A DNA stretch of 64,000 nucleotides from Geopsychrobacter electrodiphilus DSM 16401 (GTDB lineage Bacteria; Desulfobacterota; Desulfuromonadia; Desulfuromonadales; Geopsychrobacteraceae): the NCBI RefSeq assembly GCF_000384395.1, contig NZ_ARWE01000001.1, positions 3,570,501-3,634,500 on the forward strand. Reading direction: 5' to 3'. The position numbers were made by a program, and so were the translations under genes. The notes beneath the pieces are model-generated. The model was not told where the DNA came from and did no database searches. It was given only the letters and a program-made list of their open reading frames with translations. Positions 1 to 64,000 of the stretch are shown piece by piece. How positions within the stretch are numbered: the first letter of the stretch is position 1; every line of letters starts with the position of its first letter.

Positions 1-765
1 CTGCATCACCTCCAGCTGTCCACTCTTCAGTTCATCCGCAATCATATGCAGTTGCAACCGCCCCCAGCCCATCCCGGCCAGCAGAATCTGCTTTTTGGTC
101 TGATGATCGTTGACCAGCCAACGCCGCCCATCAACAATCACCCCCAGACTTTTCTTACGCGGCTGGCGGCTGCTGTCGCGCACGACCACCTGAACCCGGT
201 CTTTCAAATCAGCCAGCGACAAGGAATGGGCAGTGAATTCTGCCAGAAAGTCCGGGGCGGCGACGGGCACCATCTGGACCCGACTGAACGGGAAGGATTG
301 CAGTTGAATGTTCTCTTCGAACCAGGGGGTGATGGCAATATCCGCGTCACTCTGCTCCAGTCGTTCCAGAGCACCCCAAAGCCTCTCGCCAACCAGTTCG
401 ATCGCAGTTTGCGGATATTTTTTTTCGAGCCGCCGCAACACCTCAAGCACCAGTGGCACCGGGCAACTCTCTTCAATCGCGATACATAACCTGGCTTCGT
501 GCCCGCTGGCCAGATGAGCGGCCAGATCGGTCAAATGAGTCCCCTGCCGCAAGACTTCACGGGCCTGCTGACAGATCCTTTCGCCGGCCGGGGTTAAGCG
601 GGCCCGATATTGATCCCGCGCCAGGAGGGTCAATCCGAGTTCATCTTCCAGCTTGCGGATCCCGACGCTGAGGGTCGGTTGCGTTCGGTGCAAGGCCTCA
701 GCCGCAGCCAGCACGCTGCCGGACTCGGCAATCTGCACCAGAATTTTAAGTTGATCAAGAGTCAT
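1..765 (-). CDS. LysR-family transcriptional regulator (C-terminus cut by window edge)
   Basis: Reading leftward from the ATG at 763-765 the frame is open to base 1, giving 255 residues without a stop, so the C-terminus lies outside the window. The N-terminus (MTLDQLKILVQIAESGSVLA, then a helix containing RTQPTLSVGIRKLE) is a typical LysR winged helix-turn-helix, followed by the start of the periplasmic-binding-protein-like effector domain. The AAGGAG-like sequence just upstream of the ATG is a good ribosome site. It is divergent from the YceI-like gene, the usual LysR arrangement, so it may control that gene and itself. The effector cannot be told from sequence. Confidence 0.9.
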   Translation of the reverse strand, partial: MTLDQLKILVQIAESGSVLAAAEALHRTQPTLSVGIRKLEDELGLTLLARDQYRARLTPAGERICQQAREVLRQGTHLTDLAAHLASGHEARLCIAIEESCPVPLVLEVLRRLEKKYPQTAIELVGERLWGALERLEQSDADIAITPWFEENIQLQSFPFSRVQMVPVAAPDFLAEFTAHSLSLADLKDRVQVVVRDSSRQPRKKSLGVIVDGRRWLVNDHQTKKQILLAGMGWGRLQLHMIADELKSGQLEVMQ

Positions 766-810
766 TACGATTCTCCTTGAATTAATAATAATAGATTTCA
801 TCAATACTCA

Positions 811-839
811 TTGTCGAATATAAATATTATTTTTCTATA
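811..839 (+). promoter_or_regulatory. Possible sigma-70 promoter in the lysR-yceI divergent region
   Basis: TTGTCG (811-816) and TCTATA (834-839) are spaced by 17 bases in a very AT-rich stretch. A short palindrome AATAT-AA-ATATT (817-828) lies between the boxes where a regulator could bind. The match to consensus is modest and the assignment is inference. Confidence 0.3.
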
Positions 840-925
840 GCGCCGTCCAGTATTGTGACCAAAATGGTTTTATTTCGAAGCTCAATGACCCGAAACAGGA
901 GAACCAACATGTTAAAAAATCACTC

Positions 926-1489
926 TTGTCCATCGCACTGCTATTCGCCTTCGCCCAACCCGGCTTCAGCGCCAGCTACAAAATCGACCCGATGCACTCG
1001 GAAGTCGGCTTCACAGTGCAACACCTGATGTTCTTCAAAGTCAGCGGTTACTTTACCGACTTTGAGGATACAATTGAGGCTGATTCTCAGGCCAGGACGC
1101 TCTCTGCTGCGGCCGCCGTGATCAAAACCACCTCGGTCGATACGCGCATCGGAAAGCGGGGCAATCACCTGCGCAGCGCCGACTTTTTCGACGCGGCCAA
1201 GTTTCCTGAAATGATCTTTGTCAGCAAAAAGGTCGAGGGGAGCGGCAACGACATCAAGGTTTACGGCGACCTGACGATTCGCGGCACCACCAAACCGATT
1301 GTTCTCAGCGGCGCATTTCTCGGTGAGAACAAAGATGCCTGGGGCAATGTCCGCGCCGGATTTGCCGCCAAAGGGATGATCAACCGCAAGGATTTCGGCC
1401 TGACCTGGAACGCAATCCTTGAGTCCGGCGGGGTGACCGTCGGCGATGACGTAGAGATTACCCTGCAAGTTGAAGCGATCAAAAGTTAA
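926..1489 (+). CDS. YceI-family periplasmic lipid-binding-like protein, 5' end apparently frameshifted
   Basis: The body (SYKIDPMHSEVGFTVQHLMF... to the C-terminus) matches the YceI family, small secreted beta-barrel proteins that bind isoprenoid-type lipids. The intact frame starts only at a TTG (926), which leaves a signal peptide with no positive charges. An ATG at 909 with a strong AGGAG site lies one frame away, separated by a run of six A (914-919). Seven A would restore M-L-K-K-S-L-L-S-I-A-L-L-F-A, a textbook signal peptide cut after FSA. So either there is an indel in the run, or phase variation, or a real TTG start. It is divergent from lysR. Confidence 0.85.
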   Translation: MSIALLFAFAQPGFSASYKIDPMHSEVGFTVQHLMFFKVSGYFTDFEDTIEADSQARTLSAAAAVIKTTSVDTRIGKRGNHLRSADFFDAAKFPEMIFVSKKVEGSGNDIKVYGDLTIRGTTKPIVLSGAFLGENKDAWGNVRAGFAAKGMINRKDFGLTWNAILESGGVTVGDDVEITLQVEAIKS

Positions 1490-1616
1490 AGAGCTTTTTC
1501 TGGCACACCAACAGCACGTGGGATCCAGAAGTTGAACCATAGATCGAAGAGCTGAACAGTTTCGAGCCAACAAATCGCTGCAAGTGCCCATCAGGAGCAC
1601 ACTTAGGAGATACAGT

Positions 1617-2396
1617 ATGCAAGAATTACCCGCCATCTTTCTTTCGCACGGGGCACCGGATCTGGTGCTCTCGCAGGAACCCGCCCGGCAGGCGCTCATT
1701 GATCTGGGTAAAAGTCTACCCCGACCCAAGGGGATCCTGATCATTTCGGCGCATTGGCAAGCGGCGCAGTTCACCCTGGGGGAAGCCCTGCAATTTTCCA
1801 CAATTTATGATTTCGGTGGTTTTCCTGCCGAGCTTTATCGTTTGACATACCCGGCTCAGGGCGCCGCGTGGCTGATCAGCCTTTGTCGCGAGGTGTTGCA
1901 GGAGGGGAATATTGATTTCAACGGCGATCCGCAGCGTGGCCTCGATCACGGAGCCTGGATTCCCTTGATGCTCGCCTGGCCCGAAGCCGAGATCCCGGTG
2001 CTCTCCCTCAGCCTCAAACGCGGCGCGTCTCTCACGGAGCACCTGGCCCTCGGCCGCGCCCTCGCGCCGCTGCGCAAGGCCGGGGTGCTGATCGTCGCAT
2101 CGGGGGCGATCACCCACAACCTCGGCAAGCTGCTCCCTTCGGGGTCACCACCCGAACCCTGGGTGCTCGAATTCAGCAGCTGGGTCGAAGAGAAACTGCT
2201 GCAGGGGGCCAGCGCAGATCTGCTCGGTTATCGCGAACATGCCCCTCACGCCCGCCTGGCCCACCCGACACCTGAGCATTTCGAGCCGCTGCTCGTCGCT
2301 TACGGCGCCGGTAACGAACAACCCGGGACCCTGCTGCACCGCAGCTTCAGCTACGGCAATCTGGCGATGGAGACCTTTGCCTTCGGGGGAGGATGA
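1617..2396 (+). CDS. DODA/LigB-type class III extradiol ring-cleavage dioxygenase
   Basis: A 259-residue protein of the 4,5-DOPA dioxygenase (YgiD-like, LigB superfamily) type. Visible motifs are FLSHGAP near residue 10 and ISAHW near residue 50, whose histidines form the metal site, plus LDHGAWIPL in the middle and SGAITHNLG later. The start is set at 1617 because TTAGGAGA sits 8-12 bases upstream; an upstream in-frame codon at 1584 lacks such a site. Family members open catechol-like rings or act on related small molecules, and the substrate here is unknown. It stands alone, convergent with the crotonase gene across a strong hairpin. Confidence 0.85.
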   Translation: MQELPAIFLSHGAPDLVLSQEPARQALIDLGKSLPRPKGILIISAHWQAAQFTLGEALQFSTIYDFGGFPAELYRLTYPAQGAAWLISLCREVLQEGNIDFNGDPQRGLDHGAWIPLMLAWPEAEIPVLSLSLKRGASLTEHLALGRALAPLRKAGVLIVASGAITHNLGKLLPSGSPPEPWVLEFSSWVEEKLLQGASADLLGYREHAPHARLAHPTPEHFEPLLVAYGAGNEQPGTLLHRSFSYGNLAMETFAFGGG

Positions 2397-2449
2397 ATCA
2401 ACGCGGTGGGTTAAACAATCTGCGGACGAGTAAATAAGCGCTGACGATG

Positions 2450-2502
2450 CAGGCTTCCTGCCTGGCGCGCGCGTAACTCCTGCGCACCAGGCAGGAAGCC
2501 TG
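2450..2502. terminator. Bidirectional hairpin between convergent genes
   Basis: A perfect 16-bp inverted repeat (CAGGCTTCCTGCCTGG at 2450-2465 and its complement at 2487-2502), extended by a GCGC pair after one mismatch, fills the gap between the dioxygenase and the convergent crotonase. There is no long U-run, so it may act as a terminator or a repeat-derived transcript stabiliser. Confidence 0.65.
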
Positions 2503-2514
2503 AGCAGGGACACA

Positions 2515-3279
2515 TCAGGAGTCCTGAGGTTTTTTTAAGGTACGGGCGACAAACTCATTGATCGCGGCATGGGTCTCGGCTGATTCCCAGAGCGCATACA
2601 GTTCAGTCGCCTGAGCTCTGCTTCTCGCATTGATCACCTCGCGCACCGGTTGGCGCAGCTGGCGTTTGGAAAAGCCAAAGAGACCCGGTCGAATCGCGGC
2701 CAGTGATTCTGCCGCAGCAAGAGCCTCACCCATAAGCTGCTCCGGCTCGACAACCACATCGATCAGACCGCGTTGCCGTGCCTCGGCCGGGGCATAGGTC
2801 GCTGCGTCCAGAATAACCTCGGCGATGAAATCAGGATTGGTTCTGGCGCGCATGATCTCAAGGGCCACCACCGGGAAAGGCACCCCGACCCGTAATTCAG
2901 GCACTCCGATCCGGGACTTTCCCGCCGCCATAAAACGCCGATCAGCACAACAGGTCAGCAAACATCCACCGGCGATAGCATGCCCGTTAACCGCCGCAAC
3001 AACCGGCTTGTTGCAGAAAAACAGAGTTGTCAGCAGTTCATCGAGGGCGGGGAGAAACTGGCGGACATAATCAACCCCACCGGCCAGAAGCTGCGGCAAA
3101 TCAACCCCGGCCGAAAAAATCTTCCCCTGCCCGGTGAGCACAATCGCACGGGATGAGTGTTCCGCCAACTCCCGAATCATATTGCTCAGGTCGACACAAA
3201 AGTTCAGATCCATGGCGTTCGCCGACCCATACTGCATGCGCAGAATCGCAATATCATCTTTCTTTTCAACAGCAAACAT
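2515..3279 (-). CDS. Enoyl-CoA hydratase/isomerase family protein
   Basis: A 254-residue crotonase-fold protein. The oxyanion-hole segments are visible (GKIFSAGVDLPQLL near residue 55 and GHAIAGGCLLTCCADRRF near residue 100). In canonical hydratases the second segment carries a Glu (GGGCELA); here it reads AGGCLLTCC, so this Glu is missing, while the second acidic residue is retained in GVPELRVGVPF. This suggests an isomerase or another crotonase activity rather than plain enoyl-CoA hydration. AGGAG precedes the ATG. It lies downstream of icmF on the same strand after a 154-base gap, so it may share its transcript. Confidence 0.85.
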   Translation of the reverse strand: MFAVEKKDDIAILRMQYGSANAMDLNFCVDLSNMIRELAEHSSRAIVLTGQGKIFSAGVDLPQLLAGGVDYVRQFLPALDELLTTLFFCNKPVVAAVNGHAIAGGCLLTCCADRRFMAAGKSRIGVPELRVGVPFPVVALEIMRARTNPDFIAEVILDAATYAPAEARQRGLIDVVVEPEQLMGEALAAAESLAAIRPGLFGFSKRQLRQPVREVINARSRAQATELYALWESAETHAAINEFVARTLKKPQDS

Positions 3280-3433
3280 AGGTTTCTCCTATTTTGACAC
3301 GAAAACTCCCAAGACGAATCAAAAGTGCCCAGCTGCTAGGCGCCCACAGCCTGAAGAGTGAGGTGTAGCGGTAGCTACTCCGCAGCGATTCAGGCAAGGG
3401 CAACGCCGCAGATGGGTGCTTTTCATCCGCCGC

Positions 3434-6400
3434 CTACATGTTGCGGCGATACTGCCCGCCAACCTCATACAACGCCGCGCTGATCTGCCCGAGTGAGGCG
3501 ACCTTGACCGTCTCCATCAGCTCGGCGAAGATGTTGCCCCCGCTTTCGGCCGCCTGCTGCAAGCGCTTGAGCGCAGCCCCGGCTTCAGCTGCATGTTCGG
3601 ACTGAAATGCGCGCAGGTTGGTGATCTGGTGACGCTTCTCCTCTTCGGTCGAACGGGCCAGTTCGCCGGGGATTACGTAACCATCAGCATTCTTCGGGTT
3701 CAGGTAGGTGTTAACCCCGATGATCGGCAGCTCACCGGTGTGCTTCTGATGTTCGTAGAGCATGGACTCTTCCTGAATCTTGGTGCGCTGATACAGGGTC
3801 TCCATCGCCCCGAGCACCCCGCCACGCTGATTGATCTGTTCGAACTGCGCCAGCACCGCCGCTTCGACCAGATCGGTCAGCTCCTCGACGATGAAGGAGC
3901 CCTGCAGGGGATTTTCGTTCCTGGCCATCCCCAGCTCCTTGTTGATGATCAACTGGATCGCCATCGCACGCCGCACCGACTCTTCAGTCGGGGTAGTCAC
4001 CGCCTCGTCGTAGGCGTTGGTGTGCAGCGAGTTACAGTTGTCATAAATCGCCATCAGCGCCTGAAGAGTTGTGCGGATATCGTTGAAATTCATCTCCTGG
4101 GCGTGCAGCGACCTTCCTGAGGTCTGGATGTGATACTTGAGCATCTGGCTTTTGGTGTTGGCGCCGTAACGCTCGCGCATCACCACCGACCAGATCCGGC
4201 GTGCAACCCGCCCGATCACGGTGTATTCAGAGTCGAGACCGTTGCTGAAGAAGAAAGAGAGGTTGCCGGCAAAGTCATCGATGTGCATGCCCCGCGCCAG
4301 ATAATACTCGACGAAGGTAAAGCCGTTCGAGAGGGTGAAGGCCAGCTGGCTGATCGGGTTGGCGCCGGCCTCGGCGATATGATAGCCGCTGATCGAGACC
4401 GAGTAGTAATTGCGCACCTTCTGATCGATAAAATACTGCTGCACATCCCCCATCATGCGCAACGCGAACTCAGTGGTGAAGATGCAGGTGTTCTGCCCCT
4501 GATCCTCTTTTAATATATCAGCCTGCACCGTGCCGCGCACCGTCTGCAGGGTCCAGCTCTGGATCTCGGCCGCCTCGGCAGCCGTCGGTTGACGCCCGTT
4601 ATCGGCTTTGAACTTATCCAGCTGCTGGCGGATAGCGGTGTTCATGAACATCGCCAAAAGCATCGGCGCCGGACCGTTGATGGTCAGCGAGACCGAGGTC
4701 ATCGGATCGCAAAGATCGAAGCCGGCGAACAGCTTTTGCATGTCGTTCAGGGTACAGATCGACACCCCGGACATCCCGACCTTGCCGTAGATGTCGGGGC
4801 GCTCGTCCGGGTCTTCCCCATACAGGGTCACGCTGTCGAAGGCGGTCGAGAGCCGCTTGGCGTCATCATCCTGGGTCAGGTAGTGAAAACGTCGATTGGT
4901 GCGTTCGGGCGTCCCCTCACCGGCAAACTGGCGCTTGGGATCTTCGGCGGTGCGCTTGAAGGGGAAGAGACCAGCGGTGTAGGGGAAGAAACCGGGGGCG
5001 TTCTCCGTCATGCACCAGCGGATAATCTCGCCGTAATCGGCAAAATCGGGCAGACAGACCCTGGGGATTCGCGTCCCAGAAAGGGTGGTGGTGGTCAGTT
5101 CGGTACGGATCTCCTTGTCACGCACACGGGTCACCATGACCTCTTCACGGTAGGCCTTCTTAAGCGCGGGCCAGGTTTGCAGCAGCTTACGGTTCTCCTC
5201 GCTGAGGGCGGCTTCGGCCCGGGTTACCAGGGTCTCAAGATCGGCGATCTGACAGGCACATTTTTCAGCCAGCAGGTCGCGCGCGCCGGAGAGCTGAAAG
5301 AGCTGCCGCCCGACAAGCACCTGACTTTCGACCTGTTTGCGATAAGCCCTGACACTGTGAACGATCTCGGCCAGATAGCCGATCTGCTCCGGCGGGATGA
5401 TCTGCTGGGCCAGGCTCTGTCCCTCACCCACTTCGAGTTGCGACTCCCAATCGAGAGTACATTTATCATTGAGCAGGTCGATCAGCGCACGGTAGAGCCG
5501 ATTGACCCCGATGTCGTTGAACTGACTGGCGATGGTGCCGAAGACCGGCAGCTCCTCATCGGCGGCATCGAACAGTTTGCGGTTGCGCCGGTACTGTTTG
5601 CGCACGTTGCGCAGAGCGTCCTCGGCGCCGCGTTTCTCCATCTTGTTGAGCACGATCAGATCGGCGAAGTCGAGCATATCGATCTTCTCCAACTGGGTCG
5701 GCGCACCGAACTCGCTGGTCATGACATAGAGCGACAAATCGCAAACCTCGACAATCCCGGCATCCCCCTGACCGATCCCGCTGGTCTCGACGATGATCAG
5801 GTCGAAACGCGCCGCCTTCAGCACCTCGAGCGCCTCGTGGATTGCGGTCGAGAGCTCACTGCGCGAATCGCGCGTCGCCAGCGAACGCATAAAGACCCGC
5901 GGCGTATCGATGGCGTTCATGCGGATACGGTCACCGAGCAGAGCACCGCCGGTGCGCTTGCGGGTCGGATCGACGGACAGTATCGCGACGGTCTTGTCAC
6001 TGAAATCGCGCAGAAAACGCCTGACCAACTCATCGGTCAGCGAGCTTTTGCCCGCCCCGCCGGTGCCGGTAATGCCGAGCACCGGCACCGGCCGAGCCAG
6101 AGCGTGAACCGCTTTTTGCTGGGCAGCCAGCTGATCATCGCGACTGTCGACCAGGCGCTCAGCGCTGGTAATCAGGCGGGCGATCGCCTGACAATCCCGC
6201 TGCGACAGACGTTTGAGATCACGCTCAAACTGCTGGGGTGTCTCAAAATCGCACTGCTCGAGCTTAAAGTTGACCATCCCCTGCAGCCCCATGCGCCGAC
6301 CGTCTTCAGGGGAGAAAATTTTGCAAATCCCATAGTCTTCGAGCTCGCGAATCTCTTCCGGCAGGATGACGCCCCCGCCCCCACCGAAAATCCGGATATG

Positions 6401-6676
6401 TCCGGCATCCTGCGCAACCAGAAGATCACGGATATATTTGAAATATTCGAGATGCCCCCCCTGGTAGGAACTGACCGCGATCCCCTGCGCATCTTCCGTA
6501 ATCGCCGCGGTGACGACCTCCTGCGCAGAACGATTGTGCCCCAGGTGCACAACTTCGGCGCCCGAGTCCTGCAGGATCCGGCGCATGATATTTATCGAGA
6601 CATCATGACCATCATACAGGCTGGTAGCGGTCACAAAGCGGATAGGGTGCTGTGCCTGATAGACGGCATTCTCCAT
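3434..6676 (-). CDS. icmF: Fused isobutyryl-CoA mutase (B12 domain, MeaI-type GTPase, mutase)
   Basis: A 1080-residue adenosylcobalamin enzyme interconverting isobutyryl-CoA and n-butyryl-CoA; some family members also act on isovaleryl/pivaloyl-CoA. Order: B12-binding domain (about 10-140) with [13 protein letters not shown] carrying the cobalt-ligating His, G-protein chaperone domain (about 195-450) with P-loop [12 protein letters not shown] and [10 protein letters not shown], then the TIM-barrel mutase (about 530-1060). This order is the IcmF hallmark and distinguishes it from methylmalonyl-CoA mutase. The start is chosen at 6676 because AAGGAG sits 8 bases upstream, while an in-frame ATG at 6727 overlaps the -12 box of a sigma-54 promoter. 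It joins valine carbon to the beta-oxidation genes at 32-42 kb. Confidence 0.95.
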
Positions 6677-6722
6677 GGTGCGTTCTCCTTCTGTTGGCAT
6701 GAGAGACAAAGAACAATGTTTT

Positions 6723-6738
6723 AGCAATCAGTATGCCA
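6723..6738 (-). promoter_or_regulatory. Sigma-54 (-24/-12) promoter of icmF
   Basis: Read on the minus strand the site is TGGCATACTGATTGCT. GG and GC are separated by exactly ten bases, as RpoN promoters require, and 13 of the conserved positions fit TGGCACRNNNNTTGCW closely. Transcription would start near 6712, leaving a 35-base leader before the icmF ATG at 6676. Confidence 0.8.
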
Positions 6739-6848
6739 CGCTTATATTTTACCTCAGCAGAGTAACTTAGGGCCGCGAGCCATCAGTCTTTTCGGAGATT
6801 GTGCGCAAAACCACCCGTGAACATCTTTCCCGCAACAGACCCGACATC

Positions 6849-6866
6849 TGTAAACACAGGTTTACA
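6849..6866. promoter_or_regulatory. Palindromic enhancer site TGTAAAC-N4-GTTTACA
   Basis: A perfect 7-bp inverted repeat around ACAG, in the divergent region between icmF and the enhancer-binding regulator. On the minus strand it contains GTGTAAAC, 122 bases from the -24 box of the icmF promoter. Similar elements precede three other sigma-54 promoters in the window, so this is the best candidate binding site for the regulator at 7069-8838. Confidence 0.7.
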
Positions 6867-6983
6867 CTTCTTTTTCAAAAGTCGGTAAATCGAAGGTTGG
6901 CCGGTGTCTACCCGGAGAACGCAATGGTGCAGGCTGTTTCCTCACAATCAAATTTTAGTTTCCAATGGCTAAACTAATTCTTT

Positions 6984-7011
6984 TTGAATTTTTTATAAAA
7001 CACTGTATTAT
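6984..7011 (+). promoter_or_regulatory. Sigma-70 promoter of the enhancer-binding regulator
   Basis: TTGAAT (6984-6989) and TATTAT (7006-7011) are spaced by 16 bases, with the regulator ATG about 58 bases downstream. No -24/-12 site was seen in this orientation, consistent with constitutive or autoregulated expression of the regulator. Confidence 0.55.
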
Positions 7012-7068
7012 CATCTTTCAACTTTCACGAAAAGAGCGAGAGACAACCAACCCAAAGGGAGTCAATCC

Positions 7069-8838
7069 ATGGGCTTTGCGCAGGTGGCAGAACGGGCCGG
7101 TTATAATCTGGACGGGGTCACCCCGTTAGAAGAGAGCTGGCTGGCGGTGCTTGATTCCGAGCAACGGATCATCACCTCCAACGAAGAATGCTTTGCCTTG
7201 CTCGCCAGACGACCCGAAGAACTGATTGGTCAGCGCCTTGGACAGGTGATTAAACTCGGTTTCCTCCATACCCTGCTGGTGCAGGGGGTCTGTTTCAAAT
7301 CACAGCCGGTCTGGATCAACAACGTTAAACACTACTGCGACTATACGTCCCTCGGCAAAGACCCTCAGCTCTCCGCCGGCCTGTTCAGCCTGATGCGCAG
7401 CGAACAACTCACGACCTCCAGCCTGGAAATGCCGGACCTGCTCTGTTCCATGGACCAGGGCTCTACCCTCACCCAGGAGAGCCTGATTCTGGTCAACACC
7501 GACTGCATCATCACCATGATCAATCAACCCTTTGCCGACGTCCTCGGATTGCGCGCCGGCGAACTGCTCGGCAAACATGTCCACAAGGCCTACCCCAACT
7601 CAAACCCCTCACGCCTGCCGGTGGTCATGGATACCGGCCAGGCCGAAGTCGCCGAGCCGCACCTGCTCAACGGGCGCCAGACGGTGGTCAGCCGCTACCC
7701 GCTATTTAAAGAGGGGAAGATGCTCGGCGCCTGGGGGAAGGTGCTGTTCAGTGATATGCGCGAGCTCACCCGCATCGCTGACAAGTTCCAGAACTTCACC
7801 CCCAGCTCGAGCGCGCCCAAATCGCGGGGGCAATCCTCGGGCCTCAGTTTCAAGTACGACTGCAACAGTATCATCGGACACAGCAAACGGATGAAGGACC
7901 TCAAGGAGAAGCTGTTGCGCATCGCCGAACGACCCTCCAACGTCCTGCTGATGGGCGAGAGCGGCACCGGCAAGGAACTCTTCGCTCACGCCCTGCATGC
8001 GGCGAGCAAGCGGCGTTATGGCCCCTTCGTACGGGTCAACTGCGCGGCCATCCCCGACCTGCTGCTCGAATCAGAACTGTTCGGCTACACCGATGGTGCC
8101 TTTACTGGCGCAAAAAAAGGGGGCCAGATCGGCAAATTCGAACTGGCCGATGGCGGCACGATCTTTCTCGACGAGATCAGCGACATGCCGATGATCATGC
8201 AGGCCAAGCTGCTGCGCGTGCTCCAGGAACGCGAGGTCACCCCCTTGGGGAGTACGGCCACCAAACGGATCGACATCCGGGTGGTGGCAGCGACCAACGT
8301 GAATCTGGAAGAGAAGGTCCGAAACGGCCTGTTCCGCACCGACCTCTATTATCGACTGAACGTCATCGCTCTCGAAATCCCGGCCTTGCGTGAGCGGCGG
8401 GATGATATCTACTTTATCACCAAACATCTGATCGACGACTTTAATGCTGAGTTCGAAATGAACATTCAAGGCCTGGACGAAGAGGCCTGGCAACTTCTGA
8501 AAAACTATGACTTCCCCGGCAATATCCGCGAACTGCGCAATGCGATAGAGAGTGCCTTCAATATGGCCACCGGCACCAGGATTGAAGCCGGGGATCTACC
8601 GCGGCATATTCGTGGAGCTTCGCCGAGCGCCGTCTCGCCGCTGGACTCTTCCCAACAGGAGAACCTGCTCTCCTGCATCGGCCAGAAGCCCTTACAGGAG
8701 ATTATGGACGAGATGGAACGGCTCTTGATTGAGGCCTCCCTGACACAGTCCGGCGGCAACAAACTGAACGCCGCAAGCGTGCTGGGAATCTCGCGCCCCG
8801 GTCTCTACAAAAAACTGCATAAATACCACCTCCAGTAG
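7069..8838 (+). CDS. Sigma-54-dependent enhancer-binding regulator with PAS sensors
   Basis: A 589-residue NtrC-class activator. The N-terminal half holds two PAS-like regions (about 20-110 and 135-235) and no receiver domain, so it probably senses a ligand or redox state directly. The AAA+ domain has Walker A GESGTGKE (296-303) and the sigma-54 contact loop GAFTGA (343-348), followed by Walker B TIFLDEISDM. The C-terminal Fis-type helix-turn-helix (AASVLGISRPGLYKKLHKY) binds DNA. AAGGGAG precedes the ATG. It is divergent from icmF with a palindromic site between them, and four catabolic units in the window carry sigma-54 promoters. It is therefore proposed, by inference, as their activator. 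Confidence 0.93.
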   Translation: MGFAQVAERAGYNLDGVTPLEESWLAVLDSEQRIITSNEECFALLARRPEELIGQRLGQVIKLGFLHTLLVQGVCFKSQPVWINNVKHYCDYTSLGKDPQLSAGLFSLMRSEQLTTSSLEMPDLLCSMDQGSTLTQESLILVNTDCIITMINQPFADVLGLRAGELLGKHVHKAYPNSNPSRLPVVMDTGQAEVAEPHLLNGRQTVVSRYPLFKEGKMLGAWGKVLFSDMRELTRIADKFQNFTPSSSAPKSRGQSSGLSFKYDCNSIIGHSKRMKDLKEKLLRIAERPSNVLLMGESGTGKELFAHALHAASKRRYGPFVRVNCAAIPDLLLESELFGYTDGAFTGAKKGGQIGKFELADGGTIFLDEISDMPMIMQAKLLRVLQEREVTPLGSTATKRIDIRVVAATNVNLEEKVRNGLFRTDLYYRLNVIALEIPALRERRDDIYFITKHLIDDFNAEFEMNIQGLDEEAWQLLKNYDFPGNIRELRNAIESAFNMATGTRIEAGDLPRHIRGASPSAVSPLDSSQQENLLSCIGQKPLQEIMDEMERLLIEASLTQSGGNKLNAASVLGISRPGLYKKLHKYHLQ

Positions 8839-8920
8839 TCACCGGAGCAGGTGGCAACCCCGCCAACAACCGGGGATTCTGGTCTGACAACACGGTTCTT
8901 TGACGCTGACTTCTGCCGAC

Positions 8921-8946
8921 TGTAAATGGGGTGTAACAGTGTAAAC
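8921..8946 (+). promoter_or_regulatory. Upstream activator site of the liv operon
   Basis: An imperfect palindrome TGTAAAT-GGGG-TGTAACA (8921-8938) is immediately followed by GTGTAAAC (8939-8946). The last element ends 122 bases before the -24 box at 9068, the same distance as the icmF site. The 335-base gap after the regulator gene otherwise holds only a weak CCCCG/CGGGG hairpin near 8864-8881. Confidence 0.6.
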
Positions 8947-9067
8947 AAAAAGGACATCGATTGAGATCGCGCCATGAGCATTCATCGCTGTTCCCTCTGA
9001 TAAAATTCTCTCTTATTTCAAATAGATAAAGGCTCTTACCCTGATTAGAAATAAATAAAACGTTGTT

Positions 9068-9083
9068 TGGTACCTTGCTTGCA
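9068..9083 (+). promoter_or_regulatory. Sigma-54 promoter of the liv operon
   Basis: TGGTACCTTGCTTGCA fits TGGCACRNNNNTTGCW with GG and GC exactly ten bases apart. Transcription would begin near 9095, about 80 bases before the livG ATG. Confidence 0.8.
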
Positions 9084-9173
9084 ATCTTCAGGTTCTTCAC
9101 TATCATCTTCGAATCGTTGTCGGCCAGGCTATCCGCTGCGATCTAGTTTTCCCGCTTGAGGAGGATTCCTTCT

Positions 9174-9992
9174 ATGGCTGAAACACCCCCTCTGCTTCAG
9201 GTCAGCGACATCTCCCTCTCTTTCGGCGGGGTTCATGCCCTGACCGACGTCAGCTTCAGCGTCAACCCAGGCGAAATCTTCTCAATCATCGGTCCTAACG
9301 GTGCCGGTAAGACATCTATGCTCAACTGTATCTCGGGCCGCTACCAGCCGAACAAGGGTTCGATCACCTTCCGGCAGAAGGAGATGATCGGCCTGCGCCC
9401 CAACGACCGCTGCACCTTGGGGATCGGCCGCACCTTTCAGAATCTTGCGCTCTTCGCCCACATGACCGTACTCGACAACATCATGGTCGGACGTCACCAT
9501 CTGCTCAAAAACAACTTCCTCAGCGGCTCCCTCTACTGGTTAACCGGCGCACGAAGAGAGGAATTGAAGCACCGCGCCGAGGTCGAGGACATCATCGATT
9601 TTCTCGAGATCGCGCATATTCGCAAGTCGATCGCCGGCACTCTCTCCTACGGTCTGCGCAAACGGGTCGAGCTGGCCCGCGCCGTGGCCCTGCGTCCCGA
9701 TCTGATTCTGCTCGATGAACCGATGGCCGGGATGAATCTGGAAGAGAAAGAGGACATGGCGCGCTACATCATCGACCTCAATGAAGAGTGGGGGATGACG
9801 GTGGTAATGATCGAGCACGACATGGGGGTGGTCATGGATATCTCCCACCGGGTGATGGTGCTCGATTTCGGCAAGAAGATCGCAAGTGGCCTGCCGGACG
9901 AAGTGATGGCCAACCCACAGGTTAAAAAAGCCTATCTGGGCGTGGATGACGAACCTTCTGCAACTGCACAATCCGCCGGGGAGGTTGCCTGA
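9174..9992 (+). CDS. livG: Branched-chain amino-acid-type ABC transporter ATPase LivG
   Basis: A 272-residue cytoplasmic ATPase of the HAAT (Liv) family. Walker A IGPNGAGKTS near residue 40, the signature region LSYGLRKRVELARAV (a divergent LSGGQ) and Walker B LILLDEPMAGMN are visible. The C-terminal LivG segment (HDMGVVMDISHRVMVLDFGKKIASG) is complete. The ATG at 9174 is favoured by GAGGAGG 9 bases upstream. It is the first gene of the unit behind the sigma-54 promoter, and its TGA overlaps the ligase ATG by one base, so the two are translationally coupled. Substrates may be branched-chain or other carboxylic/aromatic acids. Confidence 0.93.
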   Translation: MAETPPLLQVSDISLSFGGVHALTDVSFSVNPGEIFSIIGPNGAGKTSMLNCISGRYQPNKGSITFRQKEMIGLRPNDRCTLGIGRTFQNLALFAHMTVLDNIMVGRHHLLKNNFLSGSLYWLTGARREELKHRAEVEDIIDFLEIAHIRKSIAGTLSYGLRKRVELARAVALRPDLILLDEPMAGMNLEEKEDMARYIIDLNEEWGMTVVMIEHDMGVVMDISHRVMVLDFGKKIASGLPDEVMANPQVKKAYLGVDDEPSATAQSAGEVA

Positions 9993-11947
9993 TGCCAGCC
10001 GAATACGCCGATATCAAGCAGTACGACACCTTTCCCAAGCTGCTCGCCTACAACGCAGCCAACTGGCCGGACGAAGTCGCCCTGCGCGAGAAGGAGTTCG
10101 GCATCTGGAACGCTTACAACTGGAGCGCTTACCATAAGCTGGTCAAGCACTTTGCCCTCGGCATGCACCATCTGGGGATCGCCCATGGTGATTCGGTCGG
10201 CATCATCGGCGACAATCGACCGGAATGGGTGATCGGTGAGATTGCCTCCCATGCCCTGCGCGCGATGATCTTCGGCATCTACCAGGATTCGCTCAACGAA
10301 GAGGTCGCCTACCTGATCAACTACGCCGGCGCCAAGATCATCATCGCCGAGGATGAAGAGCAGGTCGACAAGGTCCTTGAGATCACCGCCGAGTGCCCCT
10401 GCGTGAAGCACATCATCTATTGTGACCCGCGCGGCATGCGCAAATACGATGATCCTCGCCTGCTCAGCCACCTCGACCTGATGAAAGCGGGCGAACAGCT
10501 GGACGCCGAGCAGCCAGAGCTCTACGCGCAGCTGCTCGCTGCGGGACAGGCGGCAGATGTCGCCATCCTCTGCCCGACCTCCGGCACCACCTCGAATCCG
10601 AAACTGGCCATGCTGCAATGTGGGCCGATGCTCGAACACAGCCTCGCCTATCTGCACGCCGACCCCAAGTATCCGAGCGACAACTATGTCTCGGTGCTGC
10701 CGCTCCCCTGGATTATGGAACAGGTCTACGCCGTGGCTCAGGCGCTGATCTGTCGTCAGATCGTCAACTTCGTCGAGGAACCAGAGACGATGATGGCCGA
10801 CCTGCGCGAGATCGGCCCGAACTTCGTGCTCCTGGCGCCGCGCGTCTGGGAGTCCGTCGCCGCCGACGTCAAGGCCAAGATGATGGATGCCACCCCGTTT
10901 AAACAGAGGATGTTCAAGTTCGGCATGGCGCTGGCCGACAAGGCCGCCCTGCAGGGGAAGGCACAGTCGAAACTGGCCTACTGGCTGCTGTTCAAGGCGC
11001 TCAAGGACCGGCTCGGCTTCTCCTTTCTGCGCTCGGCCGCGACCGGTGGCGCCGCCCTGGGCCCCGACACCTTCAAGTTCTTCCTCGCCATGGGGGTGCC
11101 GCTCCGCCAACTGTACGGCCAGACCGAAATGGGCGGGGCCTACACCATCCATGAGGCGGACGATGTGGATTTCGACAGCGTCGGTATCCCCTTCGAAAAC
11201 GCCGAGGTGCGCATCGATAACCCTGATGCTAACGGCGTTGGCCAGGTCGTCGCCAAATCGAAAGGGATGTTTCTCGGCTACTTCAACAACGAGCAGGCCA
11301 GCGCGGATGCCCTCAGCGACGGCTGGATGCTCACTGGCGACGCCGGCTATTTCAAAAAAGAGAACGGCCATCTGGTGGTCATCGACCGGATCTCCGACCT
11401 GGCCGAAACTGCGACCGGCACGCGCTTCTCGCCGCAGTTCATCGAGAACAAGCTGAAGTTCTCCCCCTTTATCGCCGAGGCGGTCGTCCAGGGGGATGAA
11501 CGCCCCTATCTGGCGGCGATCATCTGCATCCGCTTTGACATCGTCGCCAAATGGGCCGAACAGCGCGGGCTTGCCTTTACCAACTACATCAACCTCTCGG
11601 CCCAGCCGCTGATCTACGACATGGTGCAGAAGGAGGTGGAGCAGGTTAACGCCAGCCTGCCCGAGGCCCAGCGGATCCGCAAATTCCTGCTGCTCTACAA
11701 GCAACTCGACGCCGACGACGGCGAGCTGACCCGCACCCGCAAGGTACGCCGCGGAGTGATCAAGGAGAAGTACGCCGAGATCATCGATACAATCTACAGC
11801 GAAGAGGAGATCGTCCATATCGACACGGTCATCACCTTTCAGGACGGCAACAAATCTCGCATCCAGACCGATGTCCGGGTGGTTGATCTGCAGAAGGAAT
11901 CTGCAGGCCAGCTGACCAAACAGGTCCGGCGGCAAGCGGCCCACTAA
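9992..11947 (+). CDS. AMP-forming long-chain-type acyl-CoA synthetase inside the liv operon
   Basis: A 651-residue adenylate-forming enzyme making an acyl-CoA from a carboxylic acid, ATP and CoA. The ATP loop is TSGTTSNPK (about 196-204), followed by YGQTEMGGAYT and LTGDAGYFKKENGHLVVIDR, with a lysine in the C-terminal lid (TRTRKVRRGVI). Length and motifs match the FadD15-like long-chain acyl-CoA synthetase group, but family membership does not fix chain length. It is wedged between livG and livH, its start overlapping the livG stop. That suggests the imported compound is an acid trapped as its CoA ester, rather than an amino acid; this is inference. Confidence 0.9.
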   Translation: MPAEYADIKQYDTFPKLLAYNAANWPDEVALREKEFGIWNAYNWSAYHKLVKHFALGMHHLGIAHGDSVGIIGDNRPEWVIGEIASHALRAMIFGIYQDSLNEEVAYLINYAGAKIIIAEDEEQVDKVLEITAECPCVKHIIYCDPRGMRKYDDPRLLSHLDLMKAGEQLDAEQPELYAQLLAAGQAADVAILCPTSGTTSNPKLAMLQCGPMLEHSLAYLHADPKYPSDNYVSVLPLPWIMEQVYAVAQALICRQIVNFVEEPETMMADLREIGPNFVLLAPRVWESVAADVKAKMMDATPFKQRMFKFGMALADKAALQGKAQSKLAYWLLFKALKDRLGFSFLRSAATGGAALGPDTFKFFLAMGVPLRQLYGQTEMGGAYTIHEADDVDFDSVGIPFENAEVRIDNPDANGVGQVVAKSKGMFLGYFNNEQASADALSDGWMLTGDAGYFKKENGHLVVIDRISDLAETATGTRFSPQFIENKLKFSPFIAEAVVQGDERPYLAAIICIRFDIVAKWAEQRGLAFTNYINLSAQPLIYDMVQKEVEQVNASLPEAQRIRKFLLLYKQLDADDGELTRTRKVRRGVIKEKYAEIIDTIYSEEEIVHIDTVITFQDGNKSRIQTDVRVVDLQKESAGQLTKQVRRQAAH

Positions 11948-11965
11948 CCCCTTAAGGAGAGAAAG

Positions 11966-12859
11966 ATGAATTTTGAACTGCTGACCCAGCTACTGGTCAA
12001 CGGCCTGATCGTCGGCACCCTCTACGGGGTGGTGGCCATGTGCTTCGTGCTGATCTACAAATCGACCCGTATCATCAATTTTGCCCAGGGTGAATTTCTG
12101 CTCATCGGCGCCTGGACCTGCTGGGCGATGCTGGTCAAATTTCAGCTCCCCTTCTACTTCGCCTTCCCCCTGACCCTGGTGTTCATGTTTATTTTCGGCA
12201 TCGTGCTGCAGATCGTGGTGTTGCGCCCGATGATCGGCGAACCGATCATCTCGGTAATCATGGTCACTATCGGCCTCTCGATGTTTTTCCAGGCGCTGGT
12301 CTCCTGGATTTTTGGCGGCTACACCAAAGCCTTTCCCAAGGTCTTTGAAACCGAATCGGTGAATATCGCCGGGCTGCAGATCGAGACCGCCTACATCATG
12401 AGTCTGGTCATTTCGCTCATCATCATGGTCGGCTTCTATATCTTCTTCAAATATTCGCGAATGGGGCTGGCGATGCGCGCCACCGCCTTCAACCAGCAGA
12501 TCGCCCAGAGCCTCGGGATCTCGGTCAAACACGTGTTTGCCGCCGCCTGGGCAATTTCCGCGGTCGTTTCGGCCCTGGCCGGGGTGGTCATCGGCATGGT
12601 CAACGGCGTCTCCTCGGCGCTCTCCTTCATCGGCATCAAGGTCTTTCCGGTGGTGATTCTGGGCGGCATGGATTCGATCATCGGCTCGATTGTCGGCGGA
12701 CTCATCATCGGGGTGCTCGAGAATCTGGCCGAATTTTTCGACAGCCAGTGGCTGCACCTCGGAAACATGTACAACATCGCCCCCTTCTATGCCCTGGTCA
12801 TTATTCTGATGATCAAGCCTTATGGGCTCTTCGGCACCAAAGACATCGAGAGGATTTAA
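11966..12859 (+). CDS. livH: Liv-type ABC transporter permease LivH
   Basis: A 297-residue membrane protein with about eight hydrophobic segments. It shows the LivH pattern LLVNGLIVGTLYGVVAM at the N-terminus, RIINFAQGEFLLIGAW and, near the C-terminal side, VVILGGMDSIIGSIVGGLIIG (EAA-like loop region). AAGGAG stands 7 bases before the ATG. It pairs with LivM as the heterodimeric channel of the high-affinity uptake system and lies 18 bases after the ligase gene. Confidence 0.93.
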   Translation: MNFELLTQLLVNGLIVGTLYGVVAMCFVLIYKSTRIINFAQGEFLLIGAWTCWAMLVKFQLPFYFAFPLTLVFMFIFGIVLQIVVLRPMIGEPIISVIMVTIGLSMFFQALVSWIFGGYTKAFPKVFETESVNIAGLQIETAYIMSLVISLIIMVGFYIFFKYSRMGLAMRATAFNQQIAQSLGISVKHVFAAAWAISAVVSALAGVVIGMVNGVSSALSFIGIKVFPVVILGGMDSIIGSIVGGLIIGVLENLAEFFDSQWLHLGNMYNIAPFYALVIILMIKPYGLFGTKDIERI

Positions 12860-12863
12860 GCCT

Positions 12864-13928
12864 ATGGCCTCTGCTCATTCACGCATGCGCTGCGGAGAGT
12901 TCCGCACCAACTACCGACAGGACACCACGATCTTCCCGACCCCCCTGGCACGGCGGGTGGCGATTGTTTCAATTCTGGTGCTGATGCTCTCCCCCCTGGT
13001 GTGCGACGCCTACCAGCTGAACCTGCTGATCCAGATCGGCTACTACGGCATTGCCGCATTGGGGCTGAACATCGTCGTCGGGTTCACCGGCCAGATCTCC
13101 CTCGGCCACGCCGCCTTCTTCGGTCTGGGGGCCTTTACCTCCGCCTGGATCAACAACACCACCGGCCTGCCGGTCTTCTTCTGCATCCCGCTGGCGGGGC
13201 TTTTGACCATGGCCGTCGGGCTGATGGTCGGCATCCCGGCCGGCCGGATCAAGGGACTCTACCTGGCGATCGCGACTCTGGCCTCGCAGTACATCCTCGA
13301 AGACTTCTTCGCCCGCGCCGACTGGTTTACCGGCGGCTCGGCCGGCGCCATGGCCGCCCCGTTCAGCATTTTCGGCTACACCATGAACGACGACCGCTCC
13401 TATTTTTATGTCGTACTCTTCTACGTCATCATCATGTTCCTGGCCGGCACCAACCTGTTGCGCACCCGCGACGGCCGAGCCTTTATCGCGGTACGTGATC
13501 ATTACCTGTCGGCCGAAATCATGGGGATCAACCTCAACAAATACCGGATTCTCTCCTTCGGCATCTCCTCGTTCTATGCCGGAATCGGCGGCGCCCTTTT
13601 TGGTCACTACCTTGGCTTCGTCTCGGTCGAAGGCTTCACCATCGTGCTTTCGATTCAGTTTCTGGCCATGATCATCATCGGCGGCCTCGGCTCGGTGATG
13701 GGGACCATGCTCGGCACCATCTTCATGGTGCTGCTCCCCGAGGTGATGGCGTTTGGCGTGCATCTGATCGGGAGTAACAGCACTGCTTTGACCCAGGCTT
13801 TGGCCTACATCAAAGCCATGTCCATCGGCCTGGCGATTATCCTGTTTCTGATCTTTGAACCGGACGGCCTGTCCCATCGCTGGAAGATGATCAAGAACTA
13901 CTGGAAGCTGTATCCGTTTTCGTACTGA
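12864..13928 (+). CDS. livM: Liv-type ABC transporter permease LivM
   Basis: A 354-residue polytopic membrane protein. YYGIAALGLNIVVGFTGQISLGHAAFFGLGA is cut here to its core GLNIVVGFTGQISLGHA, the diagnostic LivM segment; GLYLAIATLASQYI and FLAMIIIGGLGSVMGTMLG follow. The ATG at 12864 follows livH by four bases, with GAGAGGA as the ribosome site. The first 30 residues are hydrophilic, slightly longer than in many LivM proteins. It forms the translocation channel with LivH. Confidence 0.93.
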   Translation: MASAHSRMRCGEFRTNYRQDTTIFPTPLARRVAIVSILVLMLSPLVCDAYQLNLLIQIGYYGIAALGLNIVVGFTGQISLGHAAFFGLGAFTSAWINNTTGLPVFFCIPLAGLLTMAVGLMVGIPAGRIKGLYLAIATLASQYILEDFFARADWFTGGSAGAMAAPFSIFGYTMNDDRSYFYVVLFYVIIMFLAGTNLLRTRDGRAFIAVRDHYLSAEIMGINLNKYRILSFGISSFYAGIGGALFGHYLGFVSVEGFTIVLSIQFLAMIIIGGLGSVMGTMLGTIFMVLLPEVMAFGVHLIGSNSTALTQALAYIKAMSIGLAIILFLIFEPDGLSHRWKMIKNYWKLYPFSY

Positions 13929-13940
13929 TCTGCAAACTCC

Positions 13941-13968
13941 CTGGCATCTGGTCTGAAGACCCTGCCAG
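13941..13968 (+). other. Hairpin in the livM-livK gap
   Basis: CTGGCA (13941-13946) pairs with TGCCAG (13963-13968) around an inner GGTCT/AGACC stem. No U-run follows. The remaining 238-base gap contains a TATAAT at 14061-14066 without a good -35 box, so livK may have an extra weak start; this is uncertain. Confidence 0.4.
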
Positions 13969-14166
13969 CAGGAAGTCAAGTGACGACGTTGAACGCAGGC
14001 AGGGGCTGGAGACCCGTTGCTCTTGCTGGTGAGGCTGAAACCATAGACAGATATGCTCGCTATAATTTCCAAGGCAGTGCTTGCCTGGGGTTGAGAGTTT
14101 ACGCACGGGAACCGACTCCCCGATGACCCCGTCATGTTCCATCAACGTTTAAGGAGGAAACACGTC

Positions 14167-15414
14167 ATGCGCAAAAAGCTACTCTGTGGAACCCTGGTCC
14201 TGGCAATGTTCAGTATTACAACCCTTGCATTCGCCGCCGATACTATCCCGGTCGGCCATCTGGCCTGCTACACCGGCCCGACCTCTGACGTCGGCGTCCC
14301 CTATGGCAACGGTATCGACGATGCCATGAAATACATCAATGCCCATGGCGGCATCGATGGCAAACTGCTCAACTACGAAACCGTCGATTACTCCTACAAG
14401 GCTCCGCAGGCCGTGGCGACCTACAAGCGCTGGGTCTCCGATCTCAAACCGGTCGCTATTCAAGGCTGGGGTACCGCCGACACCGAAGCCCTGGTCCAGT
14501 TCGTCGCCAAGGATAAAATCCCCTATTTCTCGGCCTCCTATTCCGGTCACCTGACCGACCCGACCGGCAAATCTGAGCACAGCAAATCGGCTGCCCCATA
14601 TAACTTCTTCTACGGACCCTCCTATTCCGACACCTGCCGCGGGCTGGTGCAGTGGGCCGCCGAAGACTGGAAAGCCAAAGGGCATAAAGACGCACCAAAA
14701 TTCATTCACATGGGCGCCAACCACCCCTACCCCAACGCACCCAAGGCAGCCTGTGCGGCCTACGCCAAGGAACTCGGCTTCGAAGTGCTGAACCCGATCG
14801 TTTATTCCCTGAAGCCCGGCGATGCCAAGGCGCAGTGTCTGACCCTCAAGGATTCCGGGGCGAACTACGCCTACATGGGTAACACCGCCGGCTCGAACAT
14901 CTCGCTGCTCAACTCCTGCGGTACCGTTGGCGCCAATCCCCAGTTTCTGGCCAATGTCTGGGGTTGGGATGAAAACTCGATCAAAGCCGCTGGGCAATCA
15001 GGCGATGGTGTAGCCGTCCCTCTCGGCTCACCCTCCTGGAACGATTCAGCTCCGGGGATGGCCATGGTTCGCGAAATCGCAAAAATGTCTGACCCTTCCG
15101 GCAAGACCTATCATAACCTGCACTACATGCGCGGTATCTGCACGGTGTACTTCATGAAAGACGCCATGATCGCCGCCGACAAAATGAAGGGTGGGATCAC
15201 CGGGCCGAACATCAAGAAGGGGATGGAGCAGATGAAGAACCATGTCCCGGCCGGCCTCGAAGGGGTCTGCAAGCCATCAACATGGACCAGCGAAGATCAC
15301 CGCGGCACCACCGAAGTTTCGGTCTATACCACGACCTACAACGGCGGCGATTTCAAATTCAACCTGCAATCAACCGTTGAAGTTCCACGCCGCGCCGACT
15401 GGCTCGGCTGGTAA
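14167..15414 (+). CDS. livK: Liv-type periplasmic substrate-binding protein
   Basis: A 415-residue protein with a clear signal peptide (MRKKLLCGTLVLAMF..., predicted cut after AFA near residue 23) and a type I periplasmic binding fold (TIPVGHLACYTGPTSDVGVPYGNGIDDAMKYIN). It is of the Peripla_BP_6 class that serves HAAT transporters. Several Cys residues occur in the mature part. AAGGAGG lies 9 bases before the ATG at 14167. The ligand cannot be read from sequence; with two acyl/aryl-CoA ligases nearby, an organic acid is as likely as a branched-chain amino acid. Confidence 0.9.
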   Translation: MRKKLLCGTLVLAMFSITTLAFAADTIPVGHLACYTGPTSDVGVPYGNGIDDAMKYINAHGGIDGKLLNYETVDYSYKAPQAVATYKRWVSDLKPVAIQGWGTADTEALVQFVAKDKIPYFSASYSGHLTDPTGKSEHSKSAAPYNFFYGPSYSDTCRGLVQWAAEDWKAKGHKDAPKFIHMGANHPYPNAPKAACAAYAKELGFEVLNPIVYSLKPGDAKAQCLTLKDSGANYAYMGNTAGSNISLLNSCGTVGANPQFLANVWGWDENSIKAAGQSGDGVAVPLGSPSWNDSAPGMAMVREIAKMSDPSGKTYHNLHYMRGICTVYFMKDAMIAADKMKGGITGPNIKKGMEQMKNHVPAGLEGVCKPSTWTSEDHRGTTEVSVYTTTYNGGDFKFNLQSTVEVPRRADWLGW

Positions 15415-15423
15415 GTTATTCCT

Positions 15424-15453
15424 CTGTGCGGGGGTGATATCATCCCCGCACAG
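15424..15453 (+). terminator. GC-rich hairpin after livK
   Basis: CTGTGCGGGG pairs with CCCCGCACAG around a short AT-rich loop, a stem of about 13 pairs, directly after the livK stop. There is no U-run; it more likely stabilises the livK message or partly attenuates read-through to livF. Confidence 0.55.
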
Positions 15454-15545
15454 CTTCAATCTTCGAGGTGCGGGCTTCCCGTTATTGAATTCCAGACCTG
15501 GAATATTGAACACCGAACCTTTTCCCTTTTGATCGGAGTGTTTCC

Positions 15546-16382
15546 ATGGGAGAGCCGGCCGTTAAGGTTGCTGCACAGCCTGCCGAAAAAGAGATCATTC
15601 TCTCGGTCAACAACATCGAAGTTGTTTATGACGAAGTCATTCTGGTGTTGCGGGGTATCAGCCTCGACGTCCCCAGAGGCGAACTTGTCACCCTGCTCGG
15701 GCCCAACGGCGCCGGAAAATCGACCACCTTGAAGGCAATCTCCGGACTGCTCAAGACCGAGGACGGCGAGGTCACGCGCGGCACTATCACCTTCAAGGGA
15801 GAGAACATCGCCAACAGTGACCCCGACGCCATCGTGCGCAAGGGGATTTTTCAGGTCATGGAGGGACGTCGGATCATCGAGGATATGACGGTCATCGAAA
15901 ACCTCCGCCTCGGCGCCTTCACCCGCAAGGACCGCGGCGCCATCAAGGGGGATATCGAGAAGGTCTTTCATTATTTCCCACGTTTGAAGGAACGCACCGG
16001 CATGGCCGGCTACCTCTCGGGCGGCGAACAGCAGATGCTTGCCATCGGCCGCGCGATCATGGCCAAGCCCGAGATGATTCTGCTCGACGAACCCTCCATG
16101 GGCCTCTCACCACTGCTGGTCAAGGAGGTCTTCGAGATCATCCGCAACATCAACCAGGAACAGGGGATCACCATGCTGCTGGTTGAACAGAACGCCAACA
16201 TGGCCCTGCACAGCGCCAACTACGGCTACGTCATGGAGTCGGGCAAGATCGTCCTCGACGGCAGCGGCGAAGATCTGCTCAACAATGAGGATATGAAAGA
16301 GTTTTATCTGGCCGGTGGCGATAAGGAACGCAAGTCGTTCAAGAATTTGAAGTCATATAAGCGCAGAAAACGCTGGATGTGA
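15546..16382 (+). CDS. livF: Liv-type ABC transporter ATPase LivF
   Basis: A 278-residue ATPase with Walker A LLGPNGAGKSTTLKAISG, signature YLSGGEQQMLAIGRAIM and Walker B MILLDEPSMGLSP. It is longer than usual LivF proteins (about 235). An N-terminal extension of some 20 residues precedes ILSVNNIEVVYDEV, and the C-terminus carries a basic tail (KSFKNLKSYKRRKRWM). The ATG at 15546 has GATCGGAGTG upstream. It completes the LivGHMKF set; LivF and LivG form the nucleotide-binding pair. Confidence 0.92.
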   Translation: MGEPAVKVAAQPAEKEIILSVNNIEVVYDEVILVLRGISLDVPRGELVTLLGPNGAGKSTTLKAISGLLKTEDGEVTRGTITFKGENIANSDPDAIVRKGIFQVMEGRRIIEDMTVIENLRLGAFTRKDRGAIKGDIEKVFHYFPRLKERTGMAGYLSGGEQQMLAIGRAIMAKPEMILLDEPSMGLSPLLVKEVFEIIRNINQEQGITMLLVEQNANMALHSANYGYVMESGKIVLDGSGEDLLNNEDMKEFYLAGGDKERKSFKNLKSYKRRKRWM

Positions 16383-16389
16383 CCCAAAA

Positions 16390-16479
16390 CCCTTCTCCCT
16401 GAGGGAGAAGGTGGCTGCTGGCCGGATGAGGGGGCCCTTTTACGAACAGTCCCCCTAGCCCTCTCCTCAGGGAGAGGGG
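16390..16479. repeat. Pair of CCCTTCTCCC/GGGAGAAGG palindromes
   Basis: Two short palindromes, at 16390-16411 and 16459-16479, share the core CCCTCTCC-TCA-GGGAGAGG and bracket about 50 bases in the livF/ligase gap. The pattern resembles widespread intergenic REP-like elements of bacterial genomes; function unknown. Confidence 0.55.
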
Positions 16480-16502
16480 ATTTAATTTCACGCGGAGAAA
16501 CC

Positions 16503-17744
16503 ATGTCCGATTTCTACGACAACCTCGAAACCCGCAGCGCCGAACAACGCGAGACCGAACTGTTTACACAACTGGCTGAGCAGCTCGAGCATGCCCAGAC
16601 CACGGCATCTGCTTTTGCCGAGACCCTGGGCGGGATTAAAGGCGCGAGTGTCAGTAATCGTGTGGCCCTGGCCAAATTGCCCCTCTTGCATAAGACCGAG
16701 TTGATCAAGCGCCAGCAGAATCTGCCGATCTTCGGCGGCCTGACCGGCATCACTCCCCCGGCACTCTGCCAAATCTTCGCCTCACCCGGCCCAATCTTCG
16801 AGCCCGGTTCGACCAGACCCGATTTCTGGCGTTTTGCGCGTGCACTTTACGCTGCCGGCTTCCGCCGCGGCGAAATTATTCACAACTGCTTCTCCTACCA
16901 TTTCACCCCGGCGGGAATGATGTTCGAATCCGGTGCCCGCGCACTCGGTTGCGCGACGGTTCCGGCCGGCGTCGGCCAGACCGAACTACAGGTCCAGACC
17001 ATGGCCCATGTCCGCCCCGAGGGCTATGTCGGTACGCCATCGTTTTTAAAACTGATCCTCGACAAAGCAGACGAACTCGGCATCGATCTCTCCTGCCTCA
17101 CAAAAGCTCTTGTTTCCGGTGAATATCTGCCACCAACGCTACGCGCTGCCTTCGCCGCACGTGGCATCGCCGTGCTGCAATGCTACGCCACCGCAGACCT
17201 CGGTCTGATCGCCTACGAGTCCAAGGCGCAAGAAGGGATGATCGTCGATGAAGGGATCATCCTCGAAATCGTGCGCACCGGCACCGGCGAACTCGTGGCC
17301 GAAGGTGAAGTCGGCGAAGTCGTCGTCACCAGCCTCAACCCCGACTACCCGCTGATCCGTTTCGCGACCGGTGATCTCTCGGCGATCCTGCCCGGGCCAA
17401 GCCCCTGCGGCCGCACCAACCAGCGCATTAAAGGCTGGATGGGCCGCGCCGACCAAACCACCAAAATCCGCGGCATGTTCGTCCACCCCAGCCAGATCGC
17501 CGCAATCCTCAAGCGCCATCCAGAGCTGGGACGGGGCAGGTTGGTGGTTACCCGAGTCGAGGATCAGGATGCGATGTGCCTGCAGATTGAATGTGCTGAG
17601 ACCGCTGCCTCTAATTTGCAAGCAGCAGTTATAGAAACCATCCGCGACCTGACCAAGCTGCGCGGAACGGTAGAATTTGTAGCACCGGGAAAGCTGCCCA
17701 ACGATGGCAAAGTCATCGACGACCAGCGCCCCGTCGCGATTTAG
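16503..17744 (+). CDS. PaaK-like (phenylacetate-CoA ligase family) protein with atypical ATP loop
   Basis: A 413-residue member of the phenylacetate-CoA ligase family of adenylate-forming enzymes. The C-terminal signatures are recognisable (YPLIRFATGDLSAI, GRADQTTKIRGMFVHPSQI, and a final lysine in LPNDGKVIDDQR). The glycine-rich ATP loop, normally like SSGTTGKP, reads FASPGPIFEPG at about residues 91-101, so the canonical phosphate-gripping residues are absent. Homologues with this loop may still be ligases or may have changed function. CGCGGAGAAACC precedes the ATG. It follows livF and precedes a CoA-transferase, suggesting alternative activation routes for an imported acid. Confidence 0.8.
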   Translation: MSDFYDNLETRSAEQRETELFTQLAEQLEHAQTTASAFAETLGGIKGASVSNRVALAKLPLLHKTELIKRQQNLPIFGGLTGITPPALCQIFASPGPIFEPGSTRPDFWRFARALYAAGFRRGEIIHNCFSYHFTPAGMMFESGARALGCATVPAGVGQTELQVQTMAHVRPEGYVGTPSFLKLILDKADELGIDLSCLTKALVSGEYLPPTLRAAFAARGIAVLQCYATADLGLIAYESKAQEGMIVDEGIILEIVRTGTGELVAEGEVGEVVVTSLNPDYPLIRFATGDLSAILPGPSPCGRTNQRIKGWMGRADQTTKIRGMFVHPSQIAAILKRHPELGRGRLVVTRVEDQDAMCLQIECAETAASNLQAAVIETIRDLTKLRGTVEFVAPGKLPNDGKVIDDQRPVAI

Positions 17745-17899
17745 CCTCCCCGTGTGACGCCGCCGGAACGGAATAGAGATTTTGAGGATTTCGAGCGAGG
17801 ATGTCTGAGCCGCAGGCGAGTTTCCGAGTGAGCTCAAAATCGGCATGTAGCGGAGGAAACCCGCCAAAGGCGGGCAAGGAGGTCGGGCGCGTTTCTTTG

Positions 17900-17931
17900 C
17901 TTACTTTCTTGCCGCGCAGCAAGAAAGTAAG
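17900..17931. repeat. CTTACTTTCTTGC inverted repeat
   Basis: A perfect 13-bp inverted repeat (17900-17912 and 17919-17931) around CGCGCA, inside the 263-base gap between the ligase and the next gene. Similar hairpins around TTCTTGC/GCAAGAA are common intergenic repeats in proteobacteria (recalled, not searched). The preceding 100 bases are G-rich with a GCCAAAGGCGG palindrome; no gene was seen. Confidence 0.55.
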
Positions 17932-18007
17932 GCGGCGTGCGGGGCGCAACCCCGCGACCCTGATTAACCTAATTATTTCATAGCACACAACTTTAAGGAG
18001 AAATCCC

Positions 18008-18553
18008 ATGTCAAGCCAAGCCAGCGCACCCGATGAAGGTCTCAAACTTTTACAAAAACTCAGCAAACAGGAACTCATCACCATCATCCAGGACGATGCC
18101 AAAAACTGGCTGGCCCACGACGGTCTCTGGTTCCAGGCAATCGAAAAGACCCACGGCATGGAGGTCGCCATCGCCGCCGATACAGACGCCTGGCGGCATT
18201 TTACTGTGATCGAAGCCAAACGCATCATGGCGCGACTTAATCTCCAGCCGGGGGGCGGCATCCCGGCCTTACTCGAGTGTCTGAATCATCGACTCTACGC
18301 CCGCCTCAACCTGCAGGAGGCGATCGAGGTCAGTGACACCCGTGCCGTCTTTCGCATGGTTGATTGTCGGGTGCAGTCAGCGCGCAAGCGCAAGGGGCTG
18401 GATGACTTCCCCTGCAAATCGGTCGGCATCGTTGAATACAGTGAGTTCGCCCGCACCATCGACCCGCGCATTACGACCAGATGCATCGCTTGTCCGCCCG
18501 ACGCGCACCCGGACGATTTCTTCTGCTCCTGGGAATTCACCTTAGAACCCTGA
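18008..18553 (+). CDS. Conserved protein of the DUF6125 type (possibly L-ATC hydrolase-like)
   Basis: A 181-residue soluble protein: alpha-helical N-terminus with LSKQELITIIQDDAKNWLAHDGLWFQAIE, and a C-terminus with Cys-rich stretch TTRCIACPPDAHPDDFFCSWEF. I associate this pattern with DUF6125 / the L-2-amino-thiazoline-4-carboxylate hydrolase-like superfamily, from memory only; the function is unknown. AAGGAG lies 8 bases before the ATG. It ends 12 bases before the CoA-transferase gene and is probably co-expressed with it, so a role in handling a thioester or its acid is conceivable. Confidence 0.75.
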   Translation: MSSQASAPDEGLKLLQKLSKQELITIIQDDAKNWLAHDGLWFQAIEKTHGMEVAIAADTDAWRHFTVIEAKRIMARLNLQPGGGIPALLECLNHRLYARLNLQEAIEVSDTRAVFRMVDCRVQSARKRKGLDDFPCKSVGIVEYSEFARTIDPRITTRCIACPPDAHPDDFFCSWEFTLEP

Positions 18554-18565
18554 TGAGGTGAATTG

Positions 18566-19684
18566 ATGCTTAACGACTGCCTCGCCGGGGTGCGGGTCCT
18601 CGACCTCAGCCAGTATCTGCCCGGTCCCTTCACCACCCAGATGCTCGCCGATTTTGGCGCCGAAGTACTGAAGATTGAACCGCCGCAGGGCGATCCGATG
18701 AGTCACTTTATCCTGCAGGATGAAGATGGCGTCTCCCCCTGGTATAAGCAGATCAACGCTGGCAAGACCCTTTTGCCTCTCGATTTGAAAACCGAATCCG
18801 GCGGAGAGGTGCTCGCCGAATTGATCACCCGCGCCGATGTCCTGCTCGAATCCTTTCGCCCGGGCGTGCTTGAGCGTCTCGGCTTCGGCCGCGCCCGCCT
18901 GCAGGAATTGAATCCGAACCTGATCCACTGCGCGCTTTCGGGCTTCGGTCAAACCGGCCCCTGCCGCGAGCGCGCCGGACATGACCTGACCTATCTGGCC
19001 ATGAGCGGCATGCTCAGCCTGACCGGAAGCCGCGAAACGCCGGTCATCCCTTTTCCGCCGATCTGTGATCACGCCACCGGCCAGCAGGCAGTTACCGCCA
19101 TCCTCGCTGCCCTGCTGCGCCGCAACACAACGGGCAAAGGCGCTTATATTGATATCAGCCTGTTTGAAGTTGCCCTCTCCTGGCAGTCTTTCCCGCTGAC
19201 CGCGGCCCAACGAGCAGGGGAGTCTCTTTCCCGCGGGAGTGATCTGCTCACCGGCGGCGCCGCCTGCTACCAGATCTACCGTACCGCCGATGACCGGTTT
19301 ATCGCCCTCGGTGCCCTCGAAGAAAAATTCTGGCAATCCTTCTGTGCCACCGTTCAGCGCCCCGACTGGGTCGACCGTCAACATGAACCGATGCCGCAGA
19401 CCGCTTTGATCGCCGCCGTTGCCGAGCTCATTGCCAGTGCCGATTTTTCGGTCTGGCAAACGCGCTTCGACGGGGTCGATTGCTGTTTTGAACCGATTCT
19501 CGATCATAGCGAAGTACTCAACCTCCCACAGGTCATTGAACGCCGACTGCTGCAAAATGAAGGGACCGAGGGGCGGCAGGATGCGCTCCTGCCTATCTGG
19601 TTTGATAACCGGCCCCCGCCCGCGCGCCGCGCGCTGCAAAAACAGACCACCGCTGCAGCCTTAAATGCCTGGCAAAAACTCTAA
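18566..19684 (+). CDS. Family III (CaiB/BaiF/Frc) CoA-transferase or racemase
   Basis: A 372-residue protein with the typical N-terminus (LAGVRVLDLSQYLPGPFTTQMLADFGAEVLKIE) and ALSGFGQTGPCRERAGHDLTYLAMSG, so a class III CoA-transferase that moves CoA between acids or an alpha-methylacyl-CoA racemase relative. In formyl-CoA transferase the catalytic residue is an Asp in the motif after the V/IDxS strand; here that position reads IDISLFE, with Glu at residue 201, which may indicate a different member. GAGGTGAATTG precedes the ATG. It is adjacent to the DUF6125-type gene and the PaaK-like ligase. Confidence 0.88.
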   Translation: MLNDCLAGVRVLDLSQYLPGPFTTQMLADFGAEVLKIEPPQGDPMSHFILQDEDGVSPWYKQINAGKTLLPLDLKTESGGEVLAELITRADVLLESFRPGVLERLGFGRARLQELNPNLIHCALSGFGQTGPCRERAGHDLTYLAMSGMLSLTGSRETPVIPFPPICDHATGQQAVTAILAALLRRNTTGKGAYIDISLFEVALSWQSFPLTAAQRAGESLSRGSDLLTGGAACYQIYRTADDRFIALGALEEKFWQSFCATVQRPDWVDRQHEPMPQTALIAAVAELIASADFSVWQTRFDGVDCCFEPILDHSEVLNLPQVIERRLLQNEGTEGRQDALLPIWFDNRPPPARRALQKQTTAAALNAWQKL

Positions 19685-19727
19685 ACAACAGAACCGACCC
19701 AACGGACGTTACAGAATAAAAGCATCT

Positions 19728-19755
19728 TTGCCTCCCTCGGCTTATGAGCTAAGAT
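19728..19755 (+). promoter_or_regulatory. Possible sigma-70 promoter of the first 2-oxoacid oxidoreductase operon
   Basis: TTGCCT (19728-19733) and TAAGAT (19750-19755) are 16 bases apart, 46 bases before the ATG at 19801. No -24/-12 site was found in this gap. Confidence 0.4.
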
Positions 19756-19800
19756 AGCCATTCGAAAAACACCGTCATTCATTTTCATCAGGGAGCAGAC

Positions 19801-20394
19801 ATGCAGACCCCCACACAAAAAATGATCCAGATCCGTTGGCACGGCCGCGGCGGTCAGGGTGCGATTACTGCCGCCAAGGTGGTGGCCGAAGCGACCTTCA
19901 AGTCCGGTTATGCCGGGGTTGTCATGGCGCCGAGCTTCGGCACCGAACGCCGCGGCGCGCCAGTATCAACCTCACTCAAAATTTCACGCACCAAGATCTA
20001 TGACCTCTCGCCGATCCAGACCCCGGATATTGTCGTGGTACTGGATCATCTGATCTTGAATGAGGTCAACGTCACCGCCGGACTCAAACCTGGCGGACTG
20101 TTGATCATCAATTCACCCCACCCGGCCAGCAAACACCAGCAGGCCGATTTTCGCGTCGCCGTGGTCAATGTTACCCGCCTCGGCGAAGAAGCCGGGCTGC
20201 GCAAGGGGATCGTCAACAGCGGCATCATCGGCGCACTCGGCAAAGCGAGCGGACTGGTCGCTATCGAGATGCTCACCAGCTGCATCGTTGCTGAATTTAC
20301 TGGACGCAAACCCGATGAAAACGCCAAAGCTGCTCAACTGGCCTATGACGCCACCGAGATCTGCGAACCGGCACAAGGAGGCGTGCATGCCTGA
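19801..20394 (+). CDS. 2-oxoacid:acceptor oxidoreductase, gamma subunit
   Basis: A 197-residue gamma domain of the pyruvate/2-oxoacid:ferredoxin oxidoreductase superfamily (IorB/PadE-like). The signature IRWHGRGGQGAITAAKVVAEA at the N-terminus and FGTERRGAPV near residue 45 are diagnostic. It is the first gene of a tightly overlapping gamma-delta-alpha-beta operon, in which the TPP-dependent complex oxidises a 2-oxoacid to an acyl-CoA with CoA and reduces ferredoxin. Its TGA overlaps the delta start by eight bases. The order resembles PadE-F-G-I of phenylglyoxylate oxidoreductase without the flavoprotein; the substrate is unproven. Confidence 0.9.
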   Translation: MQTPTQKMIQIRWHGRGGQGAITAAKVVAEATFKSGYAGVVMAPSFGTERRGAPVSTSLKISRTKIYDLSPIQTPDIVVVLDHLILNEVNVTAGLKPGGLLIINSPHPASKHQQADFRVAVVNVTRLGEEAGLRKGIVNSGIIGALGKASGLVAIEMLTSCIVAEFTGRKPDENAKAAQLAYDATEICEPAQGGVHA

Positions 20395-20698
20395 TTCCCG
20401 TTTTAAAATATTGACCACCGCCAGTACCCCCGGTCCCGGCGACGCCGGACGCACCGGCTCCTGGCGCGTCGAACGCCCGATCATTGACTACAACCGCTGC
20501 ATCCCGGCCAAAACCGGCAAACACGCCTGCCACCTCTGCTGGCTCTACTGCCCCGACAGCACCGTGAGCAAGGCGATCAAGCCAGAATTCGACCTGCAAT
20601 ACTGTAAGGGGTGCGGGATCTGCGCCGAGGAGTGTCCGGCCCAGGCGATCACCATGGTCGCCGAAGAAAACTTCGCGGGAGGGGGCGACAATGAGTAA
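20387..20698 (+). CDS. 2-oxoacid:acceptor oxidoreductase, delta (2[4Fe-4S] ferredoxin) subunit
   Basis: A 103-residue ferredoxin-like subunit. The C-terminal half holds two cysteine clusters, HACHLCWLYCPDST and YCKGCGICAEECPAQAI, that would bind two [4Fe-4S] centres passing electrons from the TPP site. The first cluster has C-x2-C-x3-C spacing with one further Cys expected from the second motif. The ATG at 20387 is preceded by CAAGGAGG and overlaps the gamma stop. It overlaps the alpha start by eight bases, implying stoichiometric coupled translation. Confidence 0.9.
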   Translation: MPDSRFKILTTASTPGPGDAGRTGSWRVERPIIDYNRCIPAKTGKHACHLCWLYCPDSTVSKAIKPEFDLQYCKGCGICAEECPAQAITMVAEENFAGGGDNE

Positions 20699-21902
20699 GC
20701 AACGCATCGACTCCGGCAACAACGCCGCGGCGCTGGCGGTACAGCTCGCCGCCGCTGAAGTAATCGCCGCCTACCCGATCACCCCGCAGACACCCTTGAC
20801 CGAGAAGCTCTCAGAGCTGATCGCCGCCGGCAAGATGGACGCCGAGTATGTCGCGGTCGAGAGCGAACACAGCGCCATGGGCGTTTGCATCGGCGCCGCC
20901 AGCGCCGGGGTGCGCGCCTTCACCGCGACCTCGTCCAACGGTCTGCTCTACATGAGCGAGCAGCTTCACTGGGCGGCCGGCGCGCGCCTGCCTCTGGTGA
21001 TGTGCGTGGTCAACCGCGGCATCGGCGCGCCCTGGTCGGTGTGGAACGATCATCAGGACGCCATGAGCCAGCGCGACACCGGCTGGATTCAGCTCTTCGC
21101 CAAGGATCATCAGGAGATCGTCGACATCTGCCTCAAGGCCTTCCGCCTCGCCGAGCTGGTGCATATCCCGGTGATGGTCAACTACGACGGCTATTACCTG
21201 TCACACACCTACATGCCGTTCGAACTCCCCGAGGCCCAGGCGGTGCAGGATTTCCTGCCGGCATACGCCTACAAACATGCCCTCGACCCGGAGCACCCTG
21301 AAAGCTTGAACACCGTCACCCTACCTGATGCACGCAACGATATTCACGGCGTCAAACAGGGCGGCTACATGGACATCCGCCACAACCTGCATCAGGAGAT
21401 GCGCGACGCGCTGACCGTGCTCGAGGAGATCGACGCCGATTACCAAAAGCGGTTCGGTCGCGGCGGCGCGCCGATTCTCGACCCCTTTCTGTGTGAAGAT
21501 GCCGATTTCATCGTGGTCGCCATGGGGAGCCTGGCCAACCAGTTCCGCGAAGTTGTTGAACGTCTGCGCGCAGAGGGCATCAAGGTCGGCGTGCTAGCGG
21601 TACAGGTCTATCGCCCCTTTCCGACGGGACATCTCGCCATCGCCCTGCAATCGGCCAAAAGGGTAATGGTCTATGAAAAGGGTCTCAGCTACGGCAATCA
21701 GGGTGCGCTCTATAGTGACCTGAAATCAGCACTCTACCCCTACCCCAACCGGCCGCAACTTTCGAACGTCATTGTCGGCCTGGGCGGACGCGATATTCCG
21801 ACCAGCGACCTCTACCAGACCCTGAAAGCCGCCTGCCTGCAACAGGATGCGGCCACACCGGAGCAGATCGATACGCCGCAATGGATGGGATTACAACTAT
21901 GA
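20691..21902 (+). CDS. 2-oxoacid:acceptor oxidoreductase, alpha subunit
   Basis: A 403-residue alpha subunit: SGNNAAALAVQLAAAEVIAAYPITPQTPLTEKLSEL at the N-terminus contains the YPITPQTP motif of the POR pyrimidine-binding domain, followed by EHSAMGVCIGAASAGVRAFT and a C-terminal domain II. Length matches PadG/PorA-type alpha subunits. GGGAGGGGGCGAC precedes the ATG. Stop and next start overlap as ATGA at 21899-21902, so alpha and beta are coupled. The variable substrate-specificity loop cannot be read without alignment. Confidence 0.92.
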   Translation: MSKQRIDSGNNAAALAVQLAAAEVIAAYPITPQTPLTEKLSELIAAGKMDAEYVAVESEHSAMGVCIGAASAGVRAFTATSSNGLLYMSEQLHWAAGARLPLVMCVVNRGIGAPWSVWNDHQDAMSQRDTGWIQLFAKDHQEIVDICLKAFRLAELVHIPVMVNYDGYYLSHTYMPFELPEAQAVQDFLPAYAYKHALDPEHPESLNTVTLPDARNDIHGVKQGGYMDIRHNLHQEMRDALTVLEEIDADYQKRFGRGGAPILDPFLCEDADFIVVAMGSLANQFREVVERLRAEGIKVGVLAVQVYRPFPTGHLAIALQSAKRVMVYEKGLSYGNQGALYSDLKSALYPYPNRPQLSNVIVGLGGRDIPTSDLYQTLKAACLQQDAATPEQIDTPQWMGLQL

Positions 21903-22810
21903 AGACAACTGCCAGAACCACAGCCGTCAATCTGACCACAGAAGAGTTTGTTTACCCGGGTAACCGCGCCTGTTCCGGGTGCAGCATGAGCCTGCTCTAC
22001 CGCATCGGCCTCAAGGCGCTGGGGCGCGACTGCATCTTCGTCGTACCACCCAGCTGCATGACGGTCATGCAGGGGCTCTACCCGATCTCCGCCTCGCAGA
22101 TGCCGATCTTCAACTGCACCTTCGCCTCGACCGCCGCGGTCGCCACCGGCGTGCGCGCCGCCATGAAACGCCTGGGCAAACCGACCCAGGTCGTCGCCTG
22201 GGCGGGTGACGGCGGCACCTCGGACATCGGCATTCAGGCCCTCTCCGGTGCCCTCGAGCGCGGCGAAGACATTATCTATATCTGCTACGACAACGAAGCC
22301 TACATGAACACCGGGGTGCAACGCTCAGGCACCACGCCGCAGGGCGGCCTGACCACCACCACCCCCTATACCGGCAAGAAGGAACAGGGGAAAAATCTGC
22401 CGGCCATCGTCGCGGCCCACAATCCGACTTATGTCGCGACCTGTTCGGCCAGCTACCCCCTCGACTTTCACGACAAGCTGCTCAAGGCCAAAGAGATGCG
22501 CGGGCTGAAATACTTTCATATTCAGACCCCCTGTCCACCAGGCTGGGGCTGTGAAGAACGGATGACGATCAAGATCGGCAAGGCCGCGGTCGAGTGCGGC
22601 CTGTTTGATCTGTATGAAATCGAGAACGGGCAGAAAACCCTCTCCGAGCCGTCGCTGAAACTCCTGAAGCAGGAGAAGCTGCGGCCGGTTGAAGACTATT
22701 TGAGCATGCAGGTACGCTTCAAGGCTCTTTCGCCAGAGCAGGTCCGCGGCATTCAGGCGCAGGTGGATCAGAAATGGGCTACCTACCGCAAAGACTCCGG
22801 CGAGAGGTGA
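21899..22810 (+). CDS. 2-oxoacid:acceptor oxidoreductase, beta (TPP-binding) subunit
   Basis: A 303-residue beta subunit. The proximal cluster cysteines appear in NRACSGCSMSLLYRIG, and the TPP/Mg motif is WAGDGGTSDIG followed by CYDNEAYMNTG. Length and motifs fit PadI/PorB/IorA-type subunits. It completes the four-subunit complex. The ATG at 21899 overlaps the alpha stop. A crotonase gene follows after 12 bases, consistent with the product acyl-CoA entering beta-oxidation-like steps. Confidence 0.92.
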   Translation: MKTTARTTAVNLTTEEFVYPGNRACSGCSMSLLYRIGLKALGRDCIFVVPPSCMTVMQGLYPISASQMPIFNCTFASTAAVATGVRAAMKRLGKPTQVVAWAGDGGTSDIGIQALSGALERGEDIIYICYDNEAYMNTGVQRSGTTPQGGLTTTTPYTGKKEQGKNLPAIVAAHNPTYVATCSASYPLDFHDKLLKAKEMRGLKYFHIQTPCPPGWGCEERMTIKIGKAAVECGLFDLYEIENGQKTLSEPSLKLLKQEKLRPVEDYLSMQVRFKALSPEQVRGIQAQVDQKWATYRKDSGER

Positions 22811-22822
22811 AAGGGACCTGAT

Positions 22823-23638
22823 ATGCACGCCCCACCGCTTTTAACCGACACCCTGCTCAGCATAAACAACCGGGTTGCCGAACTCACTTTCAATCGCGAA
22901 GACGTGCGCAACGCCCTGACCGGTACTGCGCTGGTCGAAGAGATCGTCGCGATACTCGACTGGTGCAACCATAACCAGGAGGTTTCGGTCCTGATTCTAA
23001 CCGGGTCGGGCTCCGCTTTCTCCGCCGGGGGGAACATCAAGCAGATGCGTGATCGGGAGGGGATCTTTGCCGGTTCAACGCTGCAGATTCAGGATCAGTA
23101 CCGGCGCGGCATCCAGCAGTTGCCGCTGGCCATGCAACGCTGTGAAATTCCGCTGATCGCAGCGATCAACGGTCCGGCGATCGGTGCAGGGATGGATCTG
23201 GCCTGCATGTGTGACCTGCGCATCGGTTCAAACAAGGCGCTGCTCGGAGAAACCTTTCTCAACCTCGGCATTGTCCCCGGTGACGGCGGCGCCTGGTTTT
23301 TACCGCGGATTGTCGGCGCTCAACGCGCCGCAGAGCTGATCTTTAGCGGACGACTGGTCAAGGCCGATGAAGCCAAAGAGTTGGGTCTGCTGCTCGATGT
23401 GGTCGCCGAAGATGAACTGCTCACCAGCGCCCGCGCACTGGCCGCCAAGATCGCCACCAAACCGCCCCAGGCGCTGCGCTTGACCAAGCGCCTGCTCAGA
23501 CTCGGCCAGAGCCAGGAATTACCCGAATTTCTCGACCTGTGCGCCAGCTTTCAAGCCATGGCGCATCAGACCGAGGATCATATTGAAGCGGTAAACGCCT
23601 TCATCGAAAAACGAACACCCGCATTTAATGGTAAGTAG
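22823..23638 (+). CDS. Crotonase-family protein with altered catalytic acids
   Basis: A 271-residue enoyl-CoA hydratase/isomerase. The oxyanion-hole loops are present (GSAFSAGGNIKQM near residue 72; INGPAIGAGMDLACMCD near 115). The hydratase Glu in the second loop is replaced by Asp (GMDLA), and the second Glu (normally GxPE) is replaced in LGETFLNLGIVPGDGG. This pattern fits enoyl-CoA isomerase-like or other crotonase chemistry rather than standard hydration. AAAGGGACC precedes the ATG. It lies directly after the beta subunit and before an XRE-cupin regulator, probably in the same operon. Confidence 0.88.
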   Translation: MHAPPLLTDTLLSINNRVAELTFNREDVRNALTGTALVEEIVAILDWCNHNQEVSVLILTGSGSAFSAGGNIKQMRDREGIFAGSTLQIQDQYRRGIQQLPLAMQRCEIPLIAAINGPAIGAGMDLACMCDLRIGSNKALLGETFLNLGIVPGDGGAWFLPRIVGAQRAAELIFSGRLVKADEAKELGLLLDVVAEDELLTSARALAAKIATKPPQALRLTKRLLRLGQSQELPEFLDLCASFQAMAHQTEDHIEAVNAFIEKRTPAFNGK

Positions 23639-23665
23639 TGAGAGCTCTTTTTCAGGAGGTTAGCC

Positions 23666-24256
23666 ATGTCGCTGAAACAATTGAATATCGGTGAAAAGAT
23701 CAAAAGCCTGCGCGAAAGGCAGGAGCTGACACTCGAACAGGTTGCGCAAGATGCTGCCATCCCGGTAACAGTTCTTGCTGCGATCGAGGCACAAACGGCG
23801 ACTCCTCCACTGGGGCAGATTGTCAGTCTGGCCAATGTCTTTAATGTCCCGATCGGTGAAATTCTCGGCGGCAGTTCCGATTCTCCCTTCTGCATCGTAC
23901 GCCGCGACGAACACAAAACCGTCGAACGCTTCGAATCCAGCACCAGAACTTCCGGTGGTTACAGTTACGAATCTCTCGGGCACAAAAAGCAGAACCGCCA
24001 CATGGAACCCTTTCTCGTTACCCTCACTCCATCCGGTGCCCCGCACACGACGCCTAACCAGCACGTCGGCGAAGAGATCCTGTTCGTTCTCGAAGGCCAG
24101 GTTGAAGTCAGTCTGGCTGGGCACACAGATATCTTCAACCCCGGCGATTCAATCTACTACGATTCAACCCTGCCGCATGTCGTAACCTGCCACGGCGATC
24201 AAACCGCAACCCTGTTTGCAGTGATTTATGCGCGGAAAGATATGCTGATATTTTAA
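23666..24256 (+). CDS. XRE-family regulator with C-terminal cupin domain
   Basis: A 196-residue protein: an XRE helix-turn-helix (about 10-65; IGEKIKSLRERQELTLEQVAQDAAIPV) and a cupin sensor (about 115-190; HVGEEILFVLEGQVEVSLAGH and GDSIYYDSTLPHVVTCHG). It resembles PuuR-type regulators that bind a small ligand in the cupin. TCAGGAGG stands before the ATG. It closes the first oxidoreductase operon and is a probable local repressor of it. A strong hairpin follows. Confidence 0.9.
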   Translation: MSLKQLNIGEKIKSLRERQELTLEQVAQDAAIPVTVLAAIEAQTATPPLGQIVSLANVFNVPIGEILGGSSDSPFCIVRRDEHKTVERFESSTRTSGGYSYESLGHKKQNRHMEPFLVTLTPSGAPHTTPNQHVGEEILFVLEGQVEVSLAGHTDIFNPGDSIYYDSTLPHVVTCHGDQTATLFAVIYARKDMLIF

Positions 24257-24305
24257 GGAAAACGGCACTATTCCTTTCCAGACCAGGATGCTCAACAATT
24301 TACTC

Positions 24306-24353
24306 TCCATCAAAAAGGCTCGAGCTGTCACTAGTTCGAGCCTTTTTGATGGA
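24306..24353. terminator. Strong rho-independent terminator
   Basis: Perfect 18-bp arms (24306-24323 and 24336-24353, core AAAAAGGCTCGA / TCGAGCCTTTTT), extending to about 21 pairs with a GTCACT loop. A-runs and T-runs on both arms make it functional in either direction. It separates the two oxidoreductase operons. Confidence 0.88.
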
Positions 24354-24473
24354 GATGTCAAAGATCCGTAAATGCCGGAATCAATAAACGCAGTATTGAA
24401 ATTTTTATTTGGTGGTGCGATAATTCATGTTGATCTCCCGAAAAATAACACGCCTGTAACTTCTGCCCCTTCC

Positions 24474-24489
24474 TGGCTTTTTGTTCGCT
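24474..24489 (+). promoter_or_regulatory. Possible sigma-54 promoter of the fused-subunit oxidoreductase operon
   Basis: TGGCTTTTTGTTCGCT has GG and GC ten bases apart, but the -12 box reads TCGC rather than TTGC. No clear GTGTAAAC element lies at the distance seen at the other four promoters. The rest of the gap (24354-24557) shows nothing else recognised. Confidence 0.35.
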
Positions 24490-24557
24490 AAATTAACGAC
24501 TAAGGTCCAATTAAGGCAGGTTTCCTGATTGAACCTGCGAGGGGAACAGGAGCTATC

Positions 24558-26852
24558 ATGTCCCAGAAAAAAACAGAACCTTCCTCGCTGACCGAGACAG
24601 CGCGCACGGAATTACCCAGCGATATCTCTTTCCCTTTGGAAATTCGTCTGCACGGCCGGGGAGGCCAGGGCGGCGTAACCTGCGCCAAGCTGATCGCGGC
24701 GATCTATGCCCAGACCGGACTGAACGTACAAACCTTCGGTGATTATGGCGCCGAACGTTCCGGCGCTCCGGTGCGTGCCTTTACCCGGGTCGATCGCGAA
24801 CCGATCAAAAACCGCAACAAGGTCTATCGCCCGGATCATCTGCTGGTGCTTGATGCTGCCCTGCTCGGGCCCCAGGTGCTGGACGGGGTTGCTGCCGGTG
24901 CGGTGATTCTGCTTAACAGTGCCGATCCGGCAGAGAGGTATGCCGAGCAGTTCGCCGCTTACCGTATCGGGATCATCGACGCCACCGGCATCGCACGCAA
25001 GCATGGCATCGGCACCAGCACAGTAGTCATCATCAACACCACCCTGGTCGGAGCTTATGCCAAACTCCTCGGCCTGCCATTTGAAGTTCTGGCAGACGCT
25101 TACGCAAAAATGGGGCTCTCTGATGACCTTGAGGCTGCCAGGGAGGCTTATCTGAAGGTGCGTATCCGACAACCTTCCTCCGCGGGGACAGGGATAGCCG
25201 TGGGCGGTGATCTGCAAACCAGTCTGCCGCCGGTTAAGCCCCAGACCGCGCATTCCGAGGATATTGTCACCAGCTTGAAAACCGGCAACTGGAGCACCCA
25301 GCTTCCCGGTTATGAAGATTTTGTCGCCCCCTGCAATCATGCCTGCCCGGCCGGCAACGACGTGGTCGGCTTCATTCAGGCCCTCAAAACCTCCGGCCCC
25401 GATGCCGCAGCGCAGATTTTGCTTAAGACCCAAGCGCTGCCTTCGGTCTGCGGCCGGGTGTGCCCGGCTCCCTGCATGTATGAATGCAATCGTAATCAGA
25501 TGGACGGTGCCGTCAATATCCGCAGTCTCGAGCGCTGGATCTCGGACCATTCCGCAATCCGCCTGACGGCGCAGAAAGCCGACAAGGTGCATACCCTGGC
25601 GGTAGTCGGAGGCGGTCCCGCCGGCCTGAGCGCTGCCTATCAACTGGCACTGCGTGGACACGAGGTGACGCTCTTCGAAAAAAATGAAAAACTCGGCGGC
25701 GTTCTGCGTTACGGCATACCGGTCTATCGTTTGCCCGAAGACGTTCTGGAGCGCGACCTTGAGCGCATCCTCTCGCTCGGGATTCGCAGCCAGTGTGAAC
25801 ATCCGGTCGACAAGGCGGAAATGAAACGCCTGCAGCGAGAATTTGACGCGGTCATCGTCAGCAAGGGTTTCAGTGACGCCATGACCCTGACCGCGGCCGG
25901 AGAATCCCTCGACGGCATCGAGCAGGGGCTCGACTTTCTGGCCCGCAGTCGTGAGGGAGGCTCGACGCTCTCCGGTGATCTGGTGGTTATCGGTGGCGGC
26001 AACACTGCCATTGACTGCGCCCGCAGCGCCCTGCGCAGCGGCGCCTCCTCGGTCAAACTGGTTTATCGCCGCAGTCGCGCTGAAATGCCAGCAATCGCCG
26101 AAGAGATTGATGACGCCATCCGTGAAGGGGTGAAGCTGCTCCCCCTGCGCCAGCCGGTCGCCTTTCGCGGGGTCGGTTGCGTCGCCGGAATTGTGCTGGC
26201 CGAGGTCGAACTGGCTGAGGCCGATGCCGACGGGCGACGTCGCCCGCTGGTGACCGAACGCACGACCGAACTGAACTGCTCCAGAGTTTTGCTGGCCCTG
26301 GGTCAGGAGAACGACATGGGTCTGCTGCCGGAGGCCTGGCAGATGCGTGAGGCAAGGGCCTGGTCCGCGGATAAACCCCTCAATATCTGGTTTGCCGGTG
26401 ACTGTTCCACCGCTGACGGCACCGTGACCCACGCCATCGGCAACGGCCGGTTAACAGCGCTGGCCGCCCTCGCCAGCCTGGACGGCACAGACACCGAGGC
26501 GCTCCCCCTGCGGCCAGGTGCGCTGGTGGCCCCGGCCCAGGTGCGCTTCTCCCACTTTCCGATCCTCGCCCCGCATCAGGATCGACACAAGGTGCTGGAG
26601 AATTACCGGCACAGCTTCGAAGAGGTCAATCTGGGGCTCTCTACCCAGGAGGAGGCCGAGCGCTGTTTCTCCTGTGGTCGCTGCACCCAGTGTGATACCT
26701 GCCTGGTCTACTGTCCCGAGGGGGTTATCTCCCGCAGCGAGGGTGGCTACCGGATCGATGAGGAATACTGCAAAGGCTGTGGGATCTGCGTGGCCGAATG
26801 CCCGCGGCGGGCCATAGATCTGAACGATAAAGGATTAAGCGATGTCTGTTGA
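24558..26852 (+). CDS. Fused 2-oxoacid oxidoreductase gamma subunit + GltD/PadH-like flavoprotein + ferredoxin
   Basis: A 764-residue three-part fusion. Residues about 28-215 are a gamma domain (IRLHGRGGQGGVTCAKLIAA, FGDYGAERSGAPV). Residues about 240-640 resemble the glutamate synthase small subunit: Cys motif CNHACPAGNDVVG near 258, FAD site VVGGGPAGLSAAYQLALRG near 350, and NAD(P) site VIGGGNTAIDCARSALRSG near 475. Residues about 700-760 hold two clusters, CFSCGRCTQCDTCLVYCP and YCKGCGICVAECP. Phenylglyoxylate:NAD oxidoreductase has the same parts as separate subunits PadE, PadH and PadF. This protein would let a 2-oxoacid complex deliver electrons to NAD(P). It overlaps the alpha gene by 11 bases. 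Confidence 0.9.
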   Translation: MSQKKTEPSSLTETARTELPSDISFPLEIRLHGRGGQGGVTCAKLIAAIYAQTGLNVQTFGDYGAERSGAPVRAFTRVDREPIKNRNKVYRPDHLLVLDAALLGPQVLDGVAAGAVILLNSADPAERYAEQFAAYRIGIIDATGIARKHGIGTSTVVIINTTLVGAYAKLLGLPFEVLADAYAKMGLSDDLEAAREAYLKVRIRQPSSAGTGIAVGGDLQTSLPPVKPQTAHSEDIVTSLKTGNWSTQLPGYEDFVAPCNHACPAGNDVVGFIQALKTSGPDAAAQILLKTQALPSVCGRVCPAPCMYECNRNQMDGAVNIRSLERWISDHSAIRLTAQKADKVHTLAVVGGGPAGLSAAYQLALRGHEVTLFEKNEKLGGVLRYGIPVYRLPEDVLERDLERILSLGIRSQCEHPVDKAEMKRLQREFDAVIVSKGFSDAMTLTAAGESLDGIEQGLDFLARSREGGSTLSGDLVVIGGGNTAIDCARSALRSGASSVKLVYRRSRAEMPAIAEEIDDAIREGVKLLPLRQPVAFRGVGCVAGIVLAEVELAEADADGRRRPLVTERTTELNCSRVLLALGQENDMGLLPEAWQMREARAWSADKPLNIWFAGDCSTADGTVTHAIGNGRLTALAALASLDGTDTEALPLRPGALVAPAQVRFSHFPILAPHQDRHKVLENYRHSFEEVNLGLSTQEEAERCFSCGRCTQCDTCLVYCPEGVISRSEGGYRIDEEYCKGCGICVAECPRRAIDLNDKGLSDVC

Positions 26853-28002
26853 ATTGATCAGCGCCAACCATGCCGCGGCTCTCTCGGCCACCCTCGCGGC
26901 CAGGGCTAACCGCACGGCCAGGGGTTTCTGCAGCGGAGTTTACCCGATCACCCCATCGACCGAATGCATGGAATATCTGTGCGGGCAGGAGATCGAGAAG
27001 GGGACGGTAGTCCGGGCCGACAGCGAACATAACGCCATGGGGATCTGTATCGGCGCCTCTGCGGCCGGCGCGCGCTCCTTCACCACCACCTGCTCCAACG
27101 GACTGGCCTACATGGTCGAAAACTGCGTGGCGGCAGCCGGCTATCGCCTGCCGATTGTCATGTCAGTCGCCAACCGCACCCTCGGCCCACCGTGGAATAT
27201 CTGGGCGGATCATGGTGATTCGCTGCTGCTGCGCGATCTGGGCTGGCTGCAGCTGTACTCGGCCGACAATCAAGAGGTCTTCGATACGGTGCTCTGTGCC
27301 TTCAAACTGGCTGAAGATCCCCGCATGCTGATGCCGGCGCTGTGCTGCATGGATGGCTTTATCCTCTCGCACACCATGGCGCAGGTTGACGTCCCCAGCC
27401 AGGAGCAGATCGATCGTTTTCTCCCTCTGACTGATATCCCGCATCGCCTCGATAAGACCGCCCATACCCTCGGCCAGATGGAGGCCCCGCATGCGTCCGT
27501 GGTGCACCGCATGCAACATCATCAGGCGATGCTCGGCGCAGAGCAGATTTATGCCGAGATCCAGAACTCTTTTGCAGAGATTTTCGGACGGCGCCCGGCT
27601 GATCCGCTGGTGACATACCGCACCGAAGACGCCGAAACCCTGCTTGTCTCCATGGGCACCCTGGGAGTGACCGCCGAGAGGGTGGTCGATCAACTCAGGG
27701 AACAGGGCAAGGCAGTGGGTGCGGTGCGGGTGCGGATGTTCCGCCCCATGCTGGACACGGGGTTGCGCAAAATTTTTGCCGGCAAGAAACGGATCGCCGT
27801 TTTGGACCGGGATATCAGCATCGGTTTCGGCGGGGTGCTCTGGGGTGAAGTGCGTGGCTTCGCCGATCCTGGGGCCATTGTGCAGAATTATATGGTGGGT
27901 GTGGCTGGCGGCGACGTGCGCCCCGAACATATGCTCAACCTGCTCGCTGATCTCGAGCAACGTCATGAATCTGGCGCACCGCAAATCGTGGAGGTGGCAT
28001 GA
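26842..28002 (+). CDS. 2-oxoacid:acceptor oxidoreductase alpha subunit (second complex)
   Basis: A 386-residue alpha subunit with YPITPSTECMEYL at about 33-45, EHNAMGICIGASAAGARSFTT and a complete domain II. It differs from the first-operon alpha subunit in the substrate loop region, so the two complexes probably use different 2-oxoacids. The start overlaps the end of the fused gene by 11 bases, with GATAAAGGATTAAGCG as upstream ribosome site. The ATGA at 27999-28002 couples it to the beta gene. Confidence 0.92.
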   Translation: MSVELISANHAAALSATLAARANRTARGFCSGVYPITPSTECMEYLCGQEIEKGTVVRADSEHNAMGICIGASAAGARSFTTTCSNGLAYMVENCVAAAGYRLPIVMSVANRTLGPPWNIWADHGDSLLLRDLGWLQLYSADNQEVFDTVLCAFKLAEDPRMLMPALCCMDGFILSHTMAQVDVPSQEQIDRFLPLTDIPHRLDKTAHTLGQMEAPHASVVHRMQHHQAMLGAEQIYAEIQNSFAEIFGRRPADPLVTYRTEDAETLLVSMGTLGVTAERVVDQLREQGKAVGAVRVRMFRPMLDTGLRKIFAGKKRIAVLDRDISIGFGGVLWGEVRGFADPGAIVQNYMVGVAGGDVRPEHMLNLLADLEQRHESGAPQIVEVA

Positions 28003-28925
28003 TGAACGAACCCGCACTGAATGGCATGGCCTGCACTGACAGGGACCGCCGTGACCCGCTGCTGCGTCCCGGCAACAGCAACTGCGGCGGCTGTGGCATG
28101 TCGAACCTGTTGCAGATGCTCAGACGCGCCACCGGCGAGCGTGAATTGAAGATGGTGGTACCCGCCTGCTGTGCTGCGGTAACCGGCGGCAGTTTTCCGG
28201 AGAGCGTTTTCGGCATTCCGGCAATCATGTCCACCTTTGCCTCGGCCGCCTCGGTGGCCACCGGCGTCGCCGCAGTAGCACAGTTGAACGGCGAAGAGAC
28301 GCGGGTCATCTGCCTGGCCGGTGATGGCGGGACCTATGACATCGGCATGGGGACCCTGTCGGCGGCCGCCGAACGCAACGAAGATATCCTCTATATCTGT
28401 TATGATAACGAAATTTACGGCAACACCGGTGGTCAGCGCTCCTCGGCAACCCCGGCCGGCGCCGCGACCACCAGTACGCCCCGGGGCAAGCAGGAGACCA
28501 AAAAGGATATCATCGGGATCATGGCGGCCCACCGCATCCCCTATGCCGCCTCCATCTCTCTGGCCCACATCGACGATACCCTGCGTAAACTCCAGTTCGC
28601 GCTGGACGCCAGGGGGTTCCGCTTTCTTCACGTACTCTCCCCCTGCCCGACCGGCTGGAAATCGGAACCGGCCATGGGGATCGAACTGGTGCGGCTGGCA
28701 GTGCGCTCCGGCCTGTTCCCGGTGTTCGAGGTGTTCGACGGCGAACGCTATGTAATTAACATTGAACCGGAATTTTCCAACGAGGCGCTGATGATGTATC
28801 TCTCCCTGCAGCGGCGCTTTCGCAATACCGGGGTCACCGAAGAGAGCCTGCAACCGAACATTGAGCGTTACTGGAATTACCTGCGCCTGATGAGCGGCCG
28901 GATTGTGCCGGCTAAACGGAATTAA
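27999..28925 (+). CDS. 2-oxoacid:acceptor oxidoreductase beta subunit (second complex)
   Basis: A 308-residue TPP-binding beta subunit. NSNCGGCGMSNLLQML carries the proximal cluster cysteines, CLAGDGGTYDIGMGTL with CYDNEIYGNTGGQRS the TPP/Mg motif. An alternative ATG three bases on (28002) cannot be excluded. The NTGGQRSSATP segment is closer to the classical pyruvate-oxidoreductase form than that of the first complex. Together with alpha and the fused protein it makes a complete three-polypeptide enzyme equivalent to the five-subunit PadEFGHI type. Confidence 0.92.
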   Translation: MMNEPALNGMACTDRDRRDPLLRPGNSNCGGCGMSNLLQMLRRATGERELKMVVPACCAAVTGGSFPESVFGIPAIMSTFASAASVATGVAAVAQLNGEETRVICLAGDGGTYDIGMGTLSAAAERNEDILYICYDNEIYGNTGGQRSSATPAGAATTSTPRGKQETKKDIIGIMAAHRIPYAASISLAHIDDTLRKLQFALDARGFRFLHVLSPCPTGWKSEPAMGIELVRLAVRSGLFPVFEVFDGERYVINIEPEFSNEALMMYLSLQRRFRNTGVTEESLQPNIERYWNYLRLMSGRIVPAKRN

Positions 28926-28988
28926 CCGGGATCCTGAATGCCTTCTTAGCCATGTGGAAAGTTACCAACAAGCAGTGAAAGGACAACC

Positions 28989-29546
28989 ATGCGCAAATAC
29001 GTCGGGGAACGGGTGCAGAAATTACGCGAGGCCCAGGGGCTGAGTCAGCAGGAGGTCTGCAAGCTGGCCGGACTGGAGCTCTCTCAGTTACAAGCCTATG
29101 AAGACGGGACCGCGGTCCCTTCGGTGGGTGTCGTCATCAACCTGTCCCGAATTCTGGGCTCCAAGTTCGAAGGCCTCCTGCATGGCGGCGGAACTGTCTC
29201 CGAAGCGTTAACCATCTGCCGCTCGGGAGCATCCTACGGCGGACAGCAGGGGAACACCGAGCAGGGCTACGCCTACGCCACCCTGACCCGACCGGGCACT
29301 GTTGGTCACGTCATGGAGCCGTTCATGCTGACCTTTGATCCCCATGCACCAAAAGGTCCGCCGATTGCCCACGACGGCCAGGAGTTTGTCTATATTGTGT
29401 CAGGCAGGATAGAGCTTTTCTATGCCGGCAAGGAATACCATCTTGAACAAGGGGACAGCGCCTATCTGAATGCCTCCCTCAAGCACCGCTTCCATGGCTT
29501 GGGAACCAGTCCGGCGCAGATGCTGGCGGTGGTCAGCTCGGCGTGA
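28989..29546 (+). CDS. XRE-family regulator with cupin domain (second)
   Basis: A 185-residue protein: helix-turn-helix (about 5-60; GERVQKLREAQGLSQQEVCKLAGLELSQLQ) and cupin (about 115-180; HDGQEFVYIVSGRIELFYAGK, LEQGDSAYLNASLKHRFHG). It is a paralogue in architecture of the regulator at 23666, and again directly follows an oxidoreductase operon, 63 bases after the beta gene. A ligand-responsive local regulator is inferred. Confidence 0.9.
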   Translation: MRKYVGERVQKLREAQGLSQQEVCKLAGLELSQLQAYEDGTAVPSVGVVINLSRILGSKFEGLLHGGGTVSEALTICRSGASYGGQQGNTEQGYAYATLTRPGTVGHVMEPFMLTFDPHAPKGPPIAHDGQEFVYIVSGRIELFYAGKEYHLEQGDSAYLNASLKHRFHGLGTSPAQMLAVVSSA

Positions 29547-29642
29547 CGATTTTTCAAAGGTGGGCTGTCGGGGCGGACTGATGGCTCAGGTTGCCTGCAG
29601 GATGCTATAGTAGCTAACAGAAACCCATTTATCGGAGGATCT

Positions 29643-29837
29643 ATGTCAGAACCCATAATGCCAGAATGTAAGGATTCGGCAGGCCATCACCTGCATATCT
29701 GTCAGTTAAGAACCGAAGGAAGGCAGAAGGAAGTCTCGGCGCTCATGACCGATCCCGGCTATATCTGCCTCAACTGCAATGCCGTTGCGCACAACATCAA
29801 AAACCTCTGCAACCCAATTTCGTTTTCAAAAGCCTAG
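29643..29837 (+). CDS. Small cysteine-rich protein of unknown function
   Basis: A 64-residue protein with Cys at 9, 20, 42, 45 and 56 and His at 15, 16, 18 and 50. The C42-L-N-C45 pair with C56 suggests a zinc or iron-sulfur knuckle. CGGAGGATCT gives a strong ribosome site 3-9 bases before the ATG, and a short hairpin overlaps the stop, so it is likely a real gene. It sits between an XRE-cupin gene and the LarA gene. I do not recognise a named family. Confidence 0.75.
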   Translation: MSEPIMPECKDSAGHHLHICQLRTEGRQKEVSALMTDPGYICLNCNAVAHNIKNLCNPISFSKA

Positions 29838-29844
29838 GGCTTTT
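29828..29844 (+). terminator. Short hairpin over the miniprotein stop codon
   Basis: AAAAGCC-TAG-GGCTTTT forms a 7-bp stem with a 3-base loop that includes the TAG stop, followed by C and G-rich sequence. Weak intrinsic terminator at best. Confidence 0.4.
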
Positions 29845-29951
29845 CGGGGTAAAGGGAGAAAGCACGCTTTGGAGCCTGTTGATGTGATGGTCTCCTGGCT
29901 CTGAGACGAACGAGATCCAGCCGCGCTTGCCAACCGAAACGGGGATGAGCC

Positions 29952-31226
29952 ATGCAGACCCACATCAAATACGGTCATCAAGGACTGAATCTCGAGTTTC
30001 CTGAAACGCCGAATTTCATCGGTGTCCTTTATCCTCAAGACGCCGAGGTTTTGGCGGAGCCAGCTGAAGCGGTATTCCGATCCCTTACTCAGCCGATTGC
30101 GTCCAGGTCCCTCAAAGAGCTGGCGCAGGGCAAGGCTGATGCGCTCATTGTCATCAGTGACATAACCCGGCCGGTGCCAAACGCCCTGCTGCTGCCGATC
30201 ATCATTCAACAGCTGAAAGCGGCGGGCATCCCCGCCGCAAAAATCACCATTCTGATTGCGACCGGAATCCATCGCCCCAACGAGGGGGAAGAGCTGGAAC
30301 GCCTGGTCGGTAAAGAGATTGCGACCTCCTGTCGCATTATCAATCACTTCTCCAAAAATACAGATGAGATGCTGCTGGTCGGACATATCGGCGACGGGGT
30401 TCCGGCCCTGGTCAACAAGCATTATCTGGCCGCCGACCTGAAGATTCTGACCGGTTTCATCGAGCCGCATATGTGGGCCGGATTCTCCGGCGGGCGTAAA
30501 TCAATCTTACCGGGAATTTCTTCGGTGAAGACGCTGGAGTTCATGCACGGACCCGAGATGGTGGCCCATCCGCAAACCCGCTACGGAGTTCTGCAGGGGA
30601 ACCCTTTCCACGAAGCCGGGCTGGCGATCATGGCGCAGGCCGGAGCTGATTTCATTGTCAATGTCACCCTCGATACCGACAAAAAGGTGACCGGCATTTT
30701 TTCCGGACATCCGGTCAAGGCACACCTCGCCGGAGTCGAGTTTCTCTCGCGTCATTGTGTCCGGACGCTGGACGCGCCCCTCGATTTTGTCGTGACCACC
30801 AACGCCGGCGCCCCCCTCGACTGCAACCTGTACCAGACCGCCAAGGGGATTTCGGGTGTGGCCGGCGCAACCCGCGAAGGTGGTGTAATTCTCATCGCCA
30901 GCGAGTGCCCCGAAGGATTCGGCAGTGAAGAGTATCGCGCGGTGTTTGAGCTGGTCACCACCCCGCAGGCCTTTATCGATAAATTGATGAAGAAGGAATT
31001 CTTCATCCCTGACCAGTGGTGTGCCCAGGAAACCTACCAGGTGATGCTGAAAAATGAAATCTGGGTCCACACCAAAGGGATCGACGACGAGACCCTGAAA
31101 CGCTTTCATTTCCGGCCTGTTGCCGATATTAACCAGGCGATTTCCGAACTGCTGGAACGTTTCGGCCAGGATGCCCGGTGGGCGATTGTGCCCGATGGCC
31201 CCTTACTGATTCTCAAGGTCGATTAA
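29952..31226 (+). CDS. larA: Nickel-pincer LarA-type racemase/epimerase
   Basis: A 424-residue protein of the lactate racemase (DUF2088) family. Residues recalled as catalytic in Lactiplantibacillus LarA fall at near-identical positions: His107 in ATGIHRP, His173 in IEPHMWAGF, Lys183 in SGGRKS (the lysine that tethers the nickel pincer), His199 in EFMHGPEM and Lys298 in YQTAKGISG. The site is thus complete, so racemisation or epimerisation of a 2-hydroxyacid is likely; lactate itself is not proven, because LarA homologues act on several substrates. The cofactor genes larB, larC and larE are not in the window. It lies before, and may not be controlled by, the TetR gene. Confidence 0.9.
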   Translation: MQTHIKYGHQGLNLEFPETPNFIGVLYPQDAEVLAEPAEAVFRSLTQPIASRSLKELAQGKADALIVISDITRPVPNALLLPIIIQQLKAAGIPAAKITILIATGIHRPNEGEELERLVGKEIATSCRIINHFSKNTDEMLLVGHIGDGVPALVNKHYLAADLKILTGFIEPHMWAGFSGGRKSILPGISSVKTLEFMHGPEMVAHPQTRYGVLQGNPFHEAGLAIMAQAGADFIVNVTLDTDKKVTGIFSGHPVKAHLAGVEFLSRHCVRTLDAPLDFVVTTNAGAPLDCNLYQTAKGISGVAGATREGGVILIASECPEGFGSEEYRAVFELVTTPQAFIDKLMKKEFFIPDQWCAQETYQVMLKNEIWVHTKGIDDETLKRFHFRPVADINQAISELLERFGQDARWAIVPDGPLLILKVD

Positions 31227-31325
31227 GCCTTGTGCTGAAGTCTCCCGTCATCTGAGTGCTCCTGAATCATAGCGTCTGACTCTAACGATTAACCCCGGCT
31301 CTGCCGAATTGAAGCAACTTTAGAC

Positions 31326-31371
31326 TTGACATGGAAATGCCGTTTGGTATTGTACCTAACAAACGTTAGGT
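31326..31371 (+). promoter_or_regulatory. tetR promoter with palindromic operator
   Basis: TTGACA (31326-31331) and TATTGT (31348-31353) are 16 bases apart. Immediately after the -10 box lies ACCTAAC-AAAC-GTTAGGT (31354-31371), a perfect 7-bp inverted repeat placed to block RNA polymerase. This fits autorepression by the TetR protein whose ATG is at 31389. No second copy of the operator was noticed in the window. Confidence 0.75.
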
Positions 31372-31388
31372 TTGCTCACGGAGAAGAC

Positions 31389-31967
31389 ATGGCTGAAACA
31401 ATTCCACGGCGCGAGATCATCCTGCAGGAAGCGGCTCACCTATTCCGCGAAAAAAGCTATCCGGGTGCGAACCTGCGTGAGCTGGCGCGCCGGGCCGGCA
31501 TTCAGGGGGGGAGCATCTACCACCACTTCGCCTCGAAACAGGAGATCCTCTTCCAACTGATGGACCACACCATGACCGATATGATCGAGCGTCTGACCGA
31601 ACGCTTGGCCGATACCCGAACGCCTTCGGAGAAACTGCGCAAGACCATCAATTTTCATATTGAATATCATGTCACCGGCCCTGATCAGACCTACATCACC
31701 GACGAAGAATTGCGCAACCTGACCCCGGAAAACTACCTCAAGGTGGTAGAGAAGCGGGATCGCTATCAAAAAATCATCGAGCAGATCCTGATCGACGGCA
31801 AGTCCGAAGAGGGTTGGCAATTGGACGAGCCAAAACTCTATACCCGAGCCCTGATCAAGATGTGTGCGGGGGTCTCGACCTGGTTTAAACCGCAAGGAAG
31901 CTTGAGCGTTCCCCAGATCGGCGAAGCCTATATCAGGCTGCTCTGTAACGGCCTGCTCCCGCGCTGA
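31389..31967 (+). CDS. TetR-family transcriptional regulator
   Basis: A 192-residue regulator with the TetR helix-turn-helix (about 8-55; IILQEAAHLFREKSYPGANL, then GIQGGSIYHHFASKQEILF) and an all-helical ligand domain. The C-terminal half resembles TetR proteins that bind acyl-CoA thioesters (KstR2/FadR-like), by general impression only. ATG 31389 follows ACGGAGAAGAC. Its own promoter carries a palindromic operator. It precedes the EMO/etf/beta-oxidation genes by 190 bases, so it may sense an acyl-CoA of that pathway. Confidence 0.9.
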   Translation: MAETIPRREIILQEAAHLFREKSYPGANLRELARRAGIQGGSIYHHFASKQEILFQLMDHTMTDMIERLTERLADTRTPSEKLRKTINFHIEYHVTGPDQTYITDEELRNLTPENYLKVVEKRDRYQKIIEQILIDGKSEEGWQLDEPKLYTRALIKMCAGVSTWFKPQGSLSVPQIGEAYIRLLCNGLLPR

Positions 31968-31971
31968 CGTG

Positions 31972-31990
31972 GTGTAAACAAAAGTGAAAA
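31972..31990 (+). promoter_or_regulatory. Upstream activator site of the EMO/etf/beta-oxidation operon
   Basis: GTGTAAAC (31972-31979), the same element as at icmF and liv, here followed by a poor right half (GTGAAAA). It ends 130 bases before the -24 box at 32109. It lies just after the TetR stop codon. Confidence 0.55.
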
Positions 31991-32108
31991 TCTGTCACCA
32001 ACGAGACAGTCAGCTACAGCAGCCCCAAAACCAGAGTTACGCATAATTTGATTATGATTACAGACAGTTACCTCTATAAGCTGATGTCAACTTCACCAGC
32101 CCGGCGGT

Positions 32109-32124
32109 TGGTATTTTCCTTGCT
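32109..32124 (+). promoter_or_regulatory. Sigma-54 promoter of the EMO/etf/beta-oxidation operon
   Basis: TGGTATTTTCCTTGCT fits the -24/-12 consensus, with GG and GC exactly ten bases apart. Transcription would start near 32136, about 22 bases before the ATG at 32158. Confidence 0.8.
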
Positions 32125-32157
32125 ATCTTTCAATTAACGGATAGCAAAACTGACAGG

Positions 32158-34140
32158 ATGGACCACATGGAACTGACCCGCGAAATCTACTGGAACGTCG
32201 GCCACTCAGTGCTGATTCCGATGTATCTGCTGGTATTTGCCGCCTTCGGTGTGTTGATCTGGGGGCTGCGCAAACGCCTCGTGACATACCGGCTGGGGCA
32301 GGCCCTCGACCGTACCGATCAGCCCGGGGTGCGTCTGACCGGGGTGCTGCGCGACGTCTTTTTGCAGGCGCGGGTGCTGCGGGTTGCGGGTGCCGGGACC
32401 GCCCACGGGCTGTTCTTCTTCGGTTTCGTGTTGCTGACCATCGGCACCACCCTGGTGTTTATCCAGGCGGATGTGCTTCATCCTCTCTTCGGTGTGCGCT
32501 TTCTGACCGGCAACTTCTATCTGCTCTTTTCCATCGTGCTGGATATCGCCGGTCTGGCCGCGATTCTCATGCTGCTGGGACTGGCGGTACGCCGCTATCT
32601 GCTGCGGCCCAAGGATCTGCCGACGGTCGGCGATAATGCTCTGATGCTGTTGCTGCTGCTTGCGATCCTCTTCACCGGTTTTCTGGTCGAGGGGCTGCGC
32701 ATGGCCGCCACCGAAATGGGCACCAGCCTAAGCTGGTGGTCACCGGTCGGTCTGCTCTTCGCCCAGCCTTTCGCCGGGATGAGTGACTCTGCCCTGCGCG
32801 GGCTGCATAGCGGCCTCTGGTGGTTCCACTTCGCGCTGGTGCTCGGTTTTTTCTGCGCCATCCCCTTCACCCGCCTGCGCCATCTGCTCTTGACCCCGGC
32901 CAACATCTTCTTCCGTGATCTGGGCCCTACCGGCAAGCTGCGCACCCTGGATCTGGAGGATGAAGAGGCGGAGCATTTCGGTGCCGCCAAGGTTGCCGAT
33001 CTCTTCTGGAAAGATATCTTCGACGCCGACGCCTGCACCTACTGCAAACGCTGTCAGGACCGCTGTCCGGCCTGGAATACCGATAAACCCCTGTCGCCGA
33101 TGAAACTGGTCAACCAGATCGGCGAGGTCAGCTTCACAAACCCCGAGGCCAACCTGATCGAAACCATCACCACCGATGTGCTCTGGAGCTGCACAACCTG
33201 CCGCGCCTGCCAGGAGATCTGCCCGGCAGCCATCGAGCATGTGCCGAAGATCGTTGAGATGCGCCGTAATCTGGTGCTGATGGAAGGGGAGTTTCCCGGC
33301 GAAGAGGTGACCAAGGCAATGGAGAGCACCGAAGTCAACGGCAACCCCCTCGCCATGGCCCCCGCCACCCGCGCCGACTGGGCCGAAGGACTGGAGGTTG
33401 CCGACCTGAGCAAGGGAGAGAAGGCCGAAATCCTCTACTTCGTCGGCTGCTACGCATCATTCGACAAACGCAATCAGAAGATCGCCAAGAGCTTCATTAA
33501 GCTCTGTAACGCCGCCGGGGTCAGGGTCGGAATTCTGGGTAAGGATGAAAAATGCTGCGGCGAGCCGATGCGCAAACTCGGCAACGAATACCTCTACCAG
33601 ATGCTTGCAACGGAGAACATCGAGCAGATCAAGGCGACCGGCGTTGAGCGCATCGTCTCCGCCTGTCCGCACTGCTTCAACACCTTAAGTAAAGATTATG
33701 TCGATCTCGGGCTGGAGCTGCCGGTTGAACACGCCAACAGTTTCCTTGCGGAACTGCTGAACAGCGGTAAGCTCAAACTCAAGCCCGCCAGCCTCGACTG
33801 CACCTACCACGACAGCTGCTACCTCGGCCGCCATAACAATCTTTACGAAGCCCCGCGGCAGCTCTTGCAGGCAGCCGGAGCCAGCATTCGCGAGATGGAG
33901 AAGAACCAGGCCGAAAGCTTCTGCTGCAGCGCTGGCGGCGGGCGGATTCTGGCCGAAGAGAAGCTGGGAACGCGCATGAATCAGAAGCGCGCGACCATGG
34001 CCGCCGAGACCGGGGCCCCGACGCTGGTATCAAGCTGCCCCTTCTGTATGAGCATGTTCGAAGACGGCATCAAGGGTGCCGATCTCGATGAACAACTGAA
34101 ACCGCTCGACCTGCTAGAGATTCTGGCCGAGCGAATTTAG
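32158..34140 (+). CDS. Membrane (Fe-S) protein of the ETF:menaquinone oxidoreductase (EMO) / DUF3483 type
   Basis: A 660-residue protein. Residues about 15-245 form several membrane segments like a NarI-type cytochrome b subunit. Two [4Fe-4S] motifs follow, CTYCKRCQDRCP near 293 and CTTCRACQEICP near 345, then two CCG domains (EKCCGEPMRKLG with CPHCF; SFCCSAGGG with CPFCM near 590-640) as in heterodisulfide reductase. This architecture is that of EMO, which takes electrons from reduced EtfAB to menaquinone during fatty-acid and aromatic-acid oxidation. etfB and etfA follow directly. An ATG nine bases downstream (32167) is an alternative start with a better-placed AGGATGG. Confidence 0.9.
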   Translation: MDHMELTREIYWNVGHSVLIPMYLLVFAAFGVLIWGLRKRLVTYRLGQALDRTDQPGVRLTGVLRDVFLQARVLRVAGAGTAHGLFFFGFVLLTIGTTLVFIQADVLHPLFGVRFLTGNFYLLFSIVLDIAGLAAILMLLGLAVRRYLLRPKDLPTVGDNALMLLLLLAILFTGFLVEGLRMAATEMGTSLSWWSPVGLLFAQPFAGMSDSALRGLHSGLWWFHFALVLGFFCAIPFTRLRHLLLTPANIFFRDLGPTGKLRTLDLEDEEAEHFGAAKVADLFWKDIFDADACTYCKRCQDRCPAWNTDKPLSPMKLVNQIGEVSFTNPEANLIETITTDVLWSCTTCRACQEICPAAIEHVPKIVEMRRNLVLMEGEFPGEEVTKAMESTEVNGNPLAMAPATRADWAEGLEVADLSKGEKAEILYFVGCYASFDKRNQKIAKSFIKLCNAAGVRVGILGKDEKCCGEPMRKLGNEYLYQMLATENIEQIKATGVERIVSACPHCFNTLSKDYVDLGLELPVEHANSFLAELLNSGKLKLKPASLDCTYHDSCYLGRHNNLYEAPRQLLQAAGASIREMEKNQAESFCCSAGGGRILAEEKLGTRMNQKRATMAAETGAPTLVSSCPFCMSMFEDGIKGADLDEQLKPLDLLEILAERI

Positions 34141-34162
34141 GGATAACCTTTAAAAGACAAGC

Positions 34163-34274
34163 TTCACCACGGAGGCCACAGAGAACACAGAGGAAGGTCA
34201 ACACACAGGCAAGGCTCTTGGATAAAACCAAAAAGATGGGTTTTCTCGGTGTCCTCCATGTTCTCCGTGGTGAA
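34163..34274. repeat. Inverted pair of CACCACGGAG-type elements
   Basis: TTCACCACGGAG with ACACAGAGGA (34163-34193) and its approximate complement CCTCCATGTTCTCCGTGGTGAA (about 34253-34274) flank some 60 unrelated bases in the EMO-etfB gap. Related sequence occurs at 36016-36043 and 40052-40134, so this is a dispersed intergenic element. Confidence 0.65.
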
Positions 34275-34304
34275 AAAAAAAGACTTTAAACAGGAGGTCA
34301 AGGA

Positions 34305-35075
34305 ATGAACATTCTGGTCTGTATCAAACAGGTTCCCGACATGGAATCACGCTTCAAGGTCGCCGCCAGCGGCACCTGGTTCGAAGAGAGCGATCTCGCC
34401 TGGCGCATCAACGAGTATGACGAGTTCGCCGTCGAGCAGGCGGTCAAGCTCAAGGAGCAGCTCGGCGATGCCGATCTGACGGTGCTCAGTATCGGTCCGG
34501 CGCGGGTCAAGGAGGCGCTCAAGAAGGCGCTGGCCATGGGCTGCGAGCGGGCGGTGAATATTGTCGATCCGGCGGCGGCCGAGAAAGATTCTTTCCAGAT
34601 CGCCAGCAGCATCGCCGCCTTCGCCAAAGACAAAAGCTTCGACGTCATCTTCACCGGCATGCAGTCGCAGGATCGCGGCAGCGGTCAGGTCGGGGTGCTG
34701 GTTGCCGAACTGCTCGGAATTCCGGTCCTGACCACCGCAGTCGAATTTGAATACACCGACGGCAGCATAACGGTGCGGCGTGAACTCGAAGGCGGCTTAA
34801 GAGCGGCGGTCAAGGCGAGTACCCCGGCGCTGGTGACCTGCCAGCTGGGCCTCAACACCCCGCGTTACCCGACCCTGCCGAACATCATGAAGGCGAAGAA
34901 GAAGGAGCTGCTCGAGATTCCGATTGGCGAGCTGCTGAAGGATGAAGCCCGCCTTACGACCCTCGCCCTCGCGTACCCGGAGAAGAAGGGTTCAGCCCTG
35001 GTCCTCGAAGGGGAGATCGGCGAGCTGGTCGACAAGGTGATCGGGATCCTGAAAGAGAAGACATCCGTTTTATAA
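34305..35075 (+). CDS. etfB: Electron transfer flavoprotein beta subunit
   Basis: A 256-residue beta subunit beginning MNILVCIKQVPDMESRFK, with the typical INEYDEFAVEQAVKLKE and a C-terminal half holding the conserved VKASTPALVTCQLGLNTPRYPTL (shown here as two shorter stretches) used for AMP/FAD binding. ACAGGAGG precedes the ATG by 8 bases. It forms the soluble carrier with EtfA that takes electrons from the acyl-CoA dehydrogenases at 40-44 kb and hands them to the EMO-type protein just upstream. Confidence 0.95.
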   Translation: MNILVCIKQVPDMESRFKVAASGTWFEESDLAWRINEYDEFAVEQAVKLKEQLGDADLTVLSIGPARVKEALKKALAMGCERAVNIVDPAAAEKDSFQIASSIAAFAKDKSFDVIFTGMQSQDRGSGQVGVLVAELLGIPVLTTAVEFEYTDGSITVRRELEGGLRAAVKASTPALVTCQLGLNTPRYPTLPNIMKAKKKELLEIPIGELLKDEARLTTLALAYPEKKGSALVLEGEIGELVDKVIGILKEKTSVL

Positions 35076-35090
35076 ATACAGGAGTGAACC

Positions 35091-36002
35091 ATGAAAGCAT
35101 TACTGGTTGGAGAATATAGAGAAGGAAAACTGCTGGAGTCGACCTACGAGCTGGTCGGCTTCGCCCAGAAACTCGGCTGTGAGTTCGAGCTGTTCCTGGT
35201 CGGGACGGAAGCCGCCCTGCCCCAGGTGAACGCCAAGCTTTATCTGGCCGATGTCGCCACAGTCGGGGAATACAACCCGGCGCTGCACAAGCAGCTGATT
35301 CTGGATGCGGTTGATAAAGCCAACGCCGATACGGTGGTCTTTCTTCATTCGAGCAGCGGCTGGGATCTGGCACCGCGGGTGGCCTTGGCGCTGGGCGCGG
35401 CGCAACTCTCCGAGGTGGTGGAGATCAAGGGGGATGGCTATCTGCTCCCGGCCTGCAACGCCAAGCTGCGGCGCACGGTGAAGGCCGCCACCGGCAAGAG
35501 TGTCATCACCCTGCAGGCCGGAGCGTTCATGCCGGCTGAACAGAGCGGCGCTCCCCAGGTGGAGAAGCTGACCACCAGCACCCCGGCGCAGAGCGAATTC
35601 CTGGGATACGAGCAGGCCGAAGCGGGACAGGTCGATCTGGGCAAGGCCGAGATCATCGTCAGCGCCGGACGCGGAGTCGGCAAACCGGAGAACGTCGCCA
35701 TGATTCAGGCGCTGGCCGAAGCCTTGGGCGGCGAATACGGCGCCAGTCGCCCGGTGGTCGACGCCGGCTGGGCACCCCATGACCGGCAGGTCGGCACCAC
35801 CGGCCAGGTGGTCTCGCCCAAGCTCTATGTGGCCTGCGGCATCTCGGGCGCGATCCAGCATCTGGCCGGGATGAAGAAATCGGAGTTCATCCTCGCGATC
35901 AACACCGACAAGGACGCCCCCATCGGCGAAGTCGCCGACGTACTGGTGGTGGCCGATATCAAACAATTTGCGCCGGCCTTGACTGCAAAACTGGCTGGCT
36001 AA
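35091..36002 (+). CDS. etfA: Electron transfer flavoprotein alpha subunit
   Basis: A 303-residue alpha subunit. The C-terminal FAD domain is clear: SAGRGVGKPENVAMIQALAE, VVDAGWAPHDRQVGTTGQVV, YVACGISGAIQHLAGM and INTDKDAPI. ACAGGAGTG precedes the ATG, 15 bases after etfB. No extra ferredoxin or bifurcating insertion is seen, so a conventional ETF is likely. It works with etfB and the EMO-type protein. Confidence 0.95.
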   Translation: MKALLVGEYREGKLLESTYELVGFAQKLGCEFELFLVGTEAALPQVNAKLYLADVATVGEYNPALHKQLILDAVDKANADTVVFLHSSSGWDLAPRVALALGAAQLSEVVEIKGDGYLLPACNAKLRRTVKAATGKSVITLQAGAFMPAEQSGAPQVEKLTTSTPAQSEFLGYEQAEAGQVDLGKAEIIVSAGRGVGKPENVAMIQALAEALGGEYGASRPVVDAGWAPHDRQVGTTGQVVSPKLYVACGISGAIQHLAGMKKSEFILAINTDKDAPIGEVADVLVVADIKQFAPALTAKLAG

Positions 36003-36015
36003 AACGAGAGCAGGG

Positions 36016-36043
36016 TACCACGGAGAGCACAGAGGACACCGAG
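36016..36043. repeat. TACCACGGAGAGCACAGAGG element
   Basis: A copy of the dispersed CACCACGGAG...CACAGAGG element in the etfA-thiolase gap; a remnant of the opposite arm (CTCTGTG, 36073-36079) lies downstream. Confidence 0.5.
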
Positions 36044-36118
36044 ATCGGCAAGAAGTTCTTTGGGGTTATTGCCCTCTGTGATGAAAAAGGATTTTCCTAA
36101 CTGAAAGGACAAACGCTC

Positions 36119-37294
36119 ATGCAGGACGTATTCATAATCGAGGCGCTGCGCACCCCCTTTGGCAGTTTTGGTGGCGGTCTGGCTGATGTCCCGGCACCAC
36201 AATTAGCCGCAACCGTGGTTAAGGCGCTGCTCGCCAAAACTGGAGTTGCCGCCGACCAGATCGATCAATTCATCGCCGGCCAGGTGATTCAGGGCGGCGT
36301 CGGTCAGGCGCCCGCACGTCAGGCAATGCGCGCCGCCGGACTGCCCGACAACATTCCGGCAATGACCATCAACAAAGTCTGCGGCAGCGGGCTTAAGGCT
36401 ATCATGCTCGCCGCCGACAGTATCCGCCTGGGTGACGATCAATTCTCCATCGCCGGCGGCATGGAGAACATGTCGCTTGCTCCCTACTGTCTGCCGACAG
36501 CGCGCTACGGCATGCGCATGGGGAACGCCGAAGCGATCGACCTGCTCATTCATGACGCCCTGCGCGACCCTTTTACCGGGCGCCACATGGGGGAAGTCAC
36601 CGAGGAGGTTATCGCCCGCCTCGCCATCAGCCGCGCAGATCAGGACGAGTATGCCCTCGATTCCTACCGGCGCGCCCAGCATGCCATTACCGAAGGACTG
36701 CTGGCGTCTGAAATTGTTCCGGTCATAAAGCAGACGCGCAAAGGCGATGTCGTCTTCGATAAGGATGAAGACCCCTTCCGTGTCGACTTTGACCGCTTCA
36801 CTTCACTACGCCCGGCCTTCCGCAAAGACGGCACTCTAACTGCCGGCAACGCCTCAACCATCAGCGATGGCGCATCTTTCGTCATGCTCGCGAGCAAGGC
36901 CGCGGTCGAAAAGTTCGGACTTAAACCGCGCGCACGCCTGGTCGCCTACGCCACCAACAGCCTGCATCCCGATAACTTTCCCGAAGCTCCGGTTGGCGCC
37001 ATCGAACGCGCATGTGCCAAGGCCGGGCTGACAACGGAGCAGATCGACCTGTTCGAGATCAACGAGGCCTTCGCCGCCGTTACCATGATCGCCATCCGCC
37101 AGCTCGGCCTCGACCGCAACAAGGTCAACATCAATGGCGGCGCCTGTGCCATTGGCCATCCGGTCGGCGCCAGCGGCGCACGCCTGGTGACCACCCTGCT
37201 CAACGGCCTGGAACAGCGCCAGCAGCGTTACGGCCTGGCGACTCTGTGCATCGGTGGCGGTGAAGCTGTCTCGGCGATAATCGAGAGGATTTAA
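36119..37294 (+). CDS. atoB: Acetyl-CoA C-acetyltransferase (thiolase)
   Basis: A 391-residue degradative/biosynthetic thiolase. The nucleophile Cys is in INKVCGSGLKAIML near residue 88, the second active-site region is NGGACAIGHPVGASGAR near 345, and the final Cys is in LCIGGGEAVS. GAAAGGAC precedes the ATG. In this operon it would cleave acetoacetyl-CoA, the product of butyryl-CoA oxidation, into two acetyl-CoA. An exact substrate range (acetoacetyl- versus 2-methylacetoacetyl-CoA) cannot be told. Confidence 0.93.
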   Translation: MQDVFIIEALRTPFGSFGGGLADVPAPQLAATVVKALLAKTGVAADQIDQFIAGQVIQGGVGQAPARQAMRAAGLPDNIPAMTINKVCGSGLKAIMLAADSIRLGDDQFSIAGGMENMSLAPYCLPTARYGMRMGNAEAIDLLIHDALRDPFTGRHMGEVTEEVIARLAISRADQDEYALDSYRRAQHAITEGLLASEIVPVIKQTRKGDVVFDKDEDPFRVDFDRFTSLRPAFRKDGTLTAGNASTISDGASFVMLASKAAVEKFGLKPRARLVAYATNSLHPDNFPEAPVGAIERACAKAGLTTEQIDLFEINEAFAAVTMIAIRQLGLDRNKVNINGGACAIGHPVGASGARLVTTLLNGLEQRQQRYGLATLCIGGGEAVSAIIERI

Positions 37295-37302
37295 CAACGA
37301 TC

Positions 37303-37400
37303 ACCGCAAAGACGCGGAGGACGCAAAGAATCGCAACTGATCAGCAACAAAGATCTTCGCTCTGAAGATAATCTCTTTGCGCACTTTGCGTCTTGAGTGA
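37303..37400. repeat. Inverted GCAAAGACGC / GCGTCTTTGC-like repeat
   Basis: GCAAAGACGCGGAGGACGCA in the left part and CTTTGCGCACTTTGCGTCTT in the right part are approximate complements, flanking about 50 bases in the thiolase-dehydrogenase gap. It is a different family from the CACCACGGAG element but has the same layout. Confidence 0.5.
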
Positions 37401-37436
37401 GCGCAAGCGGTAACTTTTCAATAGGGAGTAAGAAGA

Positions 37437-38291
<855 letters not shown>

Positions 38292-38404
38292 TGCTTGCGT
38301 AAAAAGTATCAGATTGAATGGCTAAGCAAAAAACGCCAAATGCAGCAACACCGCAGTTGACAAGCTTTTGCGCCGCCATCAGCAATTAACCTCAGGAGGA
38401 GAGC

Positions 38405-39196
38405 ATGGCTTACAAAAGTATTCTGGTGCACCTTGACCAGTCATCGCGGAGTCCAGGCCGATTTGATCTCGCACTTGATTTGGCCAAACGCCAGCAGGCC
38501 TGCCTCAATGGCTACTATGCCACCTCGATGCCCTATCTGGTTCAGCAGGTCGGACAACATCATATTGAGACCCTTGCTGAATGTCGTGAAAAAGCACTCA
38601 ACGCCGGTGTGACCTTCAACTGGGTGGCGGAAGCCGAAGAGCTTGAGCAGCAACTGCTTTCCGCGCGCCTGAATTATCAGTCCTTTTTCAGCGACCTGAC
38701 GATCATCGGACAACCCGCCGCAGACGCCGGGGCCTCCTCAGCAATCCCACGGGATCTGCCGGAAAAACTGATTCTGACCTCGGGACGTCCGATCCTGACC
38801 ATCCCGTTTGCCGGGAATTTTCTGCAAATCGGCCGGCGGGCCATGGTTGCCTGGCGCTCGGGGCGGGCCTCGGCGCGTGCCGTTGCCGATGCGCTACCAC
38901 TTTTGACTCAGGCTGATTCGGTCCATCTGCTCAGCTTTGCCACCAACAATACAGAGTCTGTCCTGGGCGAAAAAACTCTGAAAAAATTGGCTGGCTTTCT
39001 GGCCCTTCACGGGATTGACACAACGACCGAATCGCGACCGATCCAAGGCATCAGTTTTGGCGATGCCTTGCTGAATCGCGCGGCCGAAGAGGGGATCGAT
39101 CTGCTCGTCGCTGGCGGCGCGCTCCCCTCCTCACCGGCCCCGCTGGCCACTCAATTATTGAAACAGATGACGATTCCGGTGCTGATGTCGAGTTGA
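38405..39196 (+). CDS. UspA-type universal stress protein
   Basis: A 263-residue protein with the universal stress protein fold (MAYKSILVHLDQSS at the N-terminus; a second Usp half begins near FLQIGRRAMVAWRSG and ends PIPVLMSS-like). Nucleotide-loop glycines are poorly conserved in the first half (IIGQPAADAG). AGGAGGAGAGC precedes the ATG. It sits in the middle of the beta-oxidation genes, between hbd and the crotonase, an unusual place for a stress protein; role unknown. Confidence 0.85.
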   Translation: MAYKSILVHLDQSSRSPGRFDLALDLAKRQQACLNGYYATSMPYLVQQVGQHHIETLAECREKALNAGVTFNWVAEAEELEQQLLSARLNYQSFFSDLTIIGQPAADAGASSAIPRDLPEKLILTSGRPILTIPFAGNFLQIGRRAMVAWRSGRASARAVADALPLLTQADSVHLLSFATNNTESVLGEKTLKKLAGFLALHGIDTTTESRPIQGISFGDALLNRAAEEGIDLLVAGGALPSSPAPLATQLLKQMTIPVLMSS

Positions 39197-39255
39197 GACA
39201 CAGCGTTACGGCGACGACTGCCAGCCCCAACCCATATCAGTCAAGGAGTTGATCA

Positions 39256-40038
39256 ATGGACTTTGAAAACCTGCTTTATAACTGCAATGAGGGGATCGCA
39301 ACCCTCTACATCAACCGCCCCAAAGCCTTGAATGCCCTGAATGCTGCAACCATCAGGGAGTTGATCTCCGCGTTTACACGCATCGGCGCTGATGCTGAGG
39401 TCAAACTGGTGATTCTGACCGGAAGCGGCGAAAAAGCCTTTGTTGCCGGTGCCGATATTTCCGAAATGCAGCCGCTTGATGCGATCACCGGACGCCAGTT
39501 TGCGCTGCTGGGCCATCAGCTGGCGGCACTCATTGAAGAGCTGCCCAAGCCGGTCATAGCAGCGGTTAACGGCTTCGCCCTCGGCGGCGGCTGTGAACTG
39601 GCGCTCTGTTGCGACATTCGCCTGGCGAGCGATAACGCCCGCTTCGGCCAGCCCGAGGTCAATCTCGGCGTGATCCCCGGCTTCGGCGGCACCCAGCGTC
39701 TGGCCCGCCTGATCGGCAAGGGGCGCGCCAGCGAACTGATCATGACCGGCGATATGGTTGACGCCGCCGAGGCCTACCGGATCGGTCTGGTCAATAAGGT
39801 CTATCCCGCAGCTGAATTGCTGGCGGCGGCGCAGAAGATGGCGCAGAAGATCGCCTCCAAGGGTCCGGTGGCGGTCGGTCTGGCCAAGGCCGCCCTGCGC
39901 GACGGACTTGAAACCGACCTGACCCGCGCCTGCGCCCGCGAAGCCGACCTCTTCGGCCTTTGCTTCGCCACCGCCGATCAAAAGGAAGGGATGCAGGCCT
40001 TTCTGGAGAAACGCCCGGCACAGTTTGCAGGGAAATAA
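39256..40038 (+). CDS. crt: Short-chain enoyl-CoA hydratase (crotonase)
   Basis: A 260-residue canonical crotonase. Both catalytic glutamates are present, in GGGCELALCCD and FGQPEVNLGVIPGFGGTQR, and the oxyanion loop is KAFVAGADISEM. CAAGGAG precedes the ATG. It hydrates crotonyl-CoA and similar enoyl-CoAs between the acyl-CoA dehydrogenases downstream and the dehydrogenase/thiolase upstream in the operon. Confidence 0.93.
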   Translation: MDFENLLYNCNEGIATLYINRPKALNALNAATIRELISAFTRIGADAEVKLVILTGSGEKAFVAGADISEMQPLDAITGRQFALLGHQLAALIEELPKPVIAAVNGFALGGGCELALCCDIRLASDNARFGQPEVNLGVIPGFGGTQRLARLIGKGRASELIMTGDMVDAAEAYRIGLVNKVYPAAELLAAAQKMAQKIASKGPVAVGLAKAALRDGLETDLTRACAREADLFGLCFATADQKEGMQAFLEKRPAQFAGK

Positions 40039-40051
40039 AAATGAAATTTTT

Positions 40052-40134
40052 TTACCACAGAGCACACAGAGGCCACTGAGAAAACCAGAGACTCAAACCT
40101 TGTCTGTCACGCCTTGGCCATTCTCTGTGTTCTT
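40052..40134. repeat. TTACCACAGAGCACACAGAGG element with opposite arm
   Basis: Third copy of the dispersed ACCACGGAG-type element, here as ACCACAGAGCACACAGAGG (40054-40072), with a weak opposite arm TTCTCTGTGTTCTT (40120-40133). It lies in the crt-dehydrogenase gap. Confidence 0.5.
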
Positions 40135-40152
40135 AAATAAAGGATTAAATCT

Positions 40153-41310
40153 TTGAATTTGGATCTCACTGAAGAACAAAAACTGATCCAGCAGACCGCG
40201 CGCGAATTTGCCGAGGCAGAGCTGGCCCCGGTCGCGGCGCAGTTGGACCAGAACGGTGATCAGCAACCCTTCTTCGACAACCTGCGCAAGCTAGCCGAAC
40301 TCGGCTTCATGGGACTGAACGTGCGCGAAGAGTACGGCGGCGCCGAAACCGGCGTGGTCGCTTTCTCCGTCGCCCTGACCGAGATCGCCCGCGCCTGCGC
40401 CTCGACTGCGGTGACGCTGTCGGTCAACAACATGGTCTGCGAAGTGATTCAGGCGGTCGGCAACGAAGCACAGCGCCAGGCGTACATCCCGCGCATCTGC
40501 TCTGGAGAGTATCCGGCCGGGGCCTTTGCTCTGACCGAAGCCGGGGCTGGCTCCGATCCCGCCGGCATGACCACCAGCGCGGTACTCGACGGTGAAGACT
40601 GGGTCTTAAACGGCAGCAAGCTGTTCATCACCAGTGCGCCTTACGCCGGGGTCTTTGTGGTTTGGGCGATCACCGACAAACTCGCTCCCAAGGGGAAAGG
40701 GATCAGCTGCTTTCTCGTCGAACAGGGTACGCCGGGCCTGAGTATCGGCAAGCAGGAAGAGAAGATGGGGCAGCACGCCTCAGCCACCAACGAGATCAGC
40801 TTCAGCGACTGCCGCATTCCGCAGAGCGCGCTGATGGGGAAACTGAACGACGGCTTCCGCATTGCGGTCGGCGAGCTGGCCGGAGGACGCATCGGCATCG
40901 GCTCGCTGGCGCTGGGGGTCGGGCTGGCCGCCATCGACTGCGCCAGCCGTTACGCCCTCGAGCGCAAGCAGTTCGGTCAAAAACTGGCCGACTTCCAATC
41001 GACCCAGTGGAAGATCGCCGATGCCTACACCGAACTGGAAGCCGCACGTCTGCTGCTGATGAACGCCGCATTCCAGAAGGAGCAGGGCCGCTCCTTCGCC
41101 CGCGCCGCCTCCATGGCCAAACTCTTCGCCAGCGAAAGCGCCAACCGCGTCTGCTACGAAGCCCTCCAGATTCATGGCGGCTACGGCTACACCCGCGATT
41201 ATCCGGTCGAGCGCTACGCCCGCGATGCGCGCATCACCAGCATTTATGAGGGGACCAGCGAGATCCAGCGCCTGATCATTGCTCGCGATATCTTGCACAG
41301 TTTGAGTTGA
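40153..41310 (+). CDS. Acyl-CoA dehydrogenase (short-chain type)
   Basis: A 385-residue FAD flavoprotein that forms a trans-2-enoyl-CoA and reduces ETF. The start is a TTG with AAAGGATT 9 bases upstream; the next residues ([20 protein letters not shown]) are the standard N-terminus, so no earlier start is needed. FAD and substrate motifs [15 protein letters not shown] and [17 protein letters not shown] are present, and the catalytic Glu lies in [10 protein letters not shown] near residue 365. Butyryl-CoA or 2-methyl-branched acyl-CoA is the likely substrate class. Confidence 0.92.
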
Positions 41311-41368
41311 GCCTGCAGGCATAGATCCTTTTTAAATTATTGGAATCGAACAACAGGAGGAAGTACCG

Positions 41369-42514
41369 ATGATCTTTGAATTGAATGAAGAACAGAAGCT
41401 GATCCGCCAGACAGTGCGCGAGTTTGCCGAAAAAGAGATCAAACCGAGCGCCGCCGAGCGCGACGAGAACGAAAGCTTCGACCGCAGCCTGATGTTCGAC
41501 AAGGTCGGTGAACTCGGCCTGGCCGGGATTGTGTTCCCCGAAGAATACGGCGGCGCCGGCGCCGATTACATCAGCTACGCCATCGCGGTCGAAGAGCTCT
41601 CCCGCGTCTGCGGGTCGACCGGGGTCACGCTCTCGGCGCATCTCTCATTGGGCGCCAACCCGATCTACCTGTTCGGCAGCGAAGAGCAGAAGCAGCAGTA
41701 TCTGGTGCCGCTCGCCGAAGGGACCAAGCTCGGGGCCTTCGCCCTGACCGAAACCGCGGCGGGCTCCGATGCCGGCGGGACCAAGACCACGGCGGTGCGC
41801 GACGGCGACAGCTGGGTTTTGAACGGCACCAAGATCTTCTGTACCAACGGCGGCGAGGCCGAGATCAATATCGTTTTTGCCCGCACCGATAAGAATGCCG
41901 AGAAACATCACGGCATCAGCGCCTTCATCGTCGAGAAGGACACCCCCGGGTTCAGCTTCGGCAAGAAGGAGAAGAAGCTCGGCATCCGTTCTTCACCGAC
42001 CCGCGAGCTGGTGTTCGACAACTGCCGGATTCCTGCGGCCAACCTGCTGGGTACGGAAGGAAGCGGCTTCAAGGTCGCGATGAAGACCCTCGATGGCGGC
42101 CGGATCGGCATCGCCGCTCAAGCCCTGGGGATCGCTCAAGGCGCCTATGAGGCCGCCCTCGACTATGCGCGCGAACGCAAGCAGTTCGATCAGCCGATCG
42201 CCAGCTTCCAGGCGGTGCAGTTCAAGTTGGCCGACATGGCGACCGAAATCGAGGCCGCGCGCCTGCTGGTCTATCAGGCCGCGTATAAGGCGAGCGCCGG
42301 GCTGCCTTACGGCAAGGAATCGGCGATGGCCAAGATGTATGCTTCGGATGTGGCGATGAAAGTCACCACCGAGGCGGTCCAGATCTTCGGTGGCTACGGC
42401 TTCACCCGCGACTTCCCGGTTGAACGCATGATGCGCGACGCCAAGATCACCCAGATCTACGAGGGGACCAACGAAGTCCAGCGGATCGTCATCGCAGCGG
42501 CGATCACGCGCTGA
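41369..42514 (+). CDS. Acyl-CoA dehydrogenase (second, short-chain type)
   Basis: A 381-residue paralogue of the preceding enzyme: [38 protein letters not shown] and the catalytic Glu in [25 protein letters not shown] precedes the ATG. Two tandem enzymes suggest separate specificity for straight and branched acyl-CoAs (butyryl- and isobutyryl- or 2-methylbutyryl-CoA), an inference. It is the last gene of the unit behind the 32109 promoter. Confidence 0.92.
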
Positions 42515-42551
42515 CAGTTTCGGCAGCAATGGGTTCAACGGCGGTAGACAG

Positions 42552-42583
42552 GTGTAAAGACATATCGTCTCCGTCCGTTGACA
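42552..42583 (+). promoter_or_regulatory. Upstream activator site of the leucine operon
   Basis: GTGTAAAG (42552-42559), one base from the GTGTAAAC of the other sites, ends 127 bases before the -24 box at 42686. Farther on TTGACACC (about 42578-42585) makes an imperfect inverted partner. Weaker than the icmF site. Confidence 0.45.
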
Positions 42584-42685
42584 CCCGCCAGAACCAGATT
42601 CTGAGCCAAACGAAAGTCCCCTTTTAATGTGTGTAATTCCAGAGAGTTAAGCCAGGAGATTTTATAAACAGAGAAAAACTGAGCT

Positions 42686-42701
42686 TGGCATTGGGATTGC
42701 T
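42686..42701 (+). promoter_or_regulatory. Sigma-54 promoter of the leucine/isovalerate operon
   Basis: TGGCATTGGGATTGCT is a near-consensus -24/-12 site with GG and GC exactly ten bases apart. Transcription would start near 42713, about 33 bases before the ATG at 42746. The remaining gap (42515-42685) shows no other feature. Confidence 0.85.
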
Positions 42702-42745
42702 AATAATAAGTTCGACAGCACCAAACTTTCTTGCTGGAGACGATT

Positions 42746-43927
42746 ATGACCGTGATCAATTACCCCGGGCTCAGTTTCGATCTGGACGACACCGCCTGCC
42801 TGCTGCGTGAGACCGTCAGGGATTTTGCCGCCGCCGAGATCGCCCCACGGGCCGCGGATATCGACCGTGACAACCTGTTCCCGGCTGACCTCTGGCGCAA
42901 AATGGGCGATCTCGGCCTGCTCGGCATCACCGTCAGCGAAGAGGACGGCGGCGCCGGGATGAGCTACCTGTCACACGTCATCGCCATGGAGGAGCTCAGC
43001 CGCGCCTCGGCCGCAGTCGCCCTCTCCTACGGCGCCCATTCCAACCTCTGCGTTAACCAGATTTTTCGTAACGGCACCCCCGCCCAGAAGCAGAAATATC
43101 TCCCCAGACTGATCAGCGGCGAGCATGTTGGCGCCCTGGCCATGAGTGAATCCGGCTCCGGTTCCGATGTCGTCAGCATGACCCTGCGTGCTGAGTGCAA
43201 GGGGGATCATTACCTCTTGAACGGCACCAAGATGTGGATCACCAACGGCCCCGATGCCAACACTCTGGTCGTTTATGCCAAGACCGAACCGACCCTGGGA
43301 CCACGCGGCATCACCGCTTTTCTGATTGAAAAAAGCTTCCCCGGCTTCTCTACCGCGCAGAAACTCGACAAACTCGGGATGCGCGGCTCGAACACCTGCG
43401 AACTGCTCTTCGAGAACTGCATGGTGCCGGCAGAGAACATCCTCGGCGGGCTCAACTGCGGGGTCAAGGTGCTGATGAGCGGCCTCGATTACGAACGCCT
43501 GGTGCTGTCGGGCGGCCCCCTGGGAATCATGAGCGCCTGCATGGATGCGGTCCTCCCCTATCTCCACGAGCGCAAGCAGTTCGGCCAACCGATTGGTGAG
43601 TTTCAACTGATGCAGGGGAAGCTGGCCGACATGTACACCAACATGAACGCCAGTCGCGCCTATGTTTACGCGGTCGCGCGCGAAGCCGACAAACAGGGAC
43701 GCCGTACTCTGCGCAAGGATGCCGCCGGGGCGATTTTGTATTCGGCTGAAAAGGCGACCCAGATGGCGCTGGATGCCATTCAATGCCTCGGGGGCAACGG
43801 CTATATCAACGACTTTCCCACCGGCCGTCTGCTGCGCGACGCCAAACTCTATGAAATCGGCGCCGGCACCAGCGAAATACGTCGCATGCTGATCGGCCGC
43901 GAACTGTTTGCAGAGACCATAAGCTGA
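42746..43927 (+). CDS. liuA: Isovaleryl-CoA dehydrogenase
   Basis: A 393-residue acyl-CoA dehydrogenase. The diagnostic feature is the catalytic Glu moved to helix G, in [16 protein letters not shown], as in isovaleryl-CoA dehydrogenases; the C-terminal position used by short-chain enzymes reads [28 protein letters not shown] and [18 protein letters not shown] are further family motifs. ATG 42746 follows GCTGGAGACG. It makes 3-methylcrotonyl-CoA from the leucine-derived isovaleryl-CoA and is first in the operon. Confidence 0.94.
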
Positions 43928-43964
43928 ACGGTAAAAAAACTTTGCCGTCGGAAGCGGGATATCT

Positions 43965-45572
43965 ATGAGGATTTTGAAGAGTTTACTCCAGGGTGAAGCT
44001 GAAGATTTCAAATGCAACGCCGCAGCGATGCGCGCCCTGGTGAGTGACCTGCGCACCAAGGTCGCTCAGATAAAACTGGGCGGCGGCGAGCGCTCAATGG
44101 AAAAACACCTCGAGCGCGGAAAACTGCCGCCGCGCGAACGAATCCGCCAGCTGCTCGATGTCGGCTCACCTTTCCTGGAATTTTCCCAGTTCGCCGCCTG
44201 GCAGATGTACGACGGCACGGTCGCAGCGGGCGGAGTCATCACCGGCATCGGGCGGGTCTGTGGTCAGGAGTGTCTGATCATCGCCAACGACGCCACGGTC
44301 AAGGGGGGCAGTTACCTGCCGTTGACGGTCAAAAAACATCTGCGCGCCCAGGAGATCGCAGAACAGAACATGCTCCCCTGCATCTACCTGGTCGATTCGG
44401 GCGGCGCCTTTCTCCCCCTGCAGGAAGACGTCTTCCCTGATCGCGACCACTTCGGCCGGATCTTCTTCAATCAGGCTCAGATGTCGGCCAAGAGGATTCC
44501 GCAGATCGCCGTGGTCATGGGCTCCTGCACCGCCGGCGGCGCCTACGTGCCGGCAATGGCCGATGAGAGCATCATCGTCAAAAATCAGGGCACGATCTTT
44601 CTCGGCGGTCCGCCGCTGGTCAAGGCGGCGACCGGCGAGGTAGTCAGCGCCGAAGAGCTGGGCGGAGCCGACGTCCATTGCCGCACCTCGGGGGTCACAG
44701 ATCATTACGCCGCCAACGACGGTCACGCCCTCGGCCTGGCCCGGCGCATCGTCAACAATCTGAACCGGGTCAAACCGGCCCAGCTCGACCTGCGCGAACC
44801 GCGTGAACCCCTCTACCCGGCTGAAGAGCTCTACGGCATTATTCCGACCGACAGCCGCAAGCCCTTCGAGGTACGCGAGGTGATCGCGCGCATTGTCGAC
44901 GGCAGCGAATTCGACGAATTCAAGAAGCTCTACGGCGAAACCCTGGTCTGCGGCTTCGCTCACATCCATGGCTACCCGGTCGGTATCGTCGCCAACAACG
45001 GCATCCTGTTCTCCGAATCAGCCCTTAAAGGGGCGCACTTTGTTGAGTTGTGCAGTCAACGCGGCATTCCGCTGGTTTTCCTACAGAACATCACCGGTTT
45101 CATGGTCGGCAGCAAATATGAAACCGGCGGCATCGCCAAGGATGGTGCCAAAATGGTCATGGCCGTGGCCTGCGCCAGGGTACCCAAGTTCACCGTGCTC
45201 ATCGGCGGCAGCTACGGCGCCGGCAACTACGGTATGTGCGGCCGCGCCTTCAACCCGAGGTTCCTCTGGATGTGGCCGAATGCGCGGATCTCGGTCATGG
45301 GCGGTGCCCAGGCCGCCGGCGTCCTCGCCCAGGTCAAACGCGACGCCCTGGAAGCCCGCGGTGAAGATTGGAGCGCCGACGACGAAGCCAGCTTCAAGCA
45401 ACCGATCCTCGACCAGTACGAACTGCAGGGACACCCCTATTTCGCCAGCGCCCGTCTGTGGGATGACGGCATCATCGACCCGGCCGATACCCGCATGGTC
45501 CTCGGACTCGGAATTTCAGCAGCCCTCAATGCCCCGATCGAAAAGACCACGTTCGGCGTTTTCAGGATGTAA
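43965..45572 (+). CDS. liuB: Methylcrotonyl-CoA carboxylase carboxyltransferase (beta) subunit
   Basis: A 535-residue crotonase-superfamily carboxyltransferase. [21 protein letters not shown] (here the start of the CT fold), [34 protein letters not shown] and [16 protein letters not shown] are typical MccB segments; length matches. Only a weak GGAAGCGGG site precedes the ATG. With the biotin-carrying subunit at 46416 it converts 3-methylcrotonyl-CoA to 3-methylglutaconyl-CoA. Confidence 0.94.
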
Positions 45573-45574
45573 CT

Positions 45575-46363
45575 ATGGCTGACCAACTGCTCACAACCAT
45601 TGATGAACTGGGCCGGGCGACGCTGGTGCTCAACCGTCCCGAACGACACAACGCCTTCGACGACAGCCTGATCGCCGAGCTGACCGCCGCCCTCCAACAG
45701 CTGGCCGCCGATCCAGAGGTCCGCCTAGTCGTCCTGACCGGCGCCGGGAAAAGTTTTTCGGCGGGCGCGGATCTTAACTGGATGCGGCGCATGGCTGACT
45801 ATACCCATGCCGAAAATCTCGCAGACTCCATCGCCCTGACCGAACTGATGCAGACCTTGGATACTCTGCCCAAGCCAACCCTGGCACTGGTCCAGGGCGC
45901 AGCTTTCGGTGGAGGAGTTGGGCTGGTCGCGGCCTGCGATCTGGTGCTCGCCACACCTGAGGCCAAATTTTGTCTTTCCGAAGTCAAGCTGGGGCTCATC
46001 CCCGCCGTCATCTCCCCTTACGTAATCGCAGCGATCGGTGCGCGGGCCGCGCGGCGCTATTTTATCAGCGCCGAACGCTTTGATGCCAAGCACGCCCGCA
46101 AGCTGGGGCTGGTCCACAAGATCGTCCCCGCTGAAAATCTGGTCAAAGAAGCCGATCGCATGACCCGCCTGCTGTTGCAAAATGGACCTGAGGCGATGGC
46201 ACTCTCCAAGCAACTGATCGCCGATGTTTCCCATCGGCCGCTGGACGCGGCGCTGATCGCCGATACCGCCGAACGGATTTCATCCGTGCGGGCCAGTGAT
46301 GAGGGACGCGAAGGGCTGAGCGCATTTTTGGAAAAACGCCCCCCCCGCTGGGCCAAAGAATGA
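45575..46363 (+). CDS. liuC: Methylglutaconyl-CoA hydratase
   Basis: A 262-residue crotonase. The segment GAAFGGGVGLVAACD followed by FCLSEVKLGLIPAVISPYV is characteristic of the LiuC/AUH group, in which the first catalytic Glu is replaced and the second (SEVKLG) retained. It lies two bases after the carboxyltransferase stop. It hydrates 3-methylglutaconyl-CoA to HMG-CoA, the substrate of the lyase at the end of the operon. Confidence 0.92.
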   Translation: MADQLLTTIDELGRATLVLNRPERHNAFDDSLIAELTAALQQLAADPEVRLVVLTGAGKSFSAGADLNWMRRMADYTHAENLADSIALTELMQTLDTLPKPTLALVQGAAFGGGVGLVAACDLVLATPEAKFCLSEVKLGLIPAVISPYVIAAIGARAARRYFISAERFDAKHARKLGLVHKIVPAENLVKEADRMTRLLLQNGPEAMALSKQLIADVSHRPLDAALIADTAERISSVRASDEGREGLSAFLEKRPPRWAKE

Positions 46364-46415
46364 TGCCTTCGACAGCCGATATGACTATTTGCGTATGCAT
46401 GAAGGATAAAGAAAT

Positions 46416-48422
46416 ATGTTTGATTCCCTGCTGATCGCCAATCGCGGCGAGATCGCCTGCCGCATCATCCGCAGTGCCCGCCAGCTCGGGCTGCGCACCA
46501 TCGCGGTCTATTCTGATGCGGACCGCGATGCACGCCATGTGGCGCTGGCCGATGAGGCCTGGCACCTCGGTGCGGCACCGGCGACGGAGAGCTACCTGCG
46601 GGTGGATAAACTGCTGCAGATCGCCCGCCAGTCGGGTGCCGCCGCCATCCATCCGGGCTACGGTTTTCTGGCCGAAAATGCCGAGTTCGCCGCCGCCTGC
46701 GCCGCAGCAGGGCTGATCTTCGTCGGCCCCCCGGTGGCGGCGATCCGCGCCATGGGGAGCAAGAGTGCCGCCAAGGAAATCATGCAAGCGGCTGGCGTGC
46801 CGCTGGTCCCCGGTTATCACGGTGAGGCTCAGGATCTGCCGACCCTGCGCAGCGCCGCCGACGACATCGGCTTCCCCCTGCTGGTCAAGGCGAGCGCTGG
46901 CGGTGGCGGCAAAGGGATGCGCGTGGTGCGCGATCCGGCCGAACTGGAGGCCGCCATCCAAGGCGCCAAACGTGAAGCCGCGTCGAGTTTCGGCGATGAC
47001 AAACTGCTGCTCGAACGCTATCTGGAACAGCCCCGCCATGTCGAAATCCAGGTCTTTGCCGACAGCCTGGGGAATTGTCTGCACCTGTTTGAGCGCGACT
47101 GCTCGGTCCAGCGCCGCCATCAGAAGGTCCTCGAAGAGGCACCCGCCCCGGGGATGACCGCCAGCCTGCGTCAGGCGATGGGTCAGGCCGCGGTTAAGGC
47201 GGCGCAAACCATCGGCTACGTCGGTGCCGGAACCGTCGAGTTTCTCCTCGACACCGATGGCTCCTTCTACTTCATGGAGATGAACACCCGCCTGCAGGTT
47301 GAACATCCGGTTACCGAGATGATCACCGGTCAGGATCTGGTCGCCTGGCAGCTGCAGGTGGCCGCCGGCGAAGCACTCCCCTGTGCGCAAACCGAGCTCG
47401 CCATCGGTGGCCACGCCATCGAGGCGCGGATCTACGCCGAAGATCCGAACCGTGACTTTCTGCCCTCCATCGGCCGGCTGCATCATCTGCGCTTCCCGGC
47501 CGAAGACGCCCATCTGCGCATCGATACCGGGGTGCGTCAGGGGGATGAGGTCAGCATCTATTACGACCCGATGATCGCCAAGCTGATTGTCTGGGGCAAG
47601 GATCGCGGCGGCGCCCTGCGTCGCATGCGGCGGGCGCTGGAACAGGTCGAGGTGGTCGGAGTGGCGACCAACGTCGCCTTTCTTAACGCGGTCGTCAGCC
47701 AGGCCGATTTTGCCGCGGGCCAGTTTGATACCGGCTTCATCGGACTGCATCATGACGAACTGATCCCCGCCCCGCAAGTCGCCTCAGACCAGGTTCTCGC
47801 CCTCGCCTGTCTCTCTCTGCTTTTGCAGCGCGAGGTCGACGCGCGCCAGACCGCGCGCAACTCAAACGAACCCTGGTCCCCCTGGCACAGCACCAGCGGC
47901 TGGCGTGCCAATGGCGACAATCACCATCTGCTCCACTTTGTCGACGGCGAAACCGACCTGCTGATGACCCTGCATTATCGCGACAGCGGCTATCTGCTCG
48001 AACTCCCCTCCGGCTCCTGTGAAATTTCCGGACGTTTCGATAAGGATGGCAGCCTGTTGGCGACGGTTGCCGGACAACAACTCCAGGCGCGCGTGGTGCG
48101 GCGCGGCATGGAGTTCACTGTCCTCTGTTGCGGACGGCGCCATAATCTGGTGCTGCACGATCCGCAAGCCGAGGCGCTTGAGCAGGAGGACGCCGGCGGG
48201 CGACTGACCGCACCGATGCCAGGCAAGATTATCGCCCTGCTGGTCGCGGCGGGCAGTCGGGTCACACGCGGCACCCCGCTGCTGATTATGGAAGCGATGA
48301 AGATGGAACACACCATTAACGCGCCCGCTGATGGCCTGGTCACCCAGTTCAACTATCCGGTCGGCGCCCTGGTGAACGACGGTGTGGCGCTCCTGGACTT
48401 TGAAGCGGATGAGGGGAGTTGA
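46416..48422 (+). CDS. liuD: Methylcrotonyl-CoA carboxylase biotin-carboxylase/biotin carrier (alpha) subunit
   Basis: A 668-residue protein. The biotin carboxylase part (about 1-445) starts [20 protein letters not shown] and contains the ATP-grasp loop [14 protein letters not shown] and [18 protein letters not shown] linker region follows, and the biotinyl domain at the C-terminus has EAMKMEH at 626-632 with the modified Lys629. GAAGGATAAAG precedes the ATG. It carboxylates its own biotin and passes CO2 to the carboxyltransferase. Similar proteins serve geranyl-CoA carboxylase, but the operon argues for leucine. Confidence 0.94.
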
Positions 48423-48423
48423 G

Positions 48424-49347
48424 ATGAGACTACCGAAACGGATCAAGATGGTCGAGGTCGGCCCACGCGATGGCCTGCAGAATGAGGCCATGATCGTCCC
48501 CCTCGAGGTGAAGATCGCCCTTATTGACCGTCTCTCGCAGACCGGCCTGGCGGCGATTGAAGGGGCAAGCTTTGTCTCGCCGAAATGGATGCCGCAGATG
48601 GCCGACAGCCTGGCAGTGATGCAGGGGATCGCACGCCTGCCGGGGGTGAGTTATCCGGTGCTGGTCCCCAACCTGCAGGGCTTGGAGGCCGCCATCGAGG
48701 CCGGCGCCGACGAGGTAGCGGTCTTCGGCGCCGCGTCTGAATCCTTCTCGCGCAAAAACATCAACTGCTCCATCGCCGCCAGTTTCGATCGCTTCGGCGA
48801 GGTCTGCGAGGCCGCCCGCAAACAGGGACTGCGCGTGCGCGGCTATGTCTCCTGTGCCCTCGGCTGCCCCTACGAAGGAGCGGTCGAACCGGAGACCGTC
48901 GCCTGGGTCGCCGGACGCATGATGGAACTCGGCTGCTATGAAATTTCCCTCGGTGACACCATCGGCGTCGGCACCCCGGTCAAGGCCCAGGCGATGATCG
49001 ATGCGGTCGCACGCAAGGTCCAGGTCGAACGCCTGGCGGTTCATTTTCACGACACCTATGGCCAGGCGCTGGCGAATATTCTGGCGGTCATGCAGCAGGG
49101 GATCGCGGTGATTGACAGTTCGGTTTCCGGCCTCGGCGGCTGCCCCTACGCTCCCGGCGCCTCGGGCAATGTCGCCAGCGAAGACCTGCTCTACATGCTC
49201 AAGGGACTGGGAATCGAGACCGGCGTCGACCTGCAGTCACTGGTCGAAGCGGGCCGCTACATCTCCGGCGTACTCCAGCGCCCCTCGGGTTCGCGCGTGA
49301 CCAACGCGCTGGCCGGGCAGAGCGTCCCGACAAAGGCTTGCGTCTGA
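48424..49347 (+). CDS. liuE: Hydroxymethylglutaryl-CoA lyase
   Basis: A 307-residue DRE-TIM-type lyase. The N-terminal metal and substrate motif is [14 protein letters not shown], and the active-site Cys lies in [15 protein letters not shown] near residue 240. ATG 48424 follows GGGGAGTTG, one base after the previous stop. It cleaves HMG-CoA to acetyl-CoA and acetoacetate and completes leucine catabolism. Acetoacetate would need activation (a CoA-transferase) before the thiolase at 36119 can use it. Confidence 0.95.
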
Positions 49348-49433
49348 ACCCTATTTTATCAACGCCGGTGCCGAGCTCTGCCGAGAGATAAAGATCCCAG
49401 TGAGCCGCGCAGATACTCGTGATATGATGCCCC

Positions 49434-50075
49434 ATGCCAAAGACCATTCTCGACCAGTATCAGACCCTGCTCCAATCCCTCGACCACTGGTTCAGTGACT
49501 GTATTACCGTGGCTGGCGATCAGATCACTTGCCACAAGGGGTGCTCAAGCTGTTGCCGCGGCCTGTTTGAAATCAGTCTGCTCGATGCCCGGCTGCTGCA
49601 GCAGGGATTTGACCGACTCGACGCCGCGACACGTGAATTGATCCTCGTCAAGGCCCGCACCCGCGTAACGGAATTGCAAACCGCCTGGCCGGGATTCCAG
49701 CCCCCTTACATTCTGAACAGACTCCCCCACGACAACTGGCAGGAGATGCCGGAAGATGATCCAACGCCCTGTCCGTTACTGTCCGGGGCAGGCCATTGCC
49801 TGATCTACTCCCATCGCCCCATGTGCTGTCGCCTGCATGGGCTGCCGAACATCGACCTCTCGGGTGAGTCCTTCTCCGATGACTACTGCACTCTCAATTT
49901 CAGCGCCAGCGATCCCTTGCAGATACCGGAACTGCGCTTCCCCTTTCGCGTAACCTTTACCAGGGAATTTGACCTGTTGGCCCGTTTCGCCAGAGTGCAA
50001 TTCGGCACTCCGGAACTGGAGCTCGATACCTTCATCCCCTGCGCTCTGCTGATCGATTTTGACAGTCCTGATTGA
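49434..50075 (+). CDS. YkgJ-family cysteine-cluster protein
   Basis: A 213-residue cytoplasmic protein with Cys motifs CHKGCSSCCRGLFEISL near residue 30 and LIYSHRPMCCRLHG near 120, the pattern of the YkgJ/UPF0153 zinc- or iron-chelating family. Function of the family is poorly known. The ATG follows the leucine operon by 87 bases and may belong to its transcript or be independent. Confidence 0.85.
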   Translation: MPKTILDQYQTLLQSLDHWFSDCITVAGDQITCHKGCSSCCRGLFEISLLDARLLQQGFDRLDAATRELILVKARTRVTELQTAWPGFQPPYILNRLPHDNWQEMPEDDPTPCPLLSGAGHCLIYSHRPMCCRLHGLPNIDLSGESFSDDYCTLNFSASDPLQIPELRFPFRVTFTREFDLLARFARVQFGTPELELDTFIPCALLIDFDSPD

Positions 50076-50188
50076 GGGCGTCTGCCGCATAAGACCCCGG
50101 ACATCTATGGTTGCAGCTCGCCAGAGTCCAGCTATACTGGGGATGAATCACACCGCATTACCGTCCATTGAACAAAATTGGAGCTGGC

Positions 50189-50938
50189 ATGAAGACCTTT
50201 TTTCTCGCATTGATCTTTACCCTCTGCACCACCAATCTGTTCGCGCAAACCCTCAATGATCTGAACTTTATCACCGAAGAATATCCCCCCTTCAACTTCA
50301 GCGTAAAGGGGCAGCTGCGAGGGATCTCTACTGACACCCTGGTTGAGATGCTCAAACTGCTCGGCGCCCAACAGACGCGCAAAAATATCGGGTTGTTCGC
50401 CTGGGCCAGGGACTACAATATCGCGCTCAAGCAGGAGAATGCCGTACTCTTTTCAACAACCCGCACCGAAGCCCGGGAGAAGCTGTTCAAGTGGGTCGGT
50501 CCAATTATCAGTTCGGAGATCGTTCTGTATGCTCGTAAAGATCGACATCTCAGCATCGGCAGCATCGACGACCTCAATCGACAGAAGTTGCGCGTCGGCG
50601 TCGTCCTGAACGATGTCGGTGAACAGCTCCTGCTGGAGAAAGGGATCAAACGGGCACATCTCTTTCGCTTCAACAAGGGGGTTCATCTCGCCGAAATGCT
50701 CGCACGGGGCCGGATTGATCTCCTCGCCTATGATAAACTGGTTACACTCTTTAACCTCAAAACCCTCGGGTTTGACCCGAAGGATTTTGAGGCGGTATAT
50801 GTACTGAAACGGGCGTCATACTATTACGCCCTCAATACACAGATCGACGACCAGATTGTTCTCCAGTTGCAGCAGGCCCTTGACCAGCTCAAGACCTCCG
50901 GCGCAGTTGACGCAATCGTCAAACACTACCTCGATTGA
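50189..50938 (+). CDS. Periplasmic solute-binding protein, family 3 (amino-acid type)
   Basis: A 249-residue protein with a signal peptide (MKTFFLALIFTLCTTNLFAQ) and the SBP_bac_3 fold: LNFITEEYPPFNFSVKGQLRGISTD, FKWVGPIISSEIVLYARKD and LNRQKLRVGVVLNDVGEQLL-like segments (quoted short). No permease or ATPase lies beside it, so it may serve as a lone sensor or receptor. ATG 50189 is preceded by TGGAGCTGGC; an in-frame upstream codon exists but would spoil the signal peptide. Confidence 0.87.
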   Translation: MKTFFLALIFTLCTTNLFAQTLNDLNFITEEYPPFNFSVKGQLRGISTDTLVEMLKLLGAQQTRKNIGLFAWARDYNIALKQENAVLFSTTRTEAREKLFKWVGPIISSEIVLYARKDRHLSIGSIDDLNRQKLRVGVVLNDVGEQLLLEKGIKRAHLFRFNKGVHLAEMLARGRIDLLAYDKLVTLFNLKTLGFDPKDFEAVYVLKRASYYYALNTQIDDQIVLQLQQALDQLKTSGAVDAIVKHYLD

Positions 50939-51090
50939 TTACGCCAGGATGCCGATGCTCTCACCTTGACCCCATTCCGTAATACCAGTCTAACGCCAGA
51001 AAATGTCAGGAGAACAGAACCAGGGCTGACCAGACCAGGGCTGTGTTTTTTTTGTTATGCCTCTCTTGCTTGTAATGACCGCATTCACGT

Positions 51091-51096
51091 TATAAT
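51091..51096 (+). promoter_or_regulatory. Probable -10 box upstream of mntH, with long leader
   Basis: A perfect TATAAT at 51091-51096, with candidate -35 boxes TTGTAA or TTGCTT at non-ideal spacing upstream. It leaves a leader of about 135 bases before the ATG at 51236. The leader contains no riboswitch I can recognise. Confidence 0.5.
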
Positions 51097-51235
51097 CAGC
51101 AGTCAATTGTTCTGAGTAAGTACTACGAGGTTCTGGCTTAAAATGCCGGGTAACGCGCCTCTCTTATCAAAGCCGTAAATCGCCTTAATCTGCTCCTGAA
51201 GTCTGTCCACAGTTTTATTGCAAGGGTCTCCCGCC

Positions 51236-52540
51236 ATGAGCGAATTAATCCATACCTCTCCTTCCGATGGAGATGCCAAAACCCTGGCCGCGGCCAATCG
51301 CGTACTGGTCGGCGGCAGTTCGCAGAAGGGGCTTGCCCGCTTTTTACCCTTTCTGGGCCCGGCTTTTATCGCCAGCATCGCCTATGTCGATCCCGGTAAT
51401 TTCGCGACCAATATCGAGGGCGGAGCCAAGTTCGGCTACACCCTTTTATGGGTGGTGGTCGCCAGTAACCTGATGGCGATGCTGATTCAGTGCCTCTCGG
51501 CCAAGGTCGGAATCGCCACCGGACGCAATCTGGCCGAACTCTGCCGCGATCACTTCCCCACGCCGGTGGTCTGGGGAATGTGGGTGTTGATGGAGCTGGT
51601 CGCTATTGCCACCGATCTGGCCGAATTTATCGGTGCAGCGATCGGCTTCAACCTGCTGTTTGGCATGCCGCTGTGGGTCGCCGGGCTTCTGACTGCGGTG
51701 GTGACCTTTCTGATCCTGGCCTTGCAGTCACGTGGCTTTCGTCCGATGGAAGCAGTCATCTCCGCCCTGCTCGGCGTGATCGCACTCTGCTATCTGATCG
51801 AAACTGTACTCGACAAACCCGACTGGACCAAGGTTGCCTACCACGCTGTGGTTCCCCAATTCGCCGGTTCCGAAAGTGTGCTGCTGGCCACCGGGATTCT
51901 CGGCGCGACCATCATGCCGCACGTGATCTTTCTCCACTCCTCACTCACCCAGGGACGGATCGTGACCAGCGACCCGGTTCATAAACGACGGCTGTTCTTT
52001 TTTGAAGTCGCCGACGTCACTATCGCCATGGGGGTTGCCGGGTTTGTCAACGCGGCGATGCTGATGATGGCAGCGTCCACCTTCCATACCCAGGGATTAA
52101 GCCACATCGCGACCATTGAAGAGGCCCACCGCACCCTTGAACCCCTGCTCGGGGCCGCCGCCGGCTGGGTGTTCGCCATCTCTCTGCTGGCCGCCGGGCT
52201 CGCCTCGACCACCGTCGGCACCATGGCTGGACAGGTGATCATGCAGGGATTTCTACAGCGCCATATCCCGATCTGGGTGCGACGTCTGGTCACCATAGTC
52301 CCCTCGCTGGTCGTCATCTTCCTCGGCTTCGACCCGACCCGCACCCTGGTCCTCAGCCAGGTGGTGCTCAGCTTTGGTCTGCCGTTCGCCATCATCCCGC
52401 TGGTGATCTTTACCCGACGCAGCGACCTGATGGGGACCCTGGTCAACTGGCGCTTCACGACCCTACTCGCCTGGCTGGTGACAACCTTGGTTGTTTGTCT
52501 CAATTTCTATCTGCTTTATCAGACCCTGTGGGGAGCCTGA
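51236..52540 (+). CDS. mntH: Nramp-family divalent metal (Mn/Fe) transporter
   Basis: A 434-residue membrane protein with about eleven hydrophobic segments. The family metal-binding motif is SIAYVDPGNFATNIEGG near residue 45 (DPGN), and ATIMPHVIFLHSS in TM6 supplies the second half of the site. It imports Mn2+ or Fe2+ with protons. ATG 51236 is favoured over an in-frame codon at 51218 because it starts the homologous hydrophilic N-terminus. The following uspA-like gene begins four bases after its stop. Confidence 0.92.
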   Translation: MSELIHTSPSDGDAKTLAAANRVLVGGSSQKGLARFLPFLGPAFIASIAYVDPGNFATNIEGGAKFGYTLLWVVVASNLMAMLIQCLSAKVGIATGRNLAELCRDHFPTPVVWGMWVLMELVAIATDLAEFIGAAIGFNLLFGMPLWVAGLLTAVVTFLILALQSRGFRPMEAVISALLGVIALCYLIETVLDKPDWTKVAYHAVVPQFAGSESVLLATGILGATIMPHVIFLHSSLTQGRIVTSDPVHKRRLFFFEVADVTIAMGVAGFVNAAMLMMAASTFHTQGLSHIATIEEAHRTLEPLLGAAAGWVFAISLLAAGLASTTVGTMAGQVIMQGFLQRHIPIWVRRLVTIVPSLVVIFLGFDPTRTLVLSQVVLSFGLPFAIIPLVIFTRRSDLMGTLVNWRFTTLLAWLVTTLVVCLNFYLLYQTLWGA

Positions 52541-52544
52541 AACC

Positions 52545-53441
52545 ATGCTTAAACATATTCTGGTTGCTCTGGATGGAACGTCACTCGCCGAAACCGCCCT
52601 CGTCGAAACCCGGGTTCTGGCCAGACTCTGCGGCGCAAAAGTCACCCTGCTGCACATTATTGAACCGACTTCAGCCCCCGTAGTGCATGGCGAACGCCAC
52701 CTGACCGATAAAAACGAGGCCGAAGAGTATCTGGCCCAAATCGCCCGGCAGTTTGCCGCCGAAGGGATCCCCTGCGAGCGACATGTGCACAGCGAGGCGA
52801 TCACCCAGGTGGCAGGGGAGATTGTCGCCCATCAACAGGAGCTGCAACCCGACCTGATCGTCATGTGCACCCACGGCCCGGGGAAACTTGAACGCCTGCT
52901 GCACGGCAGCCTGGCACAGCGGGTGATTGCTCTCGGCCAGACCCCGCTGCTGCTGACCAACCCCGAACATCGCCTGGGGGGGAAGCCCTTCGTGCTGCGC
53001 CAGATCCTGGTCGCACTCGACGGAGATCCCAGGCATGAAAACGGCTTTGAACTGGCCTGCACTCTGGCGAAGTACAGCCGGGCCCATCTCAACCTGCTGT
53101 CCGTGGTCCCCGAGCTCTCCTCCCTGGCCGGGCGCAAGGCTTCACTCTCCCGCTTTCTGCCCGGCGCCAGCTGGTTTCTGCAGGGGCTGACCCTGCACAA
53201 CCTCAAAACGTATCTGGCCCGCCTGCTGGTTCGGGCCGAGGAACGGGAACTTCACATTGACGCCGAGGTCCAATACGGTAAAATCGCCAGGACCATCAGC
53301 GCCCGAGCAGATGCGCTGGAGACTGATCTCATCGTGCTGGCGACCCATGGCAAGGCGGGAACTCAGGCCTTCTGGGCCAACAGTATCGCAGCCCAGGTTC
53401 AGGGTTTGACCACCCGCTCCCTGCTGCTGATTCCGGTTTAA
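52545..53441 (+). CDS. Tandem universal stress protein
   Basis: A 298-residue protein of two Usp domains. The first begins MLKHILVALDGTSLAETALV and ends with the nucleotide loop MCTHGPGKLERLLHGS; the second begins LRQILVALDGDPRHENGFE and ends LATHGKAGTQAFWANS. Its start lies four bases after mntH, so the two are co-transcribed, and Usp proteins often follow ion transporters as presumed regulators. No more specific role can be read. Confidence 0.9.
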   Translation: MLKHILVALDGTSLAETALVETRVLARLCGAKVTLLHIIEPTSAPVVHGERHLTDKNEAEEYLAQIARQFAAEGIPCERHVHSEAITQVAGEIVAHQQELQPDLIVMCTHGPGKLERLLHGSLAQRVIALGQTPLLLTNPEHRLGGKPFVLRQILVALDGDPRHENGFELACTLAKYSRAHLNLLSVVPELSSLAGRKASLSRFLPGASWFLQGLTLHNLKTYLARLLVRAEERELHIDAEVQYGKIARTISARADALETDLIVLATHGKAGTQAFWANSIAAQVQGLTTRSLLLIPV

Positions 53442-53514
53442 GGGCCGATCCTCATGACGCTGGCAACACGGGGAAAACGCTCCGGGAAATTTTCAAGAAA
53501 GAAGTGAGAGTGCA

Positions 53515-54645
53515 ATGAAAAAAGCGATTATTCTATCCATTATCGGTCTGATTATTGTCGTTGGGGTGCTGGCTGGCATTAAAGCCCTGCAGATCCGGGC
53601 AATGATGGCGCAGGGGGCAAAATTTGTCATGCCTCCCGAAATTGTAACCTCGGCGCCGGTGCAGTCCGACACCTGGGAATCAACCCTGAGCGCGGTCGGT
53701 ACGCTGGAAGCGGTGCAGGGGGTGGTTGTAACCGCCGAAATGACGGGCAAGGTGGAACACATCGCCTTTGAAGCCGGCAAACGCGTGGCGGCCGGAGACC
53801 TGCTGGTGCAGCAGGACGTTTCGGTCGAGAAAGCCCAGCTGAAGGCAGCAGAAGCCATGGCGGAGTTGGCGCGAATCAATTTCGAGCGCTCAAAAACCCT
53901 GCTCCCCGAACATTCCATCTCACAATCCGACTACGATAACGCCCTGGCTAAACTCACCGAGGCCCAGTCCCAGATTGACAACATCCAGGCCCTGATCGCC
54001 AAAAAAACCATTCGCGCGCCCTTCGCCGGACGACTTGGCATCCGCCAGATCAACCTGGGCCAGGTTATCAACGACGGCCAGGCGATTGTCAGTCTGCAGT
54101 CCCTGGGTCCCATCTTTGTCAATTTTCTCCTCCCCCAGCAACAGCTGGCCAAACTGCGCAACGGGCTGAAGGTCAGGCTCAGGTCGGACGCTCTTCCCGG
54201 CCAGACCCTCAACGGCGAGATCACCGCCATCGACCCCAAGGTGGATGCCGCGACCCGCAATATTCGAGTGCAGGCCCTGGTTCCTAACCCGAAGGAGCAG
54301 CTGCGAGGCGGGATGTTCGTCAACCTCACCCTGGTCCTGCCGCAAGCGGAGCAGGTGCTGACCATCCCGGCCACCGCCGTGCTTTACGCCCCCTACAGTG
54401 ATTCGGTCTTCGTCATCGAAGAGAAAAAAAATGCCGCCGGCAAGCCGGCAGGCAAGGCGGTACGCCAGCAATTCGTCACCCTGGGCGAAAAACGCGGTGA
54501 CTTTATCAGCGTAAAATCCGGCCTGAAGGCTGGCGAATCCATCGTAAGTACCGGCGCCTTCAAACTGCGCAATGGTCAGGGCGTGATCGTGGATAACAAG
54601 CTGGCGCCCGAATTCAAGCTGGCCCCTCAGCCGGCTGAGGGCTAG
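53515..54645 (+). CDS. RND efflux periplasmic adaptor (HlyD/AcrA family)
   Basis: A 376-residue membrane-fusion protein with an N-terminal membrane anchor (KAIILSIIGLIIVVGVLAGI), lipoyl halves (GVVVTAEMTGKVEHIAFEAG... and RAPFAGRLGIRQINLGQVI), a coiled hairpin between them and a beta-barrel domain. GTGAGAGTGCA precedes the ATG. It forms a pump with the RND protein three bases downstream. The outer-membrane channel is not in the window. Confidence 0.93.
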   Translation: MKKAIILSIIGLIIVVGVLAGIKALQIRAMMAQGAKFVMPPEIVTSAPVQSDTWESTLSAVGTLEAVQGVVVTAEMTGKVEHIAFEAGKRVAAGDLLVQQDVSVEKAQLKAAEAMAELARINFERSKTLLPEHSISQSDYDNALAKLTEAQSQIDNIQALIAKKTIRAPFAGRLGIRQINLGQVINDGQAIVSLQSLGPIFVNFLLPQQQLAKLRNGLKVRLRSDALPGQTLNGEITAIDPKVDAATRNIRVQALVPNPKEQLRGGMFVNLTLVLPQAEQVLTIPATAVLYAPYSDSVFVIEEKKNAAGKPAGKAVRQQFVTLGEKRGDFISVKSGLKAGESIVSTGAFKLRNGQGVIVDNKLAPEFKLAPQPAEG

Positions 54646-54648
54646 GCG

Positions 54649-57600
54649 ATGAAATTCACCGATATTTTCATCCGCCGGCCGGTTCTGGCGCTGGTGATCA
54701 GCCTGTTGATCATCATCTCCGGGCTGCAGGCCATCCGCTCCCTGAACGTCCGTCAGTACCCGCGCAGTGACAACGCCGTCGTCACCGTCACCACCGTCTA
54801 CGTCGGCGCCAACGCCGAACTGGTGCGCGGATTTATCACCACACCCCTGGAGCGGGTCATCGCCGCCGCCGACGGCATCGACTACATCGAATCCCAAAGC
54901 GCGCCGGGACGCTCCACCATCAGTGCCCGACTGAAACTCAACTACGACCCGATCAAGGCGCTGTCCGAGATCAGCTCCAAGGTCGACCAGGTGCGCGGGG
55001 ATCTCCCGCCCGAAGCCGAAGTCCCGATCATCAATGTGGAATCAGCCGACAGCAAGTTCGCTTCGGCCTATCTGAGCTTTACCTCGAATATCCTCAAACA
55101 GAACCAGATCACCGATTACCTGGTGCGCGTCGTCCAACCCCGCCTGTCGGCCCTGGAGGGTGTCCAGCGCGCAGATATTCTCGGCGCGCGCACCTTCGCC
55201 ATGCGCATCTGGCTCAACCCCGAGCGCATGGCGGCCTTCAATATCAGCCCGGCCCAGGTGGTCCAGGCCTTGACCTCGAATAATTATCTGGCCTCGGTGG
55301 GAAGCACCAAGGGCTCGCTGATTCAGGTCAACCTGACCGCCAACACCGACCTGCGCTCGGTCGAGGAGTTCAAACGCCTGATTGTACGCGAAGAACATGG
55401 CGGCATCGTACGCCTTGAAGATATCAGTAAGATTGTCCTCGGCGCCGAAAACTATGACACCGAAGTGCGCTTTTCCGGCCAGACCGCTGTCTTCATGGGG
55501 ATCTGGCCGCTGCCCAACGCCAACTCTCTCGACGTCATCAAACGGGTCCGGGCCGAGATGGAAGCGATCTCCAGCCAACTGCCCGCAGGCTTAAAAGGGC
55601 GCATCGCCTACGACGGCACCGCCTATATCAACAATGCCATTCATGAGGTGGTCAAGACCCTGAGCGAGACCTTGTTGATCGTGGTGATCATCATCTTCCT
55701 CTTTTTAGGCTCAATGCGCGCGGCGATTATCCCGGTGATCGCCATCCCCCTCTCCCTGATCGGCGCCGTATTCCTGATGCAGGCCTTCGGCTTCACCATC
55801 AACCTGCTGACCCTGCTGGCGATCGTGCTCTCCGTCGGTCTGGTGGTCGACGACGCCATCGTCGTTGTCGAGAACGTCGAGCGCCACATGGGAGAAGGAA
55901 AATCGCCGATGCAGGCGGCCATTCTGGGCGCACGTGAACTGGTCAGTCCGCTGATCGCCATGACAATTACCCTGGCGGCGGTCTATGCACCGATCGGTTT
56001 ACAGGGGGGACTGACCGGCTCGCTGTTCCGCGAGTTTGCCTTCACCCTGGCCGGGGCCGTGACCATCTCCGGCATTGTCGCCGTCACCCTGTCGCCGATG
56101 ATGTCCTCGCAACTCCTGAAAGCAGGGATGAATGAACATGGCTTCGCCGGAGTCATGGACCGTAGCTTCAAAAGGTTGCGGGCCTTTTACGGACGCTTAC
56201 TGAACGGCAGTCTGAATGCCCGACCGGCGGTGTACCTGGTATGGCTGGTAGTGACACTGCTGACCATCCCGATGTTCACCATGTCGGCCAGAGAGCTGGC
56301 TCCGAGCGAGGATCAGGGGGTCATCTTCGGTATTCTGGACGCGTCCGCCAACTCCACCCTGGACCAGACCAGTCACTATGCGGCCGCGGTCAGCAAAGCG
56401 TTCCTGAGCGTCCCGGAAACCCAATTTGTCTTTCAGGTCACCATGCCCTCTTCCGGATTTGCCGGGATGGTGGTCAAGCCCTGGCAGGAGCGTAAGCGCA
56501 ATATTTTTCAGATTATGCCCGAGGTCCAGCAGAAGCTCCACGCCATCCCCGGCATCCGCATGTTTCCGGTCACCCCGCCGGCGCTTCCCGGCGGGGGGTC
56601 GTTTCCGGTCGAATTCATTCTGGCCTCAACCGCCGAGCCCGAGCAGATCCTGAAATTCGCCAACCAGATTCAGCAAGCCGCAGCCAAAAGCGGCATGTTC
56701 GCCTTTCCGCCGCTCATCGACGTCAAGATCGATCAACCACAATCCGAGATCGTCATCGATCGCGAGAAAGTGGCGGATATGGGCCTTAATCTGCGCCAGG
56801 TGGGGTCTGAGATGGCGACAATGATGGGGGGGAATTTTGTCAACCGCTTCAACATCGCCGGTCGCAGCTACAAGGTCATCCCCCAGGTCCAGCGGATCGA
56901 CCGCCTGAACCCGGAGCAGCTCGGCGACATCTACATCAGCGGACCCAACGGCCAGCTGATTCCCTTAAGCAGCATCGCGACCATCAAGAACAGCACCGTA
57001 CCGCGCTCATTAAATCGCTTTCAGCAGCTCAACGCTGTCAAAATCAGCGGCGTGGCGATGCGTCCCCTGGACGAGGCGCTGCGTTTTCTGGAAAGAGAAG
57101 CCGGCAAAATTCTGCCCCAGGGCTATGTGCTGGATTACACCGGCGAGTCGCGCCAGCTGCGAACCGAAGGGAACAAATTCCTGCAGGCCTTCGCGTTGGC
57201 TGTCATCCTGATTTTCCTGGTCCTGGCCGCCCAGTTCAACAGTTTCCGCGATCCCTTCGTGATTCTGGCCGGCTCGGTGCCGCTGGCGATGTTCGGGGCA
57301 ATGATTTTCACTTTTCTCAAGATGCCCAATCCCAACGTCCCCTTCTGGACTCAGGGCTGGACCACGACCATGAATATTTACTCCCAGGTGGGGTTGGTCA
57401 CTCTGGTCGGGCTGGTCGCTAAAAACGGCATTCTGATCGTGGAGTTCGCCAACAAGCTGCAACTGAAGGGACACAGCAAACGGGAAGCCGTGCATGAGGC
57501 TGCCATGACCCGCCTGCGTCCGATCCTGATGACCACCGGGGCGACCATCGCCGGTCACTTCCCCCTGATTCTGGTCACCGGTGCCGGGGCTGCGGCACGA

Positions 57601-57741
57601 AACTCCATCGGTCTGGTCCTGGTCGGAGGAATGGCGGTCGGGACCCTGTTTACCCTGTTTATTATTCCGTCGATTTACATGCTGGTGGCCAAGGACCACA
57701 GCCAAGACCAACGTCAAGAGGACGCGATTACCACCGGTTAA
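54649..57741 (+). CDS. RND-type efflux transporter (AcrB/HAE1 class)
   Basis: A 1030-residue inner-membrane pump. TM1 lies in DIFIRRPVLALVISLLIII, and the proton-relay pair of Asp is in VGLVVDDAIVVVENVERHM near residue 402. Two large periplasmic loops and twelve membrane segments fit the HAE1 family of multidrug/hydrophobe exporters. Length matches AcrB. It is co-transcribed with the adaptor. Substrate cannot be told. Confidence 0.94.
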   Translation: MKFTDIFIRRPVLALVISLLIIISGLQAIRSLNVRQYPRSDNAVVTVTTVYVGANAELVRGFITTPLERVIAAADGIDYIESQSAPGRSTISARLKLNYDPIKALSEISSKVDQVRGDLPPEAEVPIINVESADSKFASAYLSFTSNILKQNQITDYLVRVVQPRLSALEGVQRADILGARTFAMRIWLNPERMAAFNISPAQVVQALTSNNYLASVGSTKGSLIQVNLTANTDLRSVEEFKRLIVREEHGGIVRLEDISKIVLGAENYDTEVRFSGQTAVFMGIWPLPNANSLDVIKRVRAEMEAISSQLPAGLKGRIAYDGTAYINNAIHEVVKTLSETLLIVVIIIFLFLGSMRAAIIPVIAIPLSLIGAVFLMQAFGFTINLLTLLAIVLSVGLVVDDAIVVVENVERHMGEGKSPMQAAILGARELVSPLIAMTITLAAVYAPIGLQGGLTGSLFREFAFTLAGAVTISGIVAVTLSPMMSSQLLKAGMNEHGFAGVMDRSFKRLRAFYGRLLNGSLNARPAVYLVWLVVTLLTIPMFTMSARELAPSEDQGVIFGILDASANSTLDQTSHYAAAVSKAFLSVPETQFVFQVTMPSSGFAGMVVKPWQERKRNIFQIMPEVQQKLHAIPGIRMFPVTPPALPGGGSFPVEFILASTAEPEQILKFANQIQQAAAKSGMFAFPPLIDVKIDQPQSEIVIDREKVADMGLNLRQVGSEMATMMGGNFVNRFNIAGRSYKVIPQVQRIDRLNPEQLGDIYISGPNGQLIPLSSIATIKNSTVPRSLNRFQQLNAVKISGVAMRPLDEALRFLEREAGKILPQGYVLDYTGESRQLRTEGNKFLQAFALAVILIFLVLAAQFNSFRDPFVILAGSVPLAMFGAMIFTFLKMPNPNVPFWTQGWTTTMNIYSQVGLVTLVGLVAKNGILIVEFANKLQLKGHSKREAVHEAAMTRLRPILMTTGATIAGHFPLILVTGAGAAARNSIGLVLVGGMAVGTLFTLFIIPSIYMLVAKDHSQDQRQEDAITTG

Positions 57742-57811
57742 AATATCCTGACCGTAATCTTTTCTGCCTGCCTTAAGGCAAACGATTTCTCGACGAAAAG
57801 GTCCTGATACC

Positions 57812-60379
57812 ATGGCACCACCCGTTCAAAAAACTTTCTCTCTCCATCGCCTGCTCCCCCTGATGGTGCTGGTTCTTTTTATTGCGGCGCTCTGGGTGTT
57901 GCATGGCGTCCTGAGACAGTTTCACTATCACCAGGTGGTGGTGCAACTCAGGGCGATCCCGGCCTCACAGGTACTGGCGGCGCTGGGCCTGACGATTCTG
58001 AGCTACCTGATCATGACGGCCTACGATCAGCTGGCGGTTCACTACATCCGCCATCCTCTGCCGAAGGGCAAGGTCGCGCTGGCCTCCTTTGTCAGCTACG
58101 CCTTCAGTAACACCATCGGCCTTTCCCTGCTGACAGCCGGATCGATCCGCTATCGTCTTTATTCGGCCTGGGGCCTCTCTACAGAGGAGATCGCACGACT
58201 GGTCACCTTTACGGTGCTGACCTTCTGGCTGGGCATCGTCACCGTCGGCGGCATCACCTTTGTAACCGAACCCCTGGCGTTACCGGTACTTGAACACCTG
58301 TCGATCCATTCAGCGCGACCACTCGGGCTCCTCTTCTGTGGTCTGGTGGTCGGCTACCTGCTCGTCATCTTCATGCGCAATAGCCCTTTCCGTTTCCGCA
58401 ACTGGGAGCTCCCGCTACCGACGTTGCGCCTCGCCGGAGCACAGGTTCTGATCGGCGCACTCGACTGGGCGCTGGCCGGCAGCGTCCTTTTTGTCCTGCT
58501 CCCGACCCATGCGAAACTCTCGTTTCCACAGTTCCTCGCGATCTTCCTGCTCGCTCAGGTCGTGGCCCTGATCAGTCATGTGCCGGGCGGTCTGGGGGTT
58601 TTCGAATCGATGGTTCTGCTCTCTGCCCCCGAGATCCCGGCCGATGTCCTGCTCGGCGCGATGCTGATCTACCGCGCCATCTACTATCTGTTGCCCCTGA
58701 TGCTGGCCGCGCTGCTGCTCGGGGGGAATGAACTACTGCAACGCAAACGATTGATCAAGCAGGCGGCACAGCTGGCGGGTCGCTGGGGGGGCGTCATCAT
58801 CCCGCAGCTGCTGGCCGCAACAACCCTGGTCAGCGGCGCGGTGCTGCTCTTCTCCGCTGCCACGCCAGCACTCCCCGAGCGCCTGCACTGGCTGCAGGAT
58901 TTTCTGCCGCTGCCGGTGATTGAGCTGTCACACTTTCTCGGCAGCCTGGTCGGAGTCGGGCTGCTCCTGCTGGCGCGCGGGCTGCAGCGTCGCCTCGATG
59001 CCGCGTATCTGTTGGCGGCCGTTCTGCTTGTGGCCGGCAGCGCATTTTCGCTGCTCAAAGGAGCTGACTACGAAGAAGCCCTGCTGCTCGCCCTGATGCT
59101 GCTGGCCCTGCTCCCCTGCCGGCGTTATTTTTACCGTCACGCCTCGCTGCTCAGTGAGCCGTTTAGTTTCGGCTGGAGCATCACCATCCTGCTGGTGCTG
59201 GTCTGTTCATTCTGGCTGGGCCTTTTCGCCTATAAGTATGTTGCATTTTCGAACGAGCTCTGGTGGCATTTTGCGCTGCGCGGGGATGCTCCGCGCTTTC
59301 TGCGCGCCACCGTTGGCGCAACCGCGCTGTTACTGGTTTTTGGGCTGACCAAGCTTTTGCACCCCTCGCCACAGGACCCTGACCTGCCTGGCTCCTCTGA
59401 ATTAGACGCAGCGAAGCCGATTCTGGCCCGCTCTCCGGTCACCATGCCAAATCTGGCCCTGCTCGGCGACAAGGCATTGCTCTTCGATGACCAACGGAAC
59501 GGCTTTGTCATGTATGGCGTTGAACGGCACTCCTGGATCGCGTTGGGGGATCCGGTCGGACCACCCGAGATCACTCAGGATCTGGCCTGGAAGTATCGCG
59601 AGCTGGTTGAGCGCCACGGCGGACAGACGGTGTTTTATGAAGTCGGAACCGCCATGCTGCATGTCTACCTGGATATGGGGTTGACACTCTTCAAGCTCGG
59701 CGAAGTCGCGCGCGTCCCCCTGGCAGAATTTTCCCTCGAAGGCGCAACGCGCAAAGGGTTACGCTACACCTACAACCGCCTCAATCGCGACGGCTGCAGC
59801 TTTGAAGTTCAGCCGGCCTCGGCGCTCCCCGAACTGATGCCGGAACTGCGGCGGGTTTCGGATGCCTGGCTCCGCGAAAAAAGCACCCGGGAAAAGGGCT
59901 TTTCCCTGGGCTGTTTTGATGAGGACTATCTGCTGAATTTCCCTGTCGCCCTGATCAGACAAGAGGGAGAGATCGTCGCCTTCGCCAATCTCTGGTGCAG
60001 TGGCAACCTTCAGGAGCTCTCCATCGATCTGATGCGCTTCTGCAGCGACGCCAAAAGCGGCGTCATGGAATTCCTGCTTATCAATTTGATCCTCTGGGGG
60101 AAGGAACAGGGCTACGCGTCTTTCGATCTCGGCATGGCGCCCCTCTCCGGACTCAAAAATCGTCCATTCGCCCCCCTGTGGAACCGGATCGGCGCGGTCA
60201 TCTTTAATCAGGGCGAGCACTTTTACAACTTTGAGGGGCTGCGTGAGTACAAACAGAAATTCGATCCGATCTGGGAACCGCGCTACCTAGCTGGTCCGGG
60301 GGGGCTGTCTCTGCCGCGCATCCTGCTCAATATCGCGGCCCTGATCAGTGGCGGGATTAAAGGGGTTATCGCCAAATGA
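57812..60379 (+). CDS. mprF: MprF-like phosphatidylglycerol aminoacyltransferase/flippase
   Basis: An 855-residue membrane protein. The N-terminal half (about 15-520) has some fourteen hydrophobic segments like the MprF flippase; HVPGGLGVFESMVLL is typical. The C-terminal half (about 545-850) is the DUF2156/GNAT-like aminoacyl-tRNA-dependent transferase (YGVERHSWIALGDPVGPPE and YGYASFDLGMAPLSGL-like segments, LREYKQKFDPIWEPRYL at the end). It would modify phosphatidylglycerol with an amino acid and expose it, lowering sensitivity to cationic peptides. It is mainly known from Gram-positive bacteria but occurs in Gram-negatives. Confidence 0.9.
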   Translation: MAPPVQKTFSLHRLLPLMVLVLFIAALWVLHGVLRQFHYHQVVVQLRAIPASQVLAALGLTILSYLIMTAYDQLAVHYIRHPLPKGKVALASFVSYAFSNTIGLSLLTAGSIRYRLYSAWGLSTEEIARLVTFTVLTFWLGIVTVGGITFVTEPLALPVLEHLSIHSARPLGLLFCGLVVGYLLVIFMRNSPFRFRNWELPLPTLRLAGAQVLIGALDWALAGSVLFVLLPTHAKLSFPQFLAIFLLAQVVALISHVPGGLGVFESMVLLSAPEIPADVLLGAMLIYRAIYYLLPLMLAALLLGGNELLQRKRLIKQAAQLAGRWGGVIIPQLLAATTLVSGAVLLFSAATPALPERLHWLQDFLPLPVIELSHFLGSLVGVGLLLLARGLQRRLDAAYLLAAVLLVAGSAFSLLKGADYEEALLLALMLLALLPCRRYFYRHASLLSEPFSFGWSITILLVLVCSFWLGLFAYKYVAFSNELWWHFALRGDAPRFLRATVGATALLLVFGLTKLLHPSPQDPDLPGSSELDAAKPILARSPVTMPNLALLGDKALLFDDQRNGFVMYGVERHSWIALGDPVGPPEITQDLAWKYRELVERHGGQTVFYEVGTAMLHVYLDMGLTLFKLGEVARVPLAEFSLEGATRKGLRYTYNRLNRDGCSFEVQPASALPELMPELRRVSDAWLREKSTREKGFSLGCFDEDYLLNFPVALIRQEGEIVAFANLWCSGNLQELSIDLMRFCSDAKSGVMEFLLINLILWGKEQGYASFDLGMAPLSGLKNRPFAPLWNRIGAVIFNQGEHFYNFEGLREYKQKFDPIWEPRYLAGPGGLSLPRILLNIAALISGGIKGVIAK

Positions 60380-60414
60380 CCTGGAGTATCTGGCCGCAAC
60401 CCACAGGAAGTTAA

Positions 60415-61293
60415 ATGCGCCTGTTTCTAAAATTTGATGAGATACGCGACGCGCTTTTTACCTATTTGGAGAGACGCTCAAAAACAACCCTCTTCAGCTG
60501 GAGCCTCGGGCTGACAGCGCTGACCGGAACCCTCGATTATTTCACCGGCGGTTATTCTTTCATCCTCTTTTACCTCATCCCCATATTCCTTGGGTCCTGG
60601 TTCATCAACCGGACCGCCGGGACTCTGATTTGTATCGTCAGCTTTGGCTCCAGTCTTCTCGTCAATCCCCTGCGTTATGTGCTTCATCATTACACTCACC
60701 CCTCGTTTTATTACTGGGATATCTCCCTGGAATTTATCTATCTTTTGCTGTTAAGTCTGATGTTCTCCACCCTGAGAGCACAATTCAACACCGAACGTGA
60801 AATGTCCCGCATCGACCATCTGACCAGGGCCCTGAATCGACGCGGGCTGCTCGAACTGGTGACCTATGAAATGGCGCAATGCTCGCGGCATAACCGCGAA
60901 CTCAGCATGGCTTTTCTCGACCTGGATAACTTTAAAACGATTAATGATCAGCGCGGTCACGCTGAGGGGGACAGGGTCCTGTGTGCCGTCGTCTCTACAC
61001 TGCGGAAAACTCTGCGGCAGGCCGATACAATTGCGCGGGTCGGGGGGGATGAGTTTGTCGTGATGCTGCCTCAAACAGACGCCGAAGCCGCCGGAGAACT
61101 CCTCCGCAAGGTGCAGAAACAACTCTTGATATCGATGGAAAACCAGGATTGGCCGGTGACCTTCAGCATTGGCCTCATCACCTATGTGACCCCTCAGGGC
61201 ACGGCAGAAGAGCTGATTGCACGGGTGGACCAACTCATGTATTCCATCAAAAACCGGAACAAAAATGGCCTCTTGCATCGGGTTGTGCCCTGA
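60415..61293 (+). CDS. Membrane-anchored diguanylate cyclase (GGDEF)
   Basis: A 292-residue protein: four or so membrane segments (about 20-125) and a GGDEF domain (about 130-290) with the active site RVGGDEFVVML. RQAD lies five residues before GGDEF, the inhibitory I-site, so the enzyme is probably active and product-inhibited. It makes cyclic-di-GMP. It stands 35 bases after mprF with little upstream sequence. Confidence 0.92.
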   Translation: MRLFLKFDEIRDALFTYLERRSKTTLFSWSLGLTALTGTLDYFTGGYSFILFYLIPIFLGSWFINRTAGTLICIVSFGSSLLVNPLRYVLHHYTHPSFYYWDISLEFIYLLLLSLMFSTLRAQFNTEREMSRIDHLTRALNRRGLLELVTYEMAQCSRHNRELSMAFLDLDNFKTINDQRGHAEGDRVLCAVVSTLRKTLRQADTIARVGGDEFVVMLPQTDAEAAGELLRKVQKQLLISMENQDWPVTFSIGLITYVTPQGTAEELIARVDQLMYSIKNRNKNGLLHRVVP

Positions 61294-61372
61294 TATACAG
61301 AGGCTCTGATATACTTCCACGGGGACAATACTATGCATGCCGTGGCATCATCCGCAATTGAGGCATCAACAG

Positions 61373-62185
61373 ATGGAGATTCATGATCGACCTGTTCCCT
61401 GGCTGCTCTTCGGTGCTGAACTGCTGGGTACGGCGCTTCTGGTTACGGTTGGATTATCCCTCGTGATCCTGGCCTTCGGTCAGGGCAGCCCGCTGATCCA
61501 GCTGATCCCGAGTTCTGGAGTGCGCCGCCTGCTCACCGGGTTTCTGTTCGGCACCACCGGTGCCCTGATTGCGCTCTCGCCCCTCGGCAAGGAAAGTGGC
61601 GCGCATATCAACCCGGTCGTGACCCTGGCGTTCTGGCTGACAGGCAAGCTGAAGGGGTGCTACGTGCCGGGGTATATCATCGCCCAACTCGCAGGGGCGT
61701 TGTTGGGATCCCTCCCCCTCTTGACCTGGGGCGCGATGGGGCGCAGCATAGACTTTGGCGCGACTCTGCCTGGCGCTAACTACAGCACCGAAGCCGCCCT
61801 ATCGGGGGAAGTTATCACGACCTTTTGCCTGATCACCGGACTGTTCTTTTTTCTACGCAATGAGAAATTGCGTCCCTTCACCCCGGCGCTCTTCCCCTTC
61901 CTTTATGCCCTGATGGTCTTCATCGAGGCGCCAGTCTCCGGTACCAGCACCAATCCTGCTCGCAGTTTCGGTCCAGCGCTCATCTCCGGCAATTGGCAGT
62001 CCTGGTGGATCTATTGGGTCGGTCCCTTACTGGGGATGTTGCTGGGCCTCGCCGCTCTTCACTTCAGCGGGCTGGGGTGGTTCAAGATCGAGGTCGCCAA
62101 GCTCTATCACTTTGGTCATGATCGCTACGGTGTTTTTCACCGACAGGGTGAACCCAGGCAACAAGCGACGAAAGGAACCCCATGA
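61373..62185 (+). CDS. MIP/aquaporin-family channel
   Basis: A 270-residue channel with six membrane segments. The first pore motif is a variant (SGAHINPVVTLAF, NPV) and the second is standard NPA (SGTSTNPARSFGPALI). An in-frame codon at 61337 would add 12 residues; 61373 is preferred because MEIHDRPVPWLLFGAELLG begins near the first helix. It may conduct water or small solutes. Its stop overlaps the next start as ATGA. Confidence 0.85.
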   Translation: MEIHDRPVPWLLFGAELLGTALLVTVGLSLVILAFGQGSPLIQLIPSSGVRRLLTGFLFGTTGALIALSPLGKESGAHINPVVTLAFWLTGKLKGCYVPGYIIAQLAGALLGSLPLLTWGAMGRSIDFGATLPGANYSTEAALSGEVITTFCLITGLFFFLRNEKLRPFTPALFPFLYALMVFIEAPVSGTSTNPARSFGPALISGNWQSWWIYWVGPLLGMLLGLAALHFSGLGWFKIEVAKLYHFGHDRYGVFHRQGEPRQQATKGTP

Positions 62186-62964
62186 ATATCAGACTTGATG
62201 GCAAACGCGCCCTGGTCACCGGCGGCAATTCCGGCATCGGCGCGTCGATCGCCCTGGCCCTCGCCGAAGCCGGCGCGCAGGTCGCGATCAACTATGTTAC
62301 TCACCCGGAAACCGCCCAAGAGATGGTCGCACAAATTGAGACCGCAGGCGGCAAAGCGCTGGCGCTTGAGGCCGATGTCGCCGATCCCGCTGCCATCGCG
62401 GCGCTTTTTGCTAAGCTTGATTCCGCCTGGGGCGGGATCGATATCCTGGTCAACAACGCCGGAATCGACGGCGGCCGGGCCCTCAGCTGGGAGACCGAGC
62501 TCGCAGCCTGGCGCAAGGTGATCGACGTCAACCTGCTGGGCGCCTTCTACTGCGCACGCGAAGCCTTGCAGCGCATGGTCACGCAAAAAAACGGGGTGGT
62601 CGTCAATCTCAGCTCGGTGCATGAAGAGATCGCCTGGTCCGGTTACAGCGCCTATGCCGCGAGCAAGGCGGCGGTCAGCATGCTGACCAAGACCCTGGCG
62701 CAAGAAGCCGCACCTTTTGGGGTACGCGTACTCTCCATCGCGCCCGGGGCGATCAAGACGCCGATCAACCGCTCCGTCTGGAGTGATCCACAGAGTCTGA
62801 AGGATCTGGTTGAAAAAATTCCGCTGGCCCGCATCGGCGAACCGGCGGAGATCGCCAATATGGTGGTGGTGCTGGCCTCTGAGGTGGCCTCATACATCAC
62901 CGGGCGCACAATCTTTGTCGATGGCGGCATGACCGATTATCCCGATTTCGCCCATGGTGGCTGA
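62182..62964 (+). CDS. Short-chain dehydrogenase (glucose 1-dehydrogenase-like)
   Basis: A 260-residue SDR with the NAD(P) motif TGGNSGIGASIALALAEAG, NNAG at about 90, active-site S-Y-x3-K (YSAYAASKAAVS) and the C-terminal ITGRTIFVDGGMTDYPDF. Residues resemble glucose 1-dehydrogenase-type SDRs of the Bacillus group. AAAGGAACC precedes the ATG. It overlaps the aquaporin and precedes the GH15 gene, suggesting co-transcription and carbohydrate-linked work; this is inference. Confidence 0.9.
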   Translation: MNIRLDGKRALVTGGNSGIGASIALALAEAGAQVAINYVTHPETAQEMVAQIETAGGKALALEADVADPAAIAALFAKLDSAWGGIDILVNNAGIDGGRALSWETELAAWRKVIDVNLLGAFYCAREALQRMVTQKNGVVVNLSSVHEEIAWSGYSAYAASKAAVSMLTKTLAQEAAPFGVRVLSIAPGAIKTPINRSVWSDPQSLKDLVEKIPLARIGEPAEIANMVVVLASEVASYITGRTIFVDGGMTDYPDFAHGG

Positions 62965-62995
62965 GCGGGATCAATGCACCAAAGAAAGGCAAACC

Positions 62996-64000
62996 ATGGA
63001 AGCTTCAACACATAACGCACCCGGCTGGCCGGGCATTCCAGCACGCTGGACCTCCAGCGCCAAATCCGGTGTCGGGGCCTCCTTCGGCACCCACAGCCGG
63101 GTCTGGTTCACCTTAAGTCACGGCATCTTTAATGAAATCTATTATCCGCGCATTGATCAGGCCTGTGCGCGTGATATGGGCTTGATCATCACCGCCGGCA
63201 ACGACTTTCTTGCCGAGGAGAAACGTGACACCCAGAGTCGCGTTCACTGGCTGAGCGAGGGAGTCCCGGCCTTCGGTCTGGTGAATACCTGCCATCAAGG
63301 CCGCTTCCGCATCGAAAAGCAGATCCTGACCGATCCACGGCGCGACGCAGTGCTGCAACAGACCCGCTTTAGCGCCACCCAGGGCCAGCTCGCCGATTAT
63401 CGCCTGCATGTGCTGCTCGCACCCCATCTGGGCAATCAGGGGGCCGGCAATACCGCCTGGATCGGCGACTACAAGGGCGTCCCCATGTTGTTCGCCGAAC
63501 GGGACGGCCTGGCCCTGGCGCTGGCCTGCTCTGCTCCCTGGGGCAAACGTTCGGCCGGGTTCGTCGGTTTTTCGGACGGCTGGCAGGACCTGCTGGCCAA
63601 CCACCAGCTGACCTGGGACTACACGCGCGCCGAAAACGGTAACGTGGCCTTGGCCGCCGAGATCGACCTGACGGCGGGTCAAGGCGAATTTCTGCTGGCG
63701 CTGGGCTTTGGCCGCAATAGCGCCGAAGCCGGTAACCGTGCCCGCGCGGCACTGCAGGATGGCTTTCCGTCCGCCCAAAAGGGCTACTCCGACGAGTGGC
63801 GCATTTGGCAAAAACAGCTGCTCCCGCTGGATGCAGAACACCAGGAGGGGCAGCAGAATTTCTACCGAGTCAGCACTGCCGTGGTCCGCAGTCATGAATC
63901 CCTCAATTTCCCCGGCGGGCTCATCGCCAGCCTCTCGATCCCCTGGGGTTTCGACAAGGGCGACAACGATCTGGGCGGCTATCACCTCGCCTGGCCGCGC
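62996..64000 (+). CDS. Glycoside hydrolase family 15-like (glucoamylase) protein, C-terminus cut
   Basis: 335 residues from the ATG at 62996 to the window end, no stop. The region WTSSAKSGVGASFGTHSRVWFTLSHGIFNEIYYPRID is the N-terminal beta-sandwich start of bacterial glucoamylases (core FTLSHGIFNEIYYPRID), and SIPWGFDKGDNDLGGYHLAW near the end opens the catalytic (alpha/alpha)6 barrel. AAAGGCAAACC precedes the ATG. It would release glucose from maltooligosaccharide or glycogen-type glucans. The catalytic acids are beyond the window. Confidence 0.9.
   Translation, partial: MEASTHNAPGWPGIPARWTSSAKSGVGASFGTHSRVWFTLSHGIFNEIYYPRIDQACARDMGLIITAGNDFLAEEKRDTQSRVHWLSEGVPAFGLVNTCHQGRFRIEKQILTDPRRDAVLQQTRFSATQGQLADYRLHVLLAPHLGNQGAGNTAWIGDYKGVPMLFAERDGLALALACSAPWGKRSAGFVGFSDGWQDLLANHQLTWDYTRAENGNVALAAEIDLTAGQGEFLLALGFGRNSAEAGNRARAALQDGFPSAQKGYSDEWRIWQKQLLPLDAEHQEGQQNFYRVSTAVVRSHESLNFPGGLIASLSIPWGFDKGDNDLGGYHLAWPR

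What the first reader, a model, noticed from the sequence alone, without database searches (positions are those of the whole stretch)
6723..42701. Four catabolic units share sigma-54 promoters and a GTGTAAAC element at fixed distance
Seen: -24/-12 sites at 6723-6738 (minus), 9068-9083, 32109-32124 and 42686-42701, each with GG and GC ten bases apart. GTGTAAAC or GTGTAAAG elements end 122, 122, 130 and 127 bases upstream of the -24 boxes (minus-strand at icmF). The only enhancer-binding regulator in the window (7069-8838) sits beside the best palindrome. Inference: one PAS-sensor activator coordinates uptake, mutase, beta-oxidation and leucine steps, a regulon I know no description of.
Basis: partly seen in the sequence, partly recalled or inferred. 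Interest (0 to 1): 0.85.

Follow-up and report, generated by a model that had tools for sequence, protein, structure and literature searches.

The report
Activator regulon for branched-chain acid oxidation
In bacteria of the Desulfuromonas group, one sensor protein beside the isobutyryl-CoA mutase gene very probably switches on four separate gene sets for taking up and burning branched-chain acids or amino acids, and relatives carry the same DNA switch at the matching genes.

Summary
The four sigma-54 promoters are where stated and are the only strict -24/-12 sites in the window, among 36 genome-wide. A weight matrix trained on icmF promoters of other genomes ranks exactly these four units first of the 36 (unit 2 only narrowly). 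A search for element plus promoter in 136 genomes of the order gave 32 places in 23 genomes: 28 lie at icmF (or the gene heading its operon), ABC1, FeS or ivd. Hits track the activator (21 of 35 genomes with it, 2 of 101 without), and icmF promoters of genomes without it lack the element. In other orders 14 of 14 fetched loci carry it, 16 of 17 sites 108-112 bp from -24. The regulon is very probably real. Nine literature searches showed no description, but the kind (PAS-type enhancer-binding protein with TGT/ACA repeat, e.g. BkdR) is well known. Binding, activation and ligand are untested.

The parts
7069..8838 (+). enhancer-binding protein (589 aa): two tandem PAS domains, sigma-54-interacting AAA+ domain with GAFTGA, Fis-type HTH (GNKLNAASVLGISRPGLYKKLHKY)
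   Evidence: Pfam, translation, fold of residues 1-260 pLDDT 80, HTH compared in 54 sequences, window included
6847..6868 (-). UAS of unit 1 (icmF): AGTGTAAACCTGTGTTTACAGA with a perfect 18-bp palindrome core; PWM 24.5; 109 bp from -24
6723..6738 (-). sigma-54 promoter of icmF
3434..6727 (-). icmF, fused isobutyryl-CoA mutase/GTPase (1902 bits vs cut-off 1500)
8919..8940 (+).
   Evidence: sites at 125-128 bp in L041, L043, L044, L045, L047, L048, L098, L099
9068..9083 (+). sigma-54 promoter of the ABC/ligase operon
9156..16382 (+). unit 2: Liv-type ABC transporter (ATPases 9156, 15546; permeases 11966, 12822; binding protein 14134) and AMP-binding acyl-CoA ligase (9992); operon end not determined
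31971..31992 (+). UAS of unit 3: GGTGTAAACAAAAGTGAAAATC; PWM 12.9; 117 bp from -24
32109..32124 (+). sigma-54 promoter of FeS/Etf operon
32158..42514 (+). unit 3: membrane FeS protein (CCG + 4Fe-4S + NarI-like; ETF:menaquinone reductase type, name recalled), EtfB, EtfA, thiolase, 3-hydroxyacyl-CoA dehydrogenase, a 263-aa ORF without Pfam hit (38405), enoyl-CoA hydratase, two acyl-CoA dehydrogenases; one operon assumed from gene order
42564..42585 (+). main UAS of unit 4: ATCGTCTCCGTCCGTTGACACC; PWM 12.3; 101 bp from -24
   Evidence: matching ivd sites in L055 and L207
42531..42552 (+). second, weaker UAS-like repeat of unit 4 (PWM 9.0)
42686..42701 (+). sigma-54 promoter of the leucine/isovalerate operon
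42731..49347 (+). unit 4: acyl-CoA dehydrogenase (isovaleryl-CoA type, inferred), carboxyltransferase-like and biotin carboxylase subunits, crotonase, HMG-CoA lyase (459.7 bits vs cut-off 246)
   Evidence: exact substrates inferred from gene order

Best explanation
The protein at 7069-8838 is a cytoplasmic, two-PAS enhancer-binding activator that binds the inverted repeat GTGTNNAC-N4-GTNNACAC 100-130 bp upstream of four sigma-54 promoters. When its PAS pair senses a catabolic signal, it oligomerises, contacts sigma-54 RNA polymerase by DNA looping through its GAFTGA loop, and opens the four promoters together. This would co-induce uptake and CoA activation (unit 2), isobutyryl-CoA to butyryl-CoA isomerisation (unit 1), beta-oxidation with electron transfer through ETF and a membrane FeS quinone reductase (unit 3), and the isovaleryl-CoA branch (unit 4). 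Shown here by sequence: promoters, element, conservation, co-occurrence with the activator. Inferred: binding, activation, looping, and the signal, most likely a branched- or short-chain acid or its CoA ester.
For: Matrix trained on 20 icmF promoters of other genomes: the four units rank 1-4 of the 36 strict sigma-54 sites in the genome (24.5, 12.9, 12.3, 6.3; next 5.9); without icmF the top 3 of 35, 1 in 6545 by rank (arithmetic mine). Only profile hit at E<=10 in the genome lies between icmF and the activator. Element (>=10 of 12) plus promoter (>=11 of 12) in the window and 45 relative stretches: 27 hits; next gene icmF, FeS or ABC1 in 22 (4 of these through an intervening 1.5-kb gene), the other five being icmF (3), FeS (1) and ivd (1). 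Composite pattern in 136 genomes: 32 places in 23 genomes, control 0 in the rows listed: 14 icmF, 4 gene heading the icmF operon, 6 ABC1, 3 FeS, 1 ivd, 1 divergent from the activator but cut by the contig end, 3 other. 21 of 35 activator-bearing vs 2 of 101 other genomes have a hit; icmF in 34 of 35 vs 9 of 101. Element kept at icmF on contigs other than the activator's (G063, G064, G072, G075). icmF promoters of 9 genomes without the activator: no sigma-54 site >=11 in 500 bp, best matrix score 2.1. Other orders: 14 of 14 fetched loci, 17 of 17 sigma-54 sites >=11 score 13.7-25.1, 16 of 17 at 108-112 bp; ivd in 4 of 4 loci that show it. Activator next to the FeS operon in L057, L060, L102, L107, L108, with a strong element in 4 of these 5.
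Against: No binding, expression or transcript-start data. In the window only icmF matches the strict composite, and only icmF and FeS reach the >=10 of 12 rule; units 2 and 4 need the matrix. Unit 2 scores 6.3 (p 0.015; rank 5 in the genome scores 5.9). In the order's loci 12 of 25 ABC1 promoters (window included), 2 of 8 FeS and 1 of 4 ivd do not reach p<0.01; L102's FeS promoter scores 0.2 and L106's ivd site lies at 206 bp. 14 of 35 activator-bearing genomes have no composite hit. Related genomes are not independent, so Fisher values overstate. Seven of the nine icmFs in genomes lacking the activator are another subclade (63-66% identity), one is 36%, and G002 (84%) is uninformative. The activator of L060 shows a 12-residue gap in its HTH although its FeS promoter has a strong element. 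A TetR-family regulator sits just before the unit-3 promoter.
Confidence: 0.86

Rival explanations
1. The activator controls only its immediate neighbours (icmF, ABC operon); units 3 and 4 are under another enhancer-binding protein with a similar TGT/ACA site.
For: Other enhancer-binding HTHs of the genome sit within about 0.4 kb of other strict sigma-54 sites (636869, 794900, 1743806, 1768615, 2706291, 3360636). TGT...ACA repeats are shared by many such proteins (PMC6615313, PMC4641369, passages).
Against: In relatives the activator gene is next to FeS operons, 4 of 5 with the element, and next to ivd with the element in L258. The nearest other HTH in the genome is 51% identical over 43 residues. 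No other such HTH was found in the window.
Confidence: 0.1
2. The palindrome is a TyrR-type box (TGTAAA-N6-TTTACA, recalled) bound by a TyrR relative acting on amino-acid catabolism, as predicted in Shewanella.
For: The icmF site fits that box; [quoted passage not shown]
Against: The conserved positions across relatives are GTGT..AC/GT..ACAC rather than the full TGTAAA/TTTACA. The local activator has HTH_8 and PAS domains; no ACT or TyrR-type HTH was reported at E<=0.001.
Confidence: 0.03
3. Unit 3 is controlled mainly by the TetR/YsiA-like regulator just upstream (31326-31967) and the element there is incidental.
For: Pfam TetR_N plus YsiA-like C-terminus; the promoter lies about 140 bp beyond its stop codon.
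Against: FeS promoters in L057, L060, L107, L108 carry strong elements at 108-109 bp with the activator gene as the nearest labelled neighbour. A TetR repressor does not replace the activator that sigma-54 requires (established knowledge).
Confidence: 0.1

Closest known systems
BkdR of Bacillus (B. thuringiensis/B. subtilis)
   Same: Enhancer-binding protein with two PAS/PAC domains activating sigma-54-dependent isoleucine/valine degradation (PMC4428206, passages)
   Different: Activates one bkd operon beside its gene; here four units incl. mutase, ETF/FeS quinone reductase, transport and the isovaleryl branch; sequence relationship not tested
Clostridiales sigma-54 regulons (PrdR, LeuR and others)
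   Same: UAS made of TGT/ACA inverted repeats with 10-12 bp spacers for fifteen groups, amino-acid catabolism (PMC6615313, passages)
   Different: Different targets; LeuR has a distinct motif; this protein is below the PrdR model cut-off (394 vs 795 bits)
TyrR/PhhR, incl. predicted Shewanella TyrR regulon
   Same: AAA+ regulator; similar TGTAAA...TTTACA palindrome (recalled); branched-chain amino-acid catabolic targets in Shewanella (PMC5343134, passages)
   Different: HTH_8 and two PAS here, no ACT or TyrR HTH hit; strict sigma-54 promoters here
LiuR (MerR) / LiuQ (TetR)
   Same: Regulons for branched-chain amino-acid use (PMC5343134, passages)
   Different: Unrelated regulator families
Desulfovibrio vulgaris sigma-54 regulome
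   Same: TGT/ACA half-sites at 9, 11 or 12 bp (PMC4641369, passages)
   Different: The words leucine, branched and fatty do not occur in its main text
Predicted sigma-54 control of beta-oxidation genes across bacteria
   Same: Acyl-CoA dehydrogenases, hydratases and thiolases predicted under sigma-54 (PMC12316311, passages)
   Different: Reported as enriched in Clostridia and Bacilli; isobutyryl, leucine and branched-chain do not occur in its main text

Membership tests
sigma-54 enhancer-binding proteins | AAA+ Sigma54_activat domain with GAFTGA loop | tested here: met
   Pfam 235.9 bits; GAFTGA read in the translation
sigma-54 enhancer-binding proteins | Fis-type C-terminal HTH | tested here: met
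   HTH_8 38.9 bits
sigma-54 enhancer-binding proteins | inverted-repeat UAS upstream of -24/-12 promoters | tested here: met
   (sequence only)
sigma-54 enhancer-binding proteins | ATP-dependent activation of sigma-54 polymerase | not testable with these tools
   needs in vitro transcription
BkdR | two PAS domains before AAA+ and HTH | tested here: met
   predicted fold and PAS profile matches; BkdR's layout from PMC4428206 (passages)
BkdR | sequence orthology to BkdR | not tested
   no BkdR sequence was compared
BkdR | target is the branched-chain 2-oxoacid dehydrogenase operon | tested here: inconclusive
   no bkd genes seen in the four units, but the end of the unit-2 operon was not determined and ferredoxin-dependent 2-oxoacid oxidoreductases follow it
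PrdR (NF041552) | score above the equivalog cut-off | tested here: not met
   394 vs 795 bits
TyrR | ACT domain and TyrR-type HTH | tested here: not met
   not among Pfam hits at E<=0.001

The most novel reading that the evidence does not exclude
A class-wide activator of Desulfuromonadia senses branched- or short-chain acyl-CoA (or the free acid) through a tandem PAS pair and is the master switch that couples branched-chain acid oxidation, including isobutyryl-CoA isomerisation and ETF-to-menaquinone electron entry, to respiration; its target set is rewired between lineages (icmF/ABC/FeS/ivd in one order; CoA-transferase, symporter and ivd in others) while element and spacing stay nearly constant.
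Probability: 0.4. Interest if true: 0.65.

Novelty: new member of a known kind. Interest (0 to 1): 0.52.

Why it matters
If right, it names the regulator, operator and target list for branched-chain acid and leucine-pathway oxidation in a group known for metal and electrode respiration, a process for which I saw no described regulator in the searches. It also gives a ready prediction (element plus spacing) for annotating this regulon in the 54 class genomes that carry the sensor region, and a small PAS-sensor module whose ligand can be found by direct assay.

Tried and rejected
Reading the element as the simple octamer GTGTAAAC: replaced by the 22-bp repeat once relatives were compared. A TyrR box reading: not kept. 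IHF sites between element and promoter: no clear enrichment (icmF 10 of 21 vs 7.6 expected; ABC1 23 of 25 vs 21.5; FeS 6 of 8 vs 5.5; ivd 3 of 4 vs 3.2; activator-divergent 0 of 2 vs 0.3; EtfB 1 of 1 vs 0.2). 'Other sigma-54 promoters in the same loci' as a negative control: failed as a control. The rank tests against those 17 sites were not significant (ABC1 p 0.67, FeS 0.15, ivd 0.52). The 8 best of the 17 turned out to be 3 FeS, 1 icmF, 1 ivd, 1 thiolase, 1 CoA-transferase-like (several by my reading of the translations) and 1 cut by the stretch end; the other 9 were not examined. The genome-wide set of 36 was used instead. The first null contained real sites and was redone. The fold search of the PAS pair gave generic PAS proteins with low TM-scores in the 50 rows shown, so no ligand was inferred. 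A LivK-type promoter (L151, PWM 5.9) was not added: another enhancer-binding HTH lies about 400 bp upstream. The script failed on a file name and was rerun; the downstream-gene part returned nothing because of a wrong option and was rerun.
Full report
What was checked. The window is bases 3570501-3634500 of a one-contig 4.24-Mb genome. A looser window scan shows no excess of such sites (24 vs 35.5 expected).

What the element is. I fetched stretches around activator orthologues in relatives and looked upstream of icmF, the ABC operon, the FeS/Etf operon and ivd. The conserved unit is an inverted repeat, GTGTNNAC-N4-GTNNACAC. A 22-position matrix trained on 20 icmF promoters from genomes other than the window's has 19.6 bits. 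In the window eight sites score 6 or more: 6847-6868 (24.5), 31971-31992 (12.9), 42564-42585 (12.3), 42531-42552 (9.0), 7312 (7.4), 25479 (6.5), 19668 (6.3) and 8919-8940 (6.3); five of the eight are at the four promoters. Against 190-bp stretches from the same loci outside the labelled promoters, the best score per promoter has p = 5e-5 (icmF), 0.0036 (FeS), 0.0036 (ivd) and 0.015 (ABC).

Specificity in the genome. For each of the 36 strict sigma-54 sites I scored the 190 bp from -230 to -40. The four units are ranks 1 to 4 (24.5, 12.9, 12.3, 6.3); the remaining 32 run from 5.9 down to -8.2. The matrix never saw the window, so units 2, 3 and 4 being the best three of the other 35 is a held-out test (1 in 6545 by rank). 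The margin of unit 2 over rank 5 is thin, and rank 5 (L151, a LivK-type gene) has another enhancer-binding HTH about 400 bp upstream. A profile built from 26 sites of other genomes finds one place in the genome at E<=10, the icmF-activator palindrome (E 0.85; 150 of 607 candidates scored).

Conservation. In the window and 45 fetched stretches, element (>=10 of 12 positions) plus promoter (>=11 of 12) occurs 27 times. The next labelled gene is icmF, FeS or ABC1 in 22 (in L044, L045, L047 and L048 a gene of about 1.5 kb lies between). The other five are icmF (L041, L100, L114), FeS (L059) and ivd (L053). In the window itself only icmF and FeS pass this rule. The composite pattern in all 136 held genomes of the order hits 32 places in 23 genomes, with control counts of 0 in the rows listed: 14 icmF, 4 a gene I read as ketoacyl-synthase-III-like that heads the icmF operon, 6 ABC1, 3 FeS, 1 ivd (in the closest relative), 1 divergent from an activator copy and cut by the contig end, and 3 others (G044, G120, and a TRAP-type binding protein in G107). 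In the window only icmF matches this strict pattern. By promoter class in the order's loci, best matrix scores reach p<0.01 in 21 of 21 icmF, 13 of 25 ABC1, 6 of 8 FeS and 3 of 4 ivd, window included; the icmF class is the training class.

Link to the activator. 35 of the 136 genomes carry the activator's sensor region at E<1e-30. Composite hits occur in 21 of these 35 and in 2 of the other 101; icmF (E<=1e-200) in 34 of 35 and 9 of 101. These genomes are related, so the Fisher values (1.9e-13, 1.4e-22) overstate. In four genomes (G063, G064, G072, G075; fragmented assemblies) icmF lies on a different contig from the activator and still has the element. In the 9 genomes with icmF but no activator found, none has a sigma-54 site >=11 in 500 bp upstream and the best matrix score is 2.1; G002 is uninformative because sister genomes carry an extra gene in between, seven of the others are 63-66% identical and one 36%, i.e. 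largely another subclade.

Beyond the order. 19 further genomes of the class carry the sensor region (54 of 277 in all). I fetched 14 of the 19. In these loci the matrix, trained in another order on another gene, gives 13.7-25.1 at all 17 sigma-54 sites >=11 found; 16 of 17 are 108-112 bp from -24 (the other, in L260, at 208); ivd carries it in the 4 loci that show ivd. The gene after the activator is a CoA-transferase of the acetyl-CoA hydrolase family in L248 and L251 and a sodium:solute symporter in L252; the others were not identified. So element and spacing persist while targets shift within the theme of short/branched-chain acid use.

The regulator. 589 residues: two PAS folds (residues 1-260 modelled, pLDDT 80; second PAS closest by sequence to the cytoplasmic PAS of CitA), AAA+ with GAFTGA, HTH_8. 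The HTH is well conserved in 54 sequences, window included, with SRQ in place of SRP in several from other orders and a 12-residue gap in L060. The nearest other HTH in the genome is 51% identical over 43 residues. The fold search gave generic PAS proteins.

Function (inferred from families). Unit 2 is a Liv-type transporter with an acyl-CoA ligase; unit 1 would isomerise isobutyryl-CoA to butyryl-CoA (a syntrophic isobutyrate degrader is reported to use an isobutyryl-CoA mutase this way, PMC5017805, passages); unit 3 is beta-oxidation with ETF and a membrane FeS protein of the ETF:menaquinone reductase type (that name recalled, not from a call); unit 4 looks like the isovaleryl-CoA to HMG-CoA branch. 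Two 2-oxoacid:ferredoxin oxidoreductases lie between units 2 and 3.

What is known. Sigma-54 control of amino-acid catabolism by PAS-type activators, and TGT/ACA-repeat operators, are established: PMC6615313, PMC4641369 and PMC4428206 (passages seen). BkdR of Bacillus, with two PAS/PAC domains and isoleucine/valine degradation as its target, is the closest in working. PMC12316311 (passages) predicts sigma-54 control of beta-oxidation genes, mainly in Clostridia and Bacilli. The Geobacter RpoN paper (PMC2725144) has no occurrence of leucine, branched-chain, fatty acid or acyl-CoA in its main text; the G. metallireducens genome paper (PMC2700814, abstract and passages) lists acyl-CoA genes and Etf/FeS pairs, with no activator or element for them in the passages I saw. 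Nine literature searches showed no description of this regulon in their listings; most subscription papers are not held, so this is weak evidence of novelty.

Verdict. A real, conserved sigma-54 regulon with its regulator very probably identified; a new member of a known kind. Binding, activation and signal remain to be shown.

Noticed in passing
window 31326-31967: TetR-family regulator with YsiA-like C-terminus directly upstream of the unit-3 promoter; may add local control.
   Followed up: partly
window 23666-24256: HTH plus cupin regulator between the two 2-oxoacid:ferredoxin oxidoreductase sets.
   Followed up: no
window 19801-22810 and 24558-28925: Two POR/VOR-type 2-oxoacid:ferredoxin oxidoreductase sets, the second with a gamma subunit fused to an NAD(P)-binding oxidoreductase and ferredoxin domain.
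   Followed up: no
window 29952-31226: LarA-type nickel-dependent racemase (429 bits, just below the lactate racemase cut-off of 460) amid acyl-CoA genes.
   Followed up: no
window 16562-16569 and 39372-39379: Two further GTGTAAAC octamers on the minus strand, inside gene-sized ORFs and not at any of the four promoters.
   Followed up: partly
L044, L045, L047, L048: A gene read as ketoacyl-synthase-III-like sits between the regulated promoter and icmF in four relatives.
   Followed up: partly
G046, G049, G075, G095, G128, G129: Second or third activator paralogues per genome; a CoA-transferase-like gene (my reading) follows the activator in L110.
   Followed up: partly
L060 (G056:C221): The activator's HTH shows a 12-residue gap in the alignment although the neighbouring FeS promoter has a strong element; assembly error or real loss not resolved.
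   Followed up: no
L208 (G107:C553): Element plus sigma-54 site before a TRAP-type solute-binding protein (my reading), possibly another uptake target.
   Followed up: no
G000:C1 near 637000, 795000, 1744000, 1768700, 2706100, 3360500: Several other enhancer-binding HTHs lie within about 0.4 kb of strict sigma-54 sites, suggesting further local activator-promoter pairs.
   Followed up: no
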